IMG/VR virus record: IMGVR_UViG_3300033153_007754
Span: 62,001-126,000 of that record
DNA from: a virus
Direction: 5' to 3' (one strand)
Length of the DNA: 64,000 nucleotides
Part shown: piece by piece, positions 1 through 64,000 of the stretch
Numbering within the stretch: the stretch's first letter is position 1
Layout of the letters: each line of letters opens with the position of its first letter
Program-made: the position numbers and the translations under genes
Notes under the pieces: generated by a model
The model's database searches: none
What the model saw: the letters and a program-made list of their open reading frames with translations, nothing else
What the model was told of the DNA's origin: nothing

Positions 1-80
1 AATAATTTCAAAATAAATTCCAAAATGAATAATAGACTAACAACACTTAAAATCTTATATAGTTTTTTCATTTTAACCCC

Positions 81-1073
81 TTAAAAATCATTAAAATCAA
101 TATTCTCACCACCATCAATATTATCATCAATTTGGTTAGATTCAGATTCGTATTCGATAACATTAAAATCGAAAATAACCATATTATCATTAAACGCAAA
201 TGGTGTTGATGGTGGTGATGCAATATATTGTAATACCCCATCATACCCATATTCTAAATATGCGATATATAAATCTTCATCTTCAATCTTACTTAATTGA
301 ACATGTTTTAATTCATCCAAATAATAATCCATTAATGTATAATGATTCTCTTCTAGTGTTACATTTTCATAATCTGGGTATATTTGTAGATTACTATCCA
401 GTTGTGTATGTATCACACTTTGTGGTGTTATGTTAATAGAAAGACTATCAATTAATATGAATTTTAACATTAAAAAAATTACACCTAATGGTTTCAAATA
501 ATTTAATAAACTAATTAAATCTTTTAATGTGTAATCACTATTAATATCTAGGTTTTCTATTAGAAAGATATTAGGTATTTTATTGTAAATAGCCTTGTCA
601 TAGACTAAAAAACCATCTTGTGAATAAACACTCGACTCAAAACCCAAAGTAGTTAATAAGGCGACATCTTCGATGTTATCATAATACAATTCTTTAATGT
701 TTATATTACTTACAAGAGTTGTCCAAAAATTAATTCCATATGTACTCCCTTTTGTGTTGAAAATTCTTTTACTAAACAGTACAAATTTCTGCCAAGTCAT
801 ATTTTTATCTACTATACTTTTTAGTTCAACAGGTATTAAATTTTCATATAAGTTTTTATCTGGATTTTTATCAATATCTATAAATTTTTTAATGTTTTCT
901 ATGAAATAAATTGGGTTTATTTTATCATTCAGATAATTTTCATCCTGCATACTATCAAGATAAAATGTAAAAAAATCTAATAAGTTTTTTCCATTATTAT
1001 TTATATTATTATTAAAGAAATTTTCTATCTGAGTGGATACCCACTTCTTGTTTTCACCACTATCATATAACAT
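81..1073 (-). CDS. Putative baseplate/tail protein (P2 gpI-like)
   Basis: A 330-residue protein whose ATG is preceded by AAGGAAGTGT. It lies directly downstream of the gp6-like baseplate gene on the same strand, so it is probably co-transcribed late. Residues around 100-125 read IFNTKGSTYGINFWTTLV. This recalls the 'KGT...FF..L' segment of P2 gpI-like baseplate proteins found in many contractile-tail phages. The C-terminus is strongly acidic (repeated D/E/N, no clear fold). The role in joining wedge to fibre or sheath is inferred only from this segment and the neighbour; the protein could be another tail component. Confidence 0.45.
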   Translation of the reverse strand: MLYDSGENKKWVSTQIENFFNNNINNNGKNLLDFFTFYLDSMQDENYLNDKINPIYFIENIKKFIDIDKNPDKNLYENLIPVELKSIVDKNMTWQKFVLFSKRIFNTKGSTYGINFWTTLVSNINIKELYYDNIEDVALLTTLGFESSVYSQDGFLVYDKAIYNKIPNIFLIENLDINSDYTLKDLISLLNYLKPLGVIFLMLKFILIDSLSINITPQSVIHTQLDSNLQIYPDYENVTLEENHYTLMDYYLDELKHVQLSKIEDEDLYIAYLEYGYDGVLQYIASPPSTPFAFNDNMVIFDFNVIEYESESNQIDDNIDGGENIDFNDF

Positions 1074-1119
1074 ACACTTCCTTTAATTATCCATTATCAT
1101 AACACATATAAGATATTTA

Positions 1120-2922
1120 TCAAATTTCAATTAAAGTGATGTTAGAATCGATATTATTTACATTCAATATGGGTTTTGGTTCAAAACCTTGGAAAGTTGG
1201 ATTACTATCAGTTACATCTATAGATATATTAAAACTATCTCTTGTAACTACACTGATATCATTAAAGTTTATGTGATATGTTGTTTTACCATATGTACTA
1301 CCAACAACTTCAGTAAAAGTTATTAAATTGGTGTATTGTGGGATTAACCCATCTATTATAACAGTATTTCTAATATAAAAAGATGAACCAAAAGTCGTTA
1401 CTTCTAAATTGCTATTATTAATGGTTGTTGTTATACCATTGTATGTAATATTTACATCATAATTATCTAATAAATTTAATGCATCACTACCAATATAGTT
1501 AACAAAACTTTTTGTGTCATCATAATCACTATCTATTGTTAAACCAAAACCAACAGAATCAATTTTGAAATCAACCATTCCATTTATGTTTTCTTGCACA
1601 ATATACATTTGTAAAATACTTTTATTAATATACGAAATATTATTATTATTTATGTTGCTTAGTAAAATATTATTGATGTTATTTTTTAATGGTGTAGGGT
1701 AATTACCAACAACATTTTTATTCAGGTAAGAGCTATATTTAATTAATAAATTATTATATTGTATATCATTAAAAACTATGTTAATACCAAATCTTGCTTT
1801 TTTATTAATTATATCAATTTCATTTACATAATTATCATAATTCATTCGTTCTACTACACCCGAATCAGATACTTTATACAAAGATACATAAACCATCCCT
1901 GCATTAGCGTTTGCAATGGGTAAATCATTAGAATCTAATACATTATATTGCCAATTTGGAAATAAATATTCAATAAAAGTATTTAAATCCGATTTTGTTA
2001 CAATCCTATCTTGTGTTTGGTAGAATCGGCCCATTAATTCTTTAATTACCTCGAATCCTTCAGCACCCGCACCACCCGCACTAACATGTATTAATTCGGT
2101 TGAATATATGTCAGCATCAGTGTTCTCAATTATCAAATTACTTTCAGATATATTATTACCCTCATTACCTAAAGTTTCATAAAAAGATACCGAAACGCTA
2201 CCATATACATTTTTACCCAATTCATCATTAGAAAGTTTGATTAATAATTTATCATCTTCAGTGTAATCTAAATAATAAAACATTCCATCAACTAAAATAT
2301 CACTAGTGTCTTCAATAGTTTTATTGTTTGCTAGAAACTCTATTTCAGAATCAGTTGGATTGTGTGTTACAACTAAACTATCATTATCAATATTCCATTT
2401 ATGTGTATCTATAATTATTTCATTATCGTTTGTAGATATAAAATAAGTTTTTTCTACTAATTTACCTTGTTTGAATTCATACTTAGAATATGTTTCATCA
2501 AACACAGTATCATTTTCTAAAATATGGTAAAATTCAGTGTCATCAGCCTTTACAATAATTACATCACCCTTATCTAATGTTTTACTTGTTACACTAGCAT
2601 CTAAATTAGTATCAGAAAGTCTTAATTCTAGTGTAATTCTGCTGGAAATCATCCGTCTTGGTTCATACCCATATTTTTTGATTAAACTCATGATACTACT
2701 TTCTATTTTTGCGTTTGGTGTGACTTCGTTTATCATCAAATCAGTCTTTATAGATAAAGTAGTAAAAACATATGTAAGTGCTGAAATCAGTGTTGATATG
2801 TTAGAACCATCAAAATTTACATCTTTTAGTTGTGAATTATTTTCAGCAGCTTTTTCTAAAAAATACTTTTTAATTAAAATTGAAACATTTTCAGGTGTAT
2901 CATGTAAGTAATTTATATCCAT
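1120..2922 (-). CDS. gp6: Baseplate wedge protein, gp6 / baseplate J-like
   Basis: A 600-residue protein starting at the ATG preceded by AGGTTGAAT; an in-frame TTG lies six bases upstream. The central part reads AGGAGAEGFEVIKELMGRFY and then QDRIVTKSDLNTFIE, the hallmark of gp6/baseplate J proteins (an 'A..P..fr..' helix followed by 'RvVT..Dye.f'). After this come a Y-rich and then beta-rich C-terminal half, as in T4 gp6 (660 aa). In T4, gp6 dimers form the wedge ring around the hub. A late-promoter-like AATAAATAG lies 31 nt upstream. The downstream gene looks like another baseplate part, which supports the call. Confidence 0.8.
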   Translation of the reverse strand: MDINYLHDTPENVSILIKKYFLEKAAENNSQLKDVNFDGSNISTLISALTYVFTTLSIKTDLMINEVTPNAKIESSIMSLIKKYGYEPRRMISSRITLELRLSDTNLDASVTSKTLDKGDVIIVKADDTEFYHILENDTVFDETYSKYEFKQGKLVEKTYFISTNDNEIIIDTHKWNIDNDSLVVTHNPTDSEIEFLANNKTIEDTSDILVDGMFYYLDYTEDDKLLIKLSNDELGKNVYGSVSVSFYETLGNEGNNISESNLIIENTDADIYSTELIHVSAGGAGAEGFEVIKELMGRFYQTQDRIVTKSDLNTFIEYLFPNWQYNVLDSNDLPIANANAGMVYVSLYKVSDSGVVERMNYDNYVNEIDIINKKARFGINIVFNDIQYNNLLIKYSSYLNKNVVGNYPTPLKNNINNILLSNINNNNISYINKSILQMYIVQENINGMVDFKIDSVGFGLTIDSDYDDTKSFVNYIGSDALNLLDNYDVNITYNGITTTINNSNLEVTTFGSSFYIRNTVIIDGLIPQYTNLITFTEVVGSTYGKTTYHINFNDISVVTRDSFNISIDVTDSNPTFQGFEPKPILNVNNIDSNITLIEI

Positions 2923-2952
2923 ATTCAACCTTTTTTAAAATTTAATCTAAAA

Positions 2953-2961
2953 CTATTTATT
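2953..2961 (-). promoter_or_regulatory. Late-promoter-like element for the gp6-like gene
   Basis: On the minus strand this reads AATAAATAG, 31 nt before the gp6-like start. It is close to the T4 late -10 element TATAAATA, with no TTGACA box at -35, as expected for late promoters. Similar elements precede other virion genes in this window. Confidence 0.5.
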
Positions 2962-3016
2962 AAATATAGAAAAAATCTTATAATAAGGCACATATTTGAT
3001 AGTAACTTAATTGGTT

Positions 3017-3044
3017 AAAAGAAGCCCTGCCTTTTGGTAGGGCT
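3017..3044 (-). terminator. Intrinsic terminator after the primase gene
   Basis: On the minus strand a stem AGCCCT/AGGGCT, extended by CC/GG with a short AAAA loop, is followed by TCTTTT. It lies just beyond the primase stop codon and ahead of the gp6-like promoter, separating a replication operon from a late operon. Confidence 0.75.
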
Positions 3045-3060
3045 AAGACCCAAGTTGTAA

Positions 3061-4041
3061 TTACAATAAAAAACTTTCCGTTGGTGTATTTATTGAGTTT
3101 CTCAACACAATTTCAGAATTGAAATCAATATTGTTTTGGATTAATTCATTTACATCTTTAATTAAAATAATATTAAAATTACTTTTAGCAAATAACTTCC
3201 AACTAAATACATGATATCCATTTAGAATTAATTCATTTGATGTTTCGTAACCAGCTTCATCATTATCCAAAATAAAATATAAATTCTTTTTTGGAATCTC
3301 ATTATTTATACAATATTCAAGAAATAAATCTGTTTTACTTATGCTACCTAATGCAATATTATTATCAAAAAAAATTGAATCAATCTCACCTTCCAATATA
3401 AAAATTGGTTGATTAATATCTATACCATCCATATTAAAAAATGTTAATTCTGGTGGTAATTCCTTTTTGATTGTTAGATATTTAAGTTTAGGTTTTTGTA
3501 ATAATGAACGGCCTTTTAAAGCATATATATCCCCCTTGTAGTCTAAGTATTTAATTAAAATCCTTTTATCAGGGAAATAAAACTTTTTATTTATTTTATT
3601 AATATTATAATATAGCTGCATAAAGTTTTCTGAATATGTAAAAAAGTGGTGTTTATTTTTGGGTATCATTCTTTTTTTTAAGAATATGTTTAATAAATTA
3701 CTATTATCATTAGTGGCATTATTATAATAAATCATTTCTTCTTTAGTAAATACATTAAAATTATGTTCAACACGTTTTTTTTTAATTATAACTTCTTTGG
3801 GTTTAACATATGTTAATAATTCTAGGTTTATATTGGTGTCTGTTTCTGTATGGTAATCTTCCCCGATTCGTTTATAATATTGTTCTGCGTGTATGCTTGT
3901 TTTACACCTAAAACACTTATACCAAATCCCCTTTGGGTGTTTGTCTAAGCCTAAAACATATGCTCTATAATCTTTGGGGTTATCCCCTCTTGAACCATTA
4001 CCGCAAAAGGTACAAAAAACTGATGTTCTATCATTTACCAT
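3061..4041 (-). CDS. gp61: DNA primase, T4 gp61-like (zinc ribbon + TOPRIM)
   Basis: A 326-residue protein with an N-terminal zinc ribbon (C10xxC13 and C43xxC46). A TOPRIM core follows, with the glutamate motif FILEGEIDS near residues 214-222 and the DNDEAG motif at 259-264. This is the layout and size of T4 gp61 (342 aa), which makes RNA primers with helicase gp41; a gp41-like gene is present at 52.3-53.8 kb. The start overlaps the end of the upstream gene by 11 nt, implying translational coupling. An intrinsic terminator follows the stop. Confidence 0.85.
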   Translation of the reverse strand: MVNDRTSVFCTFCGNGSRGDNPKDYRAYVLGLDKHPKGIWYKCFRCKTSIHAEQYYKRIGEDYHTETDTNINLELLTYVKPKEVIIKKKRVEHNFNVFTKEEMIYYNNATNDNSNLLNIFLKKRMIPKNKHHFFTYSENFMQLYYNINKINKKFYFPDKRILIKYLDYKGDIYALKGRSLLQKPKLKYLTIKKELPPELTFFNMDGIDINQPIFILEGEIDSIFFDNNIALGSISKTDLFLEYCINNEIPKKNLYFILDNDEAGYETSNELILNGYHVFSWKLFAKSNFNIILIKDVNELIQNNIDFNSEIVLRNSINTPTESFLL

Positions 4042-4933
4042 TTTCTAATCTCTTTAATTTTATTTTAAAATCCATTTCAATTTTATCTAATTCAGTATTC
4101 AATTTTTGGTTGTAACCATCAATATCAATATTTTCATATTTATCAGCATTCATATAATTCATAATTTCCCCTGAAACTTCTATCTCCACATCTGTATTAC
4201 CAGGTGTTTTATAAAAATTAGAACGTTCAATTAATTCTTTATATTTAAAAAATAGTTTTGGTGTTATCTTTCTATTGTCAACTGGGTTTATTATTATATT
4301 ATTATAATCAATTATTCCATCTTCAGATTTAAAATATAAGGAATCGTATTTATTATAAACACTATATTGTTCTTTAAAATCATCTTCACCAAATTGCATC
4401 ATTAATTGTTTTTTTACACTTGGGTGATATTTATTAAAGTTATAAAATCCCTTTACTTTATACCTTTTTAACCTAGTTTTATTTACTTCATATTTTCTAA
4501 ATATTCTATACTTTTCACCAAGCAATTTTCCCGAAACATCTAGTATTAATTTATTCAAATCTCCACTTGGGATTCTTTGTATCTTATTGTTGTGTAAATA
4601 TTCTGGAAATAGTTTATCAAAAAAAAGACTGATGTTTTTATTAGAAGGTTTATTGTATATAACAAAACCAATACCATCATCAACCTCAATTTCAGGGTTT
4701 TCCATCAATGCGGTGAAATCAAAAACCCCTTTACTTTTTTTAAATTCTTCGATATATTTATAGATATTAAATATACCATTTGGAAAAGTTATATCTAATA
4801 ACTGCCAAAAAAATTTATAATTTCTTTGGTTGATTTTTGTGATATTATTTGCATATAAAAGTGATTTGATAATCACTAAATTTTCGTTTGCTGTCTTTCT
4901 GTTTTTTGTTGGTAAATTAAATTTGTTTTCCAT
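4031..4933 (-). CDS. Hypothetical protein coupled to primase
   Basis: A 300-residue soluble protein that I do not recognise. It starts at an ATG after GGATAAA and its last codons overlap the start of the primase gene, so the two are likely co-translated. It is rich in Lys, Asn and aromatic residues, with no membrane segment, Cys cluster or P-loop. The C-terminal ~50 residues are predicted helical and charged. The coupling suggests a replication role, but no motif supports a specific one. Confidence 0.7.
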   Translation of the reverse strand: MENKFNLPTKNRKTANENLVIIKSLLYANNITKINQRNYKFFWQLLDITFPNGIFNIYKYIEEFKKSKGVFDFTALMENPEIEVDDGIGFVIYNKPSNKNISLFFDKLFPEYLHNNKIQRIPSGDLNKLILDVSGKLLGEKYRIFRKYEVNKTRLKRYKVKGFYNFNKYHPSVKKQLMMQFGEDDFKEQYSVYNKYDSLYFKSEDGIIDYNNIIINPVDNRKITPKLFFKYKELIERSNFYKTPGNTDVEIEVSGEIMNYMNADKYENIDIDGYNQKLNTELDKIEMDFKIKLKRLENGK

Positions 4934-4987
4934 TTTATCCGGCCCCTATAAATACCCTAAGAATTATAATATAGGAAGCAAGTAATG

Positions 4988-5167
4988 TCAAGTATTTACA
5001 TGTAAAATTGCCATATTTTCATTAAAATAACTGATTGCGAAATATGCGTCGACTGATTTATCAATTTTATCTTCATCATATTCTTCTAATAGACTTAAAT
5101 CTTCAATTAAATTAACCAATCTTTTACGATATTCTGTTCTTAATTCAACTATATTGTCTTCATTCAT
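4988..5167 (-). CDS. Small acidic hypothetical protein (59 aa)
   Basis: An ORF read directly from the sequence, beginning MNEDNIVELRTEYRKRLVNL. It is acidic and helical, and it ends 55 bases before the primase-coupled gene starts. GGGG lies about 12 nt upstream of the ATG, the same type of site used by other genes here. There is no recognisable domain. Its Glu/Leu-rich composition and spacing fit a real small gene in this operon. Confidence 0.55.
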   Translation of the reverse strand: MNEDNIVELRTEYRKRLVNLIEDLSLLEEYDEDKIDKSVDAYFAISYFNENMAILHVNT

Positions 5168-5206
5168 TTAAAAAAAACCCCATTTAAAAACAAATTATAG
5201 TATAAT

Positions 5207-5722
5207 TTATTTATTTAATAAAGGCTTGTATCCGTGACGTTTAAGGCTTCTTTCATCTTCTAGTTTATCAATTAAATTAATTTCATCACCTTTTAAAATA
5301 TTAAACATAATGTGGTATGTTTTTTGGCCTGATGATTCAGTATCAAAAGTACCAACAAAAGCGTATGTATTATTTTTTTTATTATACCAAATTGATTCCA
5401 AATCCTTAAATTTAACCCACCCAAAACCATTCCATTCGGGCTCAACGGAATCTATCATATCTTCAACTTCTTCGTCTAAATCTGAATATAATAATATAAG
5501 CTTAACTTCATCATATGTTAATGGGTTCAATATATAGGCTTCCTTTAATTTCTCTACATTATTTCTTATGTCTTCTAAAACATTAACTGATAAATTATCT
5601 TTTTTTAATAATTCTTTATATTCATTCATTTTAATAGTAATAATGTCTATGTTTTCTTTTTCTATTAGTAGCTTTTCAGCTACTATTTTTTGTAATCCAT
5701 CAATTTCTTTAATTAAATCCAT
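5207..5722 (-). CDS. Hypothetical protein (171 aa)
   Basis: The N-terminal ~70 residues form a charged helical or coiled-coil stretch. The C-terminal part is a mixed fold containing WNGFGWVKFKDLESIWY and a Gly/Ser-containing strand pair. It starts at an ATG 31 nt downstream of a TATAAATA element shared in a palindrome with the opposite-strand gene, suggesting late expression. No family is recognised; a minor virion or assembly protein is possible. Confidence 0.65.
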   Translation of the reverse strand: MDLIKEIDGLQKIVAEKLLIEKENIDIITIKMNEYKELLKKDNLSVNVLEDIRNNVEKLKEAYILNPLTYDEVKLILLYSDLDEEVEDMIDSVEPEWNGFGWVKFKDLESIWYNKKNNTYAFVGTFDTESSGQKTYHIMFNILKGDEINLIDKLEDERSLKRHGYKPLLNK

Positions 5723-5744
5723 TATATAACCTCTTTATCAATAA

Positions 5745-5760
5745 TATAAATATATTTATA
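5745..5760. promoter_or_regulatory. Palindromic divergent late promoter
   Basis: The 16-bp sequence TATAAATATATTTATA is a perfect palindrome holding one TATAAATA late element on each strand, back to back. The plus copy lies 28 nt before the start at 5780 and the minus copy 31 nt before the start at 5722. This matches the spacing of other late elements in the window. Confidence 0.65.
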
Positions 5761-5779
5761 AATTTTAATAAGGTAAAAT

Positions 5780-6121
5780 ATGAGTGATTTTAAAAGTGAA
5801 ATAACATTAAAAAAAATTGTAGAAGGTGTTACAGATATTAAAGAATTATTTCCTGAAACTGTTAGTGGATATACTTATTATAATAAAATAGAATTAAGTA
5901 TTGCAGCAGCAACGAATAAGGATATTGTATTTGAAAATTCTACTAAATTGTTTATTTTTGCTGAAAATGCTGTAACAATTAAACATGATAATGCGGATAG
6001 TATTGTGTTGGCGAAAGGAAAAAAGTTAATATTGGATAACACGGACGGTTTAACTACTATTAATATAGAAAATGAATCAACTGATACACCTGTATTAGTT
6101 AAATTATTTTTAGTTAATTAA
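5780..6121 (+). CDS. Small beta-rich protein, probable virion component
   Basis: A 113-residue protein on the strand opposite to its neighbours, expressed from a late-type TATAAATA with an AAGG site before the ATG. The sequence alternates hydrophobic and polar residues through AVTIKHDNADSIVLAKGKKL and ends in VLVKLFLVN, suggesting a beta-sandwich or beta-helix fold. It has no Cys and no signal peptide. A capsid decoration or tail accessory protein is a reasonable inference from the late promoter and composition, but no family is recognised. Confidence 0.6.
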   Translation: MSDFKSEITLKKIVEGVTDIKELFPETVSGYTYYNKIELSIAAATNKDIVFENSTKLFIFAENAVTIKHDNADSIVLAKGKKLILDNTDGLTTINIENESTDTPVLVKLFLVN

Positions 6122-6146
6122 AAATTAGGTAACTATGCTTTAAGCC

Positions 6147-7118
6147 CTACACAAAAACGGTATTGATATCACTAACAATAAACCCAGCAGCCCCAGCGTG
6201 TCCACCACCTTTATTTCCATTATACACAAATTGAGCTGCTATATAAGATACATCTATTCCTTCTTTATCCGACCAAATGGAACACCTATATTTATCACCA
6301 TCAAAGATATACCCAATCATCAAATCCCATTTCTCTGAGTCCCATTTTGAATCATATGTTAGTGATGTTCTATCACTAGTGTTTAAAACCAAAGCTTTAA
6401 GTTTTTTATCCAATTGTTCTGCATAAACTTCTCTTGTATAAGAATAAGAATGAACGTTTATTTTATCTTTTACTTGTTGGTAATACAATAAAGATTTCCC
6501 TTCATTTAAAATTCTATCTATATCTAAAAACCATTTATTAGGTTTTCTGTTATAAATACCAGCACTATATATATCTTCCCAATTTTCATAATTGAAAATA
6601 GTACTTAAACTCTGTTTTTTCATACCAAATTGAAACGGTAATATTTTATTTTTCCATTTGTTCATATCAGATTTATCAAATACATCATAACGACCTAATA
6701 AATTAATAACACGTGGTATTTTTTCGTCACCTCTGAAGTATTTCCAAACTAATTCTATTGCAGAAAAGTTAGTATCCCTTATACCCTCAAACACACCTTC
6801 CATTTCTAAATAAGTTTTTTCGTGGTGGTCAATCCATGTAAAACTTTTACAATATTCACCACTATTTAATTTATCCATATATTCTTGTGGAAAAGATAAA
6901 TCTGTCATAAAAATATGAACTGGGTTAAACTCCTGTATGTCTAATATAACATTTTCATAATTTTCATAATATCTAAGTGGCTTAAACTCGATTAATTCAG
7001 GGTTAAAATTGTATTGGTGGGATAGTAAAAACTTTACTAATGCACCACTACCTTTTCCATCCAAGTCACCTTTATCATGAATAATCAAGGTTTTATCATT
7101 TACTGCATATTCTTTCAT
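6147..7118 (-). CDS. DHH/DHHA1 family phosphoesterase
   Basis: A 323-residue protein with the DHH signature set: DKGDLDGKG near residues 12-20, a TDLSF aspartate motif, WIDHHE (the DHH motif), and a C-terminal GGGHAGAAGF of the DHHA1 substrate-binding domain. The family cleaves short oligonucleotides or cyclic dinucleotides (NrnA, GdpP) or acts as RecJ exonuclease. The size and absence of extra domains favour an NrnA-like nanoRNase/phosphatase. The start chosen has GGAT seven bases upstream. The gene begins 1 nt after the sliding clamp stop, so it is in the replication operon. Confidence 0.85.
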   Translation of the reverse strand: MKEYAVNDKTLIIHDKGDLDGKGSGALVKFLLSHQYNFNPELIEFKPLRYYENYENVILDIQEFNPVHIFMTDLSFPQEYMDKLNSGEYCKSFTWIDHHEKTYLEMEGVFEGIRDTNFSAIELVWKYFRGDEKIPRVINLLGRYDVFDKSDMNKWKNKILPFQFGMKKQSLSTIFNYENWEDIYSAGIYNRKPNKWFLDIDRILNEGKSLLYYQQVKDKINVHSYSYTREVYAEQLDKKLKALVLNTSDRTSLTYDSKWDSEKWDLMIGYIFDGDKYRCSIWSDKEGIDVSYIAAQFVYNGNKGGGHAGAAGFIVSDINTVFV

Positions 7119-7119
7119 T

Positions 7120-7836
7120 TTATTCATCCAATACGGTATTCATGATTATTATGAAATCTGTTTCTGTAGATTCCCATTTAACTAATCTAATATTTTCATA
7201 AAAAGTTATATCCCAAGAATCAACATGTGGAAACCAATTTAATGTGTGTGTATTTTCTTCAAATGCTTCTGAAGATTCAGAAATCTTTTCCTTAATTTCA
7301 TTTCCAGTACCAGTTGTTTTAATAAAAGATACATTACCATCTTTGATAGTGAATTGATATTCACCTTCATATGAATGAAACATATCATTCAATTTTTTTA
7401 ATTCTTTAAATCTTTCAGAAGATAGTGAAACTGTTGTTTTTTTAGCACCTGAAAACACATTTTTTTCTAAAGTATCCACTGCGCTCATAACGGTTATGTC
7501 ATCACCATTTTTATTCTTTGTTAAATGATTATCTGTTTCATCAGTGCTAAAAGTATATACCATACTTCTTTCATTATTTTTAATTTTTAGATGACTTTCT
7601 TCATTAACAACCGTTTCAAATTCCAGTGTTGGTAATTTATCTGGTGTTACAACAGTAAACAAAGCCATTTTATTTAAAAAATCTTTGATAGAATGTAACT
7701 CTTTACCCTCAAAATCACCAAAACCATCTAATGTTGTTTTAACAAAAATAGAACCATGTTCATCACTAATTGCAACACTATGTTCTAATTTTAATAAATC
7801 TGTGTAATTGCTTAATTTTCTTAAATTAATTAACAT
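7120..7836 (-). CDS. gp45: Sliding clamp, T4 gp45-like
   Basis: A 238-residue protein, close to T4 gp45 (228 aa), lying with gp32- and gp44-like genes as in T4. It shows two repeated clamp-like halves with alternating strands and an 'FxGxKELHSIKDFL' helix resembling the gp45 'D.nGFLgiLslv' segment. The start at MLINLRKL has GGGGTGAAA just upstream; a longer in-frame extension overlaps the previous gene and is unlikely. The trimeric ring would tether polymerase and, in T4, also activates late transcription. Identity is by context plus fold-like pattern. A second, DnaN-like clamp is at 20.5-21.6 kb. Confidence 0.7.
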   Translation of the reverse strand: MLINLRKLSNYTDLLKLEHSVAISDEHGSIFVKTTLDGFGDFEGKELHSIKDFLNKMALFTVVTPDKLPTLEFETVVNEESHLKIKNNERSMVYTFSTDETDNHLTKNKNGDDITVMSAVDTLEKNVFSGAKKTTVSLSSERFKELKKLNDMFHSYEGEYQFTIKDGNVSFIKTTGTGNEIKEKISESSEAFEENTHTLNWFPHVDSWDITFYENIRLVKWESTETDFIIIMNTVLDE

Positions 7837-8020
7837 TTTCACCCCTATTATTTTTCTTGTTTTTAGTTTCAGCATTCTTTGTTTTTTTGTCAATATTCAC
7901 CTGGTGTTTATATGTATGTTTTGGTACATATTTAAAACCACCAAGTCTAACTAAGTTTTCTGCAATACCATCAGATTTTCTAACAATACGACCTGTTTTT
8001 ATTTCTTTAATTGTTTTCAT
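7826..8020 (-). CDS. Small basic hypothetical protein (64 aa)
   Basis: It begins MKTIKEIKTGRIVRKSDG with GGAG seven bases before the ATG. Its stop overlaps the start of the gp45-like gene, so the clamp is probably translationally coupled to it. The product is very basic, with a Lys/Asn-rich tail. No family is recognised. Confidence 0.6.
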   Translation of the reverse strand: MKTIKEIKTGRIVRKSDGIAENLVRLGGFKYVPKHTYKHQVNIDKKTKNAETKNKKNNRGENVN

Positions 8021-8291
8021 TTTTATCTCCATCAAGACTGATTATGACCATTTCGGTCAAGGTTGATAAACGACCCATATTAAAAATAATTTCCCTTGCT
8101 GATTGCCTTTTAATTGTTACATTCATTGCAAAACCCTCAACACTATTAAAAAGTGTGTTTAAAAGAACCATATCAGTTAAAAATGGTTGCAGCATTACTA
8201 GCTTTCGGTTAATATCACCAACAAGTGCTATATAATCAGTTACACCATAATCATTTAATAACTCATACAATTCTTTTAACACATCTTTCAT
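8007..8291 (-). CDS. Hypothetical protein (94 aa) in clamp/SSB operon
   Basis: A helical, acidic 94-residue protein starting after AGGAT, sandwiched between the SSB and clamp genes and overlapping the next gene by 14 nt. T4 places regulators or loader subunits here (gp62, RegA), but at 94 residues this is too short for gp62 (187 aa) and shows no RegA-like signature I can see. Confidence 0.65.
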   Translation of the reverse strand: MKDVLKELYELLNDYGVTDYIALVGDINRKLVMLQPFLTDMVLLNTLFNSVEGFAMNVTIKRQSAREIIFNMGRLSTLTEMVIISLDGDKNENN

Positions 8292-8302
8292 TTTTTTCTA
8301 TC

Positions 8303-9175
8303 CTAAATGTCTGTAATTAAATCATTTACCGTATTCTTATTTACCACAATATCACTTTTAGCTTTTTCATTTTTAACTTCATCCTGTTTTGGGTTAATAT
8401 TAACTTCTTCCTTATGTCCATCAAGAATTTTTTGAACATCTGTTACAATATCATTATATGGTTTTAAATTTTGTTCCATCTTAGTAACAACTTCAGTGAT
8501 GGATGGTAAAGCTGTATATTCAACATCTAATTCACTAAGATGGTGGTCTTTGGGTAGAACAGCAATATTCCAATTCAATTTATTTTGGTCTGGTACTGTA
8601 ACAACTACTTTTAATATCTTACCTTTTTCTGCAAAATAAGGTGTACCCACATCTTCATCAGCATATAATTCCCATAATTTTTCTTTTACGGTTTTTGAAA
8701 AATACCATCTAAATATTTTACCAACATTATCAGGGTTGCTACTATCTTCAGTTACATAAATAAAAGCATACTGTGATTTTTTACTTTTTAATTCTTGATA
8801 TAATTCCTTATCCTTATTTTCCATATCTTCAGGATAAGACTGAAATATTTCTGAAATTAAAGCCTTAGTCTTACCTTCTTCTTTTGTACAAATAGGACAA
8901 TCTTTTCCAAACAGTGTAGGACATACACAATATAATTCAGAAGTGAATTTACCATCAACCTTTTTTTGGTATGCCTTATGCGTAATACTTTCGATAAAAA
9001 ACAATTCGTTATCAATCGCCTTACCATCACAAATTGATGGTAGAATACGTGCTTTAAATACGTGCTTTTTTCCTGTCTTTGGTGTCTCAAAACGATACAA
9101 ACCGGGGAATCCTGTGTTTGATTTATTTTGTGCTTCTGTTTCAGATTTCTTTGCATAATCTTTTAATGATATCAT
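8303..9175 (-). CDS. gp32: Single-stranded DNA-binding protein, gp32-like
   Basis: A 290-residue protein (T4 gp32 is 301). It starts at MISLKDYAKK with a strong AAAGGAG site; an upstream in-frame ATG would add 16 hydrophobic residues and is rejected. The core has 'FKARILPSICDG' and a zinc-binding set (His near residue 75, then C..C and C..C in CVCPTLFGKDCPICTKEE), matching the gp32 zinc subdomain. The C-terminal ~50 residues are charged with an acidic end for partner binding. It coats ssDNA during replication and recombination and lies between the clamp and clamp-loader genes. Confidence 0.88.
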   Translation of the reverse strand: MISLKDYAKKSETEAQNKSNTGFPGLYRFETPKTGKKHVFKARILPSICDGKAIDNELFFIESITHKAYQKKVDGKFTSELYCVCPTLFGKDCPICTKEEGKTKALISEIFQSYPEDMENKDKELYQELKSKKSQYAFIYVTEDSSNPDNVGKIFRWYFSKTVKEKLWELYADEDVGTPYFAEKGKILKVVVTVPDQNKLNWNIAVLPKDHHLSELDVEYTALPSITEVVTKMEQNLKPYNDIVTDVQKILDGHKEEVNINPKQDEVKNEKAKSDIVVNKNTVNDLITDI

Positions 9176-9238
9176 TTTACTCCTTTGTAATAATATGATT
9201 GTTAATATAATACATTTTTTCATTATTTAATAAACTTT

Positions 9239-10249
9239 TTATTTAACCAACTTACTTAATATTAATAATAAATTTGTAATAGTAATTACTTTATCCACAC
9301 TAAATGAAATTTCCCAGCTTGCACGTGCCAATTCAACAATAGCCTGGTGTTCACCTTTTTCTACAAAATATTTTCTTAATTCAACAAAAATTTGATTCTC
9401 AACATATGTATTTTTCGCATATTCGTGTAACTCTCTTATGTCACCTTTTTTTAAAATATCTATTAATAATTTACTATCAATATTTTGTATTTTATTCTTT
9501 AAATCCCCGTTTCTAATATATTCCTGGTATAATATAGAAAGAATACTTCTAAAATCAGGATAAAACATTTTAATGGCATCAACAACAACACTTTCTTCAT
9601 ATTCTATACTTTCTTTTTTTAATATTGAAAATATTCTATGTAATAATTGTGTGATTATTTCACTCTGATTTTCTTTATATATTTTATCTAAAAATAATTC
9701 CCCAGATTTAAACCGACTTCTAATTGGTGGTATTATTTTTTCTGGATAATTAAGTGTTGCAATAAACCTAACCCTGTCTTTATATTCTTCTATAAAACCC
9801 CTTAATGATTTTTGTGCTTCTACTGTAAAATTATCAAATTCGTCCAATACAATTATCTTTTTGTCTATATCATTTTGTGTATATGCGAGTACTGATTTTC
9901 TAGTAGCAAATTCTTGTAATTGTTTTCTAACAACATCTATACCATTTTGTGTGGATGCATTAATGAATAATGGTTTTATATTTAATTCTTTTGTTATTAT
10001 TTTTGCAAGTGTTGTTTTACCTAAACCTTGATATCCAATTAACATTATATTTGGCATATCTAATTTATATGAACCATTTCTTTTCTTTTCCAAACTAATC
10101 CAATTCTTCACTAATTGTTTATATTTTTCTGGAAAAACATATTCATTTAAATCTTCAGGATGGTATCTATCCACCCAATCTTTTGATGCTTTCATTTTAT
10201 CAACCACTTCCTTAATGTTTATTTTTTTACCATCCTTTTTTTTAGTCAT
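9239..10249 (-). CDS. gp44: Clamp loader large subunit, gp44-like AAA+
   Basis: A 336-residue AAA+ ATPase with Walker A GYQGLGKT at 72-79, Walker B IIVLDEFD at 132-139, a sensor-1 TLNYPEKI near 165-172 and IRSRF at 177-181 in place of the SRC arginine-finger motif. Size and N-terminal 'WVDRYHPEDLNEYVFP' are typical of T4 gp44 (319 aa). It loads the sliding clamp using ATP. GAGG lies upstream of the ATG. A separate small subunit (gp62) was not recognised nearby. Confidence 0.9.
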   Translation of the reverse strand: MTKKKDGKKINIKEVVDKMKASKDWVDRYHPEDLNEYVFPEKYKQLVKNWISLEKKRNGSYKLDMPNIMLIGYQGLGKTTLAKIITKELNIKPLFINASTQNGIDVVRKQLQEFATRKSVLAYTQNDIDKKIIVLDEFDNFTVEAQKSLRGFIEEYKDRVRFIATLNYPEKIIPPIRSRFKSGELFLDKIYKENQSEIITQLLHRIFSILKKESIEYEESVVVDAIKMFYPDFRSILSILYQEYIRNGDLKNKIQNIDSKLLIDILKKGDIRELHEYAKNTYVENQIFVELRKYFVEKGEHQAIVELARASWEISFSVDKVITITNLLLILSKLVK

Positions 10250-10328
10250 TCATTTACCTCACTATAGTATATCATGAAATATTATTACATTTTTTTTTTA
10301 TTTAACTAAATCATTTTAAAAAAAATAC

Positions 10329-10393
10329 TTGACAAACCCAAAAAAAACTGTATATTGTAGATAGATGGCAATTAAGCCATGATTCAATAGGAG
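10329..10393 (+). promoter_or_regulatory. Sigma70-like promoter with 5' dyad cassette (copy A)
   Basis: TTGACA at 10329-10334 and TATATT at 10351-10356 are separated by 16 bp. Eight bases further lies the perfect dyad ATGGCAATTAAGCCAT (10365-10380), followed by AGGAG at 10389-10393 and the ATG at 10400. The dyad falls at or just after the expected start site, so the mRNA would begin with a 5-bp hairpin with an AAUUAA loop. The same arrangement recurs at six other places in the window. Confidence 0.85.
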
Positions 10394-10399
10394 AATGAT

Positions 10400-11380
10400 A
10401 TGATTGAGAATACTATGTGGTGTCCAAATTGTAATGAGGGCGAGGAATTAAAGAACATTAGTGATGGAAATATAAAGTGTAGAACATGTGGGTACATAGG
10501 AAAGCCGAATTGTCTTACCAATCCGTCATCGACAGAATTGGTAACCAGTGAGGAAGATATTAACGAATTGGTAGATTGTGTTACGGATAAATCACATCAA
10601 ACAACTGGTATTGGCTTTTTTAGTGCAGGGTCTGTTGATATAATTAATTTAATAAATGAAAATGAAGGGTTATTGAAATATGATTCATATGGTTCATTTA
10701 TTTTTATTATTTGGAATGGGGAAAACACCCAAAAAGTAATAGATTTATTAAAAAAAGGCGATGTGTTTCATGCCTTTATTTTAAATCACAATCATTGGTC
10801 ATATTCACAGGAAGATACACTTAAAAGAATTTCAGGTCTAATTCAATATTGGAATAACCATACTTCATCCATTACCTATCATAAGGTAAAAAATCAACAA
10901 ATTGAATTAAATAAAAAACATGTAGAATGTATGGAAGGTATGGGAGTATATTCTACTAAAGATATTAATGATTTTATGCATCCAATATATTTACTAAACA
11001 GAATATATAAAAACAAAGAAATAACTAAAAGGGATATGGGTGAGTTAAAAAAACTTATCCCTGATAATGCTGAAGGGATTAAATTAATTGAAAATTTTAA
11101 ATCTGATGTGTGTAGAGATTTTTTTCACCATGGTCATTTAGGTTATGATGAATATTTAGATACACATCTACCCATTTACAATATGTTAATAAAAAATCTA
11201 CCAGAAAACATTAAAAAAATCATATCTGGAGGGACTGATTCTTATAGTTACTCATATGAAGAAGAATGGGGTAAAAGAATGAACCAAAATGTCCATAGAA
11301 TTGACACTGAATTTATGCTTAATCAATTAAAAGGTTTAAGGCAATATGCTAGACTATTAATAGATATAGAAAAAAACTAA
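10400..11380 (+). CDS. Zinc-ribbon protein of unknown function (326 aa)
   Basis: The first gene behind promoter copy A. The N-terminus has a zinc ribbon (CPNC near residues 8-11, CRTC near 27-30). The rest is alpha/beta with many His and aromatic residues. Residues around 66-77 (HQTTGIGFFSAG) and the C-terminal ~30 (TEFMLNQLKGLRQYARLL) reappear almost intact in the 50-residue gene at 12885-13037. The early-type promoter suggests a host-takeover or regulatory role; no family is recognised. Confidence 0.75.
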   Translation: MIENTMWCPNCNEGEELKNISDGNIKCRTCGYIGKPNCLTNPSSTELVTSEEDINELVDCVTDKSHQTTGIGFFSAGSVDIINLINENEGLLKYDSYGSFIFIIWNGENTQKVIDLLKKGDVFHAFILNHNHWSYSQEDTLKRISGLIQYWNNHTSSITYHKVKNQQIELNKKHVECMEGMGVYSTKDINDFMHPIYLLNRIYKNKEITKRDMGELKKLIPDNAEGIKLIENFKSDVCRDFFHHGHLGYDEYLDTHLPIYNMLIKNLPENIKKIISGGTDSYSYSYEEEWGKRMNQNVHRIDTEFMLNQLKGLRQYARLLIDIEKN

Positions 11381-11415
11381 ACAATCCCCAATTAAATAAA
11401 ATAAAATAAAAACGC

Positions 11416-11480
11416 TTGACGAATCCCGAAAAATCAGTATACTCTAAGTAGATGGTAATTAAGCCATAACCCAAGGGAGG
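11416..11480 (+). promoter_or_regulatory. Sigma70-like promoter with 5' dyad cassette (copy B)
   Basis: TTGACG at 11416-11421 and TATACT at 11438-11443 with a 16-bp spacer, then the dyad ATGGTAATTAAGCCAT at 11452-11467, then GGGAGG before the ATG at 11486. The inner pair of the stem is T/G, which can still pair as U-G in RNA. Confidence 0.85.
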
Positions 11481-11485
11481 ATACT

Positions 11486-12073
11486 ATGAAAGTCATTGAA
11501 TCAAATAACGCATATATGCAGAAAGCGGAATCAATAATTATAACTTTTATTCAACCTATGTTTCATAGGGATTATAAGAATTCTTTAATGTATAATATCA
11601 AAGAAGTGTTATCATACCTATCAAAAAGAAAAAACACACCATCATTAAGCCTACATTGGTTGAATATGTCTTTAGAAAATGGATTCACTCACATGGCATT
11701 AAATAAAAGAATAGAAAAAAAAACTATAAAAAAACTTAATAAAATTAGATTAAAAAAAATATCATTATCCGATAATGAATATAGGTTACTGGGTACACAC
11801 ATTGGTTTAAATGGTAGTAATTCAATTAACTCTTTGGTTGATGATAACTATTCTTATGTTGCACTAGAAGATTATAAGGATGGAACTAATTTTTCAAAAC
11901 ATAAAATAGCCGGTTTAATATCTTCATTAGAAGAAAAAGGTTTTATATATAATGAAGATATTGGTCAAAATACTTTATATGTATTAAATGTTGATTATTT
12001 ATTAGAATATATTTTAACTGAGGAAGAATGTAGTATGTCTTTTTGGGATTGGGAATTATTCAGAGTGAAATAA
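11486..12073 (+). CDS. Hypothetical protein with winged-helix-like C-terminus
   Basis: A 195-residue protein expressed from promoter copy B with a GGGAGG site. The C-terminal part (about residues 135-180: FSKHKIAGLISSLEEKGFIY and following strands) has the shape of a winged helix: a recognition-like helix, then a beta wing. The N-terminal half is helical and basic (IEKKTIKKLNKIRLKK). A DNA-binding early regulator is a plausible inference, not shown by a known signature. Confidence 0.6.
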   Translation: MKVIESNNAYMQKAESIIITFIQPMFHRDYKNSLMYNIKEVLSYLSKRKNTPSLSLHWLNMSLENGFTHMALNKRIEKKTIKKLNKIRLKKISLSDNEYRLLGTHIGLNGSNSINSLVDDNYSYVALEDYKDGTNFSKHKIAGLISSLEEKGFIYNEDIGQNTLYVLNVDYLLEYILTEEECSMSFWDWELFRVK

Positions 12074-12131
12074 AACATCAGACCTAAACAAGTCTTAAAA
12101 CTGTTTTTTTTTCATTAGGAGGGTTGTAATA

Positions 12132-12875
12132 ATGTATAAGTACACGGTAACATTGATATGTTACCAAAACAGGAAGTTTTTAGAAATCGTATTCATTGTC
12201 ACATCAATATGTGGTTTAGAACATTTTAGTGGTGGTGAATTATTGGATATTATCGAAAAATTAAACATTGATATTGTATTTGATACTTCAATTATATGTG
12301 ACGATTGGGAATCAGATGTAGATTTTAAAATAATACACCAAAATGAATTGGTGTTAAAAGATGAAAACAAAATAAACACCAAATTTAAAATTAAAGCTGA
12401 TGAATTAAATAGTGATATATTAAAACATAAATTAGAAAGTCTAAAATTAAAGTGTGAAAAATATGATTTTATAAGTGAGATTTTAGAATCAGAAACAAGA
12501 AATTTAACTAAGGATGAAAAATTGTTTCATAGTGGTTTTAGTTTTGAATATGACGAATATATGTATTTTAAAGAAAGAAGAATGAAGGAATTTATAATTG
12601 ACAGGAAGGGTAGAATACATAGGGTTGCTGAAAACCTTTATTTTTCCCGTTGGGGTTGGGATGGTACATCATTTCATGATAAAATCACCAAACCATTTTT
12701 CCAAAATGTTAAATACCCTAAATCACATGCAGTTAATAAAGGATGGATTATAATTGGTAGCCATGTTGGATTTAAAATTATTGTAATGCCAACAATAAGA
12801 CAAATAGAAACATTAAAAAAATTGGGTTGGCATAGTATATGGTTTAATGGTGAATATTTAAATATTAATAATTAG
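12132..12875 (+). CDS. Hypothetical protein (247 aa)
   Basis: Third gene of the plus-strand accessory block, with AGGAGGG before the ATG. The N-terminal ~110 residues are alternating beta/alpha. The C-terminal half is rich in aromatic and basic residues, with FSRWGWDGTSFHDKI and HAVNKGWIIIGSHVG. No family is recognised. The 58-bp gap upstream has no clear promoter, so it is probably co-transcribed with 11486-12073. Confidence 0.7.
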   Translation: MYKYTVTLICYQNRKFLEIVFIVTSICGLEHFSGGELLDIIEKLNIDIVFDTSIICDDWESDVDFKIIHQNELVLKDENKINTKFKIKADELNSDILKHKLESLKLKCEKYDFISEILESETRNLTKDEKLFHSGFSFEYDEYMYFKERRMKEFIIDRKGRIHRVAENLYFSRWGWDGTSFHDKITKPFFQNVKYPKSHAVNKGWIIIGSHVGFKIIVMPTIRQIETLKKLGWHSIWFNGEYLNINN

Positions 12876-12884
12876 GAGGATAGT

Positions 12885-13037
12885 ATGTGTGTTCAAAAAG
12901 AAAATGTAATGAACCAAACAACAGGGTTTGGTTTTTTTAGTGCTGGTGATATTGAACACATTAACACTAAATTCATGCTTAATCAATTAAGAGGTGTAAT
13001 TCAATGCCTTAGATTATTAACAGATATAGGAAAATAG
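12885..13037 (+). CDS. Mini-paralogue of the 326-aa zinc-ribbon protein
   Basis: A 50-residue ORF with TTAGGAGGATAGT before its ATG, 9 nt after the preceding gene. NQTTGFGFFSAGDIEHIN matches QTTGIGFFSAG of the 326-residue protein at 10400-11380. TKFMLNQLRGVIQCLRLLTDIGK matches that protein's C-terminus. It therefore looks like an internal-deletion derivative that keeps one internal segment and the C-terminal helix. A good ribosome site and intact frame argue that it is expressed. Confidence 0.65.
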   Translation: MCVQKENVMNQTTGFGFFSAGDIEHINTKFMLNQLRGVIQCLRLLTDIGK

Positions 13038-13058
13038 GAACACACTATTCTCTCAAAA

Positions 13059-14135
13059 CTAAACAATACCCATCTCAATCAAATTAAAAATAAAATTTTC
13101 ATAATTACTGACAGTTCCAGCAAAAGTATCAAAGTTTAACGAATCTATATACCCATTTAATATAGCTGGTTGTAGAATATCTAATTTCACCACAATATCT
13201 TTTAATAAAATTGTATCAACATAACCATATTTAATATATTTTTTGTAATCATTTAAGTATAACTTTTCAAGGTTACCTTCATCGTGGTAATTAACTTTCC
13301 CATATTCATCACCTAAAATTGTTTTTGCAACATAATCTAAAGAATATTTTGGAAGTGGTGGGTAATACACTTTTAATAAATCCATACTATCTATCTGTGA
13401 AACCCCCAAAATATCAACAGCATCATATTCACCAAATTTATCCCTGCCTGTATAAGTTCTTACCTTACCAAAAGGTGAAAAGTTCTTACCACCGAGACCA
13501 ATTTTTTCAGCACGATAATAGAGATATGGGTCATCAAATTTAGAACCATTATGTGCTATTATGATATCATTATTTTCTTTTAAATATTCAAAGAAATGTG
13601 ATATTAAATCTTTTTCGTTTTCAAAATGTTTATAATAATCATATGTCTGAGTATAATCTTCTTTGTAACCAAAAGCAAAACTATGTTTTTTATTAAAATC
13701 ATAACCTGTTATTAGTGTTACAGCGTGTTTGGCTTCTTTAACATTCACTCTTTTACCATCGAACCTGGTTTCTATGTCATAATAAAGTGGCCGTGGAATG
13801 TTTAAATCCATTAAATCTACATCCAAACTAAAGTTTTTACTGATATATTGACACTCTATAGTATCAACACCATACAAATCTATTTCACCATCTTTTTTCA
13901 ATGTTCGTAATAAATTTTTATATTCTTTAATGTCGTTTGATTTATATTCAGCAACATTAACACCTTCTATTGTAACACAAGTGTTTTCACTTTCATTTGC
14001 AGATTCTATATATAACCTTAAAGGCATTTGTTTTATTATTTTTGAAACATATTCTAATGTCATAAAATCATAATATTTTAAATATAATTTATTTCTATAT
14101 TCCTTGATATAAGTATATTGTTGTTTTATTTCCAT
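13059..14135 (-). CDS. gp43A: DNA polymerase B, 3'-5' exonuclease part (split gp43, N-terminal)
   Basis: A 358-residue protein corresponding to the N-terminal and exonuclease domains of family B polymerase. Exo I LYYDIET lies near residues 118-124, Exo II HNGSKFDDPYL near 195-205, and Exo III YGYVDTILL with Asp near 307. It ends cleanly a few tens of residues after Exo III, before where palm motif A would begin. The polymerase half is a separate gene at 18371-20275. The two should assemble to give a proofreading polymerase. The start chosen follows GGGTAATAAC; an in-frame ATG four codons upstream is possible. Confidence 0.88.
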   Translation of the reverse strand: MEIKQQYTYIKEYRNKLYLKYYDFMTLEYVSKIIKQMPLRLYIESANESENTCVTIEGVNVAEYKSNDIKEYKNLLRTLKKDGEIDLYGVDTIECQYISKNFSLDVDLMDLNIPRPLYYDIETRFDGKRVNVKEAKHAVTLITGYDFNKKHSFAFGYKEDYTQTYDYYKHFENEKDLISHFFEYLKENNDIIIAHNGSKFDDPYLYYRAEKIGLGGKNFSPFGKVRTYTGRDKFGEYDAVDILGVSQIDSMDLLKVYYPPLPKYSLDYVAKTILGDEYGKVNYHDEGNLEKLYLNDYKKYIKYGYVDTILLKDIVVKLDILQPAILNGYIDSLNFDTFAGTVSNYENFIFNLIEMGIV

Positions 14136-14200
14136 GTTATTACCCATTCTTGAAAAGAATAATTATAGTTTTTTTTTGATATTTAAGGAATCTTTTTTTG

Positions 14201-14326
14201 TTAAGATTTCATTTCATTAAGTTGATTCTTAATGTCTTTAACGTCATTTTCTGATAGTTTAACTCCACCCAGACGTTCATCCACATCATTTAATATTTCG
14301 CTCAATTCATCTAAATGTTCACTCAT
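14201..14326 (-). CDS. Small coiled-coil-like protein (41 aa)
   Basis: An ORF read by eye: it starts MSEHLDELSEILNDVDERLG with a strong GGAGGTAAAA site and ends with Lys/Asn-rich helix. Heptad-like Leu/Ile spacing suggests a short coiled coil. It precedes the exonuclease gene on the same strand. Confidence 0.6.
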   Translation of the reverse strand: MSEHLDELSEILNDVDERLGGVKLSENDVKDIKNQLNEMKS

Positions 14327-14349
14327 TTTTACCTCCATATATTAACTTT

Positions 14350-14658
14350 TTATTTAGTGATAATATTCACCAATTTTTTAGGAATAAGAACTATCTTTTC
14401 GATATTTTTATCACCAATATATTTTATTACAGCCGAATTATTCATAGCAAGTCTTTCAATTGCACCCTTGTCTTCATCTTTATATATAACTTCTTTCCCT
14501 ATTAATTTCCCATCCACTTGAAAAATGACAACTGTATATTCACCCTCTTCTTTCCATCCACATTTAGTTGATTCAATATATGAAAAAGGGTTGAGAAAAA
14601 AACAATCAATACATTCTGCTATATCATTAATAAGTATTTCACGTATTTCATCAATCAT
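14350..14658 (-). CDS. Small protein resembling the leucyl-tRNA synthetase C-terminal domain
   Basis: A 102-residue protein, translationally coupled (ATGA) to the upstream gene. From about residue 42 the order is VVIFQVDGKLIGK, a helix ERLAMNNSAVIKYI, and the ending KIVLIPKKLVNII. This follows the C-terminal domain of bacterial LeuRS ('v.qvnGKvr.k ... er......v.kyl ... rKviyvPgKLlNlv') in order and spacing. There is no catalytic HIGH/KMSKS portion. In LeuRS this domain contacts tRNA-Leu. A phage modulator of host LeuRS or a tRNA binder is an inference. The comparison is from memory and needs a profile search. Confidence 0.45.
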   Translation of the reverse strand: MIDEIREILINDIAECIDCFFLNPFSYIESTKCGWKEEGEYTVVIFQVDGKLIGKEVIYKDEDKGAIERLAMNNSAVIKYIGDKNIEKIVLIPKKLVNIITK

Positions 14659-15014
14659 TTTTTACCACCATGTTGATTTAATAAAAGTTCAATTTCTTTA
14701 TCTTCTTCATCAGTTGTATCAAGACCTTTATCTTCTGTCAATAAATTGTTTACTTCGATTAATTTATTTAATAACACCATGTTACTTGTATTGTAGCCAT
14801 CTAAAGTAATCCTTAAAGAATCATGTATCTCTTTAATTAACTTAATTAACCCTAAATCAACATCTTCATTATTATTATTATCTGCACGTTGCATCAATTT
14901 CTTTAAAAATTGTTTTAAATCCTTTATTGATTCTTTATATTCTTTACGGATAAAAACAACTTCATTGTTAAACGCTTTTACATTCCCCTCTATTTTAATA
15001 ACATCCTTATCCAT
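14655..15014 (-). CDS. Helical hypothetical protein (119 aa)
   Basis: The start at MDKDVIKIEGNVKAFNN has GGTGATTACT upstream; a longer frame with a hydrophobic N-terminus overlaps the previous gene and is rejected. The product is almost all helix with a coiled-coil pattern and an acidic C-terminus. It lies between probable virion genes and the LeuRS-like gene. Its function is unknown. Confidence 0.6.
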   Translation of the reverse strand: MDKDVIKIEGNVKAFNNEVVFIRKEYKESIKDLKQFLKKLMQRADNNNNEDVDLGLIKLIKEIHDSLRITLDGYNTSNMVLLNKLIEVNNLLTEDKGLDTTDEEDKEIELLLNQHGGKK

Positions 15015-15642
15015 AGTAATCACCAATATTAAATTTAATAACAAATTCAAATATATGTTTAAAATCACCTTCTTTATCAAATTGATAATTAACACCAACT
15101 TCATCATCATATTCATGTAAAAGATTCACCCCATTTGGTGGTAAATTTGTTAAATAATTTTCTGTGTTATGATATAAATAAAGTAACATAACACTTTCAT
15201 AATAATTCTCTAAACTAGATAAAATCTCTTCACTAATATTTTTCCAATTAATTATCTTTCTTATGTATAAATAATAAGAATCAGTGTTATAATTTAATAA
15301 CATATTGTTTAATGCAGTACTATCATTTTCGTCAACAAATTTTAAATATCTTGTTACAAAAGGTGTAACATTCTTATCAACATGTATTTTATCATAATCA
15401 TTAGAATCACCTGTATCATAGCAAAGCGTTAATAAGCCATCCGCATCTGAAAGTATATTATTTAACAATAAAACATTTGGGTCAGAGCTTCTAATATCTT
15501 CATATGTTGTTGTTGCCGTTGCTGTATTTATTTTATCTTTAGATAAAAGTAAATATAAAAATTTACCATTTTTAATAAATCTCACAATCATTTTTATTAT
15601 ACCAGCATTAACAGCATTAAAAATCGTATTTTGTTTACTCAT
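15007..15642 (-). CDS. Hypothetical protein, probable virion/tail component
   Basis: A 211-residue protein with GAGAGG before the ATG, coming 2 nt after the adhesin-like gene in transcription order. It has a helical centre rich in Tyr and Asn and no known motif. Its place next to the beta-rich 547-residue protein and the tube-like 170-residue protein suggests a structural role, but this rests on context alone. Confidence 0.6.
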   Translation of the reverse strand: MSKQNTIFNAVNAGIIKMIVRFIKNGKFLYLLLSKDKINTATATTTYEDIRSSDPNVLLLNNILSDADGLLTLCYDTGDSNDYDKIHVDKNVTPFVTRYLKFVDENDSTALNNMLLNYNTDSYYLYIRKIINWKNISEEILSSLENYYESVMLLYLYHNTENYLTNLPPNGVNLLHEYDDEVGVNYQFDKEGDFKHIFEFVIKFNIGDYYG

Positions 15643-15644
15643 GT

Positions 15645-17288
15645 TTACCTCTCATTTAAATAACGATAAACACCACTATCTTTATCATAGTAACCTAAAA
15701 TAACATATTCCCCATAATACCCCGTTAGCTCTGTTTTAGTTGCACCACCAGCATCTTCCACTAATTTTAGTTCACCACTTAAATGTGATTCTAAAAGATA
15801 AAATGATTTAACAGCTCCTTCATTTGCGTAACTTTTTAATATAAATGCATTATTTAAAATTATATTACTTGATGTAAACAATGGTTTTATTATAATGCTA
15901 TCAGTACCACTTTCTTTAACCAACATACCATCAAACATATTATTTTCATTTGCGAATTCAGTGTTTTTAGGTAAATTAATTAAAAATTGTTTTCTTTCTG
16001 TTATGTTTCCTAAAGCCATATTAACATTTAATGGCATTACACATAAATAATCATCATTTTTTCGCATAACAATATAATCATTTGTTATATACGCAACATC
16101 AGATAAATTAAAAACTTCATCATTTAAAATGTCATCATTATTGTCTTTTTGGATTGGTATATTCCATTGTGATAATAATACACCAGTATTTAAATCAAGT
16201 GATTGCATAAATGTATTATCACCGTTTTTATTTGGTGATGCCCTAAACAACACAAAAACCTGTCTGATAATATCTATTTGGTGTGATATATAATCCGTAT
16301 CAGTCAAACTAATTGCTTGTATTACACTCACATCTGTATTATTTACGGTAACACTACTTCCAGTTCCACTTAATGTAAAATAACCAACATTTAGATTATC
16401 CACACCTGAAGTACCTGTAATATACCACATGTTTGAACCTGATGTTGTTATGTACATTTGCCTAAAATTGGTGGCTGAATTAATTGTCAATGAACCAGTA
16501 TTTAATGAAAGAGGGTACGGAATTGCGTCCGAAGCTACATATGCAATACTAACAGTTGTATCATACGGATTTACACCATAGATAGATGTTATAATAGCAT
16601 AATCATTATCCATATCATATGTTACATCATAGCTTTGTATAGTCTCTGTTGTTGAGTTACCAAGGGTTGACATAACCGTTGTAATACTTGGTGTAATAAA
16701 GTTAAATAAAAACTTAGCAGTCCAATGATATTTAGTTCCTGGTGCACCAGTTATATAATTAGTAGCAGTAACATAAAAACCCAGTGATTGACTTCCAGAA
16801 TCATAATAACAATAAATGTGAGAGTTTTGTGAGGTTTTTTCCTGTAATATTTGGTTTGTTGTTATTACCTCACTATGTTCTCCATTATAAAAATCTAGTG
16901 TATCACCATTTAATCCATCATATTTAACAAAAAGATGTGTTTCGTTATTGTATTCATATAGAACTAAATAAAAAATAATACTATAATCACCCCCAATCAT
17001 ATAATATTTTTTTACTTCATGAATATAAGTATAATCCACCCCTAAATTAAATGTCATATATCCATCGTTTAATGTGGATGGTATGCTTATACCTTCAGGT
17101 GTATTGATATACACTAAATGTTCACTTTGAAATTCAGGTGCATCTAATACAGAAACTTGGTGTTTTTTAAACATATCTGTTTCCGTGTTGAAATTATTCT
17201 CAACTAATTTGTTGTATTTTTCGTAAAACTCTTTAATTTTATTGGTACTTGGAATGACCAGTAAATCCGATTTTGGATATAAACTCAT
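15645..17288 (-). CDS. Beta-rich putative adhesin / tail accessory protein
   Basis: A 547-residue protein, start MSLYPKSDLL with AGGAG 12 nt upstream. It is rich in Thr, Ser, Asn and Tyr, with repeated short beta segments ('YDVTYDMDNDYAIITSIYG', 'SFYLLESHLSGELKLVE') as in propeller-like surface proteins. Cys is rare and there is no signal peptide. These features and the neighbours suggest a receptor-binding or other exposed tail protein. No specific family is recognised. Confidence 0.6.
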   Translation of the reverse strand: MSLYPKSDLLVIPSTNKIKEFYEKYNKLVENNFNTETDMFKKHQVSVLDAPEFQSEHLVYINTPEGISIPSTLNDGYMTFNLGVDYTYIHEVKKYYMIGGDYSIIFYLVLYEYNNETHLFVKYDGLNGDTLDFYNGEHSEVITTNQILQEKTSQNSHIYCYYDSGSQSLGFYVTATNYITGAPGTKYHWTAKFLFNFITPSITTVMSTLGNSTTETIQSYDVTYDMDNDYAIITSIYGVNPYDTTVSIAYVASDAIPYPLSLNTGSLTINSATNFRQMYITTSGSNMWYITGTSGVDNLNVGYFTLSGTGSSVTVNNTDVSVIQAISLTDTDYISHQIDIIRQVFVLFRASPNKNGDNTFMQSLDLNTGVLLSQWNIPIQKDNNDDILNDEVFNLSDVAYITNDYIVMRKNDDYLCVMPLNVNMALGNITERKQFLINLPKNTEFANENNMFDGMLVKESGTDSIIIKPLFTSSNIILNNAFILKSYANEGAVKSFYLLESHLSGELKLVEDAGGATKTELTGYYGEYVILGYYDKDSGVYRYLNER

Positions 17289-17301
17289 ATTTTTTAAACT
17301 C

Positions 17302-17814
17302 CTATAAAAAATCCATTGTGAAATATTCATATATAAATTCGACATCTACTGTTTTATACACAACGTCTTGTATAAGTGATGTTCTATTAATACGACTATA
17401 ACTCGCAAATATAGTATTGTGATAAGTTATTTTAATAAGAGGTTTTTTAGAAACATTATCCATTTTAAAAACAACTAAATTAAAACGATTAGCGTCTTCA
17501 CTAATTCTATGTTTTAATGAAGACATATCTATTAGATTTTCAGCAAAATATTTATATAAAAATTTCATAATATTCCACTTATTATCTAAAATAAACGGAA
17601 TAGTAATATTTTCAAAATTCAATATTGTATCAACAATTATGTGTTCATAACCGTTTCTATGGTTCTTTTTTTTAGTGAAATTCAGACCCATCCCAACTAA
17701 ATCAACACTTAAGGCATAATGTTCTAAATTTTCACCACCTTTAAAATCAAATACGATTAAATAATTATTGTCAATGTCAAAATTCTTTGGTAGTTCACCT
17801 GTAAATTCAATCAT
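17302..17814 (-). CDS. Tail-tube-fold-like structural protein
   Basis: A 170-residue protein whose ATG follows directly on the upstream stop codon. The C-terminus alternates strands and ends in VYKTVDVEFIYEYFTM, resembling the last strand of tube-fold proteins such as gp19 and gp54 ('...v.f.y.yf'). The central helix FLYKYFAENLIDM also fits that fold. It may be a baseplate or tube-initiator protein; this is a fold-level guess. Confidence 0.5.
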   Translation of the reverse strand: MIEFTGELPKNFDIDNNYLIVFDFKGGENLEHYALSVDLVGMGLNFTKKKNHRNGYEHIIVDTILNFENITIPFILDNKWNIMKFLYKYFAENLIDMSSLKHRISEDANRFNLVVFKMDNVSKKPLIKITYHNTIFASYSRINRTSLIQDVVYKTVDVEFIYEYFTMDFL

Positions 17815-18048
17815 TTACGCAATCCATATTCTAATGCCATAAATTATCGTTTGGTTTAATGGTGTATCGTTAAAATAAATTGCCTGTGTTGCGTCTTCTG
17901 TTATTTTAAAACTCCCCGTTTCAAAATCAATTGATAAACCCTCATTTGCAAAAACAGTAATATCGTTTTCTGTATTATAATCTTCTAAATTATGTTTTTT
18001 TTGAAATGTTTTAAATAATTCATTAAATTCTCTAATATATTCACCCAC
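17815..18048 (-). CDS. Small hypothetical protein with GTG start (77 aa)
   Basis: It begins at a GTG eight bases after GGGGTT, 23 nt downstream of a TATAAATAG late element. The N-terminal half is helical and charged, and the C-terminal half looks like short strands (SIDFETGSFKITEDATQAIYF). It is probably a late virion or assembly protein; no family is recognised. Confidence 0.6.
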   Translation of the reverse strand: MGEYIREFNELFKTFQKKHNLEDYNTENDITVFANEGLSIDFETGSFKITEDATQAIYFNDTPLNQTIIYGIRIWIA

Positions 18049-18070
18049 AAATAACCCCTAAATATATAAT

Positions 18071-18079
18071 CTATTTATA
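18071..18079 (-). promoter_or_regulatory. Late-promoter-like TATAAATAG
   Basis: An exact TATAAATA on the minus strand, 23 nt before the GTG start at 18048. It overlaps the end of the gene at 18075-18371, so the virion-like genes between the two polymerase parts can be expressed late and independently. Confidence 0.6.
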
Positions 18080-18371
18080 GAAAATCGTTAATACCATTGC
18101 TTTTTTTATTTTTCTTGAATTCATTAAAGAAATAACCACCATCTTTATATAGTTTCTGAATTCTATCTTTAAAAAAGCCTGGCATATTTTTATTGAAATC
18201 ATCTAATTCATTATCATCTTCTACGTTATACATACTCAACGCATTTACTAATAATTTAGCTATATTATCACCTTCTACATAATCTTCATAAACTTTATTC
18301 CAAATTATGTTATAAAATTTATTCTTTAGTGCTGTGTCATTTTTTAAATCTTTAAAGCTGTGAAAATCCAT
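18075..18371 (-). CDS. Hypothetical protein coupled to polymerase subunit (98 aa)
   Basis: Its ATG overlaps the polymerase stop codon (TAATG) with GGGAGTAC upstream, so it is translationally coupled to the polymerase gene. It is a helical, Lys/Asp/Asn-rich protein with no known motif. Coupling makes a polymerase partner possible but unproven. Confidence 0.6.
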   Translation of the reverse strand: MDFHSFKDLKNDTALKNKFYNIIWNKVYEDYVEGDNIAKLLVNALSMYNVEDDNELDDFNKNMPGFFKDRIQKLYKDGGYFFNEFKKNKKSNGINDFL

Positions 18372-20275
18372 TAAAAGTACTCCCTAAAATTGTTTGTTTT
18401 TTTCAATTGCCATCCGGCCGCCCCTAATAAAATATTTAAACTAGATAGATAAAAAGCATCAAATTGTAAATCATAATCTATATCAGTTACAAAATATTTC
18501 ATCATTTCTAAATTTCTAAAAGTGATTGTATCACCTTTACCCGTAAATTGTTTATTTGCCTTTAAATACACGAAATAAGCATAATCACCATTTTCAATAA
18601 AAGATGTTGGGATATTGTGTTTTCTAATTAAATAATTACAATAAGCTGCGCCCCTAAGTATTGGAGTTGCTTTTGGTTGTATTACATAATCAGCTTTTTT
18701 TATTATCTTATTATCTTTAAATAATTTTCTATAAGTATTTATCTTATAAGCATTTTTTAATGCATTATGTGTACTATATTCTTTTATATATTTGTGATAT
18801 TTATTTACCTTTGTGTTTTGTGCAATTTGTGTTATATCCATAGTTTTAAATTCTTTTCTTATTTTTTCAACAAATCCCCTTAATTCATCAATTTTATTTC
18901 TAAATATTATATCAACACTATGTTCTAACCACTTTGTTATAACAACCGGGTACGAAACATTTTTTGTAGATAACCCCGTTGTTTTTAATTTGTATGGTGT
19001 AAAAAACTTACCTTCGTCATACAAAGTTTTCATTACGTATTTTTTCTTTTCAACGTGCAAAGCCGCTTCATTAATCTTTTCAATTTTCATTTTCATTTTA
19101 TATTCAAATTTATTAATATAGTCACTACTATTTTTAAATGTTGTATCAATTATTGGTTGTGCAACCTTTTCATTAAATACTAAAATATCATTAATTAGTT
19201 CCTTGTTGGTTGCATAGACTTTGTTTTTATATAGTGCCTGTATAAGTGGGTCAATATTTACGTAAACCGAATCTGTGTCTATATATATAGATGGTTCATA
19301 ATCTTTGTAATCTGGAAACATAATTTTAAAATTATCTGTTACGGATTTAGCAATAGATTTAATATAATATTGGCTTAAAGATGTTATTGCATTTGCAACA
19401 TCCAAATCATAATATTTGTAATAAGCATTCGCAAAAGCACCATAACCCTTGTTTAAATTCCGTTTAAATGCTAAATCTTTCGTTCTGTAAACCCTTTCTT
19501 GTTCACCCCAATATTTAATGTTCTTTTCGTCATTGTTTTCTTTAGCTTTATTTAATCCATCAATAGCATTACTTCTATGTGCTTTTGCAACTAAACGTTT
19601 ATCATATAAATAATTCATAGCCACACACATAACACTTTTCTTGTTTAGTTTAAAAAACATAAGATTTGGTGTTACTGATAAATTATACTTTTCTAAAAAA
19701 CCACCAAAATCTATTGTTCTTGTTACCATCAAATCTATTGTTGCGGCTAAAATATCTCTATAAAGTGGGTCACTCGATTTTCTATATAAAATGTTAAAAT
19801 ATGATTTTGGAAATTCAAAACTTAATAAATCATCTTTTCTATATTCATCTGTTTTAATTAATAAGTATTCCCCACCTCTTTTAACTGCAATTCTTTTACC
19901 TTCTTCAATTTTTTCTTTTTTTAATTTACCAGTTCCATCAAAAAAATGATGATAAAAAGTAGAACCCTTTCTGCTATACATAGACTTTGTCATTTTCTTT
20001 ATAGGAACGTGTCTACCTTTGCCAGTTTCAAACACATTGAATATCTCAACCTGTTTAAATAAATGTTCCCTAAAGTCAATTGGTAAATCAGCCAACATTA
20101 TTTTATTTTCCTTTCCAATATTAGCTGTCATAATAGCGGATGGATATTCCGAGTTAACATCAAAAGACATTGTAAAACCATACAATCCACGTTTAGTTAA
20201 ATAATTATAACCACCCAAATAAGGGTACTTTTCTGAATGTGCAACAAAACGCCCACTAACCAATTTTCTATTCAT
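18371..20275 (-). CDS. gp43B: DNA polymerase B, palm/fingers/thumb part (split gp43, C-terminal)
   Basis: A 634-residue protein holding the polymerase half of a family B enzyme. Motif A SFDVNSEYPS lies at about 37-46 (Glu replaces the usual Leu of SLYPS), motif B K..xN..YG at about 271-279, and motif C YIDTDS at about 331-336. It starts just before motif A, so the exonuclease domain is absent and encoded at 13059-14135. The C-terminal thumb region follows. The weak site GGTG precedes the ATG. It lies downstream of a DnaN-like clamp gene, which may serve this polymerase. Confidence 0.92.
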   Translation of the reverse strand: MNRKLVSGRFVAHSEKYPYLGGYNYLTKRGLYGFTMSFDVNSEYPSAIMTANIGKENKIMLADLPIDFREHLFKQVEIFNVFETGKGRHVPIKKMTKSMYSRKGSTFYHHFFDGTGKLKKEKIEEGKRIAVKRGGEYLLIKTDEYRKDDLLSFEFPKSYFNILYRKSSDPLYRDILAATIDLMVTRTIDFGGFLEKYNLSVTPNLMFFKLNKKSVMCVAMNYLYDKRLVAKAHRSNAIDGLNKAKENNDEKNIKYWGEQERVYRTKDLAFKRNLNKGYGAFANAYYKYYDLDVANAITSLSQYYIKSIAKSVTDNFKIMFPDYKDYEPSIYIDTDSVYVNIDPLIQALYKNKVYATNKELINDILVFNEKVAQPIIDTTFKNSSDYINKFEYKMKMKIEKINEAALHVEKKKYVMKTLYDEGKFFTPYKLKTTGLSTKNVSYPVVITKWLEHSVDIIFRNKIDELRGFVEKIRKEFKTMDITQIAQNTKVNKYHKYIKEYSTHNALKNAYKINTYRKLFKDNKIIKKADYVIQPKATPILRGAAYCNYLIRKHNIPTSFIENGDYAYFVYLKANKQFTGKGDTITFRNLEMMKYFVTDIDYDLQFDAFYLSSLNILLGAAGWQLKKTNNFREYF

Positions 20276-20507
20276 ATTTTGCACCACAAATTATTTGGGT
20301 TTTTCTCTTATTAAACAATAATAAATCATCACATTTGAGACACTTTTTATCAGCCACAAGGCAATTTTTTTTATCACAAACATTTTGTGTTATCTTATTA
20401 TTAATTATTGTAAATAAACTAATTAAATTAACATTTGCATCTTCTATATATTTATTATCATCACTTTCTTTATATGGTTTCCCAAACATTATTTTATATT
20501 CCATCAT
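20268..20507 (-). CDS. Cys-rich small protein, probable zinc-binding (79 aa)
   Basis: Two CxxC-like groups (VCDKKNC, KKCLKC) and a further Cys near the C-terminus suggest a zinc site. The gene overlaps the polymerase start and lies between DnaN-like clamp and polymerase, with GGGG before the ATG pair. It may be a replication accessory; no family is recognised. Confidence 0.6.
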   Translation of the reverse strand: MMEYKIMFGKPYKESDDNKYIEDANVNLISLFTIINNKITQNVCDKKNCLVADKKCLKCDDLLLFNKRKTQIICGAKYE

Positions 20508-20512
20508 ATCCC

Positions 20513-21610
20513 CTAATCTAAATCCATTGGCATTATATAATAATTAGTTTTAATACTACTATTTAATTTAGGATACACTCTAATTACTTCATCATTCTGA
20601 ATAAAATCAAATACCACTTCATTACTTTTCAATTTTTTTAATATTAACTCTAAAAAATGACCAGACAATCCTATTTGATTTATTTTATATTTGGATAATC
20701 CTATTTTAATTTTAGACTTTAATTTACTGTTATCAAAATCGTTTGTTCTTAAATACATGTTTTTACCATCAAGTGAATCTAATATAATTAAAAATGTATC
20801 TTTATTACTTAAAGCATTGATATCTGTAACATTTTTCAACAAACGTTTTCTATTAAAAAACAAAAGATTACCATTCTCTCTTGTTATAGATTCCCAGTTA
20901 ATAAAATCATTCCCTTGTGTTAATTCCCAGATTTCAAAATACTTGTTTTTAACACAAAACATATTATTACTTTTATCATAACTAATTTGTACTTTTAAAT
21001 TATTATTTCGGTATGGTGTTAATACTTTTATTAGATTTATTACAAATGTATTGTGTAATAAGAATTGGTATTCAACATCAGTTTGTTTAAAAATATTGAC
21101 ATTATTATGTGCTAATATAAAACTATTAGTTCCTATTATACCCTTATTACCAATACACACATTTTGTAATCTTTTTTTTGTAACATCTTTAGATGTCATT
21201 TCAGCAACATTTTCTAACTTTTCCAATAAACTGTTTAATGATATTTCACCCTTTAATTCATATTTGCTTATGTTTTGCGGATAAACAAAGCCATTATCAT
21301 GTAAATTCTCCACAACAAAGTTATATTTTTTATTAGAAATTTCGATTGAATCAAACAATTTCACCTCTGTTTGATAATCACTTAGATGGTTTTTAATTTT
21401 TAGTAAAACCTGTGGATTAAAGAATATGTTTTTAGTTGTTTCCTTGTTGATAGTAACGTTTTTTGGTAGATTGTATATAATACCACCACCTTCACTAATT
21501 CTTGCTACCAGCGCCTTTTTTTTAACATCCAAACAGACTGGATTGAAATTAAAATCCATAGTATTTAAAAAATTGGTTACACTGGTTATTATCGTATTAA
21601 ACTTTTGCAC
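20513..21610 (-). CDS. dnaN: Bacterial-type sliding clamp (DnaN-like beta clamp)
   Basis: A 365-residue protein, the usual DnaN length (~366), starting at a GTG eight bases after GGAG. Markers in order: KRLQNVCIG..GIIGTNSFILA (domain 2 'L.gv....vATDghRLA'), EIWELTQGNDFINWESI ('i.rLieG.FPdY..ViP'), LLFFNRKRLLKNVTDI ('...r..Ll.al.rv..l'), and the last residues YYIMPMDLD ('yviMPmrl'). It would be a three-domain dimeric ring. Its presence beside the polymerase, in addition to a gp45-like clamp, is unusual. Confidence 0.8.
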   Translation of the reverse strand: MQKFNTIITSVTNFLNTMDFNFNPVCLDVKKKALVARISEGGGIIYNLPKNVTINKETTKNIFFNPQVLLKIKNHLSDYQTEVKLFDSIEISNKKYNFVVENLHDNGFVYPQNISKYELKGEISLNSLLEKLENVAEMTSKDVTKKRLQNVCIGNKGIIGTNSFILAHNNVNIFKQTDVEYQFLLHNTFVINLIKVLTPYRNNNLKVQISYDKSNNMFCVKNKYFEIWELTQGNDFINWESITRENGNLLFFNRKRLLKNVTDINALSNKDTFLIILDSLDGKNMYLRTNDFDNSKLKSKIKIGLSKYKINQIGLSGHFLELILKKLKSNEVVFDFIQNDEVIRVYPKLNSSIKTNYYIMPMDLD

Positions 21611-21663
21611 TATTAAAACTCCATTAAATATATTGTTTGTATTATAATGTAGTTGTAATATTT

Positions 21664-21671
21664 AATAAATA
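21664..21671 (+). promoter_or_regulatory. Late-promoter-like AATAAATA
   Basis: AATAAATA lies 32 nt before the ATG at 21703, the same distance as other late elements in this window. No TTGACA box lies upstream. Confidence 0.4.
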
Positions 21672-21702
21672 TTTTTATGCAATGTTTTTTAAGGGGGTTG
21701 TT

Positions 21703-21804
21703 ATGGCAACATGTAAGTGTGGTAGTAGTAGAACTGTAATGGGTGATGATGGTGTTTTGTATTGTGTTAGTTGTGGAAAAAAATTAAGTGGTGGTAGAAA
21801 ATGA
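21703..21804 (+). CDS. Mini zinc-ribbon protein (33 aa)
   Basis: A 33-residue ORF with AAGGGGG upstream: MATCKCGSSRTVMGDDGVLY then CVSCGKKL. Cys pairs CxC and CxxC form a one-knuckle zinc ribbon. Its stop overlaps the next start (ATGA), so the following gene is coupled. It is too short for an enzyme; such ribbons commonly mediate nucleic-acid or protein contacts. Confidence 0.65.
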   Translation: MATCKCGSSRTVMGDDGVLYCVSCGKKLSGGRK

Positions 21805-22361
21805 TAAAATTAATAACAAAAATAATTGATTTAATAACCTTAATATTTACTTTTTGGAAAGATAGAAAAAATAAAGACGATGTTAAAACAACTGGCATCA
21901 ATTCACTGAATGATTTAAATCTTACAACAGACGATTTTACAAATTTATGGTTACTAGCTAATGATAATAAAAATAAATTGATAAGATTAAGATTGAATAA
22001 AAAACAAAAAAAAGCAAATAAAGGTAAAATTGTGAACTGGGAAAAACAAGATGGGAAATCAACAATAATTTTATTACAGATTTTTATGGCTATGATAAAA
22101 GAAGTTAATAACGGAAAAAAATTTGGTTTAATATTAGATAGTGTTAGTAGATTTCAAAAAGTTGCTACTTTTTTAAAAGAAATCCAAAGCGCAAATAACA
22201 ACCTAAGGAATAATTTTAGTCTTTTAAAAATAGAAACAAACAAAACAATTACTTGTGATATAAATAACACTAAATTATACATAACATCTAAAAGAAAAAA
22301 AGATGATGATTTTAAAGCGCTTGATTTAAATTTTTTATTTGAGGATATAAATGAGATATAA
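21801..22361 (+). CDS. Hypothetical protein with degenerate P-loop-like motif
   Basis: A 186-residue protein with a hydrophobic N-terminal helix (residues 1-18). The middle has EKQDGKSTIILLQIF, which resembles a Walker A with its first Gly missing. Strands follow, then LDLNFLFEDINE, which resembles a Walker B. The order recalls the ATPase core of terminase-like proteins, but it is far shorter. Motif degeneration means ATPase activity is doubtful. Late element and coupling to the mini zinc ribbon are seen directly. Confidence 0.55.
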   Translation: MIKLITKIIDLITLIFTFWKDRKNKDDVKTTGINSLNDLNLTTDDFTNLWLLANDNKNKLIRLRLNKKQKKANKGKIVNWEKQDGKSTIILLQIFMAMIKEVNNGKKFGLILDSVSRFQKVATFLKEIQSANNNLRNNFSLLKIETNKTITCDINNTKLYITSKRKKDDDFKALDLNFLFEDINEI

Positions 22362-22935
22362 CAAACATTTTAGATGGTTTCTTGCATCTAATATTAATAA
22401 TAACCCAGCTTTAACATACGAAACAAAGCCGTTTATTGCTTTTGGTTATAACCCTGCTGTAAATACTGATACTGAACCTGATTTTAGTGATTTCGTGGGT
22501 GGTGGGTTTAATAAACTGGATAAAATAAAAATAGTTAAAGATAAAGAATTACTGGAAACACCACATATAACTATAAATGGTAGAGATTATTTATATCTTT
22601 CTAGTGTTTCCAACTTCGATACTTTTGATGACATAATTGGAAGTGTAGATATAAGTAAAGACGATGTTTTTTATCACTTACATTTACAAAAAGCTGTTGA
22701 TTTAACATACTATAAAAACAATACAATCCATGATAAAATTAATCAAATATTAATATTTTTAATTAAAAATAAAACTGGTTCGCCTTACAAATATGATGAT
22801 TACACACTTGATGAATTAAATTGTGATAATCTAACATCTGATTATGAGATAATCCCACTTGCTTTACAGTATACAACTATTTTAGATTTATCAGCCACTT
22901 CGGAATTATATTTTCAATTTGATGTAATTATTTAA
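22351..22935 (+). CDS. Hypothetical protein, possible tail/neck component
   Basis: A 194-residue protein overlapping the previous gene by 11 nt, with GAGG upstream of the ATG. It shows alternating strands and a helical middle (NTIHDKINQILIFLIKNKTG) and ends with YFQFDVII, a strand-like end common in tail-terminator or neck proteins. That is only a resemblance; no specific family is recognised. Confidence 0.55.
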   Translation: MRYNKHFRWFLASNINNNPALTYETKPFIAFGYNPAVNTDTEPDFSDFVGGGFNKLDKIKIVKDKELLETPHITINGRDYLYLSSVSNFDTFDDIIGSVDISKDDVFYHLHLQKAVDLTYYKNNTIHDKINQILIFLIKNKTGSPYKYDDYTLDELNCDNLTSDYEIIPLALQYTTILDLSATSELYFQFDVII

Positions 22936-22995
22936 ATTTCTTTACTAATTAAATACAAAATACTATAATTATATTTTTCACAGGAAGGTATTATT

Positions 22996-23511
22996 ATGAA
23001 AAAGAATGAAGTCATTTTATCAATAAAATATGGTAAAAATGATAAATTAGAAGATTTATTTGGCACAATAAAAGAAAAAGGTTATGAAATGGAAATAATC
23101 GAATATAAAAATAGGTTTAATTTCTTTTCTTTCATTAAAAATATCTGGAATAAAATAAAAAAAACATATAATAAATATAATATTGAAATTGGTGGTGTTA
23201 TATTTGTAGTTGTTTTTATTGTGGTGGTGGGTTTATTAGGTCAATCTCTTTTCAAATACTTGAGTGAATCACAGCGAAAAAGTGATGATGAATATAAACA
23301 ATATTTGAAGACAACTATAGAAAAAAATATTACAATTGGTGTATCTAAAGATTGCTTAATAAAGTATAAAAAACCAGCAAATGAATTAATTCGTAATATA
23401 TACAAGGATAGATATTCTGATATAGGTTCTTCACCAAAAAAGGATAAAGAAATAGAACTTGAAATAAACAAATCTTTAAATGAACTATGTGAAGGTTTTG
23501 TTAATGAATAA
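22996..23511 (+). CDS. Single-pass membrane protein, paralogue 1
   Basis: A 171-residue protein with AGGAAGG before the ATG. The N-terminal cytoplasmic part has KLEDLFGTIKEKGYEMEIIEYK. One transmembrane helix spans about residues 65-88 (GGVIFVVVFIVVVGLL). The C-terminal domain has two conserved Cys (GVSKDCLIKY and LNELCEG), which could form a disulfide outside the cytoplasm. It is 171 residues long, as is the next gene, and aligns with it throughout. Superinfection exclusion or envelope modification is possible; the function is unknown. Confidence 0.7.
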   Translation: MKKNEVILSIKYGKNDKLEDLFGTIKEKGYEMEIIEYKNRFNFFSFIKNIWNKIKKTYNKYNIEIGGVIFVVVFIVVVGLLGQSLFKYLSESQRKSDDEYKQYLKTTIEKNITIGVSKDCLIKYKKPANELIRNIYKDRYSDIGSSPKKDKEIELEINKSLNELCEGFVNE

Positions 23512-23533
23512 ATTATTATAAAATGGTGGTGTT

Positions 23534-24049
23534 ATGGATAAGAATGAAGTTGCATTATTAATTAAATATAATGAAGAGGATAAGTTAGAAAACCTGTTTT
23601 TAGGAATCAAAGAAAAAGGTTACGAAATGGAGATAATTGAATATAAAAGGAAGTTTAAACCCGTTTCGTTTATTAATATTATTTTATCTGGATACAAGGA
23701 TATATATATTAAATATTATAGAGAAATCTGGGTTACTATAATCTCAATATTTTTTTTACTTCTAATATCAGTTACATACACATTCACCTCTGATTTAGCA
23801 AAATCCTTAAATAAAAATGATGATGGTGGGTATGATTTATTTTTAAAGAAAAGTATACAAAAAAATATTACAATGGGTGTGTCTGGGTCTTGTTTAAAAA
23901 CATATAGTAAAACAGCAAATAATATTATTAAGAAAATATACACCCATAATCGTACTAATATAGGTTATTCACCCAAAGAAGATAATAAAATAAATAATAA
24001 AATAAACAAGTCTTTAAATGGACTATGTGAAGGTTTTGTTAATGAATAA
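23534..24049 (+). CDS. Single-pass membrane protein, paralogue 2
   Basis: A tandem duplicate of the preceding gene: same length (171), N-terminal KLENLFLGIKEKGYEMEIIEYK, a membrane helix at about 70-90 (IISIFFLLLISVTYTF), and C-terminal GVSGSCLKTY ... LNGLCEGFVNE with both Cys conserved. The membrane helix has diverged most. A GGTGGTGTT site precedes the ATG. Confidence 0.7.
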   Translation: MDKNEVALLIKYNEEDKLENLFLGIKEKGYEMEIIEYKRKFKPVSFINIILSGYKDIYIKYYREIWVTIISIFFLLLISVTYTFTSDLAKSLNKNDDGGYDLFLKKSIQKNITMGVSGSCLKTYSKTANNIIKKIYTHNRTNIGYSPKEDNKINNKINKSLNGLCEGFVNE

Positions 24050-24061
24050 ATGGAGATGTAT

Positions 24062-24373
24062 ATGGAAGATTTATTGGGTTCAATTTTCACCGTAATTGTA
24101 GTTTTTGGTTCTTTCCCAGTAATACATAATTTTATAACCAAGGATTACCAGGAAACAAATAAAAAGCGCAATGACTTCAAGAAAAAACAAGTAGAACTAG
24201 TTATTAAAAAAGGTGTGTCAGAAGTATGTATTTTAAAGTATAAAAAATCAAGCAATAAAATAATCAATGACATTTATTATAAACATAAAAGGGTGATTGG
24301 AGAAAGCTTTAAAAAAGATACTGAAATTGAATATGAAATATATGATGCATTAGAACAATTATGTGGTGTTTAA
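24062..24373 (+). CDS. Membrane protein, shortened paralogue 3
   Basis: A 103-residue protein, start MEDLLGSIF chosen because GGAG lies six bases upstream. It lacks the cytoplasmic N-terminal domain of paralogues 1 and 2 but keeps a membrane helix (residues 5-24) and the C-terminal domain with both Cys: KKGVSEVCILKYKKSSNKII ... LEQLCGV. It converges on and overlaps the 3' end of the minus-strand gene at 24370. Confidence 0.65.
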   Translation: MEDLLGSIFTVIVVFGSFPVIHNFITKDYQETNKKRNDFKKKQVELVIKKGVSEVCILKYKKSSNKIINDIYYKHKRVIGESFKKDTEIEYEIYDALEQLCGV

Positions 24374-24750
24374 ACTAATTCTAAAAGAAAGTGGTATTTA
24401 TCATCTTTTCCCCAAAAATGAGACAATGTATAAACATCATCTTCATACATTTTTTTTAATGCATTCCCAACATCCACAATTGAGTTGGGTACAATTTCCA
24501 AATATTCTTTTACAATATGAGCATATGAAGAATTTTTTAAAAAATCTTTGCCGTAATTGTCTATTAAAGCCTTTTTGAAATCATTTATTACTTCATTAGC
24601 ATCATAATATATATATGATGCCTTGTTTTTCAACATTTTTTTAATTCTTTTTGCATTTTGAATTAAAAGCCGTTCATTCAACACTTTTAATTCACCCTTG
24701 ATTACTTTCTTTTCATTTCTTTTATTTTTCATTCCATAATAACTTAACAT
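24370..24750 (-). CDS. Hypothetical basic helical protein (126 aa)
   Basis: The start MLSYYGMKNKR has a perfect AGGAGGTAGT site; a longer frame with a hydrophobic leader would begin near the promoter -10 box and is rejected. The protein is helical and Lys-rich, with no known motif. It is expressed from the sigma70-like promoter at 24787-24815, so it is likely early. Confidence 0.65.
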   Translation of the reverse strand: MLSYYGMKNKRNEKKVIKGELKVLNERLLIQNAKRIKKMLKNKASYIYYDANEVINDFKKALIDNYGKDFLKNSSYAHIVKEYLEIVPNSIVDVGNALKKMYEDDVYTLSHFWGKDDKYHFLLELV

Positions 24751-24786
24751 ACTACCTCCTAAAAGTAAAAGACAACCCGTTATCAT

Positions 24787-24815
24787 AACATAACTAATTT
24801 TTCTTCATTTGTCAA
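24787..24815 (-). promoter_or_regulatory. Sigma70-like promoter without dyad
   Basis: TTGACA (24810-24815) and TATGTT (24787-24792) on the minus strand with a 17-bp spacer, 37 nt before the start at 24750. It lacks the ATGGC-type dyad seen at other early promoters here. Confidence 0.7.
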
Positions 24816-24896
24816 GCTGTTTTTTAGTTTTTAGTTTATATCACCGACCTGAATGTCGATGTTTCGTAGTAATTTATGTGAAGTTTTAAAGGATGT

Positions 24897-25067
24897 TTAG
24901 CGTTTAATATATTTGAAAATCTTTTTTAACAATAACAACACACCACTTATATTTATTTTAGTTCCTTGCTTATCTAAACCAACTTTTCTGGTTATAGCAT
25001 TAAATTCACTCATTGAAAGTTTTTTAGACTTTTCTAATGCTTTTTTTAATGAGATTTTATTGTTCAT
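24897..25067 (-). CDS. Small basic protein (56 aa)
   Basis: An ORF read directly: it begins MNNKISLKKALEKSKKLSMS and ends KKIFKYIKR. It is basic and helical. Its start lies inside the last codons of the upstream gene (overlap 11 nt), suggesting coupling. No family is recognised. Confidence 0.5.
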   Translation of the reverse strand: MNNKISLKKALEKSKKLSMSEFNAITRKVGLDKQGTKINISGVLLLLKKIFKYIKR

Positions 25068-25311
25068 CATAAGTCAACTTAAAAACATCTGGTTTACACG
25101 GGTAAAATTCACCTGTAACACCTTTTATTATATAATCCCCAATACTAGTATTCATTACACCTTCAAGCGTCTTAATCGGGATGTTTGATGTGTCATTGAT
25201 ATCACCACAATCTTTTCCTATAAACTCAATACATTCTTGAAAGGATTTTTTACTTCCATCAAACAAAACAGCTTTAACAACAATTCTTTTTTTTACATAT
25301 TCTTTAATCAT
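25057..25311 (-). CDS. Conserved phage protein with 'GDYIIKGVxGEFYPCKPD' motif
   Basis: An 84-residue protein with SIGDYIIKGVTGEFYPCKPD near residues 56-75, a signature of a small protein family very common in phages and prophages of many hosts. The family function is not known to me. The N-terminal VVKAVLFDGSKKSF also fits this family. Confidence 0.75.
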   Translation of the reverse strand: MIKEYVKKRIVVKAVLFDGSKKSFQECIEFIGKDCGDINDTSNIPIKTLEGVMNTSIGDYIIKGVTGEFYPCKPDVFKLTYDEQ

Positions 25312-25337
25312 TACTTTTTACCTCATCAAATATTAAT

Positions 25338-25852
25338 TTATATAACTTCTTTACCATTAAGAAATAATATTTCATACTCTTTAGTGCCATCTTTTTTCCC
25401 AGCCTTATAAATTGCCTGATATGACATTATCCCGTTTTCATACCACGCAATTTCAATACCATCTTGATATCCATTTTTAAACTTCCGTTCTAATTCTTTA
25501 TATCATAATACCATGTTGCCAATCCATGGATTTCCCCATTTTTATAATTAAATTCTTCTACTTTTTTACCACCAACCCACCTTAAACAAGTTTTACCATG
25601 TAATTTACCTTTTTTATAATGTTCAACTAATCTTAAACCAGAAAAAAATGACACAAATCTACCATGTTTTTTTCCATTTTTATAATAACCTTTTTCTTCA
25701 ACCTCACCATTATCATCCCATTCAATAAATATACCATGCAACCTATCTTTATTATAATGTTTTATAGCCTTTAAATCACCATTCTGGTATTCTCTGTGTT
25801 CACCATTTTTAACAATCTTCTTTTCTTTCTTAATTGATTTGCTTTTAGTCAT
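25338..25852 (-). pseudogene. MORN-repeat (YwqK-like) gene broken by a frameshift
   Basis: The first part (25490-25852, 120 aa) contains tandem MORN-type repeats such as YYKNGKKHGRF, HYKKGKLHGK and NYKNGEIHGLATWYYD. It then stops at a TAG. In another frame, immediately after, ELERKFKNGYQDGIEIAWYE and QAIYKAGKKDGTKEYEILF continue the same repeat to a stop at 25338. Adding one A in GATATAAAG (giving GATAATAAAG) rejoins the frames as WYYDNKELERKF. The gene is either recently broken, a sequencing error or a recoded gene. MORN-type repeats mediate protein or membrane contact; the role here is unknown. Confidence 0.7.
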
Positions 25853-25875
25853 TTATCCCCTTAATGAATTAAAAT

Positions 25876-26151
25876 TTATAAAGAATATTTTTTTTTTATG
25901 TCATCCAAAGTTAGTGTACCATTTTTTTCTAATATCTTTATTATTATATGAAATGGTGTATATGTTGGTAAATCACAACCATCTTCAATCCTAAAACCAA
26001 TACCATCAGAGTCAAAAATATTAAAAGTAATTTCGCAATTAAGCATATTACCAATCATTTCCGCCATTTTTGAAGCGGCATCATATACTTTATTTTCATA
26101 TTTATTTATATTCTCATGCAATTTTTTAATTTTTTTTATATCATCTTTCAT
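25876..26151 (-). CDS. Hypothetical protein (91 aa) behind dyad promoter
   Basis: Expressed from promoter cassette copy C. The chosen ATG (MKDDIKKIKKLHENINKY) has GGGTG upstream; an in-frame GTG 18 bases earlier would overlap the dyad leader. The N-terminal half is a charged helix and the C-terminal half is mixed (FNIFDSDGIGFRIEDG). No family is recognised. It is likely an early accessory gene. Confidence 0.65.
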   Translation of the reverse strand: MKDDIKKIKKLHENINKYENKVYDAASKMAEMIGNMLNCEITFNIFDSDGIGFRIEDGCDLPTYTPFHIIIKILEKNGTLTLDDIKKKYSL

Positions 26152-26167
26152 ATCAACACCCAATAAC

Positions 26168-26223
26168 ACATGGCTTAATTACCATGTATTGATAGTATAC
26201 ATATGTTACAAATAAATTGTCAA
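26168..26223 (-). promoter_or_regulatory. Sigma70-like promoter with 5' dyad cassette (copy C)
   Basis: On the minus strand: TTGACA (26218-26223), an 18-bp spacer, TATACT (26194-26199), then the dyad ATGGTAATTAAGCCAT (26170-26185). The stem is extended by two more pairs (ACATGG...CCATGT, 26168-26187). It lies just upstream of the 91-aa gene. Confidence 0.8.
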
Positions 26224-26235
26224 GTATTTTTTTCA

Positions 26236-26514
26236 TCATTTGATTTTGCATATCTCATTGATTAGTTTAATTGCAGGAATTACATCAACTGTGCCACTCA
26301 TTTTTTTTTCTTTTTCTGATATTATATTTAACATAGATTTAACACATTTATTTTCCAACATTTCGATTGTTTCAAAATGTTTTGATATTATTGGTGAATT
26401 ATATTTTTTTCCTTCTTTAAATACAATAACAATTGTTACAAAAAAGGTAATAATGGATAAAATGATAATGTAAGGTATAAGGAAATCAATCTTATTAAAT
26501 AATTTATTTAACAT
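26236..26514 (-). CDS. Single-pass membrane protein, Cys-pair family (92 aa)
   Basis: The start MLNKLFNKIDFL has GGTGTTAAAA upstream. One membrane helix lies at about residues 11-33. The C-terminal domain carries ISKHFETIEMLENKCVKSM and ends LINEICKIK. It aligns with the adjacent gene at 26504 in the HF/HY, ENKCV.SM and INE.C positions, so the two are tandem paralogues. The two-Cys layout also resembles the plus-strand family at 22996-24373. Confidence 0.65.
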   Translation of the reverse strand: MLNKLFNKIDFLIPYIIILSIITFFVTIVIVFKEGKKYNSPIISKHFETIEMLENKCVKSMLNIISEKEKKMSGTVDVIPAIKLINEICKIK

Positions 26515-26773
26515 TTTTAACACCACACATCTCATTGATTTCTTTAATTATTTTAATTCTCTTACTACTGCTTTCCCCTGATGTTTTTATCATAGAATTA
26601 ACACACTTATTTTCAGATAACCCCATAACACTATAATGGTTTGATAGTTTTTTATGCGTTTCCCCATTTTCATTGTGTTCATCAATTAATATTATAGTTG
26701 CTGTTATAAACATGAGAATTAACACAATAAAGAATGTACTCATTACATAATCCATAAAATTCATATCGTTCAT
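26504..26773 (-). CDS. Single-pass membrane protein, Cys-pair family (89 aa)
   Basis: An 89-residue protein with AAGGAGG before the ATG. The membrane helix is at about residues 9-28 (MSTFFIVLILMFITATIILI). The C-terminal domain LSNHYSVMGLSENKCVNSM ... IKEINEMCG has the same two Cys positions as its neighbour. It overlaps that gene by 11 nt. The function is unknown; the topology suggests a Cys-bearing domain outside the cytoplasm. Confidence 0.65.
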   Translation of the reverse strand: MNDMNFMDYVMSTFFIVLILMFITATIILIDEHNENGETHKKLSNHYSVMGLSENKCVNSMIKTSGESSSKRIKIIKEINEMCGVKNVK

Positions 26774-26789
26774 TTAAAAACCTCCTTAT

Positions 26790-29570
26790 TTAACATTTAG
26801 AATTACCACACGATTTACATATTTCACAACCACCTTCAAACACCATATTTTCACCACATTCATCACAAGTAACACCTTTTACGATGCTTCCTTCTAAATA
26901 TGTTTTTAATAATTTTTTAACCTGAAATAAAAATGAATAAATTGGTGGTTCAACATTTTCAATCGAATTTATTATTTCTATAATAGGTATTCTATGTCTT
27001 AATAACATAGATATAATCCTAGACATCTTTTGTATATTAGATTGCTTATGTGACTTACCTTCTAATTCTTTAACTAACTCAGGTTTTAAATGTAAATAAG
27101 CAAGTTTTAAAAGTTCCGTTTCAACATTATTCGTCAATAATCTTGTTTCAGTACTATTTGTAAAGGTAAATATGTCATACGGTAAATTAGTTTCAGAATC
27201 AGGTGTTATAAAAACATACCATTTTCGATATTCACTTTTAATTATTTTTCTAATAACATTATTTACATCCGGATTCATAGATTTAACATCTTGTAAAACA
27301 GGTGAATCTAATTTATACTTTGTTTCTGTTTGGTTTTCCTTAACAGAACTTAATACATTACCCCTGCAACCATCTCTATAAACAGTTATACCTTTCAGTC
27401 CATTTTTCCAAGCTGATTTATATATATCACTTATAACACTTTTATCAACACTTTCAGGTAAATTCACTGTTGAAGAAATTGATGAAGTAATATGTTTTTG
27501 TATAGTTGCTTGCATTTTAATACGATATTCATAATCAATATTTTCAGCTTCAACAAAAATTTCTTTACTGCATTTCTCACCTTCAATTTCTTCATATCTT
27601 TTCAATGTATGATGTTGTGTTATCATTTCAAGAGTTTCATCACCAGATTTAACTTTTCTTACTTGTTGAATACTATAAACAGGTTCAATTCCAGCAGAAC
27701 AATTATCATGTGTCAAAGAAATTGAACCATTTGGTGCAACCGTTGTTAAAGATACATTTCTAATACCATGTATTTGTAACTTTTTTTGATATTCACTACT
27801 TAATGTTTTAAAATAATCATGATTTTTAAAGTTTTTTATTTCTTGGTTTTCTGAGTGTTTCACCATATATGGAAAAGCGCCCCTTTCAATAGCTAAATCT
27901 ATAGATGTCTTAATAGTTTGATTCTTTATAAAAGACATTAAATCATCAACAACTTTAATTGCTTCATCAGAATCATATTTAATACCTAAAAATGCTAACA
28001 TATCTGCTAAACCAGTTATACCTAAACCAATTCGTCTACCATCTAATAGTTTTATTTTGTTTGCTAATAATGGTTGTTTATCTTGGTTGATTTCAACGAT
28101 ATTATCTAATCCACGAATTAATAATTCAACACTTTTACTTAATTTATCATAGTCTATAACTGCATTTTTCCTAAAAGGATTTATTACAAAATTATGTAAA
28201 ACAATAGAACCTAAATTACAACTTTCGTTTGCAGACATAGGAATTTCACCGCAATTATGAACCAAACATGTAGAATCACATACATCATTATTAATATAAA
28301 AATTATGGTTATCTTCAACCGTTAAATCATACACATCAATACTTTCATTTAAATCTTCTATTTTTATTACTTTAACAGTATATTCTTGATAATTATATGG
28401 ATTAAAATTATCATGGATAGCCATACCCAATGTATTCTTTGCTTCTGTATATGTTCCATCTAGGTTGGCAATTAAATGTTCTGGCGTACATACAAAATCA
28501 AATCCATTACTTAAATATAATTTTATAACTTTTTTATGTCCTGTTTTAAAGGCAATTGCATTTTTAACTTCACAAACCCATTCTTTACCATTGTGTTTGG
28601 CAGAATAAACTGGGAATTCTTTATTTTCTTCAGATAATACCCTAATATCTACACCACCACGACCATCAGCAACAGCAATACTTGTATCACCAGCAAAACA
28701 CGGGTTAGTAGTGACATATTTAAAATGTTCAATCTGATTTGCTGGGTCATTTTTCAATATAGCATCATTAAATAAACAAGCTGGTTCAGCATCGGAATGA
28801 TTGTTATCAATAAATGCTTCCCATATATCACCTACTCTAAAATTCTTTTTAAAGACATCACCATTTTCAAGTTTAAATGCTGTTTCCCATTCAGCATCCA
28901 TTTCATTATTATATACTAATCCCATAAACTTATCTGTCATTTGAATGGATATATTCGCATTTTCTATTTTGGTTTTATCACCATGTTTAATTTTAATGAA
29001 ATCCATCACGTCTGGGTGGTTGATGGAAATTGTTAAAATTAATGCTCCACGTCTTCCGTTTTGTGCTATTATCCCAGTTGCAGTAGAAAATAAATCCATA
29101 AATGAAACCGCACCAGTTGATATTTTTGCGGAATTATTAACTGGTGCACCTTTTGGTCTTAATTTAGAAATATCAAAACCAACACCACCGCCCATTTTCA
29201 TGATGTTCATCATATCTTTATTTGTTGCTGATATGCCATCTATAGAGTCTTTTTCTATATCTAATACAAAACAGTTAGATAGCGTTGATTTGGTGTCATA
29301 CGGGTTATTTAGTGCATATAAAACCCTACCGGCGAATGTTATTAGATTATTATCAAATTGTTCCTTAAATATTTCATACCATTTTGAATAATCATTTTTA
29401 AAAGAATCCCTTTCACACTTTGCCATTCCACCAGCCAGCCTATGATTCATATCTTTTTTACTCATTTCCAATACGTTATTATCTTTATCTGTTAATGCAT
29501 ATTTATTATAAAACACGAATGTTGATAAATCATGTTTATGTTTTTCAAGTAAGACATTTTTCTTTTCCAT
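26790..29570 (-). CDS. nrdJ: Class II (B12-dependent) ribonucleotide reductase with mini-intein
   Basis: The 926-residue precursor becomes 777 residues after removal of a 149-residue intein (residues 291-439). Class II marks: MKMGGGVGFDISKLRPKGAP, NGRRGALIL, the catalytic NPCGE split by the intein, SCNLGSIVLHNF, VAPNGSISLTHDNCSAGIEP, and a C-terminal zinc-like tail (CDECGENMVF..GCEICKSCG). Redox Cys near residues 100 and 451 fit the family. It makes dNTPs for phage DNA without oxygen or NrdB. T4 uses class I and III enzymes instead. The ATG has only a weak site (GGTCATTAAT). Confidence 0.93.
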   Translation of the reverse strand: MEKKNVLLEKHKHDLSTFVFYNKYALTDKDNNVLEMSKKDMNHRLAGGMAKCERDSFKNDYSKWYEIFKEQFDNNLITFAGRVLYALNNPYDTKSTLSNCFVLDIEKDSIDGISATNKDMMNIMKMGGGVGFDISKLRPKGAPVNNSAKISTGAVSFMDLFSTATGIIAQNGRRGALILTISINHPDVMDFIKIKHGDKTKIENANISIQMTDKFMGLVYNNEMDAEWETAFKLENGDVFKKNFRVGDIWEAFIDNNHSDAEPACLFNDAILKNDPANQIEHFKYVTTNPCFAGDTSIAVADGRGGVDIRVLSEENKEFPVYSAKHNGKEWVCEVKNAIAFKTGHKKVIKLYLSNGFDFVCTPEHLIANLDGTYTEAKNTLGMAIHDNFNPYNYQEYTVKVIKIEDLNESIDVYDLTVEDNHNFYINNDVCDSTCLVHNCGEIPMSANESCNLGSIVLHNFVINPFRKNAVIDYDKLSKSVELLIRGLDNIVEINQDKQPLLANKIKLLDGRRIGLGITGLADMLAFLGIKYDSDEAIKVVDDLMSFIKNQTIKTSIDLAIERGAFPYMVKHSENQEIKNFKNHDYFKTLSSEYQKKLQIHGIRNVSLTTVAPNGSISLTHDNCSAGIEPVYSIQQVRKVKSGDETLEMITQHHTLKRYEEIEGEKCSKEIFVEAENIDYEYRIKMQATIQKHITSSISSTVNLPESVDKSVISDIYKSAWKNGLKGITVYRDGCRGNVLSSVKENQTETKYKLDSPVLQDVKSMNPDVNNVIRKIIKSEYRKWYVFITPDSETNLPYDIFTFTNSTETRLLTNNVETELLKLAYLHLKPELVKELEGKSHKQSNIQKMSRIISMLLRHRIPIIEIINSIENVEPPIYSFLFQVKKLLKTYLEGSIVKGVTCDECGENMVFEGGCEICKSCGNSKC
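28254..28700 (-). other. Mini-intein in NrdJ at the NPCGE active-site motif
   Basis: Encodes residues 291-439 of the NrdJ precursor. It begins CFAGDT after TTNP, has the block B motif CTPEHLI at about residues 361-367, the late block VYDLTVEDNHNFYI, and ends CLVHN with Cys as the next residue, i.e. His-Asn at the end and Cys+1. There is no homing endonuclease (149 residues only). Splicing would restore NPCGEIPM, so the enzyme should be inactive until it splices. Confidence 0.92.
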
Positions 29571-29606
29571 ATTAATGACCTTATTATTGTTAAATTATTA
29601 ATAAAA

Positions 29607-30275
29607 TTATTTCTTTTTAGTTATTTTCTTTTTGGTTGTTTTTTTAGTTTTATTAACTGTTTTTGGTTTTGTATTTTTTTTAGATTTAACAGTGACTTTT
29701 ACCACAGCAGTTTTAGATTGTTCGCCATTACTCGAATCGAATCCGATGGTAGTTTTATTGTCATTGGTTACACTATCAATAACCTCATCCAACACACCTT
29801 TTTTTTGTTCTTTTGGGAATAAATAATCTACATTATTATTAACCCTAGTTATAGATTTAACTCTTATAAAATTCAAGTTAAATTTTTCTTTTTTGATATA
29901 AAGGTTTATTAAAGAAAGTTTGTTAATAAAAATAGGTATAAGTGTATATCCACCAATGTCAAGACTTATTAATAAATTTCTTGTGGTTTCTAAATCCAAA
30001 ACCCGTTCTTTTTTGTTTACTTCTGTATATGTTAATTTAATGGCATAGACTTTTCCACCCGAAAATGAAACATATATTTTACGTATGTTTTTGTTCTTGT
30101 TTAAATAGTGTTGTAACTCAGTGGCTACCAATACAGCTCTTTTATCACCACCTAAATAATGAAACCCAACAGCCTCTTTTTCTAAAAGAACTGTGATGAT
30201 TTCTTCCTGAATTTTAAACACACCATATTGATTATCATCTTTTTGTAACACTCTGAATTCTTCACTTCTTAACAT
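29607..30275 (-). CDS. Hypothetical protein with basic Lys/Thr tail (222 aa)
   Basis: The start MLRSEEFRVLQ follows GAGAGGGTACAAT. The first ~165 residues are alpha/beta. The last ~35 are almost all Lys, Thr and Val (histone-like), a likely DNA- or RNA-binding tail. It lies just upstream of NrdJ and may share its transcript. No family is recognised. Confidence 0.65.
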   Translation of the reverse strand: MLRSEEFRVLQKDDNQYGVFKIQEEIITVLLEKEAVGFHYLGGDKRAVLVATELQHYLNKNKNIRKIYVSFSGGKVYAIKLTYTEVNKKERVLDLETTRNLLISLDIGGYTLIPIFINKLSLINLYIKKEKFNLNFIRVKSITRVNNNVDYLFPKEQKKGVLDEVIDSVTNDNKTTIGFDSSNGEQSKTAVVKVTVKSKKNTKPKTVNKTKKTTKKKITKKK

Positions 30276-30363
30276 ATTGTACCCTCTCAAAATAAAAATT
30301 AATTATATAATGTAAAACATATTTAGTAAAAATATAATAAATAATTTTTTTAGGTAGTATTAA

Positions 30364-31116
30364 ATGTATATTGGCAAAATAAAATATGTTAAAGATAATG
30401 AAATAAGAGTGTTAGTTTATGGTGTTTTTGATGATGATATGCCAACAACAAATTACCCGAAAGCAATATTAACCTCTTCTTTAAATATTAAAAATGGAAT
30501 TGGTATTAATAATAAAATATCGGTAGGTGATAATGTTATTTGTGCATTCTTAAATGGTGATTATTCACAACCAATTATATTAGGTTTCATAAATAACGAA
30601 AATGACACAAAAGAATCTTGGTTTAATTCTAATACTATGGATATTAAAACAAAATCTGGTTATGGGATTTCTATAAGAAATGTTGATGAAAATAAAAATT
30701 TTGATATTGATTTTGATGGTGAAATTAATATTAATAAAACAGATGATAATTATAAAAGTGTTCTTAAGCAATTGAATGATTTAAGGGATATTTTAAATAG
30801 TTTTATTAATAAATACAACACACATAAACATGAAACATTAAATTCACAGGGAATAAAAGGTAAGGCTTTGGGTATGGGCGAAACTACCAACATACAAGGC
30901 GATAAATCTATCCCAGAATTAAATGAAGCTGCCATTCGTGCAGCAATACCAGCCAATTTAGGTATAGACCCAGTAACAGGTTTAACGGCCGTACAAATAG
31001 GCGCAATGTTAGCAATCAATATACCTGAAACAGCTCGAATAATGGCTATATTAAGTGGTGAAACTGAAAGTACTGATGGTGATTATAATGTTGAATTTAA
31101 AAGTAAAAGTAAGTAG
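30364..31116 (+). CDS. gp5: Baseplate hub/spike protein with gp5 OB-fold
   Basis: A 250-residue protein. The N-terminal ~80 residues form the gp5-type OB domain: IRVLVYGVFDDDMPTTNYPKA, then SVGDNVICAFLNGDYSQPIILGFI ('GD.Vw..F..gd...PvilG'). A His-containing helical linker (NTHKHETLNSQG) and an Ala/Ile-rich C-terminal part follow. Unlike T4 gp5 there is no lysozyme domain. It should sit at the base of the tail spike. An AATAAATAA element precedes the gene. Confidence 0.8.
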   Translation: MYIGKIKYVKDNEIRVLVYGVFDDDMPTTNYPKAILTSSLNIKNGIGINNKISVGDNVICAFLNGDYSQPIILGFINNENDTKESWFNSNTMDIKTKSGYGISIRNVDENKNFDIDFDGEININKTDDNYKSVLKQLNDLRDILNSFINKYNTHKHETLNSQGIKGKALGMGETTNIQGDKSIPELNEAAIRAAIPANLGIDPVTGLTAVQIGAMLAINIPETARIMAILSGETESTDGDYNVEFKSKSK

Positions 31117-31121
31117 TAGTT

Positions 31122-31448
31122 TTACTTTTTTTTGAAGTCGTTGATGATTTTATTTATTTCATCAAGTTTTGCTTTAAATTCCTGTTCTATATCTCTTTTT
31201 TCTGAATAACATTCTATCCTATCACCAAAAATCTCAAACTCTAAGTAATCATCATTATTTTCATATTCCAGTTGTATAGAATTTCGATATGTTGGAAAAA
31301 CTTCAAATCCATTTAAATCAGTTATTTTATTTATTGTTTCTTTTGTTTTTACCACGACGTTATTAGTGAAACAAGGTGTTCCATCATCAATCCAAGCATC
31401 ATTTTCTATTCTGAAATCATCAACTACACTTAATAGTTCTTCTAACAT
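31122..31448 (-). CDS. Hypothetical acidic protein (108 aa)
   Basis: It starts after GAGGTTTAA and ends 6 nt from the convergent spike gene. It is acidic, with beta strands in the middle (SIQLEYENNDDYLEFEIFGD) and a C-terminal helical Lys-rich tail. A hairpin/terminator and a possible sigma70-like promoter lie 50-170 nt upstream. No family is recognised. Confidence 0.6.
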   Translation of the reverse strand: MLEELLSVVDDFRIENDAWIDDGTPCFTNNVVVKTKETINKITDLNGFEVFPTYRNSIQLEYENNDDYLEFEIFGDRIECYSEKRDIEQEFKAKLDEINKIINDFKKK

Positions 31449-31491
31449 TTAAACCTCAAAAAAAATTACAAATTTATTTATTCTTGAATTG

Positions 31492-31533
31492 AAAAAGGGG
31501 ATAAACAACCGAATTGTTATTTACCCCCTTTTT
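31492..31533. terminator. Bidirectional hairpin/terminator, 31.5 kb
   Basis: A GGGGATAAACAA arm pairs with TTGTTATTTACCCC around a CCGAA loop (UUCGG on the minus strand), flanked by A-tract and T-tract. It can terminate in either direction. On the minus strand it lies between a TTGACA-type promoter (31594-31622) and the 108-aa gene, so it could end a ~60-90 nt transcript or attenuate the gene. Confidence 0.65.
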
Positions 31534-31547
31534 ACTAGGAGAATCGT

Positions 31548-31637
31548 ATGATAATGAAACAACCAAAAGAAGAAGTAACCCATCAACATAACTATTATTG
31601 CATTTATTATTATCTTTGTCAAGTTTTTTTTAAATAA
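31548..31637 (+). CDS. Candidate 29-aa peptide
   Basis: AGGAGAATCGT precedes an ATG opening a 29-codon frame rich in Tyr and ending before the terminase gene. The ribosome site resembles those of early genes here. No plus-strand promoter is visible between the hairpin and this ORF, so expression is uncertain. Confidence 0.25.
   Translation: MIMKQPKEEVTHQHNYYCIYYYLCQVFFK
31594..31622 (-). promoter_or_regulatory. Possible sigma70-like promoter (minus strand)
   Basis: TTGACA (31617-31622) and AATAAT (31594-31599) on the minus strand with a 17-bp spacer. The -10 is poor. It points to the hairpin at 31492-31533. Confidence 0.4.
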
Positions 31638-31663
31638 ATATCTTATATTATCAGGATTTTTTT

Positions 31664-33187
31664 ATGAAGCTAGAAAATATAGAAGAAGAACTAACGTATT
31701 ATAATGGTTTAAATAACTTAAGAGGTATTAAAACTAAAGTAAAGCCACTCACAAAATTACAAAAAGTTAAAACAGCTTTATGTAAACAAAATGTCGAATA
31801 TTTCGCAGAAGAATATTATTACATTGTATCACAGGACAACGGAAGACATAAAATAAAACTAAGAGATTACCAAAAAACTATGATTAAGATGCTGTTGAAT
31901 GAAGACAGAGTTGTTATGAATACGTCAAGACAAATTGGAAAAACTGTTGTGACTGCTATTCCCATACTACATTATGCATTATTTAATGAAGCTAAATTAA
32001 TTGGGATAGCAGGGGATAACTTAGCTACTGCAAAAGAAATTTTAGATAGAATAAAAAGCGCATATATGGAATTACCAATTTGGCTTCAAAAACCTGTCGT
32101 AAAATGGAATGAAAAAGAGGTTAGATTTGCTGATGGCACACGAATATTAGCGCAAGCAACAACGGGTTCAACATTTCGTGGTTTATCTATGAATTGGGTA
32201 TTTGTTGATGAAACAGCTTTTGTCGATGATTTGCTATGGGCTGCCTTTACTGATGCTTTTTTGGCCACTGTTGCTGATAGTGTTACTGCAAAAATAACAT
32301 ACACTTCAACACCAAATGGATACAACCATTTCCATCGAATATGGACTGATGCGGTAAATGGTGTATCCAATTTTAAACCATTTCAGGTGGTTTGGACTGA
32401 TGTAAAAACAAGGAATGAAGCATGGAAAATTAAAACCATGAAAGATATTGATGCAATAGATAAAGAAAGTGCTTTCAGGCAAAACTATTGCGGTGAATTT
32501 ATAACCACTGGAACTACTTTTATTAAACAGGGTATAATAGAAAAGCTATCTTACCTTACAGCTTTAAACGCAGATGATGGCAAAGATTATCTAAACATAT
32601 ATGAAAACCCTCTTAAAAATCATATATATTCAATTGGTGTTGATTTAGGTAAAGGTGTTGGTAAGGATTTTACAACAATACAAATTGTTGATATAACAGA
32701 TGTGGATAATATCAAGTTAGTTCTATCATTCAGGCATAATAATATCGGTAGTATAGAAATAGCACCAATAATTGAATTCTTTTCTGTTTATTATAACAAT
32801 GCATATACATTAGTAGAAAATAACAAATTTGATGTTGCTGATGATTTATTCTATAATTATGGATTTGATAATCTAGTGCATAACAAAGATAATGGTGTTG
32901 CAGGTATATATACAGATAAAAAAACAAAACCTATTATGCTTAATAATCTTAAATATTTAATAACAAATAATAAATTACATATTCCCGATTACCACACTAT
33001 AAACGAATTAGCTCATTTTGTTGTTAAAAATAATGGTTCAATAGAAGCTGATTCAGGTCACCATGATGATACTATTATGGGTTTAGCATTAGCACTATAT
33101 GTTTTAAAATTAGGAGTTGTGGATAATGACCAGGAATCTATAACGAGAGAAGTTAAACAAAAAGCAATTGTATCATTTTTATTATGA
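31664..33187 (+). CDS. gp17: Terminase large subunit, gp17-like
   Basis: A 507-residue packaging motor. Walker A TSRQIGKT lies at 87-94, Walker B VFVDE at 179-183, and a motif III-like segment TYTSTPNGYNHF is near 213-224. The RNase H-like nuclease begins SIGVDLGKGVGKDF with Asp327 and ends with a late DDTIMG aspartate pair. T4 gp17 is 610 residues; the core is complete here. It is on the plus strand, opposite to the portal, preceded by an AAATAAATA element and AGGA. Confidence 0.93.
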   Translation: MKLENIEEELTYYNGLNNLRGIKTKVKPLTKLQKVKTALCKQNVEYFAEEYYYIVSQDNGRHKIKLRDYQKTMIKMLLNEDRVVMNTSRQIGKTVVTAIPILHYALFNEAKLIGIAGDNLATAKEILDRIKSAYMELPIWLQKPVVKWNEKEVRFADGTRILAQATTGSTFRGLSMNWVFVDETAFVDDLLWAAFTDAFLATVADSVTAKITYTSTPNGYNHFHRIWTDAVNGVSNFKPFQVVWTDVKTRNEAWKIKTMKDIDAIDKESAFRQNYCGEFITTGTTFIKQGIIEKLSYLTALNADDGKDYLNIYENPLKNHIYSIGVDLGKGVGKDFTTIQIVDITDVDNIKLVLSFRHNNIGSIEIAPIIEFFSVYYNNAYTLVENNKFDVADDLFYNYGFDNLVHNKDNGVAGIYTDKKTKPIMLNNLKYLITNNKLHIPDYHTINELAHFVVKNNGSIEADSGHHDDTIMGLALALYVLKLGVVDNDQESITREVKQKAIVSFLL

Positions 33188-33193
33188 AAATAA

Positions 33194-33529
33194 TTACTTT
33201 TCTAATTCCCACCAGGTAAATGTATCAATAAGTCTTGTATATTCTTGTTTCACATTTGTTAGTTTTTTATTTTCTATAGAGAATATATATTTTTCAATTT
33301 CACCATTCTGATTCTTTAGTTCCACCAAAAAAGGATTTCCATATCTATTAATATAAACATTTATCACATTTTTTGGCGAAATTCTAAAATGTTTACTAAT
33401 GTACTTCATTAGCTTTTTTTTAGGGATGTCTTTCGGTTTCTGTTGTGACATTGAAATCTCATTCAATGTGGATACCAAATCACCTTCAAGTTCTTCCATT
33501 AAAAAATTATTACAATTTGTATATAACAT
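33194..33529 (-). CDS. Hypothetical protein (111 aa)
   Basis: The start follows AGGAGTGAAAA. The middle has PKDIPKKKLMKYISKHFRIS and then strands VINVYINRYGNPFLVELK, suggesting a small mixed fold. It is divergent from the replisome-organizer-like gene and shares its repeat-rich upstream region. No family is recognised. Confidence 0.6.
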   Translation of the reverse strand: MLYTNCNNFLMEELEGDLVSTLNEISMSQQKPKDIPKKKLMKYISKHFRISPKNVINVYINRYGNPFLVELKNQNGEIEKYIFSIENKKLTNVKQEYTRLIDTFTWWELEK

Positions 33530-33584
33530 TTTTCACTCCTATCTAACATAAGTCATTAATATATTTATGTTTTGTGTTTTTTCC

Positions 33585-33660
33585 ATTGGTGGTTTTACCA
33601 TAGATGGGTTTTCCACCTATGGTTTTTCTATTGGTGGTTTTACCGTTTATGGTAAAAATA
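33585..33660. repeat. Iteron-like repeat cluster
   Basis: The 15-bp ATTGGTGGTTTTACC occurs twice in direct orientation (33585-33599 and 33630-33644). Between them lies an imperfect inverted repeat CCATAGATGG/CCACCTATGG (33598-33622), and at the end ATGGTAAAA in inverted sense. The cluster sits just before a sigma70-like promoter and a replication-initiator-like gene, a layout typical of operators or initiator-binding iterons. Confidence 0.65.
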
Positions 33661-33670
33661 AATAAAACAC

Positions 33671-33699
33671 TTGACATTCACTCAAAAATTGTGTACAAT
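33671..33699 (+). promoter_or_regulatory. Sigma70-like promoter for the organizer-like gene
   Basis: TTGACA (33671-33676) and TACAAT (33694-33699) with a 17-bp spacer, followed by AGGAGAG before the ATG at 33733. It has no ATGGC-type dyad; the iteron-like cluster lies directly upstream instead. Confidence 0.75.
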
Positions 33700-33732
33700 C
33701 TTTTTGTTGGTGTGTGTTTTTAGGAGAGAGAT

Positions 33733-34515
33733 ATGTCATTAATTAACAATAATATAACAGATAATTCATATTTGATTGACGCTGAATTAAGTCTTAAAGC
33801 AAAAGGATTATTAGGGATTTTAATTAATTTCTCTGGTGAAAACCTTAATATGGAAGACATCAAGGGTTACACCGATAGTGGGGTAACCCAAATAAAAAAC
33901 ACACTGAAAGAATTAAAAAAAGTAGGATATTTATTATCCAATAAAATAAGAAATAAAAAAGGTCGTGTAGATTTTATTTTTAAATTAGAAAATAAAACAC
34001 CTAAAAGTGTTCTGAATGATGATATTAAAAAAATTGAACAAACATCAGTTCCAACCAAAAAAGTGTTACCAGCAGTTAAAAAACATGGTTTATCCGCAAA
34101 GAAAATCATTTCGTTCTATAATAAACAAGTAAAAAAAGGTGGTAACCAACAACAAGCCGTCGTTAATCTTTTACCATTTTTAGAAAAAGGTTTAAAAGAA
34201 GATACAATTAAAAGTGCAATACTTGCATATAAAAACACTTTAAATGATTTAAGATATGCAAGTAAAGTTGAAAACTTTTTCATCAATGACATTGAAAAAC
34301 ATATTGATGAAACAGACAATAGGTATGAATCTTTAACTGAAATAAAAGAGAAAGTAAATTCTTTGACACCTAAACAGGAAAGTGAAATATTGAAGCTGGT
34401 TTTTGATGAAAACCCTAGTTATGATTATGAAGGGTTTAATCTGAAAACATTGTTGGAAGTATCACCAACAACTTACAATCATTATATTAAAAAATATAAT
34501 AGAAATGTTGCTTAG
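33733..34515 (+). CDS. Replisome-organizer-like protein with N-terminal winged helix
   Basis: A 260-residue protein. The N-terminal ~75 residues (LSLKAKGLLGILINFSGENL, then a helix TQIKNTLKELKKVGYL and a wing) match the winged-helix start of phage replication initiators/organizers of the DnaD-like kind. A basic linker and a helical C-terminal region follow. Iteron-like repeats upstream fit DNA binding at or near an origin, or autoregulation. An initiator of this type is uncommon in T4-like phages; a transcription regulator is the main alternative. Confidence 0.6.
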   Translation: MSLINNNITDNSYLIDAELSLKAKGLLGILINFSGENLNMEDIKGYTDSGVTQIKNTLKELKKVGYLLSNKIRNKKGRVDFIFKLENKTPKSVLNDDIKKIEQTSVPTKKVLPAVKKHGLSAKKIISFYNKQVKKGGNQQQAVVNLLPFLEKGLKEDTIKSAILAYKNTLNDLRYASKVENFFINDIEKHIDETDNRYESLTEIKEKVNSLTPKQESEILKLVFDENPSYDYEGFNLKTLLEVSPTTYNHYIKKYNRNVA

Positions 34516-34889
34516 TCTTTATAGAAATTAAAGGCATAGCCACCTATAAAACCAACAAATAATAAACCTAAAGAAAATAAAGCTTTTTCCATAAAACTAT
34601 GTTTTTCTATATATACAATCTTTTCAATAGTTTCTGTTTCAATTATTGTTTCATCATCACAAAAATAAGTTTTATTTGCCAATAGTTTCCACTTATTTAT
34701 TTGTCTTAATCCTTCAATATCAACCAACACAAACATTTCACTTTGTGGTAGTTCATTTAGATTAATTTCTAACCTACCATCATTCTGTAAAAAATGTACT
34801 TCTTCATTCTTCACAAAAACAGTGTATTTAAATAAATCATTTCCTAATATGGAAATAGAAATTAACATCATTAATAAAATCTTTTTCAT
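34512..34889 (-). CDS. Envelope protein: signal peptide and C-terminal membrane helix
   Basis: A 125-residue protein. The N-terminus MKKILLMMLISISILG is a Sec-type signal. The middle has strands and one Cys. The C-terminal helix FSLGLLFVGFIGGYAF (about residues 105-120) is membrane-spanning. GGAGGTTGAT precedes the ATG. It would sit in the host envelope, as do spanin- or exclusion-type proteins, but it does not match a family I know. It lies just after the portal gene in transcription order. Confidence 0.65.
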   Translation of the reverse strand: MKKILLMMLISISILGNDLFKYTVFVKNEEVHFLQNDGRLEINLNELPQSEMFVLVDIEGLRQINKWKLLANKTYFCDDETIIETETIEKIVYIEKHSFMEKALFSLGLLFVGFIGGYAFNFYKD

Positions 34890-34898
34890 ATCAACCTC

Positions 34899-36512
34899 CT
34901 ATAAAAGTTTCTTTTTTTTCTTTTTTTTCTTTTTACTTTCATCAATTTTTTCAACATAAATAACAAAACCTTCGGCTTGTTCTTTTCTTAATTCATCATG
35001 TAATTTTTTAATTTCATCATCACTATATCCCATTATATCCCTATATACACCAGCAACAGAAAACAATGGTACTATGTCAGGTCTGCTTTCTGTTGGAAGG
35101 CCTATGTAATCTTTAATATCATTTATTAAAGATATTTTCTCTCTAATATCAGCAAATTTAAAAATTTTCGCATAATCAACAGAATCATGGAATTCTAAAT
35201 ATAAAGAATTCTTAAAAGATACCATGAAATCATCTGAAATATCTGTGTTTTTCTCTTCTTTAATTTTATCATTAATATAATCAAATAACATAGTAATATA
35301 TATTGGAGAAAAAGCCTTTCTATTAGCTAAAACAAAAAACCTAAACCGTCTCATATCTTCACTTATTTCATTTACGTTATCAGCTTTTGGGTGTTGGCCC
35401 CTACCATCTTCAAAATCAATTCTTTTATTTGGAATAAATAAACTCCTATAGGCTTCACGCATAGCAATTTTGTAATCATCTATATTATTTAAATTCATAT
35501 TTCCACCAATAGTGGATACTTCAGTCGCTTTATTTTTATTTCTACTAAACCAGAAATTATCTATCATGGCATGTTTAGCATTTACCGCAGAATATTGTCC
35601 AGTTTCTTGATTGAAAATTGTTTTAAGGTTATATTCATTCTTAATCTTATTTACATGTGCTTTTGCTTTTTTATCTGCCATCATACCTGTGTCTATATAG
35701 AATACAAGGCGTTCAGGTGCTCGTACTATTCGATAAATCAATAATGTGTCTTTTAGTATGTTCAATTGGTTTATCGGTCTAAGCGCTTGATGTAGATACG
35801 AAACCGTTTCGCCATTTATTTTTTTTCCGGATTCTAAATGTATCATGTCTTTTGTCGCTATACCCCTCACATCTTTTCCGTTTTGTTGTGCATAATTTAT
35901 CTTATTATTATTATTTTCTTCTTTATTTTTATATTCATATTGTTTCTTTTCTTTATTATAAAAAACTTTTGTTGGTTCTAGTATATTATAAGAAGATATT
36001 ACACCCTTTGTTCTTTTCTTTTCGATATATAATCTGCCATCCACATAAAATTGTTCAAATAGAATACTTGCGTTATCAGTAAACACCTTTCTATCAACAT
36101 AGAATTTTTCTATATATTCAATTACTTTATTTTTGGCTTTAGTGTTTTTATCTAATAGTGTATTAGATTTTAACATAAATTTAAATGGTGCTGTGTCTTC
36201 AACATTTACAATCACATTATTTTTAATTTCTTCTATTGCTATTTGTACTTCTGTAAATAGAGAGGCACTACGATATTTTCTTATTAATTCATCTAATGTA
36301 GACCACACTTGATAATTCATATTTATATCATCTTTATGTCTACCATACACAAAATTGTTTTGGAGAGCGTTCTCGTTTTTCAATTCCGCTTCCCTGTTGA
36401 CAACTACATTGTTTTTATTCTTCAATTTTGCTTCTGTTAATTTTTTAGATTCATTCAAAACATCTAAATATTTAGCATCAACATCACTTTCCAATATGAT
36501 TTTATTACTCAT
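34899..36512 (-). CDS. gp20: Portal protein, gp20-like
   Basis: A 537-residue protein (T4 gp20 is 524). It has YRSASLFTEVQIAIEEI near the N-terminus and, at about residues 240-280, LRPINQLNILKDTLLIYRIV followed by RAPERLVFYIDTGMMADKKA, a strong gp20 signature. The C-terminus ends in a long Lys run. It forms the dodecameric DNA-entry ring. A TATAAATA late element lies 30 nt upstream and GAGGTTTAA precedes the ATG. Confidence 0.93.
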   Translation of the reverse strand: MSNKIILESDVDAKYLDVLNESKKLTEAKLKNKNNVVVNREAELKNENALQNNFVYGRHKDDINMNYQVWSTLDELIRKYRSASLFTEVQIAIEEIKNNVIVNVEDTAPFKFMLKSNTLLDKNTKAKNKVIEYIEKFYVDRKVFTDNASILFEQFYVDGRLYIEKKRTKGVISSYNILEPTKVFYNKEKKQYEYKNKEENNNNKINYAQQNGKDVRGIATKDMIHLESGKKINGETVSYLHQALRPINQLNILKDTLLIYRIVRAPERLVFYIDTGMMADKKAKAHVNKIKNEYNLKTIFNQETGQYSAVNAKHAMIDNFWFSRNKNKATEVSTIGGNMNLNNIDDYKIAMREAYRSLFIPNKRIDFEDGRGQHPKADNVNEISEDMRRFRFFVLANRKAFSPIYITMLFDYINDKIKEEKNTDISDDFMVSFKNSLYLEFHDSVDYAKIFKFADIREKISLINDIKDYIGLPTESRPDIVPLFSVAGVYRDIMGYSDDEIKKLHDELRKEQAEGFVIYVEKIDESKKKKKKKKKLL

Positions 36513-36541
36513 TTAAACCTCTTAGTGTTATATTTGTAATT

Positions 36542-36549
36542 TATTTATA
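36542..36549 (-). promoter_or_regulatory. Late promoter TATAAATA for portal gene
   Basis: An exact TATAAATA on the minus strand, 30 nt before the portal start. Confidence 0.6.
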
Positions 36550-36593
36550 GTATTTTTGGATTGTTTAGTAAACTTTTTTTTTAGATGTATTTT

Positions 36594-36902
36594 TTACTTG
36601 CCTTCTTTTTTCATCTCAACTAGTTTTTCTTGAATTTCTTTGAGTTCATCTTCAGATAAATTACCACCTTCAACTTCTTCCTTGATTTTTTTTAATTCTC
36701 CTTCAATTTCATCAGCACTAGTTTTTTTAGAATTTTCTTTAATTGTTTGAATTTCTTTTTTAATTTCAAGCAATTGTTCTTTAGTATAATTACCATTTGC
36801 AATCATTTCGTGGATTTTTTTAATCTGTTCTTCTGGTTTTTGTTCATTTAACTTGCTTTCAACCAACTCTACCAATTCTTTCAACCCTTTAATTTCATTC
36901 AT
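36594..36902 (-). CDS. Coiled-coil protein with internal repeat (102 aa)
   Basis: A 102-residue, highly charged helical protein. Two copies of a ~40-residue unit are visible: KKIHEMIANGNYTKEQLLEI and KKIKEEVEGGNLSEDELKEI. It sits directly before the portal gene in transcription order, a place where T4-like phages keep small prohead core proteins (gp67/gp68). A core or scaffold role is inferred from position and charge. Confidence 0.6.
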   Translation of the reverse strand: MNEIKGLKELVELVESKLNEQKPEEQIKKIHEMIANGNYTKEQLLEIKKEIQTIKENSKKTSADEIEGELKKIKEEVEGGNLSEDELKEIQEKLVEMKKEGK

Positions 36903-36950
36903 TTTAACTCCTTATTTTTAAAAATAAAAAAACTTAATATAACTTATTTA

Positions 36951-37685
36951 TTAACCAACATATAAATCACTTCCGGCCGAATATTCAGACTTAAATTTTT
37001 CTTCTAAAGCTTCAACATCACTTTTCCCTTCAGTGTAAATAAAATTAGCATTAACGTTCGCACCACCTGAAAGCTGTCTATCACCAAATTTAGATAAATT
37101 AAAACCCCAATAAGATTTACTCCATGCGACAGCATAAGCACGAATCCAAATGTTATTATAATAAACAGGGGAATCAATATCATATCTTGCTTCAACTTCC
37201 AAGAATATTTCATCACCAATTTTAGGTGTTGGTACTATATTTAATTCTCTACTTTCAGAACTAAATTCAAATTTCACACCACCTGAAAAATGATTTTCAA
37301 CCATAGTTGCATATTCAGCATATAATTCATAAGATATTATATCATAATTGTTATAACTAGAACCTGAACGCCAAGCCAGTGAATAGTCATCAAATAAGAC
37401 ACCTTCACCAAAACGAGCTGATAATGTGCCACTTTTACTTTTTAAAACTTCATTAATAGCCATTGTACCGGCTGGCAAAACAATGGAAGTAGGGTCATCA
37501 ATCGTAATCTTTATTACTTTGCGTCTTGTGGATTCCATAGATGTTTTACTAATATAATATCTCAATGCTTTGTCAATTGCGTGTTTTACTTGTATCTTAG
37601 CAACTTCCTGATGTATAATTGGGTGTCCTAGTTCTACTAATATGTAATTAACAAATTCGTCATATGTTTGTATATTTATTATCAT
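36951..37685 (-). CDS. gp13: Neck protein, gp13-like
   Basis: A 244-residue protein with LGHPIIHQEVAKIQVKHAID near residue 20 ('LG.P...ve.....id..id.Al'), LPAGTMAINEVL, and a C-terminal stretch with WIRAYAVAWSKSYWGFNLSK, LSGGANVNANFIY and DVEALEEKF. This is the typical gp13 ending ('...WGlNLsKf..v.LpGG..ng..i...a..ei..LEe'). gp13 seals the packaged head and binds gp14; a gp14-like gene is at 57.3-57.9 kb. Confidence 0.8.
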   Translation of the reverse strand: MIINIQTYDEFVNYILVELGHPIIHQEVAKIQVKHAIDKALRYYISKTSMESTRRKVIKITIDDPTSIVLPAGTMAINEVLKSKSGTLSARFGEGVLFDDYSLAWRSGSSYNNYDIISYELYAEYATMVENHFSGGVKFEFSSESRELNIVPTPKIGDEIFLEVEARYDIDSPVYYNNIWIRAYAVAWSKSYWGFNLSKFGDRQLSGGANVNANFIYTEGKSDVEALEEKFKSEYSAGSDLYVG

Positions 37686-38335
37686 ACCTTACCTTCTTTT
37701 TCAATTTCAATCATTTCATAAATTGATGAATTAACCAATTTTTTTAATTTAATTGCAAAATATTCTCTTCTAACATGTATTGATTTACTAGACATTATTA
37801 AAACTTCGATTTCTTGTAAAAAACGCTCAATTGCGGGAGCATGTATTAAACTAAAACGTTCAATTAGTGGCTTTGTTATCCCTGCTTCTTCCCATATTTG
37901 AGTATAATGGGTTACAGTTTTTTCAGCATATGATTTAATATTATTCATTTCAGTTTCATTGTCATAAAAATTTGAATTTAAGAATCTTAATGTTATAACA
38001 CCTTTTAGAAATATATCTTTTACTGCTAATATTTTAATATTTAATAATTTCTTTTTTTCAATGTCTACATTATTATTCCCATTTATCATATCCTGTAATT
38101 GATGTAGATATGTAGATATTTCATGAAATAACCCCCTCCCACTAATTAATACATATTCGTAAACTACATCTATAGCAATATAATGTACAAATGTAAGAAT
38201 GAAAAAAGCATAAAAAGGGTTATTTAAACTTAATATTAAGTTAATTGCTATAAAAGCTAAAATACCCGACAACAAGAATTTTACTATAAATGGTCGTCTC
38301 ATTCTTTTTAACATATTAATTATTTTAATTTTCAT
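37682..38335 (-). CDS. Membrane protein with two N-terminal helices (217 aa)
   Basis: The start is uncertain: ATGs at 38350, 38341 and 38335 are in frame. The last is best spaced from GGAG. Two membrane helices lie at about residues 20-60 (FLLSGILAFIAINLIL; FYAFFILTFVHYIAI), then a ~150-residue helical cytoplasmic domain. It overlaps the gp13-like gene (ATGA). A membrane gene between virion genes is odd; the function is unknown. Confidence 0.6.
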   Translation of the reverse strand: MKIKIINMLKRMRRPFIVKFLLSGILAFIAINLILSLNNPFYAFFILTFVHYIAIDVVYEYVLISGRGLFHEISTYLHQLQDMINGNNNVDIEKKKLLNIKILAVKDIFLKGVITLRFLNSNFYDNETEMNNIKSYAEKTVTHYTQIWEEAGITKPLIERFSLIHAPAIERFLQEIEVLIMSSKSIHVRREYFAIKLKKLVNSSIYEMIEIEKEGKV

Positions 38336-38750
38336 TTCCATCTTCTCCATTTAGATATTTAACAATTTCTTCAATGTCATTTTTGTTTTTATCTGATTTT
38401 AAAATTAATAATAGTTTCACCAAAAAAGAACTTTTTTTATTTTTTAAAAAATTAACAATATCATTAAAAATAAATATAATGAATAATTGTACAAAAATAA
38501 CACCTAAAAAATAAGAATGAATATGTGCAATTACAATAACCGTTTTGTATATAATTATATGATAAACCATTACAATTACACAATTGTTAATAAAAAACTT
38601 GAATGTACTTTTTAATTCTTTTTTGATTATAACTTCATTTGTTTCACGGTTAATTAAATATTTATATGCTACAAGAAATACACCCCTGAAAACAAGAAAC
38701 AATAGTATGTATATATATATTAATGTGTAGCTTTCCAAAATAACCTTCAA
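38325..38750 (-). CDS. Polytopic membrane protein (141 aa, TTG start)
   Basis: The only possible start near the 5' end is TTG at 38750; no in-frame ATG lies close. Three or four hydrophobic helices (YIYILLFLVFRGVFL, NCVIVMVYHIIIYKTVIVI, FLGVIFVQLFIIFIF) and a charged C-terminus are visible. It overlaps the next membrane gene, so the pair probably act together. The function is unknown. Confidence 0.55.
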   Translation of the reverse strand: MKVILESYTLIYIYILLFLVFRGVFLVAYKYLINRETNEVIIKKELKSTFKFFINNCVIVMVYHIIIYKTVIVIAHIHSYFLGVIFVQLFIIFIFNDIVNFLKNKKSSFLVKLLLILKSDKNKNDIEEIVKYLNGEDGNEN

Positions 38751-38764
38751 ACATATAAAACTAT

Positions 38765-39592
38765 TTACATGTAAACATAAATCCCAGTTATTAGATTACC
38801 CTCTCCACTTATCATAAATCCTATTTTAAGGTAATATTCGTAACTGTAAGTATCTTTGTTTTTAGTGTATAAGTTATATAGCTTTAAATTATGTTCATCT
38901 ATACTAGAAACACTATCAGGTATATCAAATAATTTATTATAAGCAATATCAACACTTTCTAGTGATTTATTAAGAATGGATTTTAAATTATCTTCAGCAA
39001 CATCCAACATAAATGTATCAAGTTTATCACCTTTTAGTGTATATAATAAATTATAGTATTTATCTATTACTGGTCTTAAACACTTATAATTTTTTATTTC
39101 AGATAATTTTAAATCACAACTTATTTCTTTATAATTGGATACACTCATTTCACCTAAAAAAATATTATATTTAACATTAAATATTTCATCAGGGTAATTT
39201 CCCTTTATGTAATTAAACACATTTTCATTAAGTGTATAAAGATGTATTTTTTCACCTAATTTTCTTGCAACAGCTAGTTTAGTATAAAAATCATTATTAG
39301 CAAATCTTTCAGTAAAATATAAACTACTATTTTTATAAATTGTTTCCATTAATATATCACTTAATTTATCTTGTTTTAAACCATCTTCATAATCAGTTAT
39401 TTTTCTTTTATTTTTTATTTTATATTTTTTATTCTCAATGTGAAAATAATCACCAATAATTTCTATCATTTGATTATCTGTTTTTCTATATTGCTTTTTT
39501 AACCTTGAATACGCTGATTTTGTGAATTCGTAGTAAAAATCATTATATACAATCACATTTTCAATAGGTGTTTTAAACTTAATTTTATACAT
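38765..39592 (-). CDS. Hypothetical protein (275 aa)
   Basis: The start MYKIKFKTPIEN has GAGAGGTGAT upstream. The N-terminus is basic (RLKKQYRKTDNQ) and the middle mixed alpha/beta, with ARKLGEKIHLYTLNENVF and YKCLRPVIDKYYNLLY. The order helix-strand with 'FTERFANNDFYTKLAVARKL' recalls phage proteins that coordinate dNTP or baseplate assembly, but I do not recognise a family. It is adjacent to the RuvC-like gene. Confidence 0.6.
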   Translation of the reverse strand: MYKIKFKTPIENVIVYNDFYYEFTKSAYSRLKKQYRKTDNQMIEIIGDYFHIENKKYKIKNKRKITDYEDGLKQDKLSDILMETIYKNSSLYFTERFANNDFYTKLAVARKLGEKIHLYTLNENVFNYIKGNYPDEIFNVKYNIFLGEMSVSNYKEISCDLKLSEIKNYKCLRPVIDKYYNLLYTLKGDKLDTFMLDVAEDNLKSILNKSLESVDIAYNKLFDIPDSVSSIDEHNLKLYNLYTKNKDTYSYEYYLKIGFMISGEGNLITGIYVYM

Positions 39593-39600
39593 ATCACCTC

Positions 39601-40137
39601 TCATTCTCTGGATAAAAAATAGGCATCAACGATATCTGAAATTCCATCTTTGCCATATTTAATATTATACTTATCTGCTAATGTTTTTATATATCCTTTA
39701 ACCAGTTTTTCAGGGATAGATTTAAACATATCCAACTTATCTGCATTACCATTTCCGGTGGCGTTTTTCTTTAATACTTTAATCCCAACAAGATTTATTT
39801 CTATACTGCTTTTACTAATCAAATATTTAATTGTACCAATTAATTCACCTATCTGATATAAACGCATAGATGCACGTGAAAAAGCATAGTTTTCTACGGA
39901 TATTCTTATTGGATTGTGTGATATTATAAAGTGTGATATAGTATCTATTCGTTCATTAGGTGTTATTTCACAATCAACAAATTCAACATTAAAATTACCA
40001 TCATCAGAATTATATTTTTTTAATTTTATCAACTTTTTTCTGGATGTTAATAATAATACATTTATAATACCATTATCAGTATTTTTTATATAAATACAAG
40101 ATTTTTTTAGTGCAAGGTCACAACCAACTTGAATCAT
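39601..40137 (-). CDS. RuvC-like Holliday junction resolvase
   Basis: A 178-residue RNase H-fold nuclease. The first strand carries Asp7 (VGCDLALKKSCIYI), Glu82 sits in ISVENYAFSRASMRLYQIGE, and the C-terminal helix has Asp168 and Asp171 (ISDIVDAYFLS). Length and spacing fit RuvC (about 170 aa). T4 uses endonuclease VII (gp49) for this job, so RuvC would be a replacement for resolving branched DNA before packaging. AGAGTT precedes the ATG. Confidence 0.8.
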   Translation of the reverse strand: MIQVGCDLALKKSCIYIKNTDNGIINVLLLTSRKKLIKLKKYNSDDGNFNVEFVDCEITPNERIDTISHFIISHNPIRISVENYAFSRASMRLYQIGELIGTIKYLISKSSIEINLVGIKVLKKNATGNGNADKLDMFKSIPEKLVKGYIKTLADKYNIKYGKDGISDIVDAYFLSRE

Positions 40138-40529
40138 TATTGCAACTCTAAAAAATTAGAAATATGGTTTTCATTTATACTTGGTACATTCCAGATAACA
40201 TTATAAATTAAAGTGAATTCACCTAGTGTTTGTGTAGAACCCAATATATTTATTTCAATTCGATTGATTTTATACACTCCATTTGGTAAATTGATAGATA
40301 AATCAATCTGATTTAAACCCTCGCTTCGTTTTGTCGGTATACCTGTTGTTATACCCCCCTTGTATGTTAAAACGCTTGCATCGTTCAATTTTGTGACTTC
40401 AATTTCTAAATAAAAATCATTATTATCAACATCAAATTCAGATAACAGTGCAGACTTATCAGGGAACATGAAATTCATATTGTTTCGGTATACATTAATT
40501 TGTGGTGAGTTTGCTAAATTTAAAGCCAT
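40137..40529 (-). CDS. Hypothetical late structural protein (130 aa)
   Basis: A beta-rich 130-residue protein with GGGGTTATTT before the ATG and an AATAAATA late element 35 nt upstream. Alternating strands (YLEIEVTKLNDASVLTYKGG, GEFTLIYNVIWNVP) suggest a beta-sandwich. A minor capsid or tail protein is the likely class; no family is recognised. Confidence 0.6.
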   Translation of the reverse strand: MALNLANSPQINVYRNNMNFMFPDKSALLSEFDVDNNDFYLEIEVTKLNDASVLTYKGGITTGIPTKRSEGLNQIDLSINLPNGVYKINRIEINILGSTQTLGEFTLIYNVIWNVPSINENHISNFLELQ

Positions 40530-40563
40530 AAATAACCCCTTAAAACATATAAATATTGTTACA

Positions 40564-40571
40564 TATTTATT
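40564..40571 (-). promoter_or_regulatory. Late-promoter-like AATAAATA
   Basis: AATAAATA on the minus strand, 35 nt before the start at 40529. Confidence 0.4.
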
Positions 40572-40609
40572 TTAAATAATAAAGTTATTTATTTTTTTAT
40601 GGTTTTCTC

Positions 40610-40849
40610 CTATAGGTTTGAAATTTTTGTGTCTATTTCTTTTAAAATATCTTCTGAATAACCTGAAAATGAAAAATAACAGTGTTGGAAATTACTAACA
40701 GTTGCATTAAAATCAGTGTCACCAATTATAATATTCCAAATTTTATTATTTTTCCAATTTTCTACATTCCCGAATATACCAACAAATATTTCATTATTTT
40801 TATTTTGGTTTTTCCTTTTTAATTTTTTCAATGCTTTTAATAAATCCAT
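40610..40849 (-). CDS. Hypothetical protein (79 aa)
   Basis: It starts after GAGGTGGTATT. The N-terminus is basic (LLKALKKLKRKNQNK), followed by strands FVGIFGNVENW, IIIGDTDFNATV and CYFSFSGYSEDI. It lies just after an intrinsic terminator, so it needs its own promoter, which I cannot identify. No family is recognised. Confidence 0.55.
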   Translation of the reverse strand: MDLLKALKKLKRKNQNKNNEIFVGIFGNVENWKNNKIWNIIIGDTDFNATVSNFQHCYFSFSGYSEDILKEIDTKISNL

Positions 40850-40860
40850 AATACCACCTC

Positions 40861-40888
40861 AAAAAAAGAAGCCCCTTAAATGGGGCTT
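40861..40888 (-). terminator. Intrinsic terminator after the 490-aa gene
   Basis: On the minus strand the stem AAGCCCC/GGGGCTT with loop ATTTAA is followed by CTTTTTTT. It ends the early transcription unit of the 490-residue gene. Confidence 0.85.
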
Positions 40889-40894
40889 TAAATG

Positions 40895-42367
40895 TTAACC
40901 ATTAATTATATAAGTTGTCCATACATTGTAGTCATCAAAACCACCTTTCTTCGATGTGCAATTTAGGTTCAACCAACTTTCAGGTGAACCAGATTCTTTT
41001 AAAAACCCTTCTAAATAACTATTATTTGTAAGTATCCCAGAATATGAATGTAGCTTTACTTTTATTTCTTCACCATTTTCATATTTTTCATAGTCTAATT
41101 GTAATTTATCACTTGCCATTTTTTCTTTTTGTTTTTCAGCAATCAAACCACATTTTTTATTTAGATAAGCAAATTGTTCAATATCTCTTATACCACCTAT
41201 TTTTTTGCCATCTAAAGTGGCTTTTTCAAACTGTATTGTATCCCATTGTATTTCACAATTATTTAAGTAAGATGATATTTTTTTATACTTAAGACCATCC
41301 GCCTTAACAGATACGCTTGTTTCAACTTTACCATCTAAAACAATGTATTGTATGTTTATAAAAAAGGTATGACCTTTTCTTTTAAGTTCAAATTCTTCTT
41401 GATGACTATAATCGTCAGTAGGATTTTCAATATCTTTTAAAAGTTCAATTTCTTCAAGTTCTTTTTGTTGTTTTACTTCTTCAATTTCTTCCAATCTTTT
41501 AATTTCTTTTTCTTTTTTAGCTTCTGCATTAACACTTTTAAATTTCTTAGATTCTTCTTCTGTTGTATCCAGAAAAAGAGTTTGTGAAAAATACATTGGG
41601 TCATCTTCTCCATAAGACATATCAACATTTTCACTTGCTAGTGCAATGTCTCTTTTATTTTGTCTTTTCCCACCACTCCAATAACATCTATTCATTAATT
41701 CTTCTGTTATTTCCATTCCATATTGACCTAGATATTCACCATGTTTTTTAATAAAATTATTCAATCTTTTTTCATTTTGTTTTTCAATTTTTTCATTTTC
41801 TACAATTTCATTTCTTTCTGCTTTTAATTCAGAAAGTTTTTTAATTTGTTCTTTTGTACCATTTTTTGAAACGAAATCAGCCTTTTGAGTTCTCCAAAAT
41901 TTATTAATATCAGTTTCAATAGCAGATAAATATTTATCTGCTATTTCTTCTTTTTTTGATGCAACAACATTTTTTAACTCTTCTAACATTTCAACATTTT
42001 CACCAGCAAATTCTTTACATTTCTTAATGCCATTACTATATAAGTAATCTGCATTTAAAACGTAATTTAAGGATTTATCAAAAGCTTTTCTATTTTTTTC
42101 ATCAATTTTTTCTTGTTTTTTAACTTCTTCTTCTTTTTTTGCATTTTCTAAATCACATTCTTCAATATGATAGGCAATTCTAACCTTGCCGTATCTACTT
42201 GAAGATACTTCAGTTTCACAATTTAAAGTATGAGTTTCCCCAACTTTAAAACTTTTCATGGTTTCTTTTTTTTCAAGTTTCCATTTAAGAGAATAACCCT
42301 TAAATTCTGTAGTGCAATGTATCCATTTTCTTCCCATCTTTTCTATCTTTAGTGTTAATTCAATCAT
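40895..42367 (-). CDS. Large early protein with central coiled coil (490 aa)
   Basis: Expressed alone between promoter cassette copy D and an intrinsic terminator, with GGAG before the ATG. The N-terminal ~70 residues are beta-rich (an OB- or Tudor-like set of strands). Residues about 80-330 are Glu/Lys-rich helices including a long run (KKEKEIKRLEEIEEVKQQKE). The C-terminal ~150 residues repeat the beta-rich style. No enzyme motif is visible. An early, host-interacting role is inferred from the promoter. Confidence 0.7.
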   Translation of the reverse strand: MIELTLKIEKMGRKWIHCTTEFKGYSLKWKLEKKETMKSFKVGETHTLNCETEVSSSRYGKVRIAYHIEECDLENAKKEEEVKKQEKIDEKNRKAFDKSLNYVLNADYLYSNGIKKCKEFAGENVEMLEELKNVVASKKEEIADKYLSAIETDINKFWRTQKADFVSKNGTKEQIKKLSELKAERNEIVENEKIEKQNEKRLNNFIKKHGEYLGQYGMEITEELMNRCYWSGGKRQNKRDIALASENVDMSYGEDDPMYFSQTLFLDTTEEESKKFKSVNAEAKKEKEIKRLEEIEEVKQQKELEEIELLKDIENPTDDYSHQEEFELKRKGHTFFINIQYIVLDGKVETSVSVKADGLKYKKISSYLNNCEIQWDTIQFEKATLDGKKIGGIRDIEQFAYLNKKCGLIAEKQKEKMASDKLQLDYEKYENGEEIKVKLHSYSGILTNNSYLEGFLKESGSPESWLNLNCTSKKGGFDDYNVWTTYIING

Positions 42368-42385
42368 GTGATTCTCCTACAAATC

Positions 42386-42437
42386 ATGGCTTAATTACCA
42401 TCTATTTACAGTATATTGATTTTTCGGGATTTGTCAA
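42386..42437 (-). promoter_or_regulatory. Sigma70-like promoter with 5' dyad cassette (copy D)
   Basis: Minus strand: TTGACA (42432-42437), 16-bp spacer, TATACT (42410-42415), eight bases, then the dyad ATGGTAATTAAGCCAT (42386-42401). An AGGAGA ribosome site and the 490-aa gene follow. Confidence 0.88.
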
Positions 42438-42459
42438 GGGTTTTGTTACTTTTTTTGTA

Positions 42460-42909
42460 TTATTTTTTAGAAATCTTATCTAACACAACTGAATGTACAT
42501 TTTCTCTTACTATTTTATAATTGTATTTAGTTTTAAATTCATCATTAAAAAAGATATAATTATGTACCACTACACCATGAACATAACCATATAATCTTAG
42601 GTGACTTGGTGGATTAAGTTCTTTTATCATTTCTTTCGCAATCTTTATATTTTCTTTTCTAACTTCTTCATAGTCTTTCAATTTACCAACTTTTTTTAAT
42701 ATTCTTTCAAATAAATTTTCTGCTGTATTTTTTTCCAATACTTTCCAGTACCAACTATTGTTGTTTATATACACTTCCCATTCATTTTCGTATTCTAAAT
42801 ATTCTACATACCCGTAATATTTTCCTAATTCATTATATAATAAATCATCAATATCTTTTTCTATTTGTTTGATTATGTTAATGTTTAATGTTCTTTTACC
42901 CTTAGTCAT
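42460..42909 (-). CDS. Early hypothetical protein (149 aa)
   Basis: It has GGGAGGATTAT before the ATG and promoter copy E upstream. Aromatic-rich strands (YYGYVEYLEYENEWEVYINN) are followed by helices and an HGVVVHNYIFF strand. The 3' end is duplicated as a remnant at 43000-43075. No family is recognised. Confidence 0.65.
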   Translation of the reverse strand: MTKGKRTLNINIIKQIEKDIDDLLYNELGKYYGYVEYLEYENEWEVYINNNSWYWKVLEKNTAENLFERILKKVGKLKDYEEVRKENIKIAKEMIKELNPPSHLRLYGYVHGVVVHNYIFFNDEFKTKYNYKIVRENVHSVVLDKISKK

Positions 42910-42925
42910 ATAATCCTCCCAGATT

Positions 42926-42977
42926 GTGGTTTAATTGCCACCTATATACAATATACTCATTTATTTAAATTTGTCAA
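42926..42977 (-). promoter_or_regulatory. Sigma70-like promoter with variant 5' dyad (copy E)
   Basis: Minus strand: TTGACA (42972-42977), 16-bp spacer, TATATT (42950-42955), then GTGGCAATTAAACCAC (42926-42941). The outer pair has changed from A-T to G-C on both arms together, which keeps the stem; the inner pair is lost. Confidence 0.85.
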
Positions 42978-42999
42978 GGCTTTTCTTACTTTTTTTTGA

Positions 43000-43075
43000 T
43001 TATTTTTTAGATATATTACCTAATACAACTGAATGTACATTTTCTCTTAGAATTTTATTATTATATTTACTTTTG
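43000..43075 (-). pseudogene. Remnant copy of the 3' end of the 149-aa gene
   Basis: The minus strand encodes KYNNKILRENVHSVVLGNIS then KK-stop, matching the C-terminus KYNYKIVRENVHSVVLDKIS of the gene at 42460-42909, including stop and the following bases up to the next promoter. No start or upstream part remains. It shows that gene-plus-promoter cassettes have duplicated and decayed here. Confidence 0.75.
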
Positions 43076-43090
43076 TGGATTTATGTTTTT

Positions 43091-43477
43091 TTATTTATAT
43101 TCTCTAAATTGAACATGCTTGAATAGTGGTCTCTTTTTCACAGTACCATCCGGTAAAATTTCTTCACTACTTTCTCGCCGTGTTGTAGCATACACCGCAA
43201 TAATACCATTTTTTTTACCAAAATTAACTAGGTTATATGTTACACCAAACTCACCAGATATGAACAATACATCTCCTTTGTTTAATTTTGAGATTTCCTT
43301 TTTGAATGAGTTAAGCATTTCAGAATCCAATTCCCCATCAGGTGGTACCTGTGAAAATCTCTTTTGTAAATCCTCACTAATAGTTTTAAATTTTTCAATA
43401 CCATATTTTAATGTGGCATCTTTTTTTTGATTCTCATTCATTGGGTGGCTTGTCATTTTTAACATTGTCTTATTCAT
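43091..43477 (-). CDS. Csx20-like protein, putative ring nuclease / anti-CRISPR
   Basis: A 128-residue protein starting MNKTMLKMTSHPM after AGGAGAATGAT; an in-frame ATG inside the dyad hairpin is rejected. The order of segments is an N-terminal 'SHPMNENQKKDA', then SEDLQKRFSQVPPDGEL, then GDVLFISGEFGVTYNLVNF, AVYATTRRESSEEI and FKHVQFREYK. This follows what I recall of Csx20-type CRISPR-associated proteins ('...lP.eLq..ws.vPP... KGDyvLvQGdFGatY.mVnfa...GlipVYATTkRe..E....dG....vFkHVrFR.Y'). Csx20 is linked to type III systems and is reported as a ring nuclease. In a phage it would be expected to remove cyclic oligoadenylate. The family match is from memory; the activity is inferred. Confidence 0.6.
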   Translation of the reverse strand: MNKTMLKMTSHPMNENQKKDATLKYGIEKFKTISEDLQKRFSQVPPDGELDSEMLNSFKKEISKLNKGDVLFISGEFGVTYNLVNFGKKNGIIAVYATTRRESSEEILPDGTVKKRPLFKHVQFREYK

Positions 43478-43496
43478 ATCATTCTCCTGTTGAATC

Positions 43497-43548
43497 ATGG
43501 CTTAATTGCCATCTATCTATAACATACGGATTTTTTTAGATTTGTCAA
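43497..43548 (-). promoter_or_regulatory. Sigma70-like promoter with 5' dyad cassette (copy F)
   Basis: Minus strand: TTGACA (43543-43548), 16-bp spacer, TATGTT (43521-43526), then the perfect dyad ATGGCAATTAAGCCAT (43497-43512) and AGGAGAATG before the Csx20-like gene. The leader sequence after the dyad is almost identical to copy A. Confidence 0.88.
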
Positions 43549-43649
43549 GGGCTTTCTTACTTTTTTTGAAATTTAATTTGGATAAAAAACAATAGTACTA
43601 CACATGCTACCCATATAATACAGGAAATTAAAGTGAAATTAAGTTTTAT

Positions 43650-44387
43650 TTATATCCCAACAATATTTGGTTTAATTGGTTCTTTTTCATTAACACTTAT
43701 ATTTGCACGTTCTAATTTAATTTGTTTTTCCACATCATTTTCTTCAACTTCAGATTCATTAATTGTGAAATACTCATTAAATACATCTAATCCAATATTG
43801 TTAATCATAGTTTTACAAGATTTACATTTTCCACAATGACTTAAGACATCATCATGAATTAAGGGGTTTTCACACGTAGATATCATTTTTTTTAATTTAT
43901 CGTCAATCATATTCCATATATGTGTTTTTTTTATTTTAATCAAAGGGAATTTCAAAACAGGTCTTCTTACATATGTATGTATAAATGGTTTATAAGCATT
44001 ATATAATCTCTTGATTTCGGGTAAATAACTAATTGCATCATCACCCATAACATAACCTAGATGTATTTCATCAATGCTACTAGAAAAAATACTACACCCC
44101 ATAATCCATAACACCGGTTGTATTAAAGTTGCACTATACAGGTCACCTACTTTAATATCTACTTTCATTTGTGCACGATTAAATTCAACCCGATTGCCAT
44201 ACCTTTCTTTGAAATAATTATAAATTATATCACGAGCCTTGTTTTCCATCTTGGTTTGTGTTATGTTATTCCCTATTTCAAATTTAATTAAATAAACATG
44301 GTTGTCTGTGCTTGCTTCTAAAGCTTTTTGAATTAAATAAGTAGAATCCAAACCACCTGAAAACGGTATTAAAATATCTTTTCTCAT
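43650..44387 (-). CDS. queC: QueC-like 7-cyano-7-deazaguanine synthase
   Basis: A 245-residue PP-loop ATPase with SGGLDSTY at 9-16 and a C-terminal zinc site STCENPLI..SHCGKCKSCKTM at about 170-192, as in QueC (CG.C..C). QueC makes preQ0 from CDG using ATP and ammonia. In phages, preQ0-derived bases are put into DNA to block restriction. No QueD/QueE/FolE or DpdA-like gene is seen in this window, so the substrate may come from the host or from genes elsewhere. GGAAGG precedes the ATG. The last ~35 residues are an unusual charged extension. Confidence 0.8.
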   Translation of the reverse strand: MRKDILIPFSGGLDSTYLIQKALEASTDNHVYLIKFEIGNNITQTKMENKARDIIYNYFKERYGNRVEFNRAQMKVDIKVGDLYSATLIQPVLWIMGCSIFSSSIDEIHLGYVMGDDAISYLPEIKRLYNAYKPFIHTYVRRPVLKFPLIKIKKTHIWNMIDDKLKKMISTCENPLIHDDVLSHCGKCKSCKTMINNIGLDVFNEYFTINESEVEENDVEKQIKLERANISVNEKEPIKPNIVGI

Positions 44388-45055
44388 TATTTACCTTCCT
44401 TTTTAAAAAAAATATTAACTAATTGGCTTATATTATTATAATCAATATTTTTCTTGGTTACTAATATATTATCAATAACTTCTTCCATATCTATTAAAAC
44501 GCCTTCTTTAGTATTATATATATCAAAATCAATGAAATTATCCCCATTATCATATTCTAACACCAAATCATTTTCATAAAGTGGCGAAATAAATGGAAAA
44601 TGTTCTAATTGATTAGCAATTTTATTAATTATAAGTAAAACATCTTTATGTATCAAATATGAATATTTTTCTTTTAAATCTTTCAATCTTTTTTCAATCT
44701 TTTCTTTCACGCTTGCTTTGTCAATCTTTTTATAAAAATCCTTAACTAATTGATTTATATTATTATAATCAACTTTTTTTTCTTTTATTAATACATAATC
44801 AACCACTTCTTCCATATCTATTAAAACACCTTTTTCAGTATTATATATATGAAATTCAATATAATCATAATTCCAATAATATTCCAATATTACACCACGT
44901 TCAACACCACGTTCAATTAGTGGATTAACAAAAGGTGGTCGTTCTAATTTACTAGAAATATTATTAATTACAAGCAATACATCTTCATGTATTAGATATA
45001 AACGTTTTTCTTTTAAATCTTTCAATTTTTTTTCAATCTTTTCTTTCACATTCAT
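44387..45055 (-). CDS. Hypothetical protein with two tandem ~110-aa repeats
   Basis: A 222-residue protein made of two copies of one domain: VKEKIEKKLKDLKEKRLYLI and VKEKIEKRLKDLKEKYSYLI start the two halves, and GVLIDMEEVVDYVL and GVLIDMEEVIDNIL end them. Each half is helix - strands (ILEYYW..DYIEFHIYNT) - helix. A dimer-like fold within one chain is likely. No family is recognised. GGAGGG precedes the start. Confidence 0.7.
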   Translation of the reverse strand: MNVKEKIEKKLKDLKEKRLYLIHEDVLLVINNISSKLERPPFVNPLIERGVERGVILEYYWNYDYIEFHIYNTEKGVLIDMEEVVDYVLIKEKKVDYNNINQLVKDFYKKIDKASVKEKIEKRLKDLKEKYSYLIHKDVLLIINKIANQLEHFPFISPLYENDLVLEYDNGDNFIDFDIYNTKEGVLIDMEEVIDNILVTKKNIDYNNISQLVNIFFKKEGK

Positions 45056-45206
45056 TTATTTTACCCTCCAATTCAATTTTTTTACATTTATTTTTATATT
45101 CACAATTAAAACAACCTATTTTATTACAAGTACATTTTTCAAGTAAACATAGTTGTTTTTTAAGTATATCAATCTTTTTTTTCTTCAAAAACAACTCATT
45201 TTCCAT
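45033..45206 (-). CDS. Cys-rich small protein (57 aa)
   Basis: The start MENELFLKKKK has AGGTG upstream. The sequence is Lys-rich with a Cys cluster CTCNKIGCFNCEYKNKC that could bind zinc. It overlaps the tandem-repeat gene by 23 nt and the upstream gene by 11 nt. The function is unknown. Confidence 0.55.
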   Translation of the reverse strand: MENELFLKKKKIDILKKQLCLLEKCTCNKIGCFNCEYKNKCKKIELEGKINECERKD

Positions 45207-45627
45207 TATGCACACCTATAGAAAATAACCCACGTTCTTTTTTAAATGGACTACTAAATAACGTTCTAATACTAATATAATCAGCGGAATTATCAAACCA
45301 TTCTTCATCAATGCATATACTAATTAAATGTATGGGATATATTTCTTTTTTTTCTTTATTACATCTATCTAATATGATTTTATCAACTTCATTCACAAAC
45401 TTTTTGATGAAATCATTTGAATATAAATATTCTTTAAGATTTATAGTAAAACCATTCAAATATAAATGCGAAAAAAGCCTTAATAAATCGTGTTTTACTT
45501 CCTTATCTTCAATTCCATATTCACTTATCACTCTATATACGTATCTTATACTAATATTCTCTACAAATTCATATAGCTTTCTTATAGCCTTGTTATTATG
45601 TTCTGATGTTACAAAATATTCATCCAT
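45196..45627 (-). CDS. Hypothetical helical protein (143 aa)
   Basis: The start MDEYFVTSEHNN is preceded by GTGGGTAAAC. It is mostly helical, with YEFVENISIRYVYRVISEYG and IHLISICIDEEWFDN. It is the first gene of a compact four-gene cluster ending with QueC. No family is recognised. Confidence 0.6.
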   Translation of the reverse strand: MDEYFVTSEHNNKAIRKLYEFVENISIRYVYRVISEYGIEDKEVKHDLLRLFSHLYLNGFTINLKEYLYSNDFIKKFVNEVDKIILDRCNKEKKEIYPIHLISICIDEEWFDNSADYISIRTLFSSPFKKERGLFSIGVHNGK

Positions 45628-45694
45628 GTTTACCCACAAAAAATTAACTATGTGTATAATATCATAAGACTTAAATTTAAGGAATTAAATTGAT

Positions 45695-46471
45695 TTATTT
45701 AGTTTTTCTGAATGACTTTTTAATATCAAAACCAGCTTTTTTTATTTTAGTGTTATTACAGACTTCTGGTATGTTTTTTTCATTAAATCTTGCCGTATAC
45801 ATCAATATTTCCTGATATGCTTCAGTGTGTTCAACTGGTGCATTTATAAATTTTAATGGTATATTTTCTGATACACTCCAAATGGATTCTTCTGGTTTAA
45901 CGTAGTTTGGTTTAACAGGAAAATACGCCCATGAAACATTGCCGTTTTCACCTATTGGAAAAGCATTAAATATAATATTCAAAGAATAAACTTTATTTTT
46001 CATACAATATTCATCAAACACTTTTTTATTTAATATTTTATTAATATTTTTAAAATATTTTTGGTTTTGTCTTGCTTCATATTTATATAAATCATCAATA
46101 TCATAAAAAAATGGACTCACACCCCTACGTTCTTTACGTAATGTCATATAATGATAATAAAGATTTTTAAATCTATCATTTATCTCATAAAAGAATTCGT
46201 TTTTTGGGATTTCCGCACCATCTTTCTCAAAAACTATATAAGGATAGAATTTTCCACAAAAAAACAACACACCCGTTAATAACCCAATATTATCATAATA
46301 TTGCATTTTAGGGATGGCATCCCTATCTGATATAAAAGTGTCAAGTTCTTTTTCTTTCATATCTGTTACATTATTAAAAACCCGTCTTATATTAGTTTCC
46401 TGATAATCATATGCATAAAACATATAATCATAGAAATCATTGTAATTAGAATGTAATACTTTATTTTTCAT
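45695..46471 (-). CDS. Hypothetical protein (258 aa)
   Basis: The start follows GAAGGAAAAT. It is soluble, with YDNIGLLTGVLFFCGKFYPY in the first half and IFNAFPIGENGNVSWAYFPV in the second, both beta-like. It contains many Tyr/Phe. Its position downstream of a sigma70-like promoter at 46954-46982, with a membrane peptide and a 129-aa gene between, suggests early expression. No family is recognised. Confidence 0.65.
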   Translation of the reverse strand: MKNKVLHSNYNDFYDYMFYAYDYQETNIRRVFNNVTDMKEKELDTFISDRDAIPKMQYYDNIGLLTGVLFFCGKFYPYIVFEKDGAEIPKNEFFYEINDRFKNLYYHYMTLRKERRGVSPFFYDIDDLYKYEARQNQKYFKNINKILNKKVFDEYCMKNKVYSLNIIFNAFPIGENGNVSWAYFPVKPNYVKPEESIWSVSENIPLKFINAPVEHTEAYQEILMYTARFNEKNIPEVCNNTKIKKAGFDIKKSFRKTK

Positions 46472-46544
46472 ATTTTCCTTCTACTATTTTTTTGAGTTTA
46501 ACCCAGAGATAAAGGGCTATAAGGGATAGTACTATATTAATCAT
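46461..46544 (-). CDS. Candidate 27-aa membrane peptide
   Basis: A short frame starting inside the stop region of the 129-aa gene (ATG overlaps its last codons) and ending inside the start of the 258-aa gene. The product MINIVLSLIALYLWVKLKK plus a charged tail is a single membrane helix. Overlap at both ends suggests translational coupling. No separate ribosome site is seen, so it is tentative. Confidence 0.4.
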   Translation of the reverse strand: MINIVLSLIALYLWVKLKKIVEGKYEK

Positions 46545-46926
46545 TTCTAACAAGAAAAAATTGTGACTTCTCATCAATATAATTTTTACCCACATAACAC
46601 CTTTTTTTGGTTTTTCTGTCTATAATACCTGTAACCAAACTACCATTATTAAATATAATTTTATCACCTATTTTTAAATTTTTATAATCAGGCAATTTAT
46701 CTAAATTATCTGGTAAAATAATTGTGTTATGTTGCCCTGAATGGAATAAAAATCTTTTATTGTTATCTAAAGTAGAATACACCACTATCAAACATTTTTT
46801 TTGAGATGGTGAAACCCCTACTTTACATATAGATAAACCTTTTCCACGGTTATATGTGCCTGTCCCATTTTGTGTTATAATAACCTTTGTGTCAACTTTT
46901 GCTGTCATAATATCAATGTTTTTCAT
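46537..46926 (-). CDS. Hypothetical protein (129 aa)
   Basis: It is driven by a consensus sigma70-like promoter, with GGGAGTGAAGT before the ATG. Strand-rich, with IITQNGTGTYNRGKG, CLIVVYSTLDNNKRF and a basic segment TGIIDRKTKKRCYVG. It could be a small KOW/SH3-like fold. No family is recognised. Confidence 0.6.
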   Translation of the reverse strand: MKNIDIMTAKVDTKVIITQNGTGTYNRGKGLSICKVGVSPSQKKCLIVVYSTLDNNKRFLFHSGQHNTIILPDNLDKLPDYKNLKIGDKIIFNNGSLVTGIIDRKTKKRCYVGKNYIDEKSQFFLVRND

Positions 46927-46953
46927 ACTTCACTCCCTTAAAAACATATAAAC

Positions 46954-46982
46954 AGTATATAAGACAATTTCCAATATGTCAA
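46954..46982 (-). promoter_or_regulatory. Sigma70-like promoter without dyad
   Basis: TTGACA (46977-46982) and TATACT (46954-46959) on the minus strand with a 17-bp spacer, 27 nt before the start at 46926. It is one of the best consensus promoters here but lacks the dyad. Confidence 0.8.
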
Positions 46983-46986
46983 GTTA

Positions 46987-47196
46987 TTAATAAGTTTTCC
47001 CATAAATAAAACGACCAAACACCTTTAAGAAAATACCCACTACCATATCAAATAAAAATAAACCGATATAAAGCACAACAAAGGCAATTATAATTGCAAA
47101 AGTTCCAGCCCAACCTAATTGTGAAGCACCTACAATTTTAAGTACAATCATAAATATTTGTATTAAAAATAATAATTCAATCAATTTTTCCTCCAT
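46987..47196 (-). CDS. Two-helix membrane protein (69 aa)
   Basis: MEEKLIELLFLIQIFMIVLK forms the first helix, and a second spans about residues 29-60 (FAIIIAFVVLYIGLFLFDMVVGIFL). The N-terminus resembles the small phage 'transmembrane Fragile-X-F' proteins. The start lies inside the 3' end of the DUF5662 gene, implying coupling. The function is unknown. Confidence 0.6.
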   Translation of the reverse strand: MEEKLIELLFLIQIFMIVLKIVGASQLGWAGTFAIIIAFVVLYIGLFLFDMVVGIFLKVFGRFIYGKTY

Positions 47197-47738
47197 ATTT
47201 CGTTAATTAACATATAAATAGTATTTTCTTGTTGTGTAGTAAAAGAAGCTTTAGTATTAATAAATCTTTCAGCCCAAATACATGGTGACTTATTAAATTC
47301 TTGTGATAGTGCACACCAATCACAAACCATTTCTGCCATTGATGGGTAATCCATTGTTGTTGCATCCACAATATTACCAGAACCCAATTCACCAATATTA
47401 AAATTTTTATCCCAAAACAGTGGATTATGTTTGTTGGTTGTCATATGATGGAATCTAGCTTGTTTGAATTCTTCCTTTATTTTATCATTAACAACATAAT
47501 CCACTGTTTCATTTAATCTTTTTGATTCATGCAAATCTGTTAATAAAATATAAGGTTCAAGCTCAATTTTAGAAAACTTACTTCCATCATGTTTTTTAAT
47601 TTCTTTAAATTCATCAGGTGTTATTAACCCTAAGTCAACCATTTTTTTAGCAAAATGTACAACTAATGCAATGTGTATAGCTGTACGTTTTACGAAATAT
47701 TCCATCATTTCACGTGTTGTATGCTTACTACATTCCAT
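47181..47738 (-). CDS. DUF5662-family protein
   Basis: A 185-residue protein; the ATG is taken over an adjacent GTG because of the spacing to GAGG. It contains the family's ordered motifs: HDGSKFSKIELEPY ('HD.SKl...E...y'), then ARFHHMTTNKHNPLFW ('H...n.HHpehy'), then ATTMDYPSMAEMVCDW ('Mdl.dl.EM.cDW.A'). The His/Asp pattern suggests an HD-like metal site. The family is widespread in phages and its activity is not known to me. Confidence 0.8.
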   Translation of the reverse strand: MECSKHTTREMMEYFVKRTAIHIALVVHFAKKMVDLGLITPDEFKEIKKHDGSKFSKIELEPYILLTDLHESKRLNETVDYVVNDKIKEEFKQARFHHMTTNKHNPLFWDKNFNIGELGSGNIVDATTMDYPSMAEMVCDWCALSQEFNKSPCIWAERFINTKASFTTQQENTIYMLINEIWRKN

Positions 47739-48193
47739 CACACCACCTCATTTAATATTTCAAGTATCTTTTCTTCATTATTAAAATCAAATAAATTCGG
47801 ATTAACATAAAAATTATTAGTAAAACAATTAATGTATTTACCACACTTTAATATTTCACCATCAAAACTTTTTAGTCTTAACTTATCTTCATGTTTTACA
47901 AGCATAAATTTTGTCTTAAATACTTGTTGTCTTAATTTATTTAATTCATTTACCATTTTTTTTGTTAATTTATCAGGTTTTACAGCACTATATACATCTA
48001 ATAAGGTTAGTTTTTTTACGCTTAATATATTATCTTTATCAATAAATATTTTATCACCATCTTCAACATCAATACGTTTGGCTTCTTGTATTAATTTTAT
48101 TTTTTTTCCATTTATTTTAACACCTTTTTCTGTCAATACTTTATTTATAGCATCACCATAAACACATGTTAAATAACCATATAAATTAATCAC
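47738..48193 (-). CDS. Hypothetical protein (151 aa)
   Basis: A GTG start is favoured by a GGAG eight bases upstream (another in-frame GTG three codons earlier overlaps that site). N-terminal half: GVKINGKKIKLIQEAKRIDV and GDKIFIDKDNILSV look like an S4-like or small beta domain. The C-terminal half is mixed. The stop overlaps the DUF5662 start (TGATG). No family is assigned. Confidence 0.55.
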   Translation of the reverse strand: MINLYGYLTCVYGDAINKVLTEKGVKINGKKIKLIQEAKRIDVEDGDKIFIDKDNILSVKKLTLLDVYSAVKPDKLTKKMVNELNKLRQQVFKTKFMLVKHEDKLRLKSFDGEILKCGKYINCFTNNFYVNPNLFDFNNEEKILEILNEVV

Positions 48194-48479
48194 AGTATTC
48201 ACTCCTTTCTTTTGCCATTTTATAAATTTGTTTGATAACTAAAACATTCAATAAATCTATATAGAAATCTGTAAAATTGACAACCTCTTTCACGCTATAA
48301 TCACTTGTCTCATCAAATTTACTTAAATCATTAAAAAACTCTTTGAATTCATCCAAAAGCGTTTCAGAATCAAGCTTGTTTGTAAAATACCCATCAACAC
48401 CACACCCAAGCAGTAGGTTAAACCTTTTTTTTGTATCTTCTATGATTTTTACAAATAACACATATTCCAAATCTTCCAT
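48186..48479 (-). CDS. Hypothetical acidic helical protein (97 aa)
   Basis: It starts after GGGGAAATT. Acidic and helical, with FNLLLGCGVDGYFTNKLDSE and a C-terminal helix. It lies downstream of the RNA ligase gene and overlaps the next gene by 8 nt. No family is recognised. Confidence 0.6.
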   Translation of the reverse strand: MEDLEYVLFVKIIEDTKKRFNLLLGCGVDGYFTNKLDSETLLDEFKEFFNDLSKFDETSDYSVKEVVNFTDFYIDLLNVLVIKQIYKMAKERSEYCD

Positions 48480-48553
48480 AATTTCCCCATTATAAAAAAG
48501 GATTGAAAAAATTCAATCAGGTTATTATAAGTTTTTTGTGATATTTAATAAAT

Positions 48554-49666
48554 TTATTTTTTTAGAATGGTTTTGATTTCTAGTGCTATCTTTGCGTTAC
48601 TATGTTTTTGTATATCTTTTATATCAATTTCGTTCCCATCAGCATCAATAACCAAATCACAATTAATTTCATATTTACCATCCAACTCACTAATAAAATC
48701 TTTTGTTGCATCAGAATGTATAATTGTGATAAATTTAGATATTTCCTGATGTGATTTTACACCACCTTCTCTTGATATAATAGAGTTAATTCTGTGTGTT
48801 GTGATATAAGCAGAATAAATAGGGATTAAAGGATTATTGAATTTCACTTTTTTATTACTATTCTTTTTATTAACACCACTTTTATCATTAAATTTAATAG
48901 ATTTCTTTTTAATATAATAAGTGTTTGCACCATTGAATTTTAAATCATATGGCTTAATTACAATACCTTCTATCATATCACTACCATAAAGGCTTTTTGC
49001 GTTCTCAACATCAAATTCAAGGGCTTCTTTTAATGTTTTAACACCATAATCTTTAATATAATATTCAGATAATCCCAATTCATTAAATAATTCTTTAGTT
49101 TTTTTAGGACTTATTAATTCACCATCCAAAAATAAATCATAAAATACTATTTGTTTATGTTTTGAATATCTAATTTCTTTCTGTATACCATCACCAAACA
49201 TTTCACATTCTAATACAATATGTTTGTGTTTATTTTTATAAAAATCTGCAATAGTGTTTATAACATTTTGATAGTCTTTCACTACATTTTTATGTTCAAA
49301 AAAGTTAATGTTTTCACTTAAATACATAGTTCTTTTACCATAATCAACCACCATTTCTTGACCATCAAAAAATATTGATATTGCAAAATGTGTTCCATGA
49401 ATTTTAGATGTTAAAATCCATTCTTGATTGTTATTAGTATTTATTAAAAGTTTATCTAATTTAGTGTTATAATGATTACCAATTGAGCTGTATTTTCTAA
49501 ATGGAATTAATGTCAATTCACCATTTATTTTTTTATGGATAATACCACTCAATAGAATTCCACAATTAGAACATTTTTTATTGGTAATTTTTCTTTTAAA
49601 TTCATTTAAATCACCAATATTTACAATTTTACTTTCACCACAACTACAATTAATTACATAATTCAT
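48554..49666 (-). CDS. RNA ligase 2 (Rnl2-like) with N-terminal zinc ribbon
   Basis: A 370-residue nucleotidyltransferase. Motif I SKIHGTHFAI (Lys88 adenylated), motif III FYDLFLDGE, motif IV MIEGIVIKP, motif V YIKKKSIKF: these fit T4 Rnl2-type ligases, which seal nicks in RNA duplexes. Before the core lies a ~40-residue zinc ribbon (CSC, then KKCSNCG at C32/C35), which T4 Rnl2 does not have. It is expressed from the dyad promoter copy G with CAGGAGG before the ATG, so it is likely an early RNA-repair enzyme. Confidence 0.88.
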   Translation of the reverse strand: MNYVINCSCGESKIVNIGDLNEFKRKITNKKCSNCGILLSGIIHKKINGELTLIPFRKYSSIGNHYNTKLDKLLINTNNNQEWILTSKIHGTHFAISIFFDGQEMVVDYGKRTMYLSENINFFEHKNVVKDYQNVINTIADFYKNKHKHIVLECEMFGDGIQKEIRYSKHKQIVFYDLFLDGELISPKKTKELFNELGLSEYYIKDYGVKTLKEALEFDVENAKSLYGSDMIEGIVIKPYDLKFNGANTYYIKKKSIKFNDKSGVNKKNSNKKVKFNNPLIPIYSAYITTHRINSIISREGGVKSHQEISKFITIIHSDATKDFISELDGKYEINCDLVIDADGNEIDIKDIQKHSNAKIALEIKTILKK

Positions 49667-49678
49667 AAAAACCTCCTG

Positions 49679-49727
49679 ATGGGATAATTCCCATTATAAT
49701 AATATTTTATTATGTATTTTTTGTCAA
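49679..49727 (-). promoter_or_regulatory. Sigma70-like promoter with covaried 5' dyad (copy G)
   Basis: Minus strand: TTGACA (49722-49727), 17-bp spacer, TATTAT (49699-49704), then ATGGGAATTATCCCAT (49679-49694). Compared with ATGGCAATTAAGCCAT, the inner stem pair is swapped C-G to G-C on both arms, while the AATTA loop core is kept. CAGGAGG and the Rnl2-like gene follow. Confidence 0.75.
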
Positions 49728-49732
49728 GTTTT

Positions 49733-50104
49733 TTAAAATATCAAGAAAAGAATTGATATTGTATTAATGATTATATGAAAAGTGTTGTCTATTATTATCA
49801 TCAACCATGTTGATAAGAAGGGTGGCGTTTTTTCACCATAACCGAAATTAGTTTTACCCCAACTCCAATTAACCAGTTTAATCCAGTAAACCGCAAGCCT
49901 AAACCTATCAATCAAAAAATGTGTGGAAAATATTACAAATAAAGCTAAGGTAAAACCAGTAATAAAATAAAATAATGCAGTATATAAACCAGCATGTAAT
50001 AATGCAATCCATGTTTTTTTTGTTTTATTATTTGCAATCCAACTATTTTGTAACAAATAATCCCCGACCAAATGAAATAATAAACTTAAGGCTATTTTAC
50101 TCAT
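49733..50104 (-). CDS. DUF3307-type membrane protein
   Basis: A 123-residue membrane protein with LLFHLVGDYLLQNSWIANNK, LLHAGLYTALFYF and STHFLIDRFRLAVYW. These His/Asp-bearing motifs and three to four helices are the DUF3307 pattern ('HlvgDYllQ...a..K...HaliY....thfliDr...a'). Function of the family is unknown to me. GGTGGTG precedes the ATG. Confidence 0.85.
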   Translation of the reverse strand: MSKIALSLLFHLVGDYLLQNSWIANNKTKKTWIALLHAGLYTALFYFITGFTLALFVIFSTHFLIDRFRLAVYWIKLVNWSWGKTNFGYGEKTPPFLSTWLMIIIDNTFHIIINTISILFLIF

Positions 50105-50418
50105 TTATCACCACCAATTAAGATATTAAAATATGCATCCCAGTCTATAGTATGTTCCAATTCAGCCCCTCCATAAACATTGTTTTTACCAACATAAAAT
50201 TTAAAATTATCACTATCAAAAACAAACCAATTTCCACATAAAGTAAATTTTTTACGTTCTTTACTATTTTCAACTCTCACACCTCTTGTTTCAAAACCTT
50301 TTTTTAATAGATATGCTTCCAAATTTTTAGGCGTAAACAATACTTTTATATATGCTGTTTTAATATTAACTTTAAAACCTTTTTTTAAATTTTCAATCAA
50401 TTTATTAATTTTTTTCAT
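50101..50418 (-). CDS. Hypothetical basic protein (105 aa)
   Basis: The start MKKINKLIENLKK has GAGAGG ten bases upstream. A helical N-terminus is followed by strands (YIKVLFTPKNLEAY, KFTLCGNWFVFDSD). It overlaps the DUF3307 start. No family is recognised. Confidence 0.6.
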   Translation of the reverse strand: MKKINKLIENLKKGFKVNIKTAYIKVLFTPKNLEAYLLKKGFETRGVRVENSKERKKFTLCGNWFVFDSDNFKFYVGKNNVYGGAELEHTIDWDAYFNILIGGDK

Positions 50419-50860
50419 TTTTAAAATACCTCTCAATTAAATTATCAACAGTAATGTTTCTATATCCATCAGCACCCTTCTTTTTTAGGGATACTGCGCC
50501 TGTATTATTCCATGTAAACACCCTTAAATATCTTTTAGTGTCCTTATTCAAGATATCAATAAAACCGCTGCCACTGTCGTATTTCATATAGTAATTACCC
50601 TCGAATCCTCTTAGTTTTTTATACCCAGAATTGATTTTAGTGTTTATGTCTTTTGTTTCAACGCCTTCGACGTCAGTTAAAGCTTGAAAATCAACTCTTG
50701 AATTAATCATAAATATCATTTTATGGTCTCCTGTTACTATTCCATAATGTTCATTTAACAAGTAAGTACAACCCGTTATACCAACTTTGTTTTCATCCTT
50801 AAATAATTCACTAAATTCCATTTCTTCTGTATTGTTTCCTATTATTTTTAATAACCTCAT
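50405..50860 (-). CDS. Hypothetical protein with AP2/HNH-like C-terminal pattern (151 aa)
   Basis: It starts after GGGGTTAAA. The C-terminal third, RYLRVFTWNNTGAVSLKKKG then DGYRNITVDNLIERYF, resembles the small DNA-binding repeats found next to phage HNH endonucleases ('G.v.l.k.g..y.rvtvhrLva..F'). No HNH residues are present, so nuclease activity is not expected. This is a weak similarity. Confidence 0.55.
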   Translation of the reverse strand: MRLLKIIGNNTEEMEFSELFKDENKVGITGCTYLLNEHYGIVTGDHKMIFMINSRVDFQALTDVEGVETKDINTKINSGYKKLRGFEGNYYMKYDSGSGFIDILNKDTKRYLRVFTWNNTGAVSLKKKGADGYRNITVDNLIERYFKNEKN

Positions 50861-51561
50861 TTTAACCCCTTTGATTTTGTTATCAATCGTTGTGTATATC
50901 TTTTAACATTATCGACTGGAAAATGTTGTTCTAAATGTTCAAAAACATAATTTACGTTTACGTCATTTGTTTTATTTTTATCATTCGGAAACATAAAGGT
51001 AAGAATAAGTACCATCACATCCAGCATTTCCTCCCATAGCATACCAGATTTTTTATTTATATCAAAAATACGATTTATCGTATTCCTTGCATCTTCATAG
51101 TAATTTACAGACACACTTAATTCAATTTTACCATCATTTTTTATAATTACATTATGGATGCCAACATCAGGTATTAATATGTTAACATCTTGTTGTTTTA
51201 CTAAAATTGTATCTGTTAATATTAAATCATCATATTTAATTTTACCAACAATTGAATCAGAATCATCAATCATATCTTTTTGGAAAATAATACCTATATT
51301 CCCCATCATTGCATTAAAATTAACACATTCATCAACAAAATATATATCAGAACCATATTCAAGTGGTACGGGTGAGCCAACATCATCATTAATGTTATGT
51401 AAAATTAACACACTACCTTTATAAATTTCATTATCCGTTATTTGATAAAAGATGTTTTCCGCTGTACATTTCGGACTAATCTCAGACCAAACTTCAAAAA
51501 AATTATCACTTTCTTCGTATTCATCTTTAAAGTTTGTTTTGAACTGTCTTATTACTATCAT
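50857..51561 (-). CDS. Hypothetical beta-rich protein (234 aa)
   Basis: The start MIVIRQFKTNFKD follows GAGGTATCAAAT. Many strands (SVLILHNIN, IGIIFQKDM, DVNILIPDVGIHNVIIKN) are followed by a helical C-terminus. It overlaps the following gene by 4 nt. It lies between the PD-(D/E)XK gene and a small cluster; no family is recognised. Confidence 0.6.
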   Translation of the reverse strand: MIVIRQFKTNFKDEYEESDNFFEVWSEISPKCTAENIFYQITDNEIYKGSVLILHNINDDVGSPVPLEYGSDIYFVDECVNFNAMMGNIGIIFQKDMIDDSDSIVGKIKYDDLILTDTILVKQQDVNILIPDVGIHNVIIKNDGKIELSVSVNYYEDARNTINRIFDINKKSGMLWEEMLDVMVLILTFMFPNDKNKTNDVNVNYVFEHLEQHFPVDNVKRYTQRLITKSKGLK

Positions 51562-51601
51562 ATTTGATACCTCACAAAAAAAGATATAATAACACAATAA
51601 T

Positions 51602-51997
51602 TTAATTTAAGAAATATTTAATGAAATCTGTTATTTTAATTAAAACTAAAATGCTAGCATAATTATCACCACCCTTTACAGTTCTGGGTTTTTTCTTTTT
51701 TATATATTCTTTTAATACTTCAACTGGAATCATTAATGAAAATTTGTGTTCACCCTTTTTTGTAAAGTTTTGCACCCAAATTTCTGATTCTGTTGTTATT
51801 ATACCCGAATCTTTACCCCAAGACGAAACCTCTATTACCATATTACCAGATTTAACCCATATATCCTTTTCTGTTTTAACTTCACATTTTGTTACACCAG
51901 AAAATATATTATCTACATATTCTTCCCATTGTCGACCAAAAGCCAAATCGATATCAAATTTCTTTAAAACTTTAATGTCTTTACTATCGTTTAGCAT
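51602..51997 (-). CDS. PD-(D/E)XK-type endonuclease-like protein
   Basis: A 131-residue protein with FDIDLAFGRQWEEYVDNIFS, then CEVKTEKDIWVKSGNMVIEV and SSWGKDSGIITTESEIWVQ. This is the order helix - 'EVKtD...Tgn..iE' - 'gk.SGi..T.ad.w' seen in small phage PD-(D/E)XK nucleases; the acid is Asp15 or Asp17 with Glu-X-Lys in the strand. It may process recombination or replication intermediates. AGGAGG and AGGG lie before the ATG. Confidence 0.75.
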   Translation of the reverse strand: MLNDSKDIKVLKKFDIDLAFGRQWEEYVDNIFSGVTKCEVKTEKDIWVKSGNMVIEVSSWGKDSGIITTESEIWVQNFTKKGEHKFSLMIPVEVLKEYIKKKKPRTVKGGDNYASILVLIKITDFIKYFLN

Positions 51998-52000
51998 ACC

Positions 52001-52330
52001 CTATACCTCCTCATATGTTTCTAAAATAATACCACTGCTATATCCACCTTTTTTCTTAATTTTATTTGAATATAAATCTAAGACATCTTCGATTACCATT
52101 TCCGGATTTACCAATAAAAATAAACTAATAACATCACATGCAAATGTACTAAAATCTGTTTTTGATGTTAAATCAAGGTGTTTTATGTCATCATTTATTT
52201 TTTTCATTACTTCTTTGTTAATATCCCCTTTAAGTGGTTTAATTGTGCATTTACCACCCTTTTCAACTATCATTTGCGGAACATTGTTTCTAACTAAAAG
52301 ATTATAAACCGCTATTTTATTGTTTTCCAT
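52001..52330 (-). CDS. Hypothetical protein (109 aa)
   Basis: It starts after GGTGGTGAA between the helicase and nuclease genes. Strands VPQMIVEKGGKCTIKPLKG are followed by helices (DFSTFACDVISLFLLVNPEM). Its location suggests a replication or recombination accessory; no family is recognised. Confidence 0.6.
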   Translation of the reverse strand: MENNKIAVYNLLVRNNVPQMIVEKGGKCTIKPLKGDINKEVMKKINDDIKHLDLTSKTDFSTFACDVISLFLLVNPEMVIEDVLDLYSNKIKKKGGYSSGIILETYEEV

Positions 52331-52346
52331 TTCACCACCTTAAAAA

Positions 52347-53783
52347 TTATTTTCTAATATACTGATTCATACCACTTAATGTAATTGTTTTTTTAACTTC
52401 TTTTTTGGGTTCAGCACTAATACTATTATCAATACCACCTAATTCATTATCATTTCTATCTAAAGACACTGTTTGTCTTATATAATCCACATGTGGATAA
52501 AAGAGTACTTCATTTTCATGACCCATTCTATTTTTTAATAGTTTCATACCAAGTCTTCTTAGTTTCACTAATTCACCATTTTTAAAGCCACCAATAATAA
52601 CATCTGCATGGTCATTAATTGCTTTGGAATCACCAATTTCATCAAGAGATATGTCAACTGGGTTGGCTCTATTACCGGCTCTTGTTGTTTGTGCACCAGA
52701 AAATATTATTGCATCCCTATCAATTCCAATTCCACGTAATACAGCAGCTATTCCACCAATTCTTTCATATGAATTATCACCGAAAGTTGCTTTCATAATT
52801 CCTAAATAATCTATTGCAATTAAATCAGGCTTAAAACCTTTTTTAACATATAATTGTTCTAAATAAGCTTCTAATTTATATGTTGTTAGGGAAAATGGTG
52901 TAAACTGTCTTAATACTAGTCTTTCATTCGTTTTGTATTGTGTACGTACCCTATCCCTTAAATCCTTGTATGATTGTTTATCCATTTTTTTTATTTCAGC
53001 TTCAGGTACACCACTTAAAGACCAATCAAATCTAGCAGCAATTTTATTAACTGGTATTTCTAAACTAACATATAATACTTTTAATTCAGGATTACTTTTT
53101 AACATTGCAGCAGCTTCAGATATCATAACCATCGTTTTCCCTACATGTGTTCGCATCATAAAAATATTTAATGTTCCCTTTTCGTATCCACCTTGCGTTT
53201 TAGAATTTACCCAATCAATACCAGATGGATATTTATGTCCAGATTGTGTATAATAATCATACATCTCTTCCCAATTTGAATGATATTCAGTACCTAACTC
53301 TAAATTAAAATTAATTTTAGCAACTTCTTTAAATAATTCATTGATTTTAAAAACAGCATCATGAGCATTTTCTAATTTAAAATCAATTTTTTTATACAAC
53401 TTACTTGCTGTTAGCATTGCGTCGTGTGTTGCTGAAACAGTTACAAATTTTTCAATCAAATGCAATACAAACTTTTCAGTTCCACTCAAAATACCTATTC
53501 TTTCATTTTTAATTTGTTCAATTAATTTATCAATATTTGCAACACTAATTGCACCATTATGTATTAATATGTTACTTAATTGTTCAAAATTTGGAAGTGA
53601 TTCATAATCCTTATAAAAGTTATTAATTGCATCCCAAACCAATGATATGTTTTTAGTTTCATTCTTCACATAGCTAAGTTTTACGTTATCATATAACATT
53701 CGATACATTGTTTCACCCTTTTCAGGTGTATCCAATATGTATTTAATCAATTTGCTATAAGATAATACAGAATCTTGTATCAT
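52347..53783 (-). CDS. gp41: Replicative DNA helicase, gp41/DnaB-like
   Basis: A 478-residue RecA-fold helicase (T4 gp41 is 475). The N-terminal ~150 residues are a helical collar. GYEKGTLNIFMMRTHVGKTM gives the Walker A (THVGKT near 211-216), with LYVSLEIPVNKIAAR next, DLIAIDYLGIM as Walker B near 300, and IIFSGAQTTRAGNRANP then LDEIGDSKAINDHAD as the later DnaB motifs. It forms a hexamer on the lagging strand with the gp61-like primase at 3-4 kb. Confidence 0.9.
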   Translation of the reverse strand: MIQDSVLSYSKLIKYILDTPEKGETMYRMLYDNVKLSYVKNETKNISLVWDAINNFYKDYESLPNFEQLSNILIHNGAISVANIDKLIEQIKNERIGILSGTEKFVLHLIEKFVTVSATHDAMLTASKLYKKIDFKLENAHDAVFKINELFKEVAKINFNLELGTEYHSNWEEMYDYYTQSGHKYPSGIDWVNSKTQGGYEKGTLNIFMMRTHVGKTMVMISEAAAMLKSNPELKVLYVSLEIPVNKIAARFDWSLSGVPEAEIKKMDKQSYKDLRDRVRTQYKTNERLVLRQFTPFSLTTYKLEAYLEQLYVKKGFKPDLIAIDYLGIMKATFGDNSYERIGGIAAVLRGIGIDRDAIIFSGAQTTRAGNRANPVDISLDEIGDSKAINDHADVIIGGFKNGELVKLRRLGMKLLKNRMGHENEVLFYPHVDYIRQTVSLDRNDNELGGIDNSISAEPKKEVKKTITLSGMNQYIRK

Positions 53784-53846
53784 TTAACCCACTTTAAAAA
53801 AGTTATAATGATATATATAGCATTTCAATAATATTTAAGAAAGAAT

Positions 53847-53868
53847 AAAAAAGGGGGCTTACACCCCC
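53847..53868 (-). terminator. Intrinsic terminator after major capsid gene
   Basis: On the minus strand GGGGG/CCCCC with loop TGTAAG is followed by TTTTTT. It separates the capsid transcript from the helicase gene. Confidence 0.88.
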
Positions 53869-53898
53869 TATATTAAATTATAAATTTAATTGTTTAAC

Positions 53899-55365
53899 TT
53901 AAGACTTTGTAGCCATAAATCCGATATCAGCTAATACCAACTTTCTATAGTAATTTTCAGCACCATAAAGGTCTGTTGCAATACCATATCTACTAGATAA
54001 AAGTTTCTTTCTACGGAAATCATTTTCACCGATTGCAGACTCAACCTCGATTGGACGGTAAGGGCAAAAGATAATTCCGTTATCCCTTTCTGTCATTCCT
54101 TTATAACCAATTAATGCACTTAACGCATCACGTTGATTATCATTAAAAATATTGAATTTTCCACCTAAAGTACCAATAAAACCTTCACCTGTTGGACTAA
54201 CTTGTGCGGCTGGCTTGAAGTTCGGCATTGCTTGTATAAAGGTAGAAAATGTAGAACCACCAACAATCCAATTCGCTTCACCCTTTCTGTTACTTTTATT
54301 TATCATTTTAGCTTGATTCAATAATTCAATCCAAATGGTTTGTAACTTGGTCATTTCAGACACATGATGCGACATTTGTGTATCAACTTGAATTGTGTAA
54401 GTACCATTCAATATAGCTTTGGCTTCAATTTCAGCCAAAATTTCACCATCAGTTTCTCTTGCAAGTAAATAAGCACCATTTGTTAAAATATCATCTTCAA
54501 TATCAAATCCATGTGAGGATAACATATCTTGTCTAGCATACTTAGAAAATTCTGCTGTTAACTCTCTTGCTTTCGCAGTAACAGTTTGTGAAACGGTTTT
54601 AAATCCCATTCTATTTCTTTTTACAACATTATCTTCCCAATATGTTTCACTTTGTGGACCTGTATAATTCTTAAAATAGGTATAAGCGATATCATCATTA
54701 TTTAAACCTAAAGTAAAGGCATAAGTAGTACCACCTTGTGTAATTTCTACATCAGTTACAGAATCATTAATATCAGCTTTTAAAGCGGCCAAAGTTGTTG
54801 ACGCAAAATCTGTTATCTTAAATAATACTCTATTACCTTCAAGATGTACTTTTAAAACCTTAACACCTTCAGAGGCAGTTGTACCACTACTACCATCATC
54901 TGTTGCAATAGTATAAACACTATTCACCAAATCATCAGTACCATCATCACCTTCACTATCCATAACAACAATTAACGAAGTTCCTTGGTCAACAATTTTA
55001 CTATTAGTTCCACCAATATCTGTATCAAGAGAACCTTGAAGGTGGTATCTTAAAGCATATTGTTCACCAGTATTGGCGCTCATTGGAACAACACCAACCA
55101 GTTGTGTACTAAATAATTGAGGAACCATTCTTGTTACAAGTGGTAAAATAATTGGCGAGTGAAGAGCTGTGCTTCCGTGGCCAACAAATGCTTGCGGGTC
55201 TTCTTTCATCATCTGCTTTGTGTTTTCCACAAGAGCGTTTGTAATCCATTGCGTACGTCTATCTGTTATACCATTCTTAGCTAACAAACCGTTTACTCTT
55301 GCTTCGTCAAACTTACCCATTACTGCGAATAATTCATTCTCAGTTAATCTTTTTTTTGTTTGCAT
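53899..55365 (-). CDS. gp23: Major capsid protein, gp23-like
   Basis: A 488-residue protein (T4 gp23 is 521 before cleavage). Typical segments are IILPLVTRMVPQLFSTQLVG near residues 72-91, MGFKTVSQTVTAKARELTAE in the middle, and FKPAAQVSPTGEGFIGTLGG, then GIIFCPYRPIEV near the C-terminus. It has a strong GGAGTGTAAC site, a TATAAATAG late promoter 40 nt upstream and a strong terminator downstream: an isolated, highly expressed gene. An N-terminal region before ~55 may be removed by a prohead protease, which is not seen in this window. Confidence 0.93.
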   Translation of the reverse strand: MQTKKRLTENELFAVMGKFDEARVNGLLAKNGITDRRTQWITNALVENTKQMMKEDPQAFVGHGSTALHSPIILPLVTRMVPQLFSTQLVGVVPMSANTGEQYALRYHLQGSLDTDIGGTNSKIVDQGTSLIVVMDSEGDDGTDDLVNSVYTIATDDGSSGTTASEGVKVLKVHLEGNRVLFKITDFASTTLAALKADINDSVTDVEITQGGTTYAFTLGLNNDDIAYTYFKNYTGPQSETYWEDNVVKRNRMGFKTVSQTVTAKARELTAEFSKYARQDMLSSHGFDIEDDILTNGAYLLARETDGEILAEIEAKAILNGTYTIQVDTQMSHHVSEMTKLQTIWIELLNQAKMINKSNRKGEANWIVGGSTFSTFIQAMPNFKPAAQVSPTGEGFIGTLGGKFNIFNDNQRDALSALIGYKGMTERDNGIIFCPYRPIEVESAIGENDFRRKKLLSSRYGIATDLYGAENYYRKLVLADIGFMATKS

Positions 55366-55404
55366 GTTACACTCCTTTAAAATGTTTTAGCGCATTCTTT
55401 AAAT

Positions 55405-55413
55405 CTATTTATA
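55405..55413 (-). promoter_or_regulatory. Late promoter TATAAATAG for major capsid gene
   Basis: An exact TATAAATA on the minus strand, 40 nt before the capsid start, lying in the short gap after the upstream gene. Confidence 0.7.
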
Positions 55414-55417
55414 TATG

Positions 55418-56488
55418 TTAATACATGTCGTAATAATCATCTAAATAAGCAAGTACATTATCAACCTGTGTGGCTGGAACTAAATCAATTTGATTAGCTT
55501 CACTGGTTAACTCAACTTTACTTGTTTGTTTTGTTTCAGGTACTTCTTCAATTTTCTTTTCTTCCAAATCTTCACACATAAACCCAAAGTCCCACTCATG
55601 TCCATAGTCAACATTTTTACTGTTATCTAAAGAATTTAAATAACTCTCTTTACCATCTTCCATGAAACTATTTTTAACAAGACCAACCTCAGGGTTTAAC
55701 ACGGAATTAATTTCTTCATTAGTGTTTGTATTCATAAATGTTTGGGGTGTAACTAATGGGGCATTTCCTTGTACAACCGCTTCTTTAAATACATCACCAT
55801 TTTCTGGAACACTCCAAAAATCCTGACTAAGCATTTTATTTTCTTTTTTCTTTTCATTGTTTTCTATTGATACATTGCGATTTTTTGTAACCAAACCACC
55901 TTCGATTTTACTTTCTAATTGATTAATTACTTCTTCAACAATTGGTATACTTAAAATGTTTTTTATAGTCTCTTCATCATCAACAAGTTTAGATTTCAGT
56001 GTTTTATACGTAATGATTTTTTCATCATCACCCTTTACTTCACTAATATCTTCATTTAAAAACTTATGGAATAAATCAATACTATCACCTCGTGTGGTTT
56101 CGGGTTTTAATTCTTTAACTTTTTTTATAAATTTAAAATAATTTTCAGAGATACCCTTGACTCCCATTTCTTTCTGTATTTCCTCACCAAAACGTACTTT
56201 ATCCGACATACTACCCCTTTTAGTTCTATCAAGAACTTTTTCATTTTTTTTGATTTTTATACTTTTAACTTTCACATTACCATTTGTTTTAACTGTAACT
56301 GTTGGTTTTGTTGTTATATCATTTTTAACAATATCAGTAACACCCTTAACAGCATCTTTAACTAAATTAGTTCCACCATTATTTTTTTCCGGTTTTCTAA
56401 TCTTCATGCTTAAATCGTTTAGGTTTTTTTCGGATACATTTATATTATATTTTCCGAACAGGTTTTTTATATTTGCTTTTAGACCCAT
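55418..56488 (-). CDS. Head-region hypothetical protein (356 aa), possible scaffold/core
   Basis: GGGATGCAAAT precedes the ATG, and CATAAATAA lies further upstream. The N-terminal third is very basic (VKTNGNVKVKSIKIKKNEKV), the middle is helical, and the C-terminal third is acidic and low-complexity. A charged, disordered protein immediately upstream of the capsid gene is in the place of prohead core proteins (gp22 region), so a scaffold/core or internal protein is inferred. No sequence match is recognised. Confidence 0.6.
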   Translation of the reverse strand: MGLKANIKNLFGKYNINVSEKNLNDLSMKIRKPEKNNGGTNLVKDAVKGVTDIVKNDITTKPTVTVKTNGNVKVKSIKIKKNEKVLDRTKRGSMSDKVRFGEEIQKEMGVKGISENYFKFIKKVKELKPETTRGDSIDLFHKFLNEDISEVKGDDEKIITYKTLKSKLVDDEETIKNILSIPIVEEVINQLESKIEGGLVTKNRNVSIENNEKKKENKMLSQDFWSVPENGDVFKEAVVQGNAPLVTPQTFMNTNTNEEINSVLNPEVGLVKNSFMEDGKESYLNSLDNSKNVDYGHEWDFGFMCEDLEEKKIEEVPETKQTSKVELTSEANQIDLVPATQVDNVLAYLDDYYDMY

Positions 56489-56552
56489 ATTTGCATCCCT
56501 TTTATAAATATAATTTATTTATGTTTTTTTTTAAAAGTGTTTTTTTTGATAT

Positions 56553-57257
56553 CTATCGATTGTATATTTCTTCTATTTTTTCAGATAAAACACCTGATTT
56601 AAGTTCTTTTTTGTGATTTTCTAATTCATTTAGTTCATTTTCTGAAAAGAATTGCAATTTAAATTCATCATCACTTGTTACTATAAAATCTGATTCAATA
56701 ATACCTTCTTTGATTAATTCAATTAAATCTTTAATACTTGCACCATTATCAAAATTTTCTTTAAATAAATTTAATGAAACATTATCAAATTCTTTTAAAT
56801 CCTTTATTACATTTTCTTGAACTAATGTATTTAAGTCACTTATTTCATTAACCATGTTTTCTGGTAATGTAATCATATTCAGTTCTTTGATGTTTTCACC
56901 TAATTTTCTTTTAGTTATAGCGGCTTTTCTTTTTGCTGAACTTGTTTGTTTAGGCTTTTTTTTATTTTTCATTCTCAAACTTCTTTTTTTATCCGCTGCT
57001 TTTTGTGCCGCTGTTTTCTTTACTTTTCTAACCCGCCCATTTTCATCAACTTCGATTCGATAATTAGGGTCATCGCCTAACTTTTTTTTCATGGCTCTAT
57101 ATTTTAATGCAACTGTTTTACCATGTTTAGCTAATATACTGGCAATACTCTCATTTAAAACATCAAACCCATCCTTTTTACTTTCTTCTAAAACCTCTTT
57201 TTTCTTTTTAATTATACCTAAAATCTTATTAAAACTTTCATTAATATTTTCCCTCAT
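56553..57257 (-). CDS. Basic/helical head-region protein (234 aa), possible prohead core
   Basis: GGAAGGTGAA precedes the ATG. Residues about 55-120 are extremely basic (RVRKVKKTAAQKAADKKRSL, MKNKKKPKQTSSAKRKAAIT); the flanks are acidic and helical. It is likely an internal, DNA-binding or core protein of the prohead, judged from charge and position between neck and capsid genes. No family is recognised. Confidence 0.6.
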   Translation of the reverse strand: MRENINESFNKILGIIKKKKEVLEESKKDGFDVLNESIASILAKHGKTVALKYRAMKKKLGDDPNYRIEVDENGRVRKVKKTAAQKAADKKRSLRMKNKKKPKQTSSAKRKAAITKRKLGENIKELNMITLPENMVNEISDLNTLVQENVIKDLKEFDNVSLNLFKENFDNGASIKDLIELIKEGIIESDFIVTSDDEFKLQFFSENELNELENHKKELKSGVLSEKIEEIYNR

Positions 57258-57268
57258 AGTTCACCTTC

Positions 57269-57925
57269 CTAACGCTTAAAAGGGTTATTGTCATCATTAT
57301 AAAATTCGTTCATATCACTTTCAATATCTGTCAATGTTTCTGTTTCATTAATTGCATTTATATTATCATTTTCAGTTCTAAATTCTGTTTTTTCACCAGA
57401 ATATTTATATTGTTTAGATTTCAGTTTATATAGGTAATTTTTACCACCCGAATAAAAAGAATTATCAACTTCATCATCAACAAATATAATTTTAAAAATC
57501 TTAGTTGATGGTGTATGTATTATTAAATCACCAATTATTGGTCGTCTACCTAATACCCTCTCTATAGTATTAATGTCAATTAAAAATGTAACTTCATCAT
57601 CAATTGTAACACCACCTAAATTAAAAAAATCACCACTCCCATCAAAGCTGTTATTATTTTCCATTAACATTCTAATTTTAAAAACATCTTTATATACTTT
57701 TTTCTTTAATTCACCCAGTACAAAATTTATATCTATATTGTTAATATCTAATTTTATAAACTCAACATCAACACCAAATAATGATATATATTCAGCACTT
57801 TGTATTTCATTTAAATTTTGTAATTCTAATGTATCATTATTAAATTTCATGTAAATATTTGCATTAACATCTTCTATGTTGTTAGCCGTGTTATTACCGT
57901 TTAATAAATCTTCTATAAAAGCCAT
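57269..57925 (-). CDS. gp14: Neck protein, gp14-like
   Basis: A 218-residue protein. The middle has RRPIIGDLIIHTPSTKIFKI and then IFVDDEVDNSFYSGGKNYLY and KLKSKQYKYSGEKTEF. This is the gp14 pattern ('RPkeGDliyfpl..klFeIkfve...pFYq.Gk.yvyKL.celFeYs.E'). gp14 joins gp13 to the neck. The C-terminus is acidic and Asn-rich. Confidence 0.75.
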   Translation of the reverse strand: MAFIEDLLNGNNTANNIEDVNANIYMKFNNDTLELQNLNEIQSAEYISLFGVDVEFIKLDINNIDINFVLGELKKKVYKDVFKIRMLMENNNSFDGSGDFFNLGGVTIDDEVTFLIDINTIERVLGRRPIIGDLIIHTPSTKIFKIIFVDDEVDNSFYSGGKNYLYKLKSKQYKYSGEKTEFRTENDNINAINETETLTDIESDMNEFYNDDNNPFKR

Positions 57926-57926
57926 T

Positions 57927-58589
57927 TTAAAACCTTAATTCATGTATGTTAATTTTCAATTCTTTTAGTAGTTTATCAACATCTTTTTTAAATTTCTTAG
58001 GGAAATATAATAGTGATGAATTGGCAATATCTACATACATAATATTACTACCTTTATTCCCAATATTAAATGTTACAGTTTTATTCTCTATAGATGTTGT
58101 TGCTATTTTAATATCACCATTCCGTAATAGTTTCAAAATATTTTTTAAGGATTCCCTTGAAATATCTTCCAATTTTGGCAAATATCTATATTCAATTTTC
58201 ATTTCCTTTGAGTCATTTAATAAGTCTAAGCCATCATTCTCAAATCTTGTCAAGAAAAAGGTAAGTGAATCAAAATAGTTTTGAGTTGAACCGATACGAT
58301 TCTTTTCATTTCTTAACTCGTATTCTTCTGTTATATCATCATTAGAATAAACTAGATATATAACACCATCATCATCAGTAATAAATGAAACATAATTAAA
58401 ATTTTCCTTAATATTATATGCACCATCAGGATTAATAAACATATCAAATAATAGGTTTTCTGTTTCTAAATCTTCAATTATTTTCAAAATAATATTTTTA
58501 ATTTTAGGTGTACTATATTTTTCTAAAATTTCATCTTCTGAATACAGTAAACCTCTTTCTAATACTTGCAAAAATGTATTTAATTCCAT
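57927..58589 (-). CDS. Hypothetical neck/tail protein (220 aa)
   Basis: The start chosen is the ATG with AGGA five bases upstream. It follows the sheath terminator and precedes the gp14-like gene, where T4-like phages keep tail completion proteins (gp15, gp3). Strands such as NYVSFITDDDGVIYLVYSND and helices at the N-terminus are visible, but no family motif is clear. Confidence 0.6.
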   Translation of the reverse strand: MELNTFLQVLERGLLYSEDEILEKYSTPKIKNIILKIIEDLETENLLFDMFINPDGAYNIKENFNYVSFITDDDGVIYLVYSNDDITEEYELRNEKNRIGSTQNYFDSLTFFLTRFENDGLDLLNDSKEMKIEYRYLPKLEDISRESLKNILKLLRNGDIKIATTSIENKTVTFNIGNKGSNIMYVDIANSSLLYFPKKFKKDVDKLLKELKINIHELRF

Positions 58590-58602
58590 GTTCATCCTAT
58601 AT

Positions 58603-58628
58603 AAAAAAACAGGGGTTATATAACCCCT
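58603..58628 (-). terminator. Intrinsic terminator after tail sheath gene
   Basis: On the minus strand the self-complementary AGGGGTTATATAACCCCT is followed by GTTTTTTT just after the sheath stop codon. Confidence 0.85.
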
Positions 58629-58645
58629 ATCTTAAATATTAAAAA

Positions 58646-61126
58646 TTATAATAATGATTTATTCTTAGCTCTTGCAAAAATACGTTCAATTGCTGTTTTA
58701 TGGTCAATACCATAATCAAGATATAAGTCAGTTGCACCTTCAGTATTGTTAGTTAAATCACACACAACAATAAAAGCATCAATTCCCCTGTTATCTAATT
58801 CATTTTGTAAATATTTAGATACAATTCTTTGTAACTTATCCCTTGTTGGTGCATCATTATCTTCAGCAACAAAAGAATCAACCATTTCATCAATGTAATA
58901 CATACATTCATTATGCTTAAATCGTACGTTAACACGGTTTAATGAGCTTTCTGTGTTTAACCCTGTTTTATTACCTACCTTGACGATACCAGTGTTTTTC
59001 TTGAATATCAATGGATTCACACGTCTTAAATATAACTCATTTGCATCGTCTTTACCAGGTACCCACTCAACCGATTTATAACGACTCGCAACACCTCTAT
59101 TTTTACCAAACACACCTTTTTGTCTTCCATAAACATCCATTGCCTGAATGTCATTTTTTATCATCACAACATTGGATGGAATCCTAATATCTTTATCCCC
59201 ATATTTGTTACTTATATTAAAAAATGTTGGCAAAGTTTCATATGCGTGTCTTGTACTAGAAATACCCCAACCACCAGCATCAAACCATGTTTCAAATGCT
59301 CCAATTATATCAGCATTTAATTGTAAAGAATAAGGTAAATTAAATTTACCAAATGTATCTAATTGTGAATCTATAACAGAAGTATTAACACCTTCATTAA
59401 TGATAGCTAAATCAGCAGCGCTATATGTTCCATTTCCCGTTAAAACAAGTGGACAGGTATATTCTTCCAAACCAAATTGTTTATATGCAGTTAGAACATC
59501 ATTTGCGACAATTGTACCATCAGCACCATTTTCTAATGTAACATCAATATCCAAATGGTTAACCACTTCATCAGGCAAGTTCACAAATATACTAATCAAT
59601 TTAGATTGTGCAATTAACTTATCTTCAATATAGTATCTATTACCATTATCATCCCTTGCCGTAACATCTGTATTAACTGTAACAATAAACTTTTCTGATA
59701 CACTACCATTTGCAACTAAAATTAATAATTCATGGTCTGCGAAAGTTCTGAAATTAACAAGTTTTTTTAATGTTATAGAACCTTCAATTGCATCTTTACC
59801 ATGTATTTGGACTGTTGTTGTATTTCCCCAAATACCTGGTGTTTTAGCAAAAATGATTATATCTTGTAGATTAATATTGCTTTTTAAATTTGTTTCAAAA
59901 GTACTATCGAATGCATCATAAATTTGTTCAGCAGTTCCATAAACATTGTTTACAGATTGATAAGTAATTGGTCTTGAAATAGTTGCATTTACAATATCTT
60001 GATAATAAAACACAGTATCAAATTGTTCAAAGACATCACCAGAATCATATCTTGCTATAATACTACTATTTACACTTATAACGGGTTTCCCTGTTTCACT
60101 TTCTACATACAAAGTAACAACACCATTATCAATTGTATGTGATATATAATTACAACTTATTTTTGTTGTTATATCAACACCAACAGCAGAAGCAGGCGCA
60201 CTAAAAAAATCACTAACAACATCCGTTCCAGCCGAAGGCGCTTCGATTTCAATACCTGAAACAGTACTGATTTTATCTGAGGATAATACTAAAAAATTGT
60301 TTGAATCAACACTTGCGATATCAACACCAACAGTAGTATTAATTGCACTAATTAAAGATGCTGTATCAGTAACAGTAGATAAATCAATGTCACCATCAAA
60401 ATCAGTTCCATTTAATACTATACCAATAGCATCTCCACCAACACCAGTAAATAAAGAAGCATCTACATCACCTGTTATAATAGCTCTGGAATCACCATCT
60501 TCATCAATATATAATTTATCGTCACTATCTACACTTAAGGAAGCGCCATAAAATTTAAATTTAGAAGTGTTTAGTGGATTATTTGTCACATGGCTTTCAA
60601 CCACATATGGAATCATACCACCATTTGTAACTTCTAAATTAGAAACACCATCAGTAATTGTAATATCAGTTAAATTCTTTACAAAAACTTTTACAGAATC
60701 AACATCATATTCTTCAACTTTAACAAGTGTTACAGCATTGCCATCTATAGCATAAGTAGTAGTACTTAACATGTTAGATAAAACAGTATTAGAAACTATT
60801 AATTCAAAAACAAATGATGGCAAACTATTTGTTATATTTTTCAATGCTGTTTTGGTTGTACCATCATTAAAGGCTCGGGAAACACTAACAATCGAATCCT
60901 GAGACATATAATCAACCACATGCCAATCTTGTATTACATTAGATTTATCACCATCACCAAAAACAGAAGTAAAATTACTATTACTAACATCAATTGGTCG
61001 ACCGATAAAACCTTTTTCAAACGCCCCAGAAAAACCAACTTTTTCGTCTATCACTACCGCAGATGGTGTACTTTCGTCAGGTACTTCTGAAGAATAAACC
61101 CCAGCAATATTTAATACTTTTGCCAT
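58646..61126 (-). CDS. gp18: Tail sheath protein, gp18-like
   Basis: An 826-residue protein (T4 gp18 is 659, so the variable outer domains are enlarged). The N-terminus ends a first strand in SSEVPDESTPSAVVIDEKVG. The C-terminal third has the conserved sheath core: GRQKGVFGKNRGVASRYKSV, RRVNPLIFKKNTGIVKVGNK, SSLNRVNVRFKHNECMYYID and NELDNRGIDAFIVVCDLTNN. Late operon with the tube gene. It contracts at infection. The extra Ser/Thr/Val-rich region (about 200-450) is likely surface-exposed. Confidence 0.9.
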   Translation of the reverse strand: MAKVLNIAGVYSSEVPDESTPSAVVIDEKVGFSGAFEKGFIGRPIDVSNSNFTSVFGDGDKSNVIQDWHVVDYMSQDSIVSVSRAFNDGTTKTALKNITNSLPSFVFELIVSNTVLSNMLSTTTYAIDGNAVTLVKVEEYDVDSVKVFVKNLTDITITDGVSNLEVTNGGMIPYVVESHVTNNPLNTSKFKFYGASLSVDSDDKLYIDEDGDSRAIITGDVDASLFTGVGGDAIGIVLNGTDFDGDIDLSTVTDTASLISAINTTVGVDIASVDSNNFLVLSSDKISTVSGIEIEAPSAGTDVVSDFFSAPASAVGVDITTKISCNYISHTIDNGVVTLYVESETGKPVISVNSSIIARYDSGDVFEQFDTVFYYQDIVNATISRPITYQSVNNVYGTAEQIYDAFDSTFETNLKSNINLQDIIIFAKTPGIWGNTTTVQIHGKDAIEGSITLKKLVNFRTFADHELLILVANGSVSEKFIVTVNTDVTARDDNGNRYYIEDKLIAQSKLISIFVNLPDEVVNHLDIDVTLENGADGTIVANDVLTAYKQFGLEEYTCPLVLTGNGTYSAADLAIINEGVNTSVIDSQLDTFGKFNLPYSLQLNADIIGAFETWFDAGGWGISSTRHAYETLPTFFNISNKYGDKDIRIPSNVVMIKNDIQAMDVYGRQKGVFGKNRGVASRYKSVEWVPGKDDANELYLRRVNPLIFKKNTGIVKVGNKTGLNTESSLNRVNVRFKHNECMYYIDEMVDSFVAEDNDAPTRDKLQRIVSKYLQNELDNRGIDAFIVVCDLTNNTEGATDLYLDYGIDHKTAIERIFARAKNKSLL

Positions 61127-61139
61127 ATCTATTTACCTC

Positions 61140-61769
61140 TTATTCAAATTCATTGTTAAAGTTATCTTTACTTATATCAGACAATTTTCCAAAATAGCTA
61201 TTTATGGAATCCAACACATCTGTTAAACCAACTAATGGTATATATTTTTGTTTAGAATATAAAAAAGTTACAGTATATTCCGATACTGATTCTGTATCTT
61301 CACTATTATTTTCAATTTCACTAATTTCTTGTATAAAACAATCTTTTAATAACCATCCATAAACAGGGTTACTCTTAGTATCTCGTTGTACTAATTTTAT
61401 ATCAGCCGTCTTACCATCAAGAATTAAATCACCATTGTCATCAAAATAACTGTTCGATTCCATCCATGCTTGAAAGAATGGTTTTAAAATATGTTTCGGG
61501 TCATTGGATACTGTAATAGTGAAAGGGGAAACTTCCATACTACCAGACAAATGAACTGTATGTCCTTTCCATTTAAATGTTGTAACATTCATAGACGTGG
61601 ATGGCTGATTCATGCTTTTAACTAATGTCATAGCACGAGTTAGCGAGTCTGTTGGTAATTCAATACCTAAAGCACTAGATAACCCTAAAATTTCACCAAT
61701 CGAAATTTCATATTGGCCAGCCCGAAGCCCCTGTGATAAAATATTTTTATAATCTCTTGCTTTACTCAT
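61140..61769 (-). CDS. gp19: Tail tube protein, gp19-like
   Basis: A 209-residue protein just upstream of the sheath in the same operon. It has MNVTTFKWKGHTVHLSGSME then ITVSNDPKHILKPFFQAWME and YGWLLKDCFIQEISEIENNS, with a final strand VSEYTVTFLYSKQKY, as in tube-fold proteins (T4 gp19 is 163). GGAGTT precedes the ATG, with an AATAAATA late element 32 nt upstream. Confidence 0.82.
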   Translation of the reverse strand: MSKARDYKNILSQGLRAGQYEISIGEILGLSSALGIELPTDSLTRAMTLVKSMNQPSTSMNVTTFKWKGHTVHLSGSMEVSPFTITVSNDPKHILKPFFQAWMESNSYFDDNGDLILDGKTADIKLVQRDTKSNPVYGWLLKDCFIQEISEIENNSEDTESVSEYTVTFLYSKQKYIPLVGLTDVLDSINSYFGKLSDISKDNFNNEFE

Positions 61770-61800
61770 TTATTTAACTCCTTTTTTACTTTCTATAACA

Positions 61801-61808
61801 TATTTATT
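61801..61808 (-). promoter_or_regulatory. Late-promoter-like AATAAATA for tube/sheath operon
   Basis: AATAAATA on the minus strand, 32 nt before the tube start. Confidence 0.5.
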
Positions 61809-63960
61809 ATTTGAATTTTTCTACTGTATCAATCACAACATTGTAATCAGTTCGATTTAAAGTATTTTCATCAGGATTTATATATTTAAAATCAAACTTT
61901 CTTTTAACAAGGTAATTTCCTTTATCAGTTTCTTTCTTACCATTATTCAAATAAAAATAAAACATTTGTTCAATCATTCTAATAAATTTATCACGTTTAC
62001 CAATACCCAAATCTTCAATTTCACTTAATTCAGCTCCATATACAAATTCTAAAATTGGCTCCATATATGAAAGTACTTTATGTAATGGTAATTTATTAGC
62101 TTTTAATATAGTTTTTTCATCATTCACAAACATAGTAAAAGATAGGTTGTATAAGTTAGCGTCTGTTTTCTTTGCACGTTTAAGAAGCATATTTACACTT
62201 AAAACATTTTCACCACTAATTGGTTCAAAATTATCATAATCACCTTCATTTGCCATAAAATTCAAACTATAAGTTTTATTAATTTCGGTAACAGGATAAT
62301 CGTATTGACTTATTGTTCCATCCCTTGAATCAAAAACAAAAGGGAATCCTTTCCCAGTTTTACTTTTCCCATCTCTCCATGTACCATTCAAATCAGATAA
62401 ATCACCAATTAATGTAACTATATCACTTTTATTTGTGATTTTATTTTTAACACCTTTTACCTCATCAAGTATACCATCAATAATAAAATCAGTTCCTTCT
62501 TCACCCATAGAAACGACTATTTTACTTTCTATATCAGTCACTAAATTTTCTGTTGGTGAAAATGTACTATTTCGGATATAAGGACCGATTTCGTCATAAA
62601 AGTTTTCATCCTTTTTATACCAATATTTTAATGCATTAAATATTGCAATTTTTGTTGCACCTTTATAGAGCCCTGTAATTAAACTTGAAAAACGGTAATC
62701 TCTCTTCAATGCACCTTCATGTTCAACAACAGAGTTGTTATGTCGTACAATATTATCAATAAGCATTTTAAGGAATTTCTCAAAAAACAAAGTACCTTCT
62801 TTTTGTGAAATAACGCTATTTTTAATTAAATCTTTTCTTATTCTTTGGAAGTCAAAAACATGTAAAAAATTATTATCACTTCTTATTGCTAAATCGTGTT
62901 TCTTAATGAATTTGTCGGCAAGCTTATTATTACCTGAAAATATACCATAAGATTCATCAAATGCATCTGCAGGGTGGTATTTATCTACAGTATCCATGAA
63001 GCTTGCATCAAATATTTCCACACCTTTATCATCAGATATACTGCCTAATAATATCATTATAATCTCTTGCTTTTCGTCAACATCAAAGTATAAATCACTA
63101 ACTTCAATTATCATTTCAGCAAAATTAGAATCAATTAAACCTGCGTTTTTCCCCATTAAAACATATTTTGCTACATGAGGTTGGGATACTACAAAGTTAC
63201 GCAAACCATTCGATAACATCTTATTACGATATTGGGATGTAAACCCAACTTTTTTATCAAGTTTATCAAAGCCATATTTTCGACCTGTTTTAATAACATC
63301 ATCATAACGTAAATCAATAAATGGGTATAAACCAATACCAAATAACGCACCCATATCATTACTATTTTCGTATGCAAATTCTATATATTCCTTATAATTC
63401 TTTTCTGTTATATTTGGTAGAACATGTTTAGTTAAGAAATCACCAAATCCAATGTGACTAAAAGCAGCAAGATATGTTTTAAAATCATTAGATTTCTTCC
63501 TGAAAAATTTAAGATATGGGTATACATCATCACTCAATCTGGTGCTATCAGAAATCCTATCAAATAAATCACCTGTTTCACTATTTATCTTTCTAAAATA
63601 TTTTTTGAATTTACTAAATACATGCATATCATTCCAATCCATTATTGACGAATTTTTATGAAAAAACATTTCAGCAATATTGGTTGCTTGTACAATAGTT
63701 CTCAAATCTACTAACCCATTTTTCACACCATTTAATAAGATATTAGCAAGTGATATATGTGTATCACCAAACCACCCTTTATCGTTTGCCTTATCAACAA
63801 ACTTCTTGGCATTTGGTAATACATGGTAATCACCCCATTCTTGAATGCCATACGTAACTAAACGATTTAAAACAACAGCCAACTGGTTGATGTCTTTCAT
63901 TAATAATTCCTTTATCTCTTCTACTTTCCTAACTTCATCGTCAAATGGGTTTTCAAACAT
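61807..63960 (-). CDS. Large tail/baseplate-associated protein (717 aa)
   Basis: A 717-residue soluble protein that I do not recognise. It begins MFENPFDDEVRKVEEIKELL with only a weak GGGT upstream, and the frame stays open to the window edge, so the true start may lie outside. The first ~450 residues are mostly helical. The C-terminal ~250 contain strands and a KGFPFVFDSRDGTISQYDYP segment. It sits directly upstream of tube and sheath. A baseplate, tail-length or tail-assembly role is a guess from position; it does not look like a tape measure (no long hydrophobic coil). Confidence 0.6.
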   Translation of the reverse strand: MFENPFDDEVRKVEEIKELLMKDINQLAVVLNRLVTYGIQEWGDYHVLPNAKKFVDKANDKGWFGDTHISLANILLNGVKNGLVDLRTIVQATNIAEMFFHKNSSIMDWNDMHVFSKFKKYFRKINSETGDLFDRISDSTRLSDDVYPYLKFFRKKSNDFKTYLAAFSHIGFGDFLTKHVLPNITEKNYKEYIEFAYENSNDMGALFGIGLYPFIDLRYDDVIKTGRKYGFDKLDKKVGFTSQYRNKMLSNGLRNFVVSQPHVAKYVLMGKNAGLIDSNFAEMIIEVSDLYFDVDEKQEIIMILLGSISDDKGVEIFDASFMDTVDKYHPADAFDESYGIFSGNNKLADKFIKKHDLAIRSDNNFLHVFDFQRIRKDLIKNSVISQKEGTLFFEKFLKMLIDNIVRHNNSVVEHEGALKRDYRFSSLITGLYKGATKIAIFNALKYWYKKDENFYDEIGPYIRNSTFSPTENLVTDIESKIVVSMGEEGTDFIIDGILDEVKGVKNKITNKSDIVTLIGDLSDLNGTWRDGKSKTGKGFPFVFDSRDGTISQYDYPVTEINKTYSLNFMANEGDYDNFEPISGENVLSVNMLLKRAKKTDANLYNLSFTMFVNDEKTILKANKLPLHKVLSYMEPILEFVYGAELSEIEDLGIGKRDKFIRMIEQMFYFYLNNGKKETDKGNYLVKRKFDFKYINPDENTLNRTDYNVVIDTVEKFK

Positions 63961-64000
63961 TTGTATAAGATACCCAAAACTATATGTATCCAGAAGATGA

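Follow-up and report, generated by a model that had tools for sequence, protein, structure and literature searches.

The window analysed here is a stretch of 64,000 nucleotides, comprising bases 62001-126000 of a virus record of 153,500 bases, with a G+C content of 26.8%. Two open reading frames resembling sliding clamps lie on its minus strand, in separate compact replication operons, and the plus strand at both loci is full of stops. The first, P0001 (7120-7836), starts at an ATG at 7836 with a Shine-Dalgarno-like AGGGGTG and encodes 238 residues with a pI of 4.9; its gp45 profile score, synteny and pI suggest a gp45-like, two-domain sliding clamp of the T4 type. It shares an operon with genes for a gp44-like clamp-loader ATPase (9239-10249; phrog_168, 2.3e-61), a gp32-like single-strand DNA-binding protein (8303-9223; PF08804, 1.8e-10), a 94-residue product without a family match between gp32 and P0001 (8007-8291), and a DHH phosphoesterase overlapping the end of P0001 (6147-7127; phrog_4771, 3.2e-27). 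The second, P0002 (20513-21610), starts at a GTG at 21610 with GGAG upstream and encodes 365 residues with a pI of 9.25 and a C-terminus reading YYIMPMDLD; phrog_947, hhalign, shuffles and Foldseek/VIA-align point to a DnaN-like, three-domain clamp of the bacterial beta type. After a 5-nt gap it is followed by a 79-residue open reading frame without a confident family (20268-20507), which overlaps by 20 nt the start of the C-terminal (polymerase) half of a family-B DNA polymerase (18371-20287; 638 residues; phrog_262, 1.8e-76) whose tail is KKTNNFREYF. The N-terminal, exonuclease half is a separate gene (13059-14147; 362 residues; PF03104, 1.4e-14; phrog_262, 4.4e-54), and a gp61-like DNA primase lies at 3061-4041 (phrog_47, 2.4e-29), all of these genes being on the minus strand. 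The positions of both genes, the neighbours recovered by profile matches (gp32/gp44-type genes with P0001, the polymerase half beside P0002) and the MPM motif near the end of P0002 agree with the initial annotation, which had described a gp45-like and a DnaN-type clamp here.

Profile searches assigned the portal, major head protein, sheath, terminase, primase, helicase, gp32, gp44 and family-B polymerase to the corresponding phage families. Against 50,697 phage records the best matches had low identities: the polymerase reached about 27%, gp44 31%, the terminase 34% and the head protein 25%. The source phage is a deep branch among the T4-like phages and a distant relative of T4. Relatives of P0001 or P0002 were found neither in the 50,697 phage records nor in contigs retrieved by a polymerase motif scan, and a pattern search of genome contigs gave no relative of P0002. 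Scans of viral contigs with P0001, P0002, gp44 and the polymerase, each used singly, returned identical contigs only and no close relatives. Both clamp loci recurred at 100% nucleotide identity in the further contigs L001, L002 and L003; an assembly artefact was rejected because these identical contigs carry both loci, the samples being perhaps non-independent.

As to P0002, it matched PHROG_947 ('DNA polymerase processivity factor') with an E value of 3.4e-14 over residues 107-364, and in control searches this profile gave matches in 13 of 14 bacterial and archaeal genomes and in 6 of 6 DnaN-bearing phages. When an alignment of 11 DnaN sequences (E. coli and ten phages) was compared by hhalign with the phage's own proteins of at least 140 residues, each as a single sequence, P0002 reached a probability of 94.4 and an E value of 9.4e-8 over 295 columns (residues 57-364), and the second-best own protein a probability of 1.0. 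The global alignment of P0002 to DnaN gave a z of 6.9 against 100 shuffles, and among 22 other own proteins tested, L008_3408_4610 was near-equal in raw global score (-22.5 versus -22.4). The DnaN similarity was weakly supported in residues 1-56. Merely generic clamp similarity was rejected as the source of the match, since P0002 scored a z of 1.8 with the gp45 profile. The AlphaFold2 single-sequence model of P0002 was poor (pLDDT 35.6, pTM 0.33); a Foldseek search with this model returned only beta clamps in rows 1-43 (best E 0.031), and VIA-align placed residues 114-236 onto clamp domains with a Z of at most 8.7, by the tool's own note barely above unrelated models. Identity to seven DnaNs was 12-17%. 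The match to the Pfam C-terminal beta domain PF02768 scored 13.5 bits, below the curated cut-off of 27, so we file the protein as DnaN-like and not as a certified DnaN. On the PHROG, hhalign, global-alignment and structure-search results, P0002 is nearly certainly a divergent three-domain DnaN/beta-clamp protein.

In the alignment with E. coli beta, P0002 keeps L155, T172, L177, M362, P363, M364 and L366, carries S, F, I and I at G174, H175, R176 and P242, and has D at R365; we take these positions to be the client-binding pocket of the E. coli protein. Several of these positions vary likewise among the 11 comparison DnaNs.

In Pfam and NCBIfam nothing matched P0001 at E<=1, and PHROGs gave one noise match. 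We built a gp45 profile from 70 open reading frames found in fetched loci with the gp45 of one T4-type phage, and among the open reading frames of the contig P0001 took rank 1 (E 0.016). Its full-length gp45 alignment scored -0.1 against -23.6 +/- 4.9 for 200 shuffles, none of which equalled it, and across four gap settings none of 300 shuffles, nor any of 61 own proteins between 190 and 290 residues long, reached the score. When P0001 was compared with 34 families from fetched contigs, gp45 was the best (z 4.1; runner-up 3.1). The signal lay mostly in the N half, whose z of 4.8 was equalled by 0 of 300 shuffles; it was weak in the C half (z 2.2), where 10 of 300 shuffles did as well. P0001 has a net charge of -16, an acidity common to the compared gp45s and the 11 DnaNs. 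These results give moderate support for P0001 as a probable divergent T4-type gp45-like clamp, and two non-identical clamp-type proteins are likely encoded in one T4-like genome. The initial annotation had claimed such a pair and had proposed profile searches for it; the claim stands firmly on the P0002 side and moderately on the P0001 side, with P0002 matching DnaN families and P0001 recovered by the custom gp45 profile while the standard families missed it.

A search with PHROG_947 found no DnaN-like gene in any of 15 further named records, T4-type or gp44-bearing, one of them a partial record (a 53-kb Campylobacter phage contig). The same was true of 50 viral contigs bearing a gp44 relative, which are 50 of 80 fetched, 8.5-185 kb long and mostly fragments. 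Within this sample, the view that T4-like phages normally have gp45 only was borne out. One PHROG_947 match, in Aeromonas phage CC2 (7.0e-4), shares strand, place and a 236-residue open frame with the gp45 match of that phage, and was rejected as a second clamp, being its own gp45. In the other direction, PF02916, a model that misses many gp45s, matched in 0 of the 6 DnaN-bearing phages. A review of T4 late transcription (PMC2988020) describes the T4-related clamps as all PCNA-like and none as bacterial-type. No phage with both rings was met in the literature searched by title and abstract, a search whose coverage took in a minority of subscription papers. The finding here is a T4-like phage that likely has a T4-type plus a bacterial-type ring, a pair not met in the other T4-like phages checked.

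The clamp-loader family had a single match in the contig, gp44, and gp62 was not identified there. A gp55 late sigma factor is encoded at record positions 5043-5639 (PHROG_234, 2.9e-14, and also a four-sequence gp55 profile); a PF04542 search of the contig missed it. With gp55 present, a gp45-type activator is to be expected, and the T4 late-transcription mechanism, as set out in PMC2988020, uses a gp45-type system with gp55. We also looked at TATAAATA, which was enriched upstream of genes (12 of 213 versus about 4); octamers of equal composition were enriched alike, TATAAATA ranking 4 of 56, and it was dropped as late-promoter evidence on timing.

Clamp-binding peptides were also considered on the client side. 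The tails of 131 T4-type polymerases from fetched loci (54 distinct) end approximately in K-x-[ND]-T-[LI]-E-x-F-F, and the polymerase tail KKTNNFREYF aligns at the site of the gp43 clamp-binding peptide with its length and aromatic pair kept. By PSSM, 221 of 4000 null tails scored equally, so the fit of this tail to the T4-type peptide is weak and positional only. The PSSM failed to single out the phage polymerase; it scored highest the tails of a methyltransferase and of a Cas7-like protein of type IV, and these look like chance. The pentapeptide QL[SD]L[FL], which we take to be the canonical bacterial beta-clamp-binding motif, occurred in 0 of 217 predicted contig proteins, the polymerase C-terminal half included, and a relaxed form occurred in 0 of the 217 where 1.8 were expected. 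Non-canonical beta-binding motifs are compatible with the absence of the canonical one.

Our preferred reading, held tentatively, leaves the T4 job with P0001 and makes P0002 an extra, early DnaN-like hub, probably with host partners, a division of labour that we infer. P0001 would be loaded by the gp44 complex as a processivity ring in the T4 role, and together with gp55 it would act as the late-transcription activator. P0002 would be an additional early ring, made alongside the polymerase and serving as a beta-type docking hub. It may rely on the host clamp loader, or tether to phage DNA those host proteins that bind beta (repair polymerases, ligase, MutL, DnaE type), or do both; alternatively, it may withhold such proteins from the host. 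A host loader or host clients are most likely for P0002 because the phage has no canonical beta peptide and a single loader ATPase, and the earlier suggestion that the DnaN-like ring captures host clamp-binding proteins gains some weight from the same 0 of 217 count. The pocket residues that P0002 keeps, the acidity of P0001 and the presence of gp55 also count in favour. Several observations count against this reading: host peptides might not bind P0002 in view of its pocket substitutions, its gene adjoins the polymerase, which points to the polymerase and not to host proteins as its partner, and the poor score of the polymerase tail leaves P0001 no more than a putative polymerase ring. The basic character of P0002, unlike that of the comparison DnaNs, was also counted against it.

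The labour could instead be swapped, with P0002 as the processivity ring of the polymerase and P0001 serving mainly gp55-dependent late transcription. The initial annotation had raised a one-ring-each split of this kind, which is possible given a polymerase in the DnaN-like operon with a tail that weakly fits a T4-type clamp peptide. The swapped arrangement is nearly as good an explanation as the preferred one, owing to the operon shared by P0002 and the polymerase half (with the 79-residue frame between them, the short gap and the overlap) and to a polymerase tail degenerate relative to those of its 131 relatives; the presence of gp55 also fits. However, P0001 is encoded with gp44 and gp32, gp44 being the sole loader ATPase of the contig, the tail retains its length and aromatic pair at the homologous place, and the polymerase C-terminal half is without a canonical beta-binding peptide. 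On balance we consider the swapped roles somewhat doubtful.

It is improbable that P0001 is no clamp at all and that P0002 is the sole ring. Such a reading draws on the missing family match, on a local hhalign comparison of P0001 to gp45 that fell below significance (probability 4.4, rank 2), and on a single-sequence model with a pLDDT of 30.9, which is useless and whose fold-search matches are meaningless. The refuting outcome named earlier, a predicted structure without a clamp fold, did not arise for P0002, whose model is poor although its leading Foldseek matches are beta clamps; the model of P0001 was uninformative. On the other hand, no shuffle or own protein equalled the gp45 score of P0001 at any gap setting, gp45 was its best family among the 34, and the protein is acidic and adjoins the gp44/gp32 region. 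Moreover, PF02916 (DNA_PPF) gave no match to P0001, but among the 15 other records, T4-type or gp44-bearing, it likewise matched in no more than 5.

The charge of P0002 bears on another unlikely reading, in which the protein, built on the DnaN fold, would be a positively charged processivity or accessory factor that binds DNA and needs no loader, as is reported of the herpesvirus clamps UL42/UL44. P0002 is basic, with a net charge of +11 at its pI of 9.25, while the 11 DnaNs have pI 4.3-6.3 and net charges of -36 to -2. This excess lies off the putative DNA-facing helices, whose limits we assumed for the count: they carry +3, equal to E. coli, and the remainder carries +8 versus -14 in E. coli. 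A review (PMC9690074) attributes much positive charge and direct DNA binding to the clamps of loaderless viruses, as this reading would expect of P0002. However, the phage has a loader ATPase, and a G+C content as low as that of the window favours lysine by itself; AT-rich composition may explain part of the basicity, and P0001 is acidic despite sharing the same AT-rich contig. Least likely of all is that P0002 is a decoy titrating the host clamp loader or clamp-binding proteins and so halting host replication, a role that the partly kept pocket and the lack of canonical beta motifs in phage proteins would allow but that an operon shared with phage replication genes argues against.

Returning to the preferred reading, with P0001 in the T4 role and P0002 as an additional hub, we consider a mixed replisome possible, with a little more reserve: a PCNA-like gp45 ring loaded by gp44 and a beta-type ring loaded by the host, each with clients of its own, would act together on the phage DNA. 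If so, the phage would be using two clamp 'languages' simultaneously, that of T4 and that of bacteria. A T4 relative with both clamp types would make it possible to ask directly in what way two ring systems share one DNA, whether a single AAA+ loader of the phage opens gp45-type and beta-type rings alike, and whether processivity and the coupling to late transcription, both vested in one protein in T4, can be divided between two rings.

We compared the pair with known systems. Gp168 of phage Twort, presumably the clamp-binding inhibitor in structure 7evp, shows a further way in which a phage reaches the beta clamp of its host, but it is a clamp binder, whereas P0002 would itself be a clamp. 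Like herpesvirus UL42/UL44, P0002 combines a probable clamp fold with positive net charge (theirs according to PMC9690074); unlike them, it is of the three-domain DnaN type, its inner helices are without excess charge, and a loader ATPase is present. Bacterial DnaN and the siphovirus DnaNs of PHROG_947 (those of Klausavirus, Persistencevirus and Nodularia phages, for example) resemble P0002 in three-domain length, in the C-terminal MPM-L and in an alignment across most of the protein; P0002 differs in its low identity to the seven DnaNs, in being basic rather than acidic and in its partly changed pocket, and its phage, unlike the siphovirus DnaN carriers, encodes gp44 and a gp45-like ring as well. 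P0001 in turn is like T4 gp45 in its two-domain length (238 versus 228 residues), in aligning to the gp45 profile over its full length, in being acidic, in lying near gp44/gp32 and in sharing its contig with gp55. It is unlike T4 gp45 in that standard profiles miss it and in gene order, lying downstream of gp44 and gp32 where the T4 gp45 gene stands directly before gp44; and unlike the T4 gp45 system, the source phage encodes a second ring.

The family-B DNA polymerase of this phage was split between two minus-strand genes, with the exonuclease at window 13059-14147 and the polymerase at 18371-20287, and about 4.2 kb lay between them. Close downstream of the clamp-polymerase operon, a further minus-strand gene (17302-17814) encoded a protein that showed weak kinship (phmmer, 2.6e-6) to a tail tube protein of the gp19 type from the viral contig L246, and this L246 relative matched PF06841 at 7.3e-8.

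The upstream regions of the 213 genes of the record were examined, and TAAATATA was present in 20 of them versus about 5.5 expected, with examples at window 5722, 5780 and 33529. It often lay inside ATAAATATATT, mostly at about -27 to -41, and may serve the phage as its late promoter. Among the same regions, it was not found before either the gp45-like or the DnaN-like clamp gene.

The large subunit of ribonucleotide reductase was encoded at window 26790-29570 on the minus strand, and its residues 180-430 are probably an intein; this region matched PF14890 at 2.5e-6, below the cut-off. Inspected by eye, the gp44-like ORF of uncultured phage LR756500 (L017:5902-6663) seems to open with the C-terminal end of an intein.

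MORN_2 repeats occurred in a long plus-strand gene run at record 1-40000 and also at L008:12734-13237, and the two genes tested matched PF07661 at 3.2e-28 and 6.7e-23. Tandem repeats with a 72-nt unit were found in L008.

At record 46263-47882 (L006:6263-7882, minus strand), a 539-aa TnpB/Cas12f-like protein matched PF07282 (3.6e-14), PADLOC Cas12u3/Cas12f and a PHROG transposase. Outside the window, a five-gene plus-strand operon (L008:2090-5966, record 128090-131966) scored as the effector set of a type IV CRISPR-Cas system, comprising a Cas6b-like protein (2.6e-33), Csf1 (8.3e-33), Csf2 (1.5e-43; N-terminal part Cas11-like, 5.6e-11), Csf3 (9.9e-31) and a protein with BrxP/DndC matches, which we take to be PAPS-reductase/CysH-like. 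No CRISPR array, sought as exact 20-mers recurring at 45-90 nt, was seen in the six record pieces examined. The subtype that this operon on a T4-like phage resembles is type IV-B.

Follow-up and report, generated by a model that had tools for sequence, protein, structure and literature searches.

We identified a promoter cassette that is repeated at 17 sites of a phage genome, in which the -10 box is followed at close range by a small dyad with a nearly fixed AATTAA centre, and then by a Shine-Dalgarno (SD) sequence and a start codon. The reading that we tentatively favour is that of a repeated early-gene cassette, whose transcripts would start with a 5'-terminal hairpin guarding the early mRNAs, perhaps in concert with a protein that reads the loop.

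A repeated promoter-dyad cassette

The stretch of DNA analysed here (the window, 64,000 nt) corresponds to positions 62001-126000 of the 153,500-base viral record IMGVR_UViG_3300033153_007754, a very AT-rich genome (26.8% GC). The genome carries a 114-bp direct terminal repeat (positions 1-114 and 153387-153500) and its ends are bridged by a sister contig (L032), so that the map is probably circular and complete. T4-type major capsid, tail sheath, portal and terminase genes are present, and by these genes the phage belongs among the T4-like phages, with a capsid protein that is only ~25% identical to the capsids of cultured phages. The sister contigs in IMG/VR are 99.95-100% identical to the genome and, therefore, represent the same phage. 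Searches with the capsid, portal and RNR proteins recovered no diverged relative, only the same phage or T4-like contigs of ~23-33% identity. Residues 180-430 of the ribonucleotide reductase large subunit (926 aa, window 26790-29570, minus strand) gave an intein-splicing match that stayed below threshold.

A preliminary description of the window had reported seven early promoters with a dyad just after the -10 box, and a promoter and dyad were confirmed at all seven. Its coordinates gave the start of the -35 box for plus-strand sites and the lower-numbered end of the dyad for minus-strand sites; whole cassettes are given below in window coordinates, with exceptions to the consensus boxes noted per site. 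Scores are those of a covariance model built from the -10 box, the discriminator and the hairpin.

10329..10402, plus strand: TTGACA (10329-10334), 16-bp spacer, TATATT (10351-10356), dyad ATGGCAATTAAGCCAT (10365-10380), SD, ATG at 10400; ORF of 326 aa, no known family; 47.7 bits, E 6.7e-7
11416..11488, plus strand: TTGACG, 16-bp spacer, TATACT, dyad ATGGTAATTAAGCCAT (11452-11467), SD, ATG at 11486; ORF of 195 aa, no known family; 48.3 bits, E 5e-7
26149..26223, minus strand: TTGACA, 18-bp spacer, TATACT, dyad ATGGTAATTAAGCCAT (26170-26185, stem extendable to 9 pairs), weak SD, ATG at 26151; ORF of 91 aa, no known family; 41.8 bits, E 1.1e-5
42365..42437, minus strand: TTGACA, 16-bp spacer, TATACT, dyad ATGGTAATTAAGCCAT (42386-42401), SD, ATG at 42367; ORF of 490 aa, no known family; 50.1 bits, E 2.1e-7
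42907..42977, minus strand: TTGACA, 16-bp spacer, TATATT, dyad GTGGCAATTAAACCAC (42926-42941, with G-C in place of the outer A-T), SD, ATG at 42909; ORF of 149 aa, no known family; 44.5 bits, E 2.9e-6
43475..43548, minus strand: TTGACA, 16-bp spacer, TATGTT, dyad ATGGCAATTAAGCCAT (43497-43512), SD, ATG at 43477 of the Csx20 gene; 44.6 bits, E 2.8e-6
49664..49727, minus strand, doubtful outlier: TTGACA, 17-bp spacer, TATTAT, 4 bp, ATGGGAATTATCCCAT (49679-49694; loop AATTAT, 5-bp stem, downstream of the promoter), SD, ATG at 49666 of the RNA ligase gene; only 15.4 bits, E 2.4

As had been claimed, the -35 box is TTGACA (at six of the seven sites, with TTGACG at 11416), the spacer is 16-18 bp throughout, and a TATAMT-like -10 box is present at every site, in the divergent forms TATGTT at 43548 and TATTAT at 49727. 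The gap between the -10 box and the dyad is 8 bp, or 4 bp at 49727; at 26223 an extended stem could also begin 4 bp after the box. An SD sequence, weak (GGGTG) at 26223, and an ATG follow the dyad at all seven sites, and five of the seven 16-mers are exactly ATGGYAATTAAGCCAT. The window contains nine motif matches with up to three mismatches against 2.4 expected, a number reached in none of 100 shuffles; at this threshold, the motif by itself does not make the dyads at 42926 and 49679 significant, and they rely on their promoter context. One further copy with a single mismatch (48949-48964), lying inside the RNA ligase gene with no promoter, looks like a chance occurrence.

A motif scan of the full genome gave 14 matches with up to two mismatches, compared to none for a reversed-pattern control. 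The covariance model returned 17 members genome-wide (E 2e-7 to 8.5e-4), with the next match only at E 0.46; as the members are the model's own training set, the informative part of this result is the gap beneath them. Six of the seven originally reported sites are members. Those beyond the window lie at genome positions 6081, 9152, 17807, 18464, 28821, 29602, 152167 and 152877 on the plus strand, and 4217, 59424 and 132835 on the minus strand. Three looser variants are also found behind good promoters: window 49679 (E 2.4), genome 16630/16659 (E 3.6) and genome 499/521 (E 1.3). The earlier proposal that the promoters form a set, therefore, holds for a larger group than was claimed (17 sites), in which 49679 is only a doubtful outlier. 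Strong promoters lacking the hairpin are also present (for example genome 48052, 66991, 86815, 95671, 108982 and 136620), and in most of these the AAATCCnAAAAA spacer is also missing. The assignment of the genes to an 'early' class is deduced from promoter type.

The 14 closest members share one order: an A-rich tract, C-TTGACA, an AAATCC-A-rich spacer of 16-18, TATAMT, the 8-nt discriminator NTARNYAG, the dyad, a few nucleotides, the SD sequence and the start codon. Among them, the consensus base is held at 95% in the -35 box, 90% in the -10 box, ~93% in the dyad and ~80% in the spacer and discriminator, and falls to 56% in the eight columns past the dyad. The contrast between the dyad and the sequence just after it indicates that the dyad was kept by selection, and not by recent copying alone.

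Conservation of this kind bears on whether the dyad has any function, or was simply kept through the recent copying of mobile, recombinogenic promoter cassettes. The similarity of the spacer and discriminator, one 76-bp pair of copies with 91% identity, and an unrelated phage backbone (L021/L029/L030) in which such a cassette is followed by a break precisely at the start codon, with the next gene swapped, are all compatible with hitch-hiking. We nevertheless consider it improbable, given that the sequence past the dyad has diverged while the dyad has not, that pairing is preserved through changes on both sides, and that genome 9152 retains the loop and promoter with an unrelated stem.

RNA hairpin or DNA operator

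The loop is AATTAA in 15 of the 17 sequences, with AATCAA and AATTAT once each, and the stem arms vary around it (ATGGY/GCCAT, GTGG/CCAC, AGTGAT/GTCACT, ATGGGT/ACCTAT and GTGGTTGT/GCAATTAT). Stem energies are modest, from -1.6 to -5.5 kcal/mol, and three members (genome 4253, 29566 and 152840) have degraded stems. Standard pairs account for 92.9% of stem cells over the 17 sequences, against 84.0% when the 3' letters are shuffled (reached in 0 of 500 shuffles), although the copies are related by descent, so that independent covariation events are few and the shuffle test overstates the case. Changes on both sides are seen in four of the five stem pairs, and sliding the partner by 1-3 columns lowers the pairing to 18-62%. 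Hairpins with an AATTAA loop lie behind a strong promoter in 11 of 23 cases genome-wide, compared to 108 of 8092 for all 6-nt loops, and the orientation of the cassette hairpin relative to transcription is constant.

The fixed loop, the changing but paired stems, the G-U closing pairs and the constant orientation together favour an RNA hairpin over a symmetric DNA operator, a choice on which the preliminary description had taken no side. An operator would be bound as double-stranded DNA at about +3 to +18 by a dimeric phage repressor or activator, turning the early set off (or on), and the position of the dyad over the start region would be ideal for a repressor. The half-sites are mostly ATGGY on both sides, and a symmetric DNA site would also show part of the paired variation; they are altered at 18464, 9152 and 152167, with T and C unequal between the arms. 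The best-conserved part of the element, however, is the asymmetric centre, in a single orientation throughout, and the half-sites shift jointly to new sequences (GTGA/TCAC, GTGGTTGT/GCAATTAT) with the loop unchanged. The commonest closing pair, T.G, is a wobble pair in RNA yet a half-site mismatch that spoils the symmetry in DNA, and the promoters showed no second half-site nearby. Elsewhere, the L021/L029/L030 loci repeat the dyad half-site TAGGCA upstream of the -35 box, beside a divergent small gene, making a DNA operator plausible there, and a locus of similar sequence (L063) is a clear operator. Common descent of the cassette copies leaves few independent changes, so that the operator reading is weakened only in part, and we regard it as a serious although unlikely explanation.

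Returning to the RNA hairpin, we took the usual seventh base after the -10 box as +1, by which most members would begin 5'-AG|AUGG... or 5'-G|AUGGG...; the earlier suggestion that transcripts start at the hairpin is consistent with this spacing. The position of the -10 box thus predicts an mRNA 5' end with one or two unpaired bases before the stem in nearly all members, and we infer that the hairpin begins at about nucleotide 2-3 of the message. For comparison, 50 kb of T4 gave 13 promoter matches, some of which may not be real promoters, and at none of them did a hairpin of -2 kcal/mol or better begin within +1 to +5.

These features suggest how the cassette (A-tract, TTGACA, AAATCCnAAAAA spacer, TATAMT, NTARNYAG, hairpin, SD, start codon) may work. 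Host sigma-70 RNA polymerase would be expected to initiate at the A (or G) one or two bases upstream of the stem, and the mRNA, if folded in the cell as predicted, would open with a 5-6-bp hairpin bearing a 6-nt loop. RppH and RNase E require a single-stranded 5' end to act, and mRNAs are stabilised by hairpins added at that end (PMC3997798). With only one or two unpaired 5' nucleotides, pyrophosphohydrolase and 5'-end-dependent RNases would engage poorly, giving longer-lived early mRNAs, and the ribosome site directly downstream of the hairpin would stay open.

The counterpoint is that a pure stabiliser has no need for a fixed loop. The near-invariant AAUUAA suggests an RNA-binding protein, of phage or host, that might also read the loop and place the set under common control. 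In a stronger form of this idea, which we think rather improbable, the AAUUAA hairpin would be the site of an RNA-binding regulator that switches ~17 host-takeover and counter-defence genes together post-transcriptionally, and the occurrence of the same loop at +1 of promoters in unrelated phages (L015, L018, the L021 group and L113) would reflect a wider signal.

The near-invariant loop would also suit a translational or antitermination signal, in which a phage protein on the nascent hairpin blocks ribosomes or modifies RNA polymerase (as do gp43/RegA, or lambda N at boxB). The hairpin ends ~18-23 nt upstream of the start codon, close enough to be reached by an initiating ribosome, and there is precedent in the 16-nt phage RNA operators with conserved loops of T4 and RB69 gp43 (PMC3014915). 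No binding protein for the hairpin was identified, no boxA-like element or further structure was present, and a terminator pattern calling for antitermination was not established; we judge such a signal to be fairly unlikely. A second hairpin with the SD sequence in its loop was attractive by eye, and was rejected as no better than shuffles (mean fraction 0.42). No T-run follows the dyads, and the four terminator-like sites of window 40000-50500 are all located away from them.

Genes behind the cassettes

The gene at window 43091-43477 (minus strand, 128 aa), previously called Csx20-like, was confirmed as Csx20 by NCBIfam NF040559 (E 4.3e-38, above cut-off) and by the PADLOC Csx20 model (E 6.6e-38). 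Csx20 is an active cA4 ring nuclease family found in only 4 of 28,114 phage genomes (PMC12409355), and the phage protein is probably a cA4 ring nuclease directed against type III CRISPR; a search of cultured phage records gave no match at E 1e-5. The further claim of an Rnl2-like ligase (48554-49666) stands as regards likeness, with a score of 96 bits that falls under the family cut-off of 197, and its promoter is the weakest member of the set.

MORN-repeat proteins are also among the cassette-driven genes. Repeated MORN-type (PF07661) genes are greatly expanded outside the window, at genome ~2,600-25,500 and 137,000-139,300 (L009, L010 and L013), with dense repeats of 70-90% identity; several of these genes lie behind hairpin cassettes. 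One member protein of 541 aa matches DUF4942, with a weak DNA methyltransferase match, and many member ORFs have no family. This gene content looks like accessory, host-takeover or counter-defence functions.

If the favoured reading is true, a T4-like phage embeds post-transcriptional control or mRNA stability in its early promoters as one reusable part, and an acquired gene, such as the Csx20 ring nuclease or the MORN-repeat proteins, would gain the same expression by landing behind a cassette. The cassette represents a compact part of ~75 bp with 17 presumably co-controlled genes, most of them without known function, and has a bearing on the tuning and ending of early expression in T4-type phages, a matter only partly worked out even for T4.

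Related loci and known systems

The promoter and loop pattern was found in 19 stretches of viral contigs, comprising five from this phage and ~7 distinct others, compared to four for the reverse-complement loop. Under looser promoter rules, a -35 box and SD sequence accompanied 4 of 34 distinct AATTAA matches and 0 of 56 for a permuted loop, an uneven comparison in that the former came from viral and genome contigs and the latter from viral contigs only. A few unrelated environmental phages (L015, L018/L024, L021/L029/L030 and L113) combine a promoter and an SD sequence with an AATTAW-loop hairpin close to +1, and L015 and L018 also share the discriminator NTAGACAG. E-values of these outside loci are biased, as the loci were retrieved with the same motif. 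The spread of the cassette to other phages is suggestive and, because the enrichment over control loops is small, should be taken as a lead and not a result.

In the L021/L029/L030 group, three contigs with backbones of ~97% identity carry an identical promoter-hairpin-SD cassette and part from one another right at the start codon behind it, the early gene that follows being different in each. A module at which early genes dock would be expected to leave such a pattern. L063, from a Ktedonobacterales MAG, matched the model well and was dropped as a DNA operator with repeated half-sites. Four loci from Ruminococcus and Clostridia MAGs (L050, L057, L076 and L078) have a near-identical promoter, TATAGTTAGTTACAGAGGTAATTAACCC, followed by an inverted GTTAGTT copy; this resembles a repeated operator or the promoter of a mobile element, and seems unrelated to the cassette.

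Rfam 15 gave no matches in the window at gathering scores, and none at E<=1 around three neighbouring cassettes. Cultured phages and plasmids held no match of note for the 30-base -10/hairpin consensus, and a literature search found no paper describing the promoter-hairpin arrangement.

Promoter-early stem-loop (PeSL) cassettes of T4-type phages, reportedly described by Arbiol in 2010 and Comeau in 2014, are said to combine a strong sigma-70 early promoter with a stem-loop, in many copies between non-essential genes, and possibly to act as a docking module for gene exchange. Their stem-loops have reportedly been described as transcription terminators. Our cassette shares with PeSLs the strong sigma-70-like early promoter, the many intergenic copies (17 sites) and the T4-type phage. 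Unlike in PeSLs, the stem-loop lies 8 nt past the -10 box, lacks a T-run and leads into an SD sequence, so that by its predicted lack of a terminator the cassette is not a PeSL. Gene exchange at the start codon, a possible PeSL trait, was seen only in the unrelated L021/L029/L030 group.

The leader hairpins of Escherichia coli ompA and papA and of T4 gene 32 resemble the cassette in having a small hairpin at the 5' end with the ribosome site just downstream, and the cassette is predicted likewise to leave few unpaired 5' nucleotides. In contrast to these stabilisers, a single hairpin with a near-fixed AAUUAA loop is here fused to a promoter at 17 genes, and its stabilising role is putative. 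The gene 32 leader has a CUUCGG-type hairpin, with a UUCG-type loop closed by C-G, whereas the loop here is AAUUAA. The gp43 operators of T4 and RB69 and lambda boxB, likewise phage RNA hairpins of small size (~16-18 nt), lie near the mRNA start and have conserved bases in the loop; the cassette differs in its loop, in serving many genes, in being fused to a promoter and in having no known binding protein. The view that this element is not known from described phages is, therefore, true of its sequence and not of its kind, since both 5'-terminal stabilising hairpins and T4-type early-promoter cassettes are familiar. The element is best read as a new sequence of known kinds: a putative early-promoter cassette with a conserved-loop hairpin, best likened to a 5'-terminal hairpin that stabilises the mRNA or binds a regulator.

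What the first reader, a model, noticed from the sequence alone, without database searches (positions are those of the whole stretch)
13059..20275. Family B DNA polymerase split into two genes in inverted order
The exonuclease part (Exo I-III, 13059-14135) and the polymerase part (motifs A-C, 18371-20275) are separate, complete genes on the same strand. The polymerase half lies upstream of the exonuclease half, the reverse of an intact gene, with 4.2 kb and eight other genes between them, several of them virion-like and one with a late promoter. Split gp43 genes are known in some Aeromonas T4-like phages, where the halves are in normal order around a small insert. Here a simple insertion cannot explain the order; a rearrangement or gene-half transfer is needed.
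Basis: partly seen in the sequence, partly recalled or inferred. Interest (0 to 1): 0.85.

Follow-up and report, generated by a model that had tools for sequence, protein, structure and literature searches.

The report
Two-gene, domain-split phage DNA polymerase
A T4-like virus known only from metagenomes carries its replicative DNA polymerase as two separate genes, one for the proofreading half and one for the DNA-making half, in reversed order and about 4 kb apart; split polymerases are known in related phages, but no cut at this domain border or in this order was found in about 200 relatives examined.

Summary
Window 13059-14147(-) encodes the N-terminal plus 3'-5' exonuclease part of a T4 gp43-type family B polymerase (362 aa; PHROG 262 positions 3-362). 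Window 18371-20287(-) encodes the palm-fingers-thumb part (638 aa; positions 368-851). Nothing is missing at the seam, all tested catalytic residues are present, and each half folds on its own like the matching part of RB69 gp43. No other PolB, PolA or DnaE gene was found in the 153.5-kb record. Two contigs from other metagenomes carry the identical arrangement, so one assembler's chimera is excluded. The pol half is upstream of the exo half, with eight ORFs (4.2 kb) between them; both lie between gp45 and gp44. Split gp43 is not new: Aeromonas, Acinetobacter and Sphingomonas (PAU) phages have it, but all three break at another place (T4 about 500, palm/fingers) and keep normal order. In 197 of 197 relatives whose exo/palm junction could be read, that junction lies inside one ORF. 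Best explanation: a non-covalent two-subunit polymerase, possibly derived by tandem duplication of gene 43 and complementary loss. New variant of a known kind. Also unusual: Glu and Lys at near-invariant dNTP-pocket positions of the pol half.

The parts
13059..14147 (-). exo subunit: gp43 N-terminal domain + 3'-5' exonuclease (362 aa), ends at RB69 about 379. Exo I D124/E126 (13776-13778, 13770-13772), Exo II D205 (13533-13535), Exo III Y307/D311 (13215-13217)
   Evidence: phrog_262 3-362 E=4e-54; RB69 alignment; catalytic residues at invariant positions of about 131 relatives; AF2 pLDDT 88.7, TM 0.88 to RB69 gp43
18371..20287 (-). pol subunit: palm, fingers, thumb, clamp-tail-like C-terminus (638 aa from GTG 20287; 634 aa from ATG 20275). 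Motif A D43, motif B K275/N279/Y282/G283, motif C D337-T-D339, KKxY, C-terminal NNFREYF
   Evidence: phrog_262 378-768+736-851; AF2 pLDDT 79.5, best hits RB69 gp43 TMq 0.67
20147..20149 (-). E47 of pol (T4 L412 / RB69 L415; motif A Leu in 44/44 and 119/119 readable relatives)
19448..19450 (-). K280 of pol (T4 S562 / RB69 S565; Ser in 130 of 131 relatives); R276 nearby replaces Ile/Val
19748..20053 (-). about 102-aa insert in the pol half after motif A (residues 79-180), partly beta-stranded, no database match
18683..18772 (-). about 30-aa insert in the thumb region of pol (residues 506-535)
20268..20507 (-). 79-aa ORF between gp45 and pol; overlaps the pol start (likely translational coupling)
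20513..21610 (-). gp45-like sliding clamp, upstream of pol
   Evidence: phrog_947 E=3e-14
9239..10249 (-). gp44-like clamp loader, downstream of exo
   Evidence: phrog_168 E=2e-61
18075..18371 (-). 98-aa ORF, start overlaps pol stop
18072..18079 (-). T4-late-type TATAAATA, 24 nt upstream of the 77-aa ORF, between pol and exo
17815..18048 (-). intervening ORF, 77 aa, unknown
17302..17814 (-). intervening ORF, 170 aa, unknown
15645..17345 (-). intervening ORF, 566 aa, no relative found
15007..15642 (-). intervening ORF, 211 aa, unknown
14655..15116 (-). intervening ORF, up to 153 aa, unknown
14350..14658 (-). intervening ORF, 102 aa, unknown
14201..14326 (-). intervening ORF, 41 aa, GGAGGT upstream, read from the sequence
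12960..13095 (.). second copy of a repeat (first copy 11300-11411) that covers the last codons and stop of exo

Best explanation
This is the replicative polymerase of a deep-branching T4-like virus, made as two polypeptides. One subunit is the gp43 N-terminal domain plus 3'-5' exonuclease; the other is palm, fingers, thumb and a clamp-tail-like C-terminus. Shown: both genes are intact, cover all of gp43 with no gap, keep all tested catalytic residues, and each half is predicted to fold like its part of RB69 gp43. Inferred: the two chains dock non-covalently through the interface that is intramolecular in gp43, bind the gp45 clamp through the C-terminus of the pol subunit, and pass a mismatched primer end from the pol subunit to the exo subunit as in T4. 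Inferred origin: tandem duplication of gene 43 between genes 45 and 44, then loss of the exo half of the upstream copy and the pol half of the downstream copy, which leaves pol-exo order; the late-type gene block came to lie between them.
For: Complementary PHROG 262 coverage 3-362 and 368-851. Seam: exo residue 357 aligns to RB69 373 and pol residue 20 to RB69 388, so exo (ending about 379) and pol (starting about 373) meet with a few residues of overlap, at the loop that joins the N-terminal domain to the palm (domain boundary from established RB69 structure). Exo D124/E126/D205/D311 and pol K275/N279/D337/D339/K414/K415/Y417 sit at positions invariant or nearly so in about 131 relatives; pol D43/Y48/P49 are invariant in the 45-row alignment. 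AF2 of exo half: pLDDT 88.7, pTM 0.88, TM 0.88 to RB69 gp43; of pol half: pLDDT 79.5, TMq up to 0.67. Neighbourhood gp45-pol...exo...gp44. No alternative replicative polymerase found. Same arrangement in two other metagenome assemblies. Precedent: split 43A/43B of Aeromonas phage 25 co-purify and are active (PMC2988022).
Against: No binding or activity data, and the two-chain complex could not be modelled here. The interface could not be tested by covariation, because the only other copies are identical. The pol half has charged substitutions at near-invariant pocket positions (E47, R276, K280), so its behaviour may differ from gp43. No remnant of the lost halves was found, so the duplication model rests on parsimony only. 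The record may be incomplete.
Confidence: 0.72

Rival explanations
1. The exo half is a free-standing exonuclease that no longer binds the polymerase. The pol half replicates alone or with weak proofreading, and the exo works in repair, recombination or end trimming, or only late in infection.
For: Exo is the last gene of a cluster behind a late-type promoter, while pol sits behind gp45. Pol has charged pocket substitutions at fidelity positions. phiKZ-group jumbo phages have an exo-less PolB with the exonuclease elsewhere (PMC7824862).
Against: The exo ORF keeps the complete gp43 N-terminal domain, not only the nuclease core, and ends exactly at the palm border. Both genes remain between gp45 and gp44 on one strand.
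Confidence: 0.17
2. The arrangement is an assembly error.
For: The record is metagenomic and linear.
Against: Two contigs from other metagenomes match the window without a mismatch across both genes and everything between. Other contigs with the same metagenome prefixes differ from the window by small indels (94 bp, 21 nt), so they are separate assemblies of slightly different strains.
Confidence: 0.02
3. The halves are joined after transcription or translation (split intein or trans-splicing intron).
For: Split inteins and introns occur in phage polymerase genes; L121 here looks like one and L226 has a group I intron. Trans-splicing is indifferent to gene order.
Against: Only about 5 residues follow the last aligned exo residue and about 15-19 precede the first aligned pol residue, too little for intein halves. 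No Rfam match in 9000-25000, and no GIY-YIG or HNH_3 endonuclease in the record.
Confidence: 0.03
4. One or both halves are decaying and the virus uses another polymerase (host, or in the unsequenced part).
For: The record may be incomplete. Near-invariant pocket residues are changed in pol.
Against: All catalytic acids are kept and both ORFs are open and identical in three assemblies. No PolA, DnaE or second PolB was found. Clamp, clamp loader, SSB, primase and helicase of T4 type are present.
Confidence: 0.06

Closest known systems
Split gp43 (43A/43B) of Aeromonas Biquartavirus phages (25, 44RR, avDM1)
   Same: T4-family PolB in two genes on one strand in the replication cluster; in phage 25 the halves co-purify and are active (PMC2988022)
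   Different: Break at T4 about 500 (PHROG 262 position 497), palm/fingers; 43A before 43B; 49 nt apart in avDM1
Split gp43 of Acinetobacter phage Lazarus and of Sphingomonas phage PAU
   Same: Two genes with several unrelated genes between them (about 3 kb and 2.4 kb)
   Different: Same break as Aeromonas (485-497 of PHROG 262) and normal order; HNH endonuclease gene beside Lazarus 43B
phiKZ-group jumbo phage PolB with stand-alone 3'-5' exonuclease (PMC7824862)
   Same: Synthesis and proofreading encoded by separate genes
   Different: A divergent PolB clade described as lacking a classical sliding clamp; here a T4-type PolB with gp45/gp44 and a nuclease that still carries the gp43 N-terminal domain
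Split archaeal PolB (Methanothermobacter; Nanoarchaeum with split intein), from general knowledge
   Same: Family B polymerase from two unlinked genes
   Different: Cellular enzymes, other break points; Nanoarchaeum joins its halves by protein splicing; not tested here
Bacterial Pol III alpha + epsilon (DnaE + DnaQ), from general knowledge
   Same: Polymerase and proofreader are separate, non-covalently bound subunits
   Different: Unrelated polymerase fold; convergent architecture only

Membership tests
T4 gp43-type family B DNA polymerase | Exo I-III acidic residues | tested here: met
   D124, E126, D205, Y307, D311 aligned to T4 D112, E114, D219, Y320, D324
T4 gp43-type family B DNA polymerase | Pol motifs A, B, C and KKxY | tested here: met
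   D43, K275/N279/Y282/G283, D337-T-D339, K414-K415-x-Y417 present; but E47 for Leu and K280 for Ser
T4 gp43-type family B DNA polymerase | gp43 fold | tested here: met
   AF2 models match RB69 gp43 as best PDB hits for both halves
T4 gp43-type family B DNA polymerase | One polypeptide | tested here: not met
   Two ORFs 4.2 kb apart in inverted order
T4 gp43-type family B DNA polymerase | Hydrophobic C-terminal clamp tail | tested here: met
   NNFREYF aligned to ASLDFLFG of T4; binding itself not tested
43A/43B split polymerases | gp43 in two genes covering the whole protein | tested here: met
   PHROG 262 3-363 and 368-851
43A/43B split polymerases | Break near T4 500 | tested here: not met
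   Break at PHROG 262 363/368 here, 485-497 in the three known ones
43A/43B split polymerases | N-terminal half upstream of C-terminal half | tested here: not met
   pol is upstream of exo
43A/43B split polymerases | Halves co-purify as an active enzyme | not testable with these tools
   Needs protein work
phiKZ-type exo-less PolB + separate exonuclease | Divergent phiKZ PolB clade, no classical clamp | tested here: not met
   Pol half is gp43-type and a gp45-like clamp is next to it
Split-intein ('fractured') genes | Intein halves at the break | tested here: not met
   No room for intein halves at the seam

The most novel reading that the evidence does not exclude
A dissociable-proofreader polymerase: the pol subunit (early/middle, with the clamp) has a charged, altered nucleotide pocket (Glu for the motif A Leu, Lys for the motif B Ser), and the proofreading subunit is supplied from a late-promoter operon, so that replication fidelity is set by the ratio of the two subunits and changes during infection.
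Probability: 0.1. Interest if true: 0.85.

Novelty: new variant of a known kind. Interest (0 to 1): 0.55.

Why it matters
It would be a natural T4-type replicase cut exactly between proofreading and synthesis. That makes testable, without engineering, whether the gp43 interdomain contacts alone suffice for primer transfer between the active sites, and whether fidelity can be tuned by subunit supply. It also shows that gp43 tolerates a second break point and a reversed gene order, a likely case of duplication followed by complementary loss splitting an essential enzyme.

Tried and rejected
Pfam DNA_pol_B (PF00136) did not match the pol half; PHROG 262 and PDB sequences did. Motif A pattern with the Leu-to-Glu change: only this virus in viral contigs, none in genome contigs. 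Patterns NKGYGAF and HNG..FD.PY found other viruses but none with this split. A closer relative of the virus was sought through capsid, portal and terminase genes: best isolates share 25-35% protein identity, and IMG/VR has only near-identical contigs with the same two metagenome prefixes or about 25% relatives. Trees of the two halves: ours is an unsupported long branch in both (0.39, 0.28), so neither congruence nor transfer can be shown. A global alignment misplaced the pol N-terminus, so motif A was read from A3. Self-splicing RNA and homing endonucleases: none found. The 566-aa intervening protein has no relative among phages.
Full report
What is there. The window is bases 62001-126000 of a 153.5-kb virus record, 27% G+C, with T4-type replication, capsid, portal, sheath and baseplate genes at low similarity. 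The exo ORF 13059-14147(-) and the pol ORF 18371-20287(-) match consecutive, non-overlapping parts of PHROG 262 (T4 gp43 family), 3-362 and 368-851. On the coding strand the pol half comes first: gp45, a 79-aa ORF, pol, a 98-aa ORF, seven further ORFs, exo, then three + strand genes and gp44.

Is it real? Two contigs with other metagenome prefixes in IMG/VR (L001, L002) match the window over 10.7 and 12.5 kb without a difference and span both genes and everything between. Other contigs with the same prefixes differ from the window by 94-bp and 21-nt indels elsewhere, so these are separate assemblies. A search of the whole record for PolB, PolA and DnaE found only the two halves. The record may be incomplete, so a further polymerase cannot be fully excluded.

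Are both halves functional proteins? In an alignment with about 131 full-length relatives the exonuclease residues D124, E126, N200, D205, Y307 and D311 match positions that are invariant or nearly so. The same holds for pol R231, K235, K275, N279, G283, the motif C D337-T-D339-S, and K414-K415-x-Y417. Motif A D43, S46, Y48 and P49 are invariant in the 45-row pol alignment. Pairwise, exo residue 357 falls on RB69 373 and pol residue 20 on RB69 388: exo ends near 379 and pol begins near 373, so no residue is missing and the break lies in the linker between the N-terminal domain and the palm (domain limits from established RB69 structure). The AlphaFold2 model of exo has pLDDT 88.7 and pTM 0.88 and matches RB69 gp43 with TM 0.88 of its length; pol has pLDDT 79.5 (core above 90) with RB69 gp43 as the best hits at TMq up to 0.67.

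How unusual is it? I fetched 80 nearest PolB loci by the pol half, 72 further loci by the exo half and 50 from bacterial and archaeal assemblies, and asked whether the exo-to-palm junction lies inside one ORF. It did in every locus that covers it: 80, 71 and 46, or 197 of 197. Breaks elsewhere occur: L037 and L078 just after motif A, L191 and L226 near the Aeromonas site (L226 has a group I intron), and L251, L277 and L289 in several pieces; all keep normal order. Among isolates, Aeromonas avDM1, Acinetobacter Lazarus and Sphingomonas PAU have split gp43, all at PHROG positions 485-497 and all in normal order, with 49 nt, about 3 kb and 2.4 kb between the halves. So genes between the halves are not new; the break at the exo/palm border and the inverted order are.

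Mechanism. The simplest reading is a two-subunit replicase held together by the contacts that are intramolecular in gp43. Aeromonas 43A/43B set the precedent: they co-purify and are active (PMC2988022). phiKZ-group phages show that PolB and the proofreader can be separate genes (PMC7824862). The complex itself is inferred. Splicing is unlikely: there is no room for intein halves at the seam, no known ribozyme and no GIY-YIG or HNH_3 gene in the record.

Origin. An insertion into gene 43 would keep the order, so it is excluded as sole cause. Both halves lie between gp45 and gp44, on the same strand and with the same composition as the genome (G+C 26.5% and 27.2%, GC3 17% and 19%; window genes 17 +/- 2.5%). 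A tandem duplication of gene 43 with loss of opposite halves gives exactly pol-exo order. This is inference; no remnants were found. Trees of the two halves put this virus on a long unsupported branch in both, so transfer of one half is neither shown nor needed.

Two further oddities of the pol half. At the motif A leucine (T4 L412, RB69 L415) it has Glu, where 44 of 44 and 119 of 119 readable relatives have Leu. At T4 S562 (RB69 S565) it has Lys, where 130 of 131 have Ser; Arg replaces Ile/Val at T4 558. These are known fidelity positions: titles of RB69 mutant structures name L415, L561, S565 and Y567. The pol half also carries a 102-aa insert after motif A without database match, a candidate docking element. 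A T4-late-type TATAAATA stands between pol and exo, and the same element stands in front of capsid and portal genes, so exo may be made later than pol.

Verdict. Observation confirmed and interpretation largely right. I class it as a new variant of a known kind (split gp43), of moderate interest; it would become high if proofreading in trans or fidelity control were shown.

Noticed in passing
window 11300-11411 and 12960-13095: A repeat copies the 3' end of the ORF 10400-11380 and, convergent to it, the last codons and stop of exo; the region next to the exo 3' end was duplicated, leaving a truncated paralogue (ORF 12885-13037).
   Followed up: partly
window 10318-10387, 11405-11474, 42360-42461, 42906-42987, 43468-43600: Recurrent leader with a strong sigma-70-type promoter (TTGACA..TATATT) and a conserved downstream stretch (GATGG.AATTAAGCCAT): probably the early promoter of this virus.
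   Followed up: partly
window 22996-23511 and 23534-24049: Tandem paralogous 171-aa genes (about 75% DNA identity), probably membrane proteins, in the + strand block after gp45.
   Followed up: no
window 30124-30217; L229, L230: L229 lacks 94 bp between two perfectly matching stretches; L230 has 21 gap positions in its match to the terminase region. Small indels separate otherwise near-identical strains.
   Followed up: no
L121:4041-8021 (-): T4-like PolB in two ORFs whose C-terminal ORF begins with an intein C-terminus-like stretch (VYDIETENTHMFFGNDILVHN, then S of motif C): probable split intein at the DTDS motif.
   Followed up: partly
L226:9986-13009: PolB gene interrupted by a group I intron (RF00028, 96 bits).
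   Followed up: yes
L037:8058-11251, L078:766-4200: PolB split just after motif A with about 560-760 nt between the parts; no Rfam hit; nature of the insert unknown.
   Followed up: partly
L146, L151 (NC_049493.1 44537-50197) and L145 (NC_019521.1 83441-88543): Acinetobacter Lazarus and Sphingomonas PAU share the Aeromonas gp43 break point although other genes lie between the halves: one old split or a hot spot.
   Followed up: partly
window 20147-20149 and 19448-19450: Glu and Lys at near-invariant Leu and Ser positions of the dNTP pocket of the pol half; possible compensating charge pair.
   Followed up: partly

Follow-up and report, generated by a model that had tools for sequence, protein, structure and literature searches.

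Profile comparisons show that a T4-like phage carries a natural, free-standing gene for the C-terminal domain of bacterial leucyl-tRNA synthetase (LeuRS) alone. We read the 102 amino acid (aa) product as a captured and retuned LeuRS domain that would act as a non-catalytic binder of host tRNA, with tRNA-Leu preferred, and would hold or shield the bound tRNA; judged from sequence comparison and from analogy with an isolated human domain, this reading has about an even chance of being right. The window referred to throughout is the whole 64,000 nucleotide stretch analysed, and coordinates are those of the window unless another stretch of the record is named.

A small operon gene in a divergent T4-like phage

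The record represents a 153.5-kb virus whose genes for the portal, terminase, major head protein, tail sheath, tail tube, clamp, clamp loader and helicase are of T4 type. By these matches it is a deeply divergent T4-like phage, the portal being at most about 29% identical to those of the phages listed and the terminase about 35%. The domain gene occupies positions 14350..14658 on the minus strand, running from an ATG at 14658 to a TAA ending at 14350, exactly where the initial annotation had placed a 102-residue protein. Inspection of the sequence showed a Shine-Dalgarno-like GGTGGT 5′ of the ATG (14664..14669, minus strand). The start codon overlaps, as ATGA, the TGA of the directly upstream gene in the ORF list (14655..15116, minus strand), which probably starts internally, near position 15014, and which gave a weak match to phrog_6309 and was assigned no function in a PHROGs search. 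A small gene of 45 aa or 41 aa (14201..14338, minus strand; ORF list and sequence), with a GGAGGT Shine-Dalgarno sequence ahead of its second ATG, lies 11 bp beyond the stop codon. The GC content at third codon positions is 17%, compared with a genome GC content of 27%, and is alike in the neighbouring genes, i.e. the codon composition is phage-like. Because of this shared composition, the ATGA overlap and the closeness of the next gene, we conclude that the 102-aa ORF is a real coding gene within an operon.

The gene is flanked by the parts of a T4-type DNA polymerase that is divided between two genes, one for the polymerase half (18371..20287, minus strand; profile match) and one for the exonuclease half (13059..14147, minus strand; Pfam and PHROGs profile matches). 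This gp43-like polymerase is split at about position 362/378 of the phrog_262 profile, and its parts lie in swapped order, with the polymerase part upstream, the exonuclease part downstream and other genes filling the roughly 4 kb that separate them. Two contigs from other assemblies are 100% identical to this region over 8,052 and 6,787 bases, and since these assemblies carry identical DNA the domain gene cannot be a chimera peculiar to the assembly of this record.

Homology to the C-terminal domain of LeuRS

The bacterial LeuRS profile TIGR00396 (leuS_bact, NCBIfam) matched the 102-aa protein at E=7.4e-8, with residues 42-101 aligned without gaps to positions 783-842 of the 843 in the profile, at a score of 31 bits against a family cut-off of 548.4. 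A phmmer search of PDB sequences matched residues 44-100, again without gaps, to the leucine--tRNA ligase chain 6q89_A (E=3.3e-6), and the same single-sequence search found entries for the E. coli enzyme, 4aq7 among them, at E=0.015. We also built an HMM of the C-terminal domain from LeuRS alone, with the phage protein left out. Run on the 1,878 ORFs from a six-frame translation of the record, it scored the 102-aa protein at 55.8 bits (E=3.9e-16), compared with 9.8 bits for the second-best ORF; 20,000 shuffled versions of the protein reached 13.9 bits at most. Because the score far exceeds that of the next ORF and those of all 20,000 shuffles, the LeuRS likeness is, by these profile comparisons, homology and not chance. 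The likeness had been noted in the initial annotation, with a profile search against the LeuRS C-terminal domain as the suggested check, and it was borne out both by TIGR00396 and by the independent profile. The protein had no match in Pfam or PADLOC, and PHROGs returned just weak, unrelated-looking matches (best E=0.016).

The domain proper, delimited by the profile searches, comprises codons 42-101 (14356..14535, minus strand), the stretch shared without gaps with the last 60 positions of TIGR00396 and with the LeuRS structures 4aq7, 2bte and 6q89 in the PDB. As in bacterial LeuRS, both domain ends and most of the conserved residues are present. Unlike bacterial LeuRS, the phage protein is free-standing, without the catalytic, editing and anticodon-binding body, and has a unique N-terminus as well as two substitutions at conserved domain positions, N807D and R811I. 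A full LeuRS enzyme, having a catalytic body with HIGH and KMSKS as well as editing and anticodon domains, was ruled out, as the protein has 102 aa and covers profile positions 783-842 only. LeuRS of Aquifex is split into alpha and beta parts; a split enzyme of this type was likewise ruled out, since a profile search found no second LeuRS part in the 153.5-kb record. The gene is the lone LeuRS-like place in the whole record, in agreement with the earlier description of the protein as having no catalytic body.

Codons 1-41 (14536..14658, minus strand) encode an acidic N-terminal extension, recognised from the profile searches and from composition, for which no relatives were found in Pfam, the PDB or the LeuRS tail profile. 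Residues 1-40 include 3 K/R and 10 D/E, and the protein overall is slightly acidic (14 K/R and 18 D/E). An origin of the extension from what was once the anticodon domain of LeuRS was considered and rejected, as the 130-column LeuRS tail profile stops short of it and nothing was found in the PDB.

Conserved residues and the predicted tRNA-contact surface

Conservation was assessed over a set of 63 LeuRS, in which 16 columns are conserved in more than 70% of sequences (LeuRS residues are given in E. coli numbering). The phage protein keeps 11 of these columns (Q47, V48, G50, K51, A71, V77, K88, P93, K95, V97 and N98) and is changed at five, namely N807 to D49, R811 to I53, G841 to D83 and two I/V swaps. 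Three of the four universally basic positions are kept (K809, K846 and K853), as is N856, which is near-invariant in LeuRS. The fourth basic position, R811, is Arg in 98% and Arg or Lys in 100% of LeuRS and is Ile53 in the phage protein; N807, Asn in 94% of LeuRS, is Asp49, and R845 is Glu87. In E. coli LeuRS, strands 802-816 and 845-859 make all 68 contacts between the domain and the tRNA (24 and 44, respectively; PMC12336229 Table 2), and counterparts of both strands are present in the phage protein. The kept conserved residues and the presence of both contact strands therefore make it likely that the phage domain is folded and RNA-facing. Its contact surface as aligned differs from that of LeuRS, and N807D, R811I and R845E might make RNA binding weaker or turn it to another target. 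The LeuRS mimic proposed in the initial annotation thus holds in part: the profile matches support a stand-alone homologue of the LeuRS C-terminal domain in a phage, but the protein is unlikely to copy the contact surface of LeuRS exactly, because the near-invariant N807 and R811, which lie in a tRNA-contacting strand, are altered. The change in charging or the escape from tRNA-directed defence that the annotation also put forward would be hypothetical effects of such a protein.

The same substitutions bear on a second kind of target. T4 RegA and gp43 are translational repressors, and regA is found in the DNA polymerase gene region of T4. A domain repurposed to bind phage or host mRNA, for example to repress translation of the adjoining replication genes, would accord with the position of the phage gene between the DNA polymerase halves, and the loss of the LeuRS-type R811 and N807 suits an altered RNA target. 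However, no conserved target was seen, position by itself is weak evidence, and the retention of most of the conserved domain residues points to the original ligand. We therefore regard mRNA binding as distinctly unlikely.

The phage domain is more diverged than every LeuRS in the profile set (57 bits compared with 76-109), and the closest LeuRS is 43% identical over 61 positions. This divergence, the fact that exactly the 3′ end of leuS is covered, and the lack of relatives that would show purifying selection are all consistent with a remnant in decay, in which the 3′ end of a host leuS gene was brought in by transduction and has no function. On the other side, the frame is intact, it has a start of its own, a ribosome site and the ATGA overlap, its codons are used as in the phage, and the conserved residues of the family have mostly been kept at this level of divergence, so that we judge a remnant to be very unlikely.

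Predicted tRNA binding and possible roles

The LeuRS C-terminal domain contacts the tRNA elbow or variable arm (PMC4810234; PMC5059758). When isolated, the C-terminus of human mitochondrial LeuRS (mt-LeuRS) binds mt-tRNA-Leu with a KD of about 0.6 uM and mt-tRNA-Ile with a KD of 2.5 uM (PMC3927953), and it stabilises tRNAs and rescues tRNA defects without catalysis, a rescue that the authors attribute to a chaperone-like effect (PMC3927953; PMC4370040). The human construct of 67 residues shares with the phage protein the domain standing alone, and it is non-catalytic and binds cognate and non-cognate tRNA (PMC3927953); it is man-made, whereas the phage version is natural, has an added N-terminus and is predicted to bind tRNA. 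We infer tRNA binding because of the family to which the domain belongs, the basic residues that it has kept and the behaviour of the isolated human domain. Trbp111 and Arc1p (OB fold) are likewise non-catalytic tRNA binders apart from a synthetase, a likeness in idea; they belong to a different domain family (PMC11286949), and no sequence match was seen.

In the mechanism that we propose for a host-tRNA binder, a T4-like phage would have captured the 3′ end of leuS from a bacterium and retained the domain as a small protein in its own right, joined to a new N-terminus of 41 residues. The non-catalytic product would bind host tRNA, preferably tRNA-Leu, on its elbow or variable-arm side and might hold or shield the bound tRNA during infection, to the benefit of a tRNA-poor phage that has a strong demand for UUA decoding or that faces tRNA-cutting defences. 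No tRNA genes were detected in the 64-kb window or in record stretches L005-L008, RNA genes in the last 7.5 kb of the record (L010) being judged by Rfam search only. Leu accounts for 8.3% of phage codons, and TTA for 62.5% of Leu codons. Since no tRNA gene was detected and TTA predominates to this extent, a role in the availability or protection of tRNA-Leu would fit. A natural viral tRNA chaperone or shield, in which the phage supplies no tRNAs of its own but the elbow-gripping domain of the synthetase alone, and so keeps host tRNA-Leu, or tRNAs generally, intact or available in the face of tRNA-cutting defences, is a tentative and rather unlikely version of this role.

T4 Vs, a modifier of valyl-tRNA synthetase, is also a small protein of a T4-like phage linked to an aminoacyl-tRNA synthetase. 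The parallel with T4 and ValRS drawn in the initial annotation can be retained as an analogy but does not extend to sequence, as Vs (115 aa) showed no similarity to the 102-aa protein (BLASTP E=2.8, 11.9 bits) and scored 0.1 bits with the LeuRS C-terminal-domain profile. In the manner of Vs, the phage protein might compete with or dock beside the flexibly tethered C-terminal domain of host LeuRS and so alter or block leucylation. It is homologous to a mobile domain of LeuRS itself, its N-terminal extension could supply a protein contact, and in E. coli this domain of LeuRS shifts together with the variable arm of the tRNA when the complex switches between the states for editing and for aminoacylation (PMC5059758). 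Against such a modulator stand the lack of relationship to Vs, the altered tRNA-contact residues, which would make the protein a poorer direct competitor at that tRNA site, and the harm that a leucylation block would do to a UUA-dependent phage with no detected tRNA; we consider it unlikely.

The C-terminal domains of yeast mitochondrial and human mt-LeuRS also aid intron splicing (PMC4370040), and the phage protein could by that precedent be a splicing factor for a group I intron. No group I intron or other Rfam family was found in the 64 kb window or in the remaining 89.6 kb of the record, the last 7.5 kb included, and because no introns were detected we hold a splicing role to be extremely improbable.

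Distribution of the free-standing form

Stand-alone fragments of aminoacyl-tRNA synthetases are known in the form of editing and catalytic domains. No report of a natural free-standing LeuRS C-terminal domain was found in the literature searched. Scans of 2.9 million viral contigs, one made directly and two with the most conserved motifs of the profile, demand exact motif matches and so may let diverged copies escape; the motif scans recovered this phage and otherwise only full or contig-edge LeuRS genes, and the direct scan added no further stand-alone copy; the matches inspected in a scan of genome contigs were full LeuRS too. Among 50,697 phage records searched by tblastn no other free-standing copy was found, all of the records opened containing bacterial LeuRS in contaminated or misclassified entries. 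A tblastn search of 72,556 plasmid records also found none, the matches having either an annotated leuS or no gene listed at the place. The domain profile found no free-standing copy in 198 whole prokaryote genomes, 197 of which gave exactly one match; the places listed, which do not include the weakest matches, fall in ORFs of 808-1142 aa. No further stand-alone copy was found in 118 genomes searched with the 102-aa protein itself, and a search for syntenic relatives through either DNA polymerase half returned the same phage only. Within these collections and at these sensitivities, the free-standing form is seen only in this phage. If the protein binds tRNA, it would represent a new viral way to handle host tRNA. 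It would also be the natural counterpart of a domain that is studied as a lead for the therapy of mitochondrial tRNA disease.

Other features of the phage genome

The window also encodes a T4 Rnl2-like RNA ligase (48554-49666, minus strand), near which a weak PIN-domain match was noted (51602-51997, minus strand), and a QueC-like protein of the 7-deazaguanine pathway (43650-44387, minus strand). Repair of tRNA by a T4-type kinase was considered and rejected, as the sole AAA_33 match is the clamp loader and the RNA ligase belongs to the Rnl2 type.

Outside the window, stretch L008 carries a type IV-like CRISPR effector operon (2090-5966, plus strand; record positions 128,090-131,966) of five overlapping genes, with matches to Cas6b, Csf1 (type IV Cas8), Csf2 (type IV Cas7), a BrxP/DndC-like protein and Csf3 (type IV Cas5). 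The Csf2 match includes a Cas11-like N-terminal part, and we read the BrxP/DndC-like protein as CysH-type. No CRISPR repeat array was found in the 9 kb scanned. A 539-aa protein with a Cas12f/TnpB-type TNB domain is encoded in L007 (6263-7882, minus strand), and at least five MORN_2-repeat proteins are encoded in L005 (10416-13328) and L006 (1945-2895 and 4303-5637), all on the plus strand.

In the window, a 50-aa ORF (12885-13037, plus strand) repeats internal and C-terminal stretches of a 326-aa protein (10400-11380, plus strand) and resembles an internally deleted copy of it, corresponding to DNA repeats D1 and D4. The plus-strand genes at 10400 and 11486 are each preceded by a repeated, promoter-like 70-mer of the form TTGAC..TATA (repeat D2).
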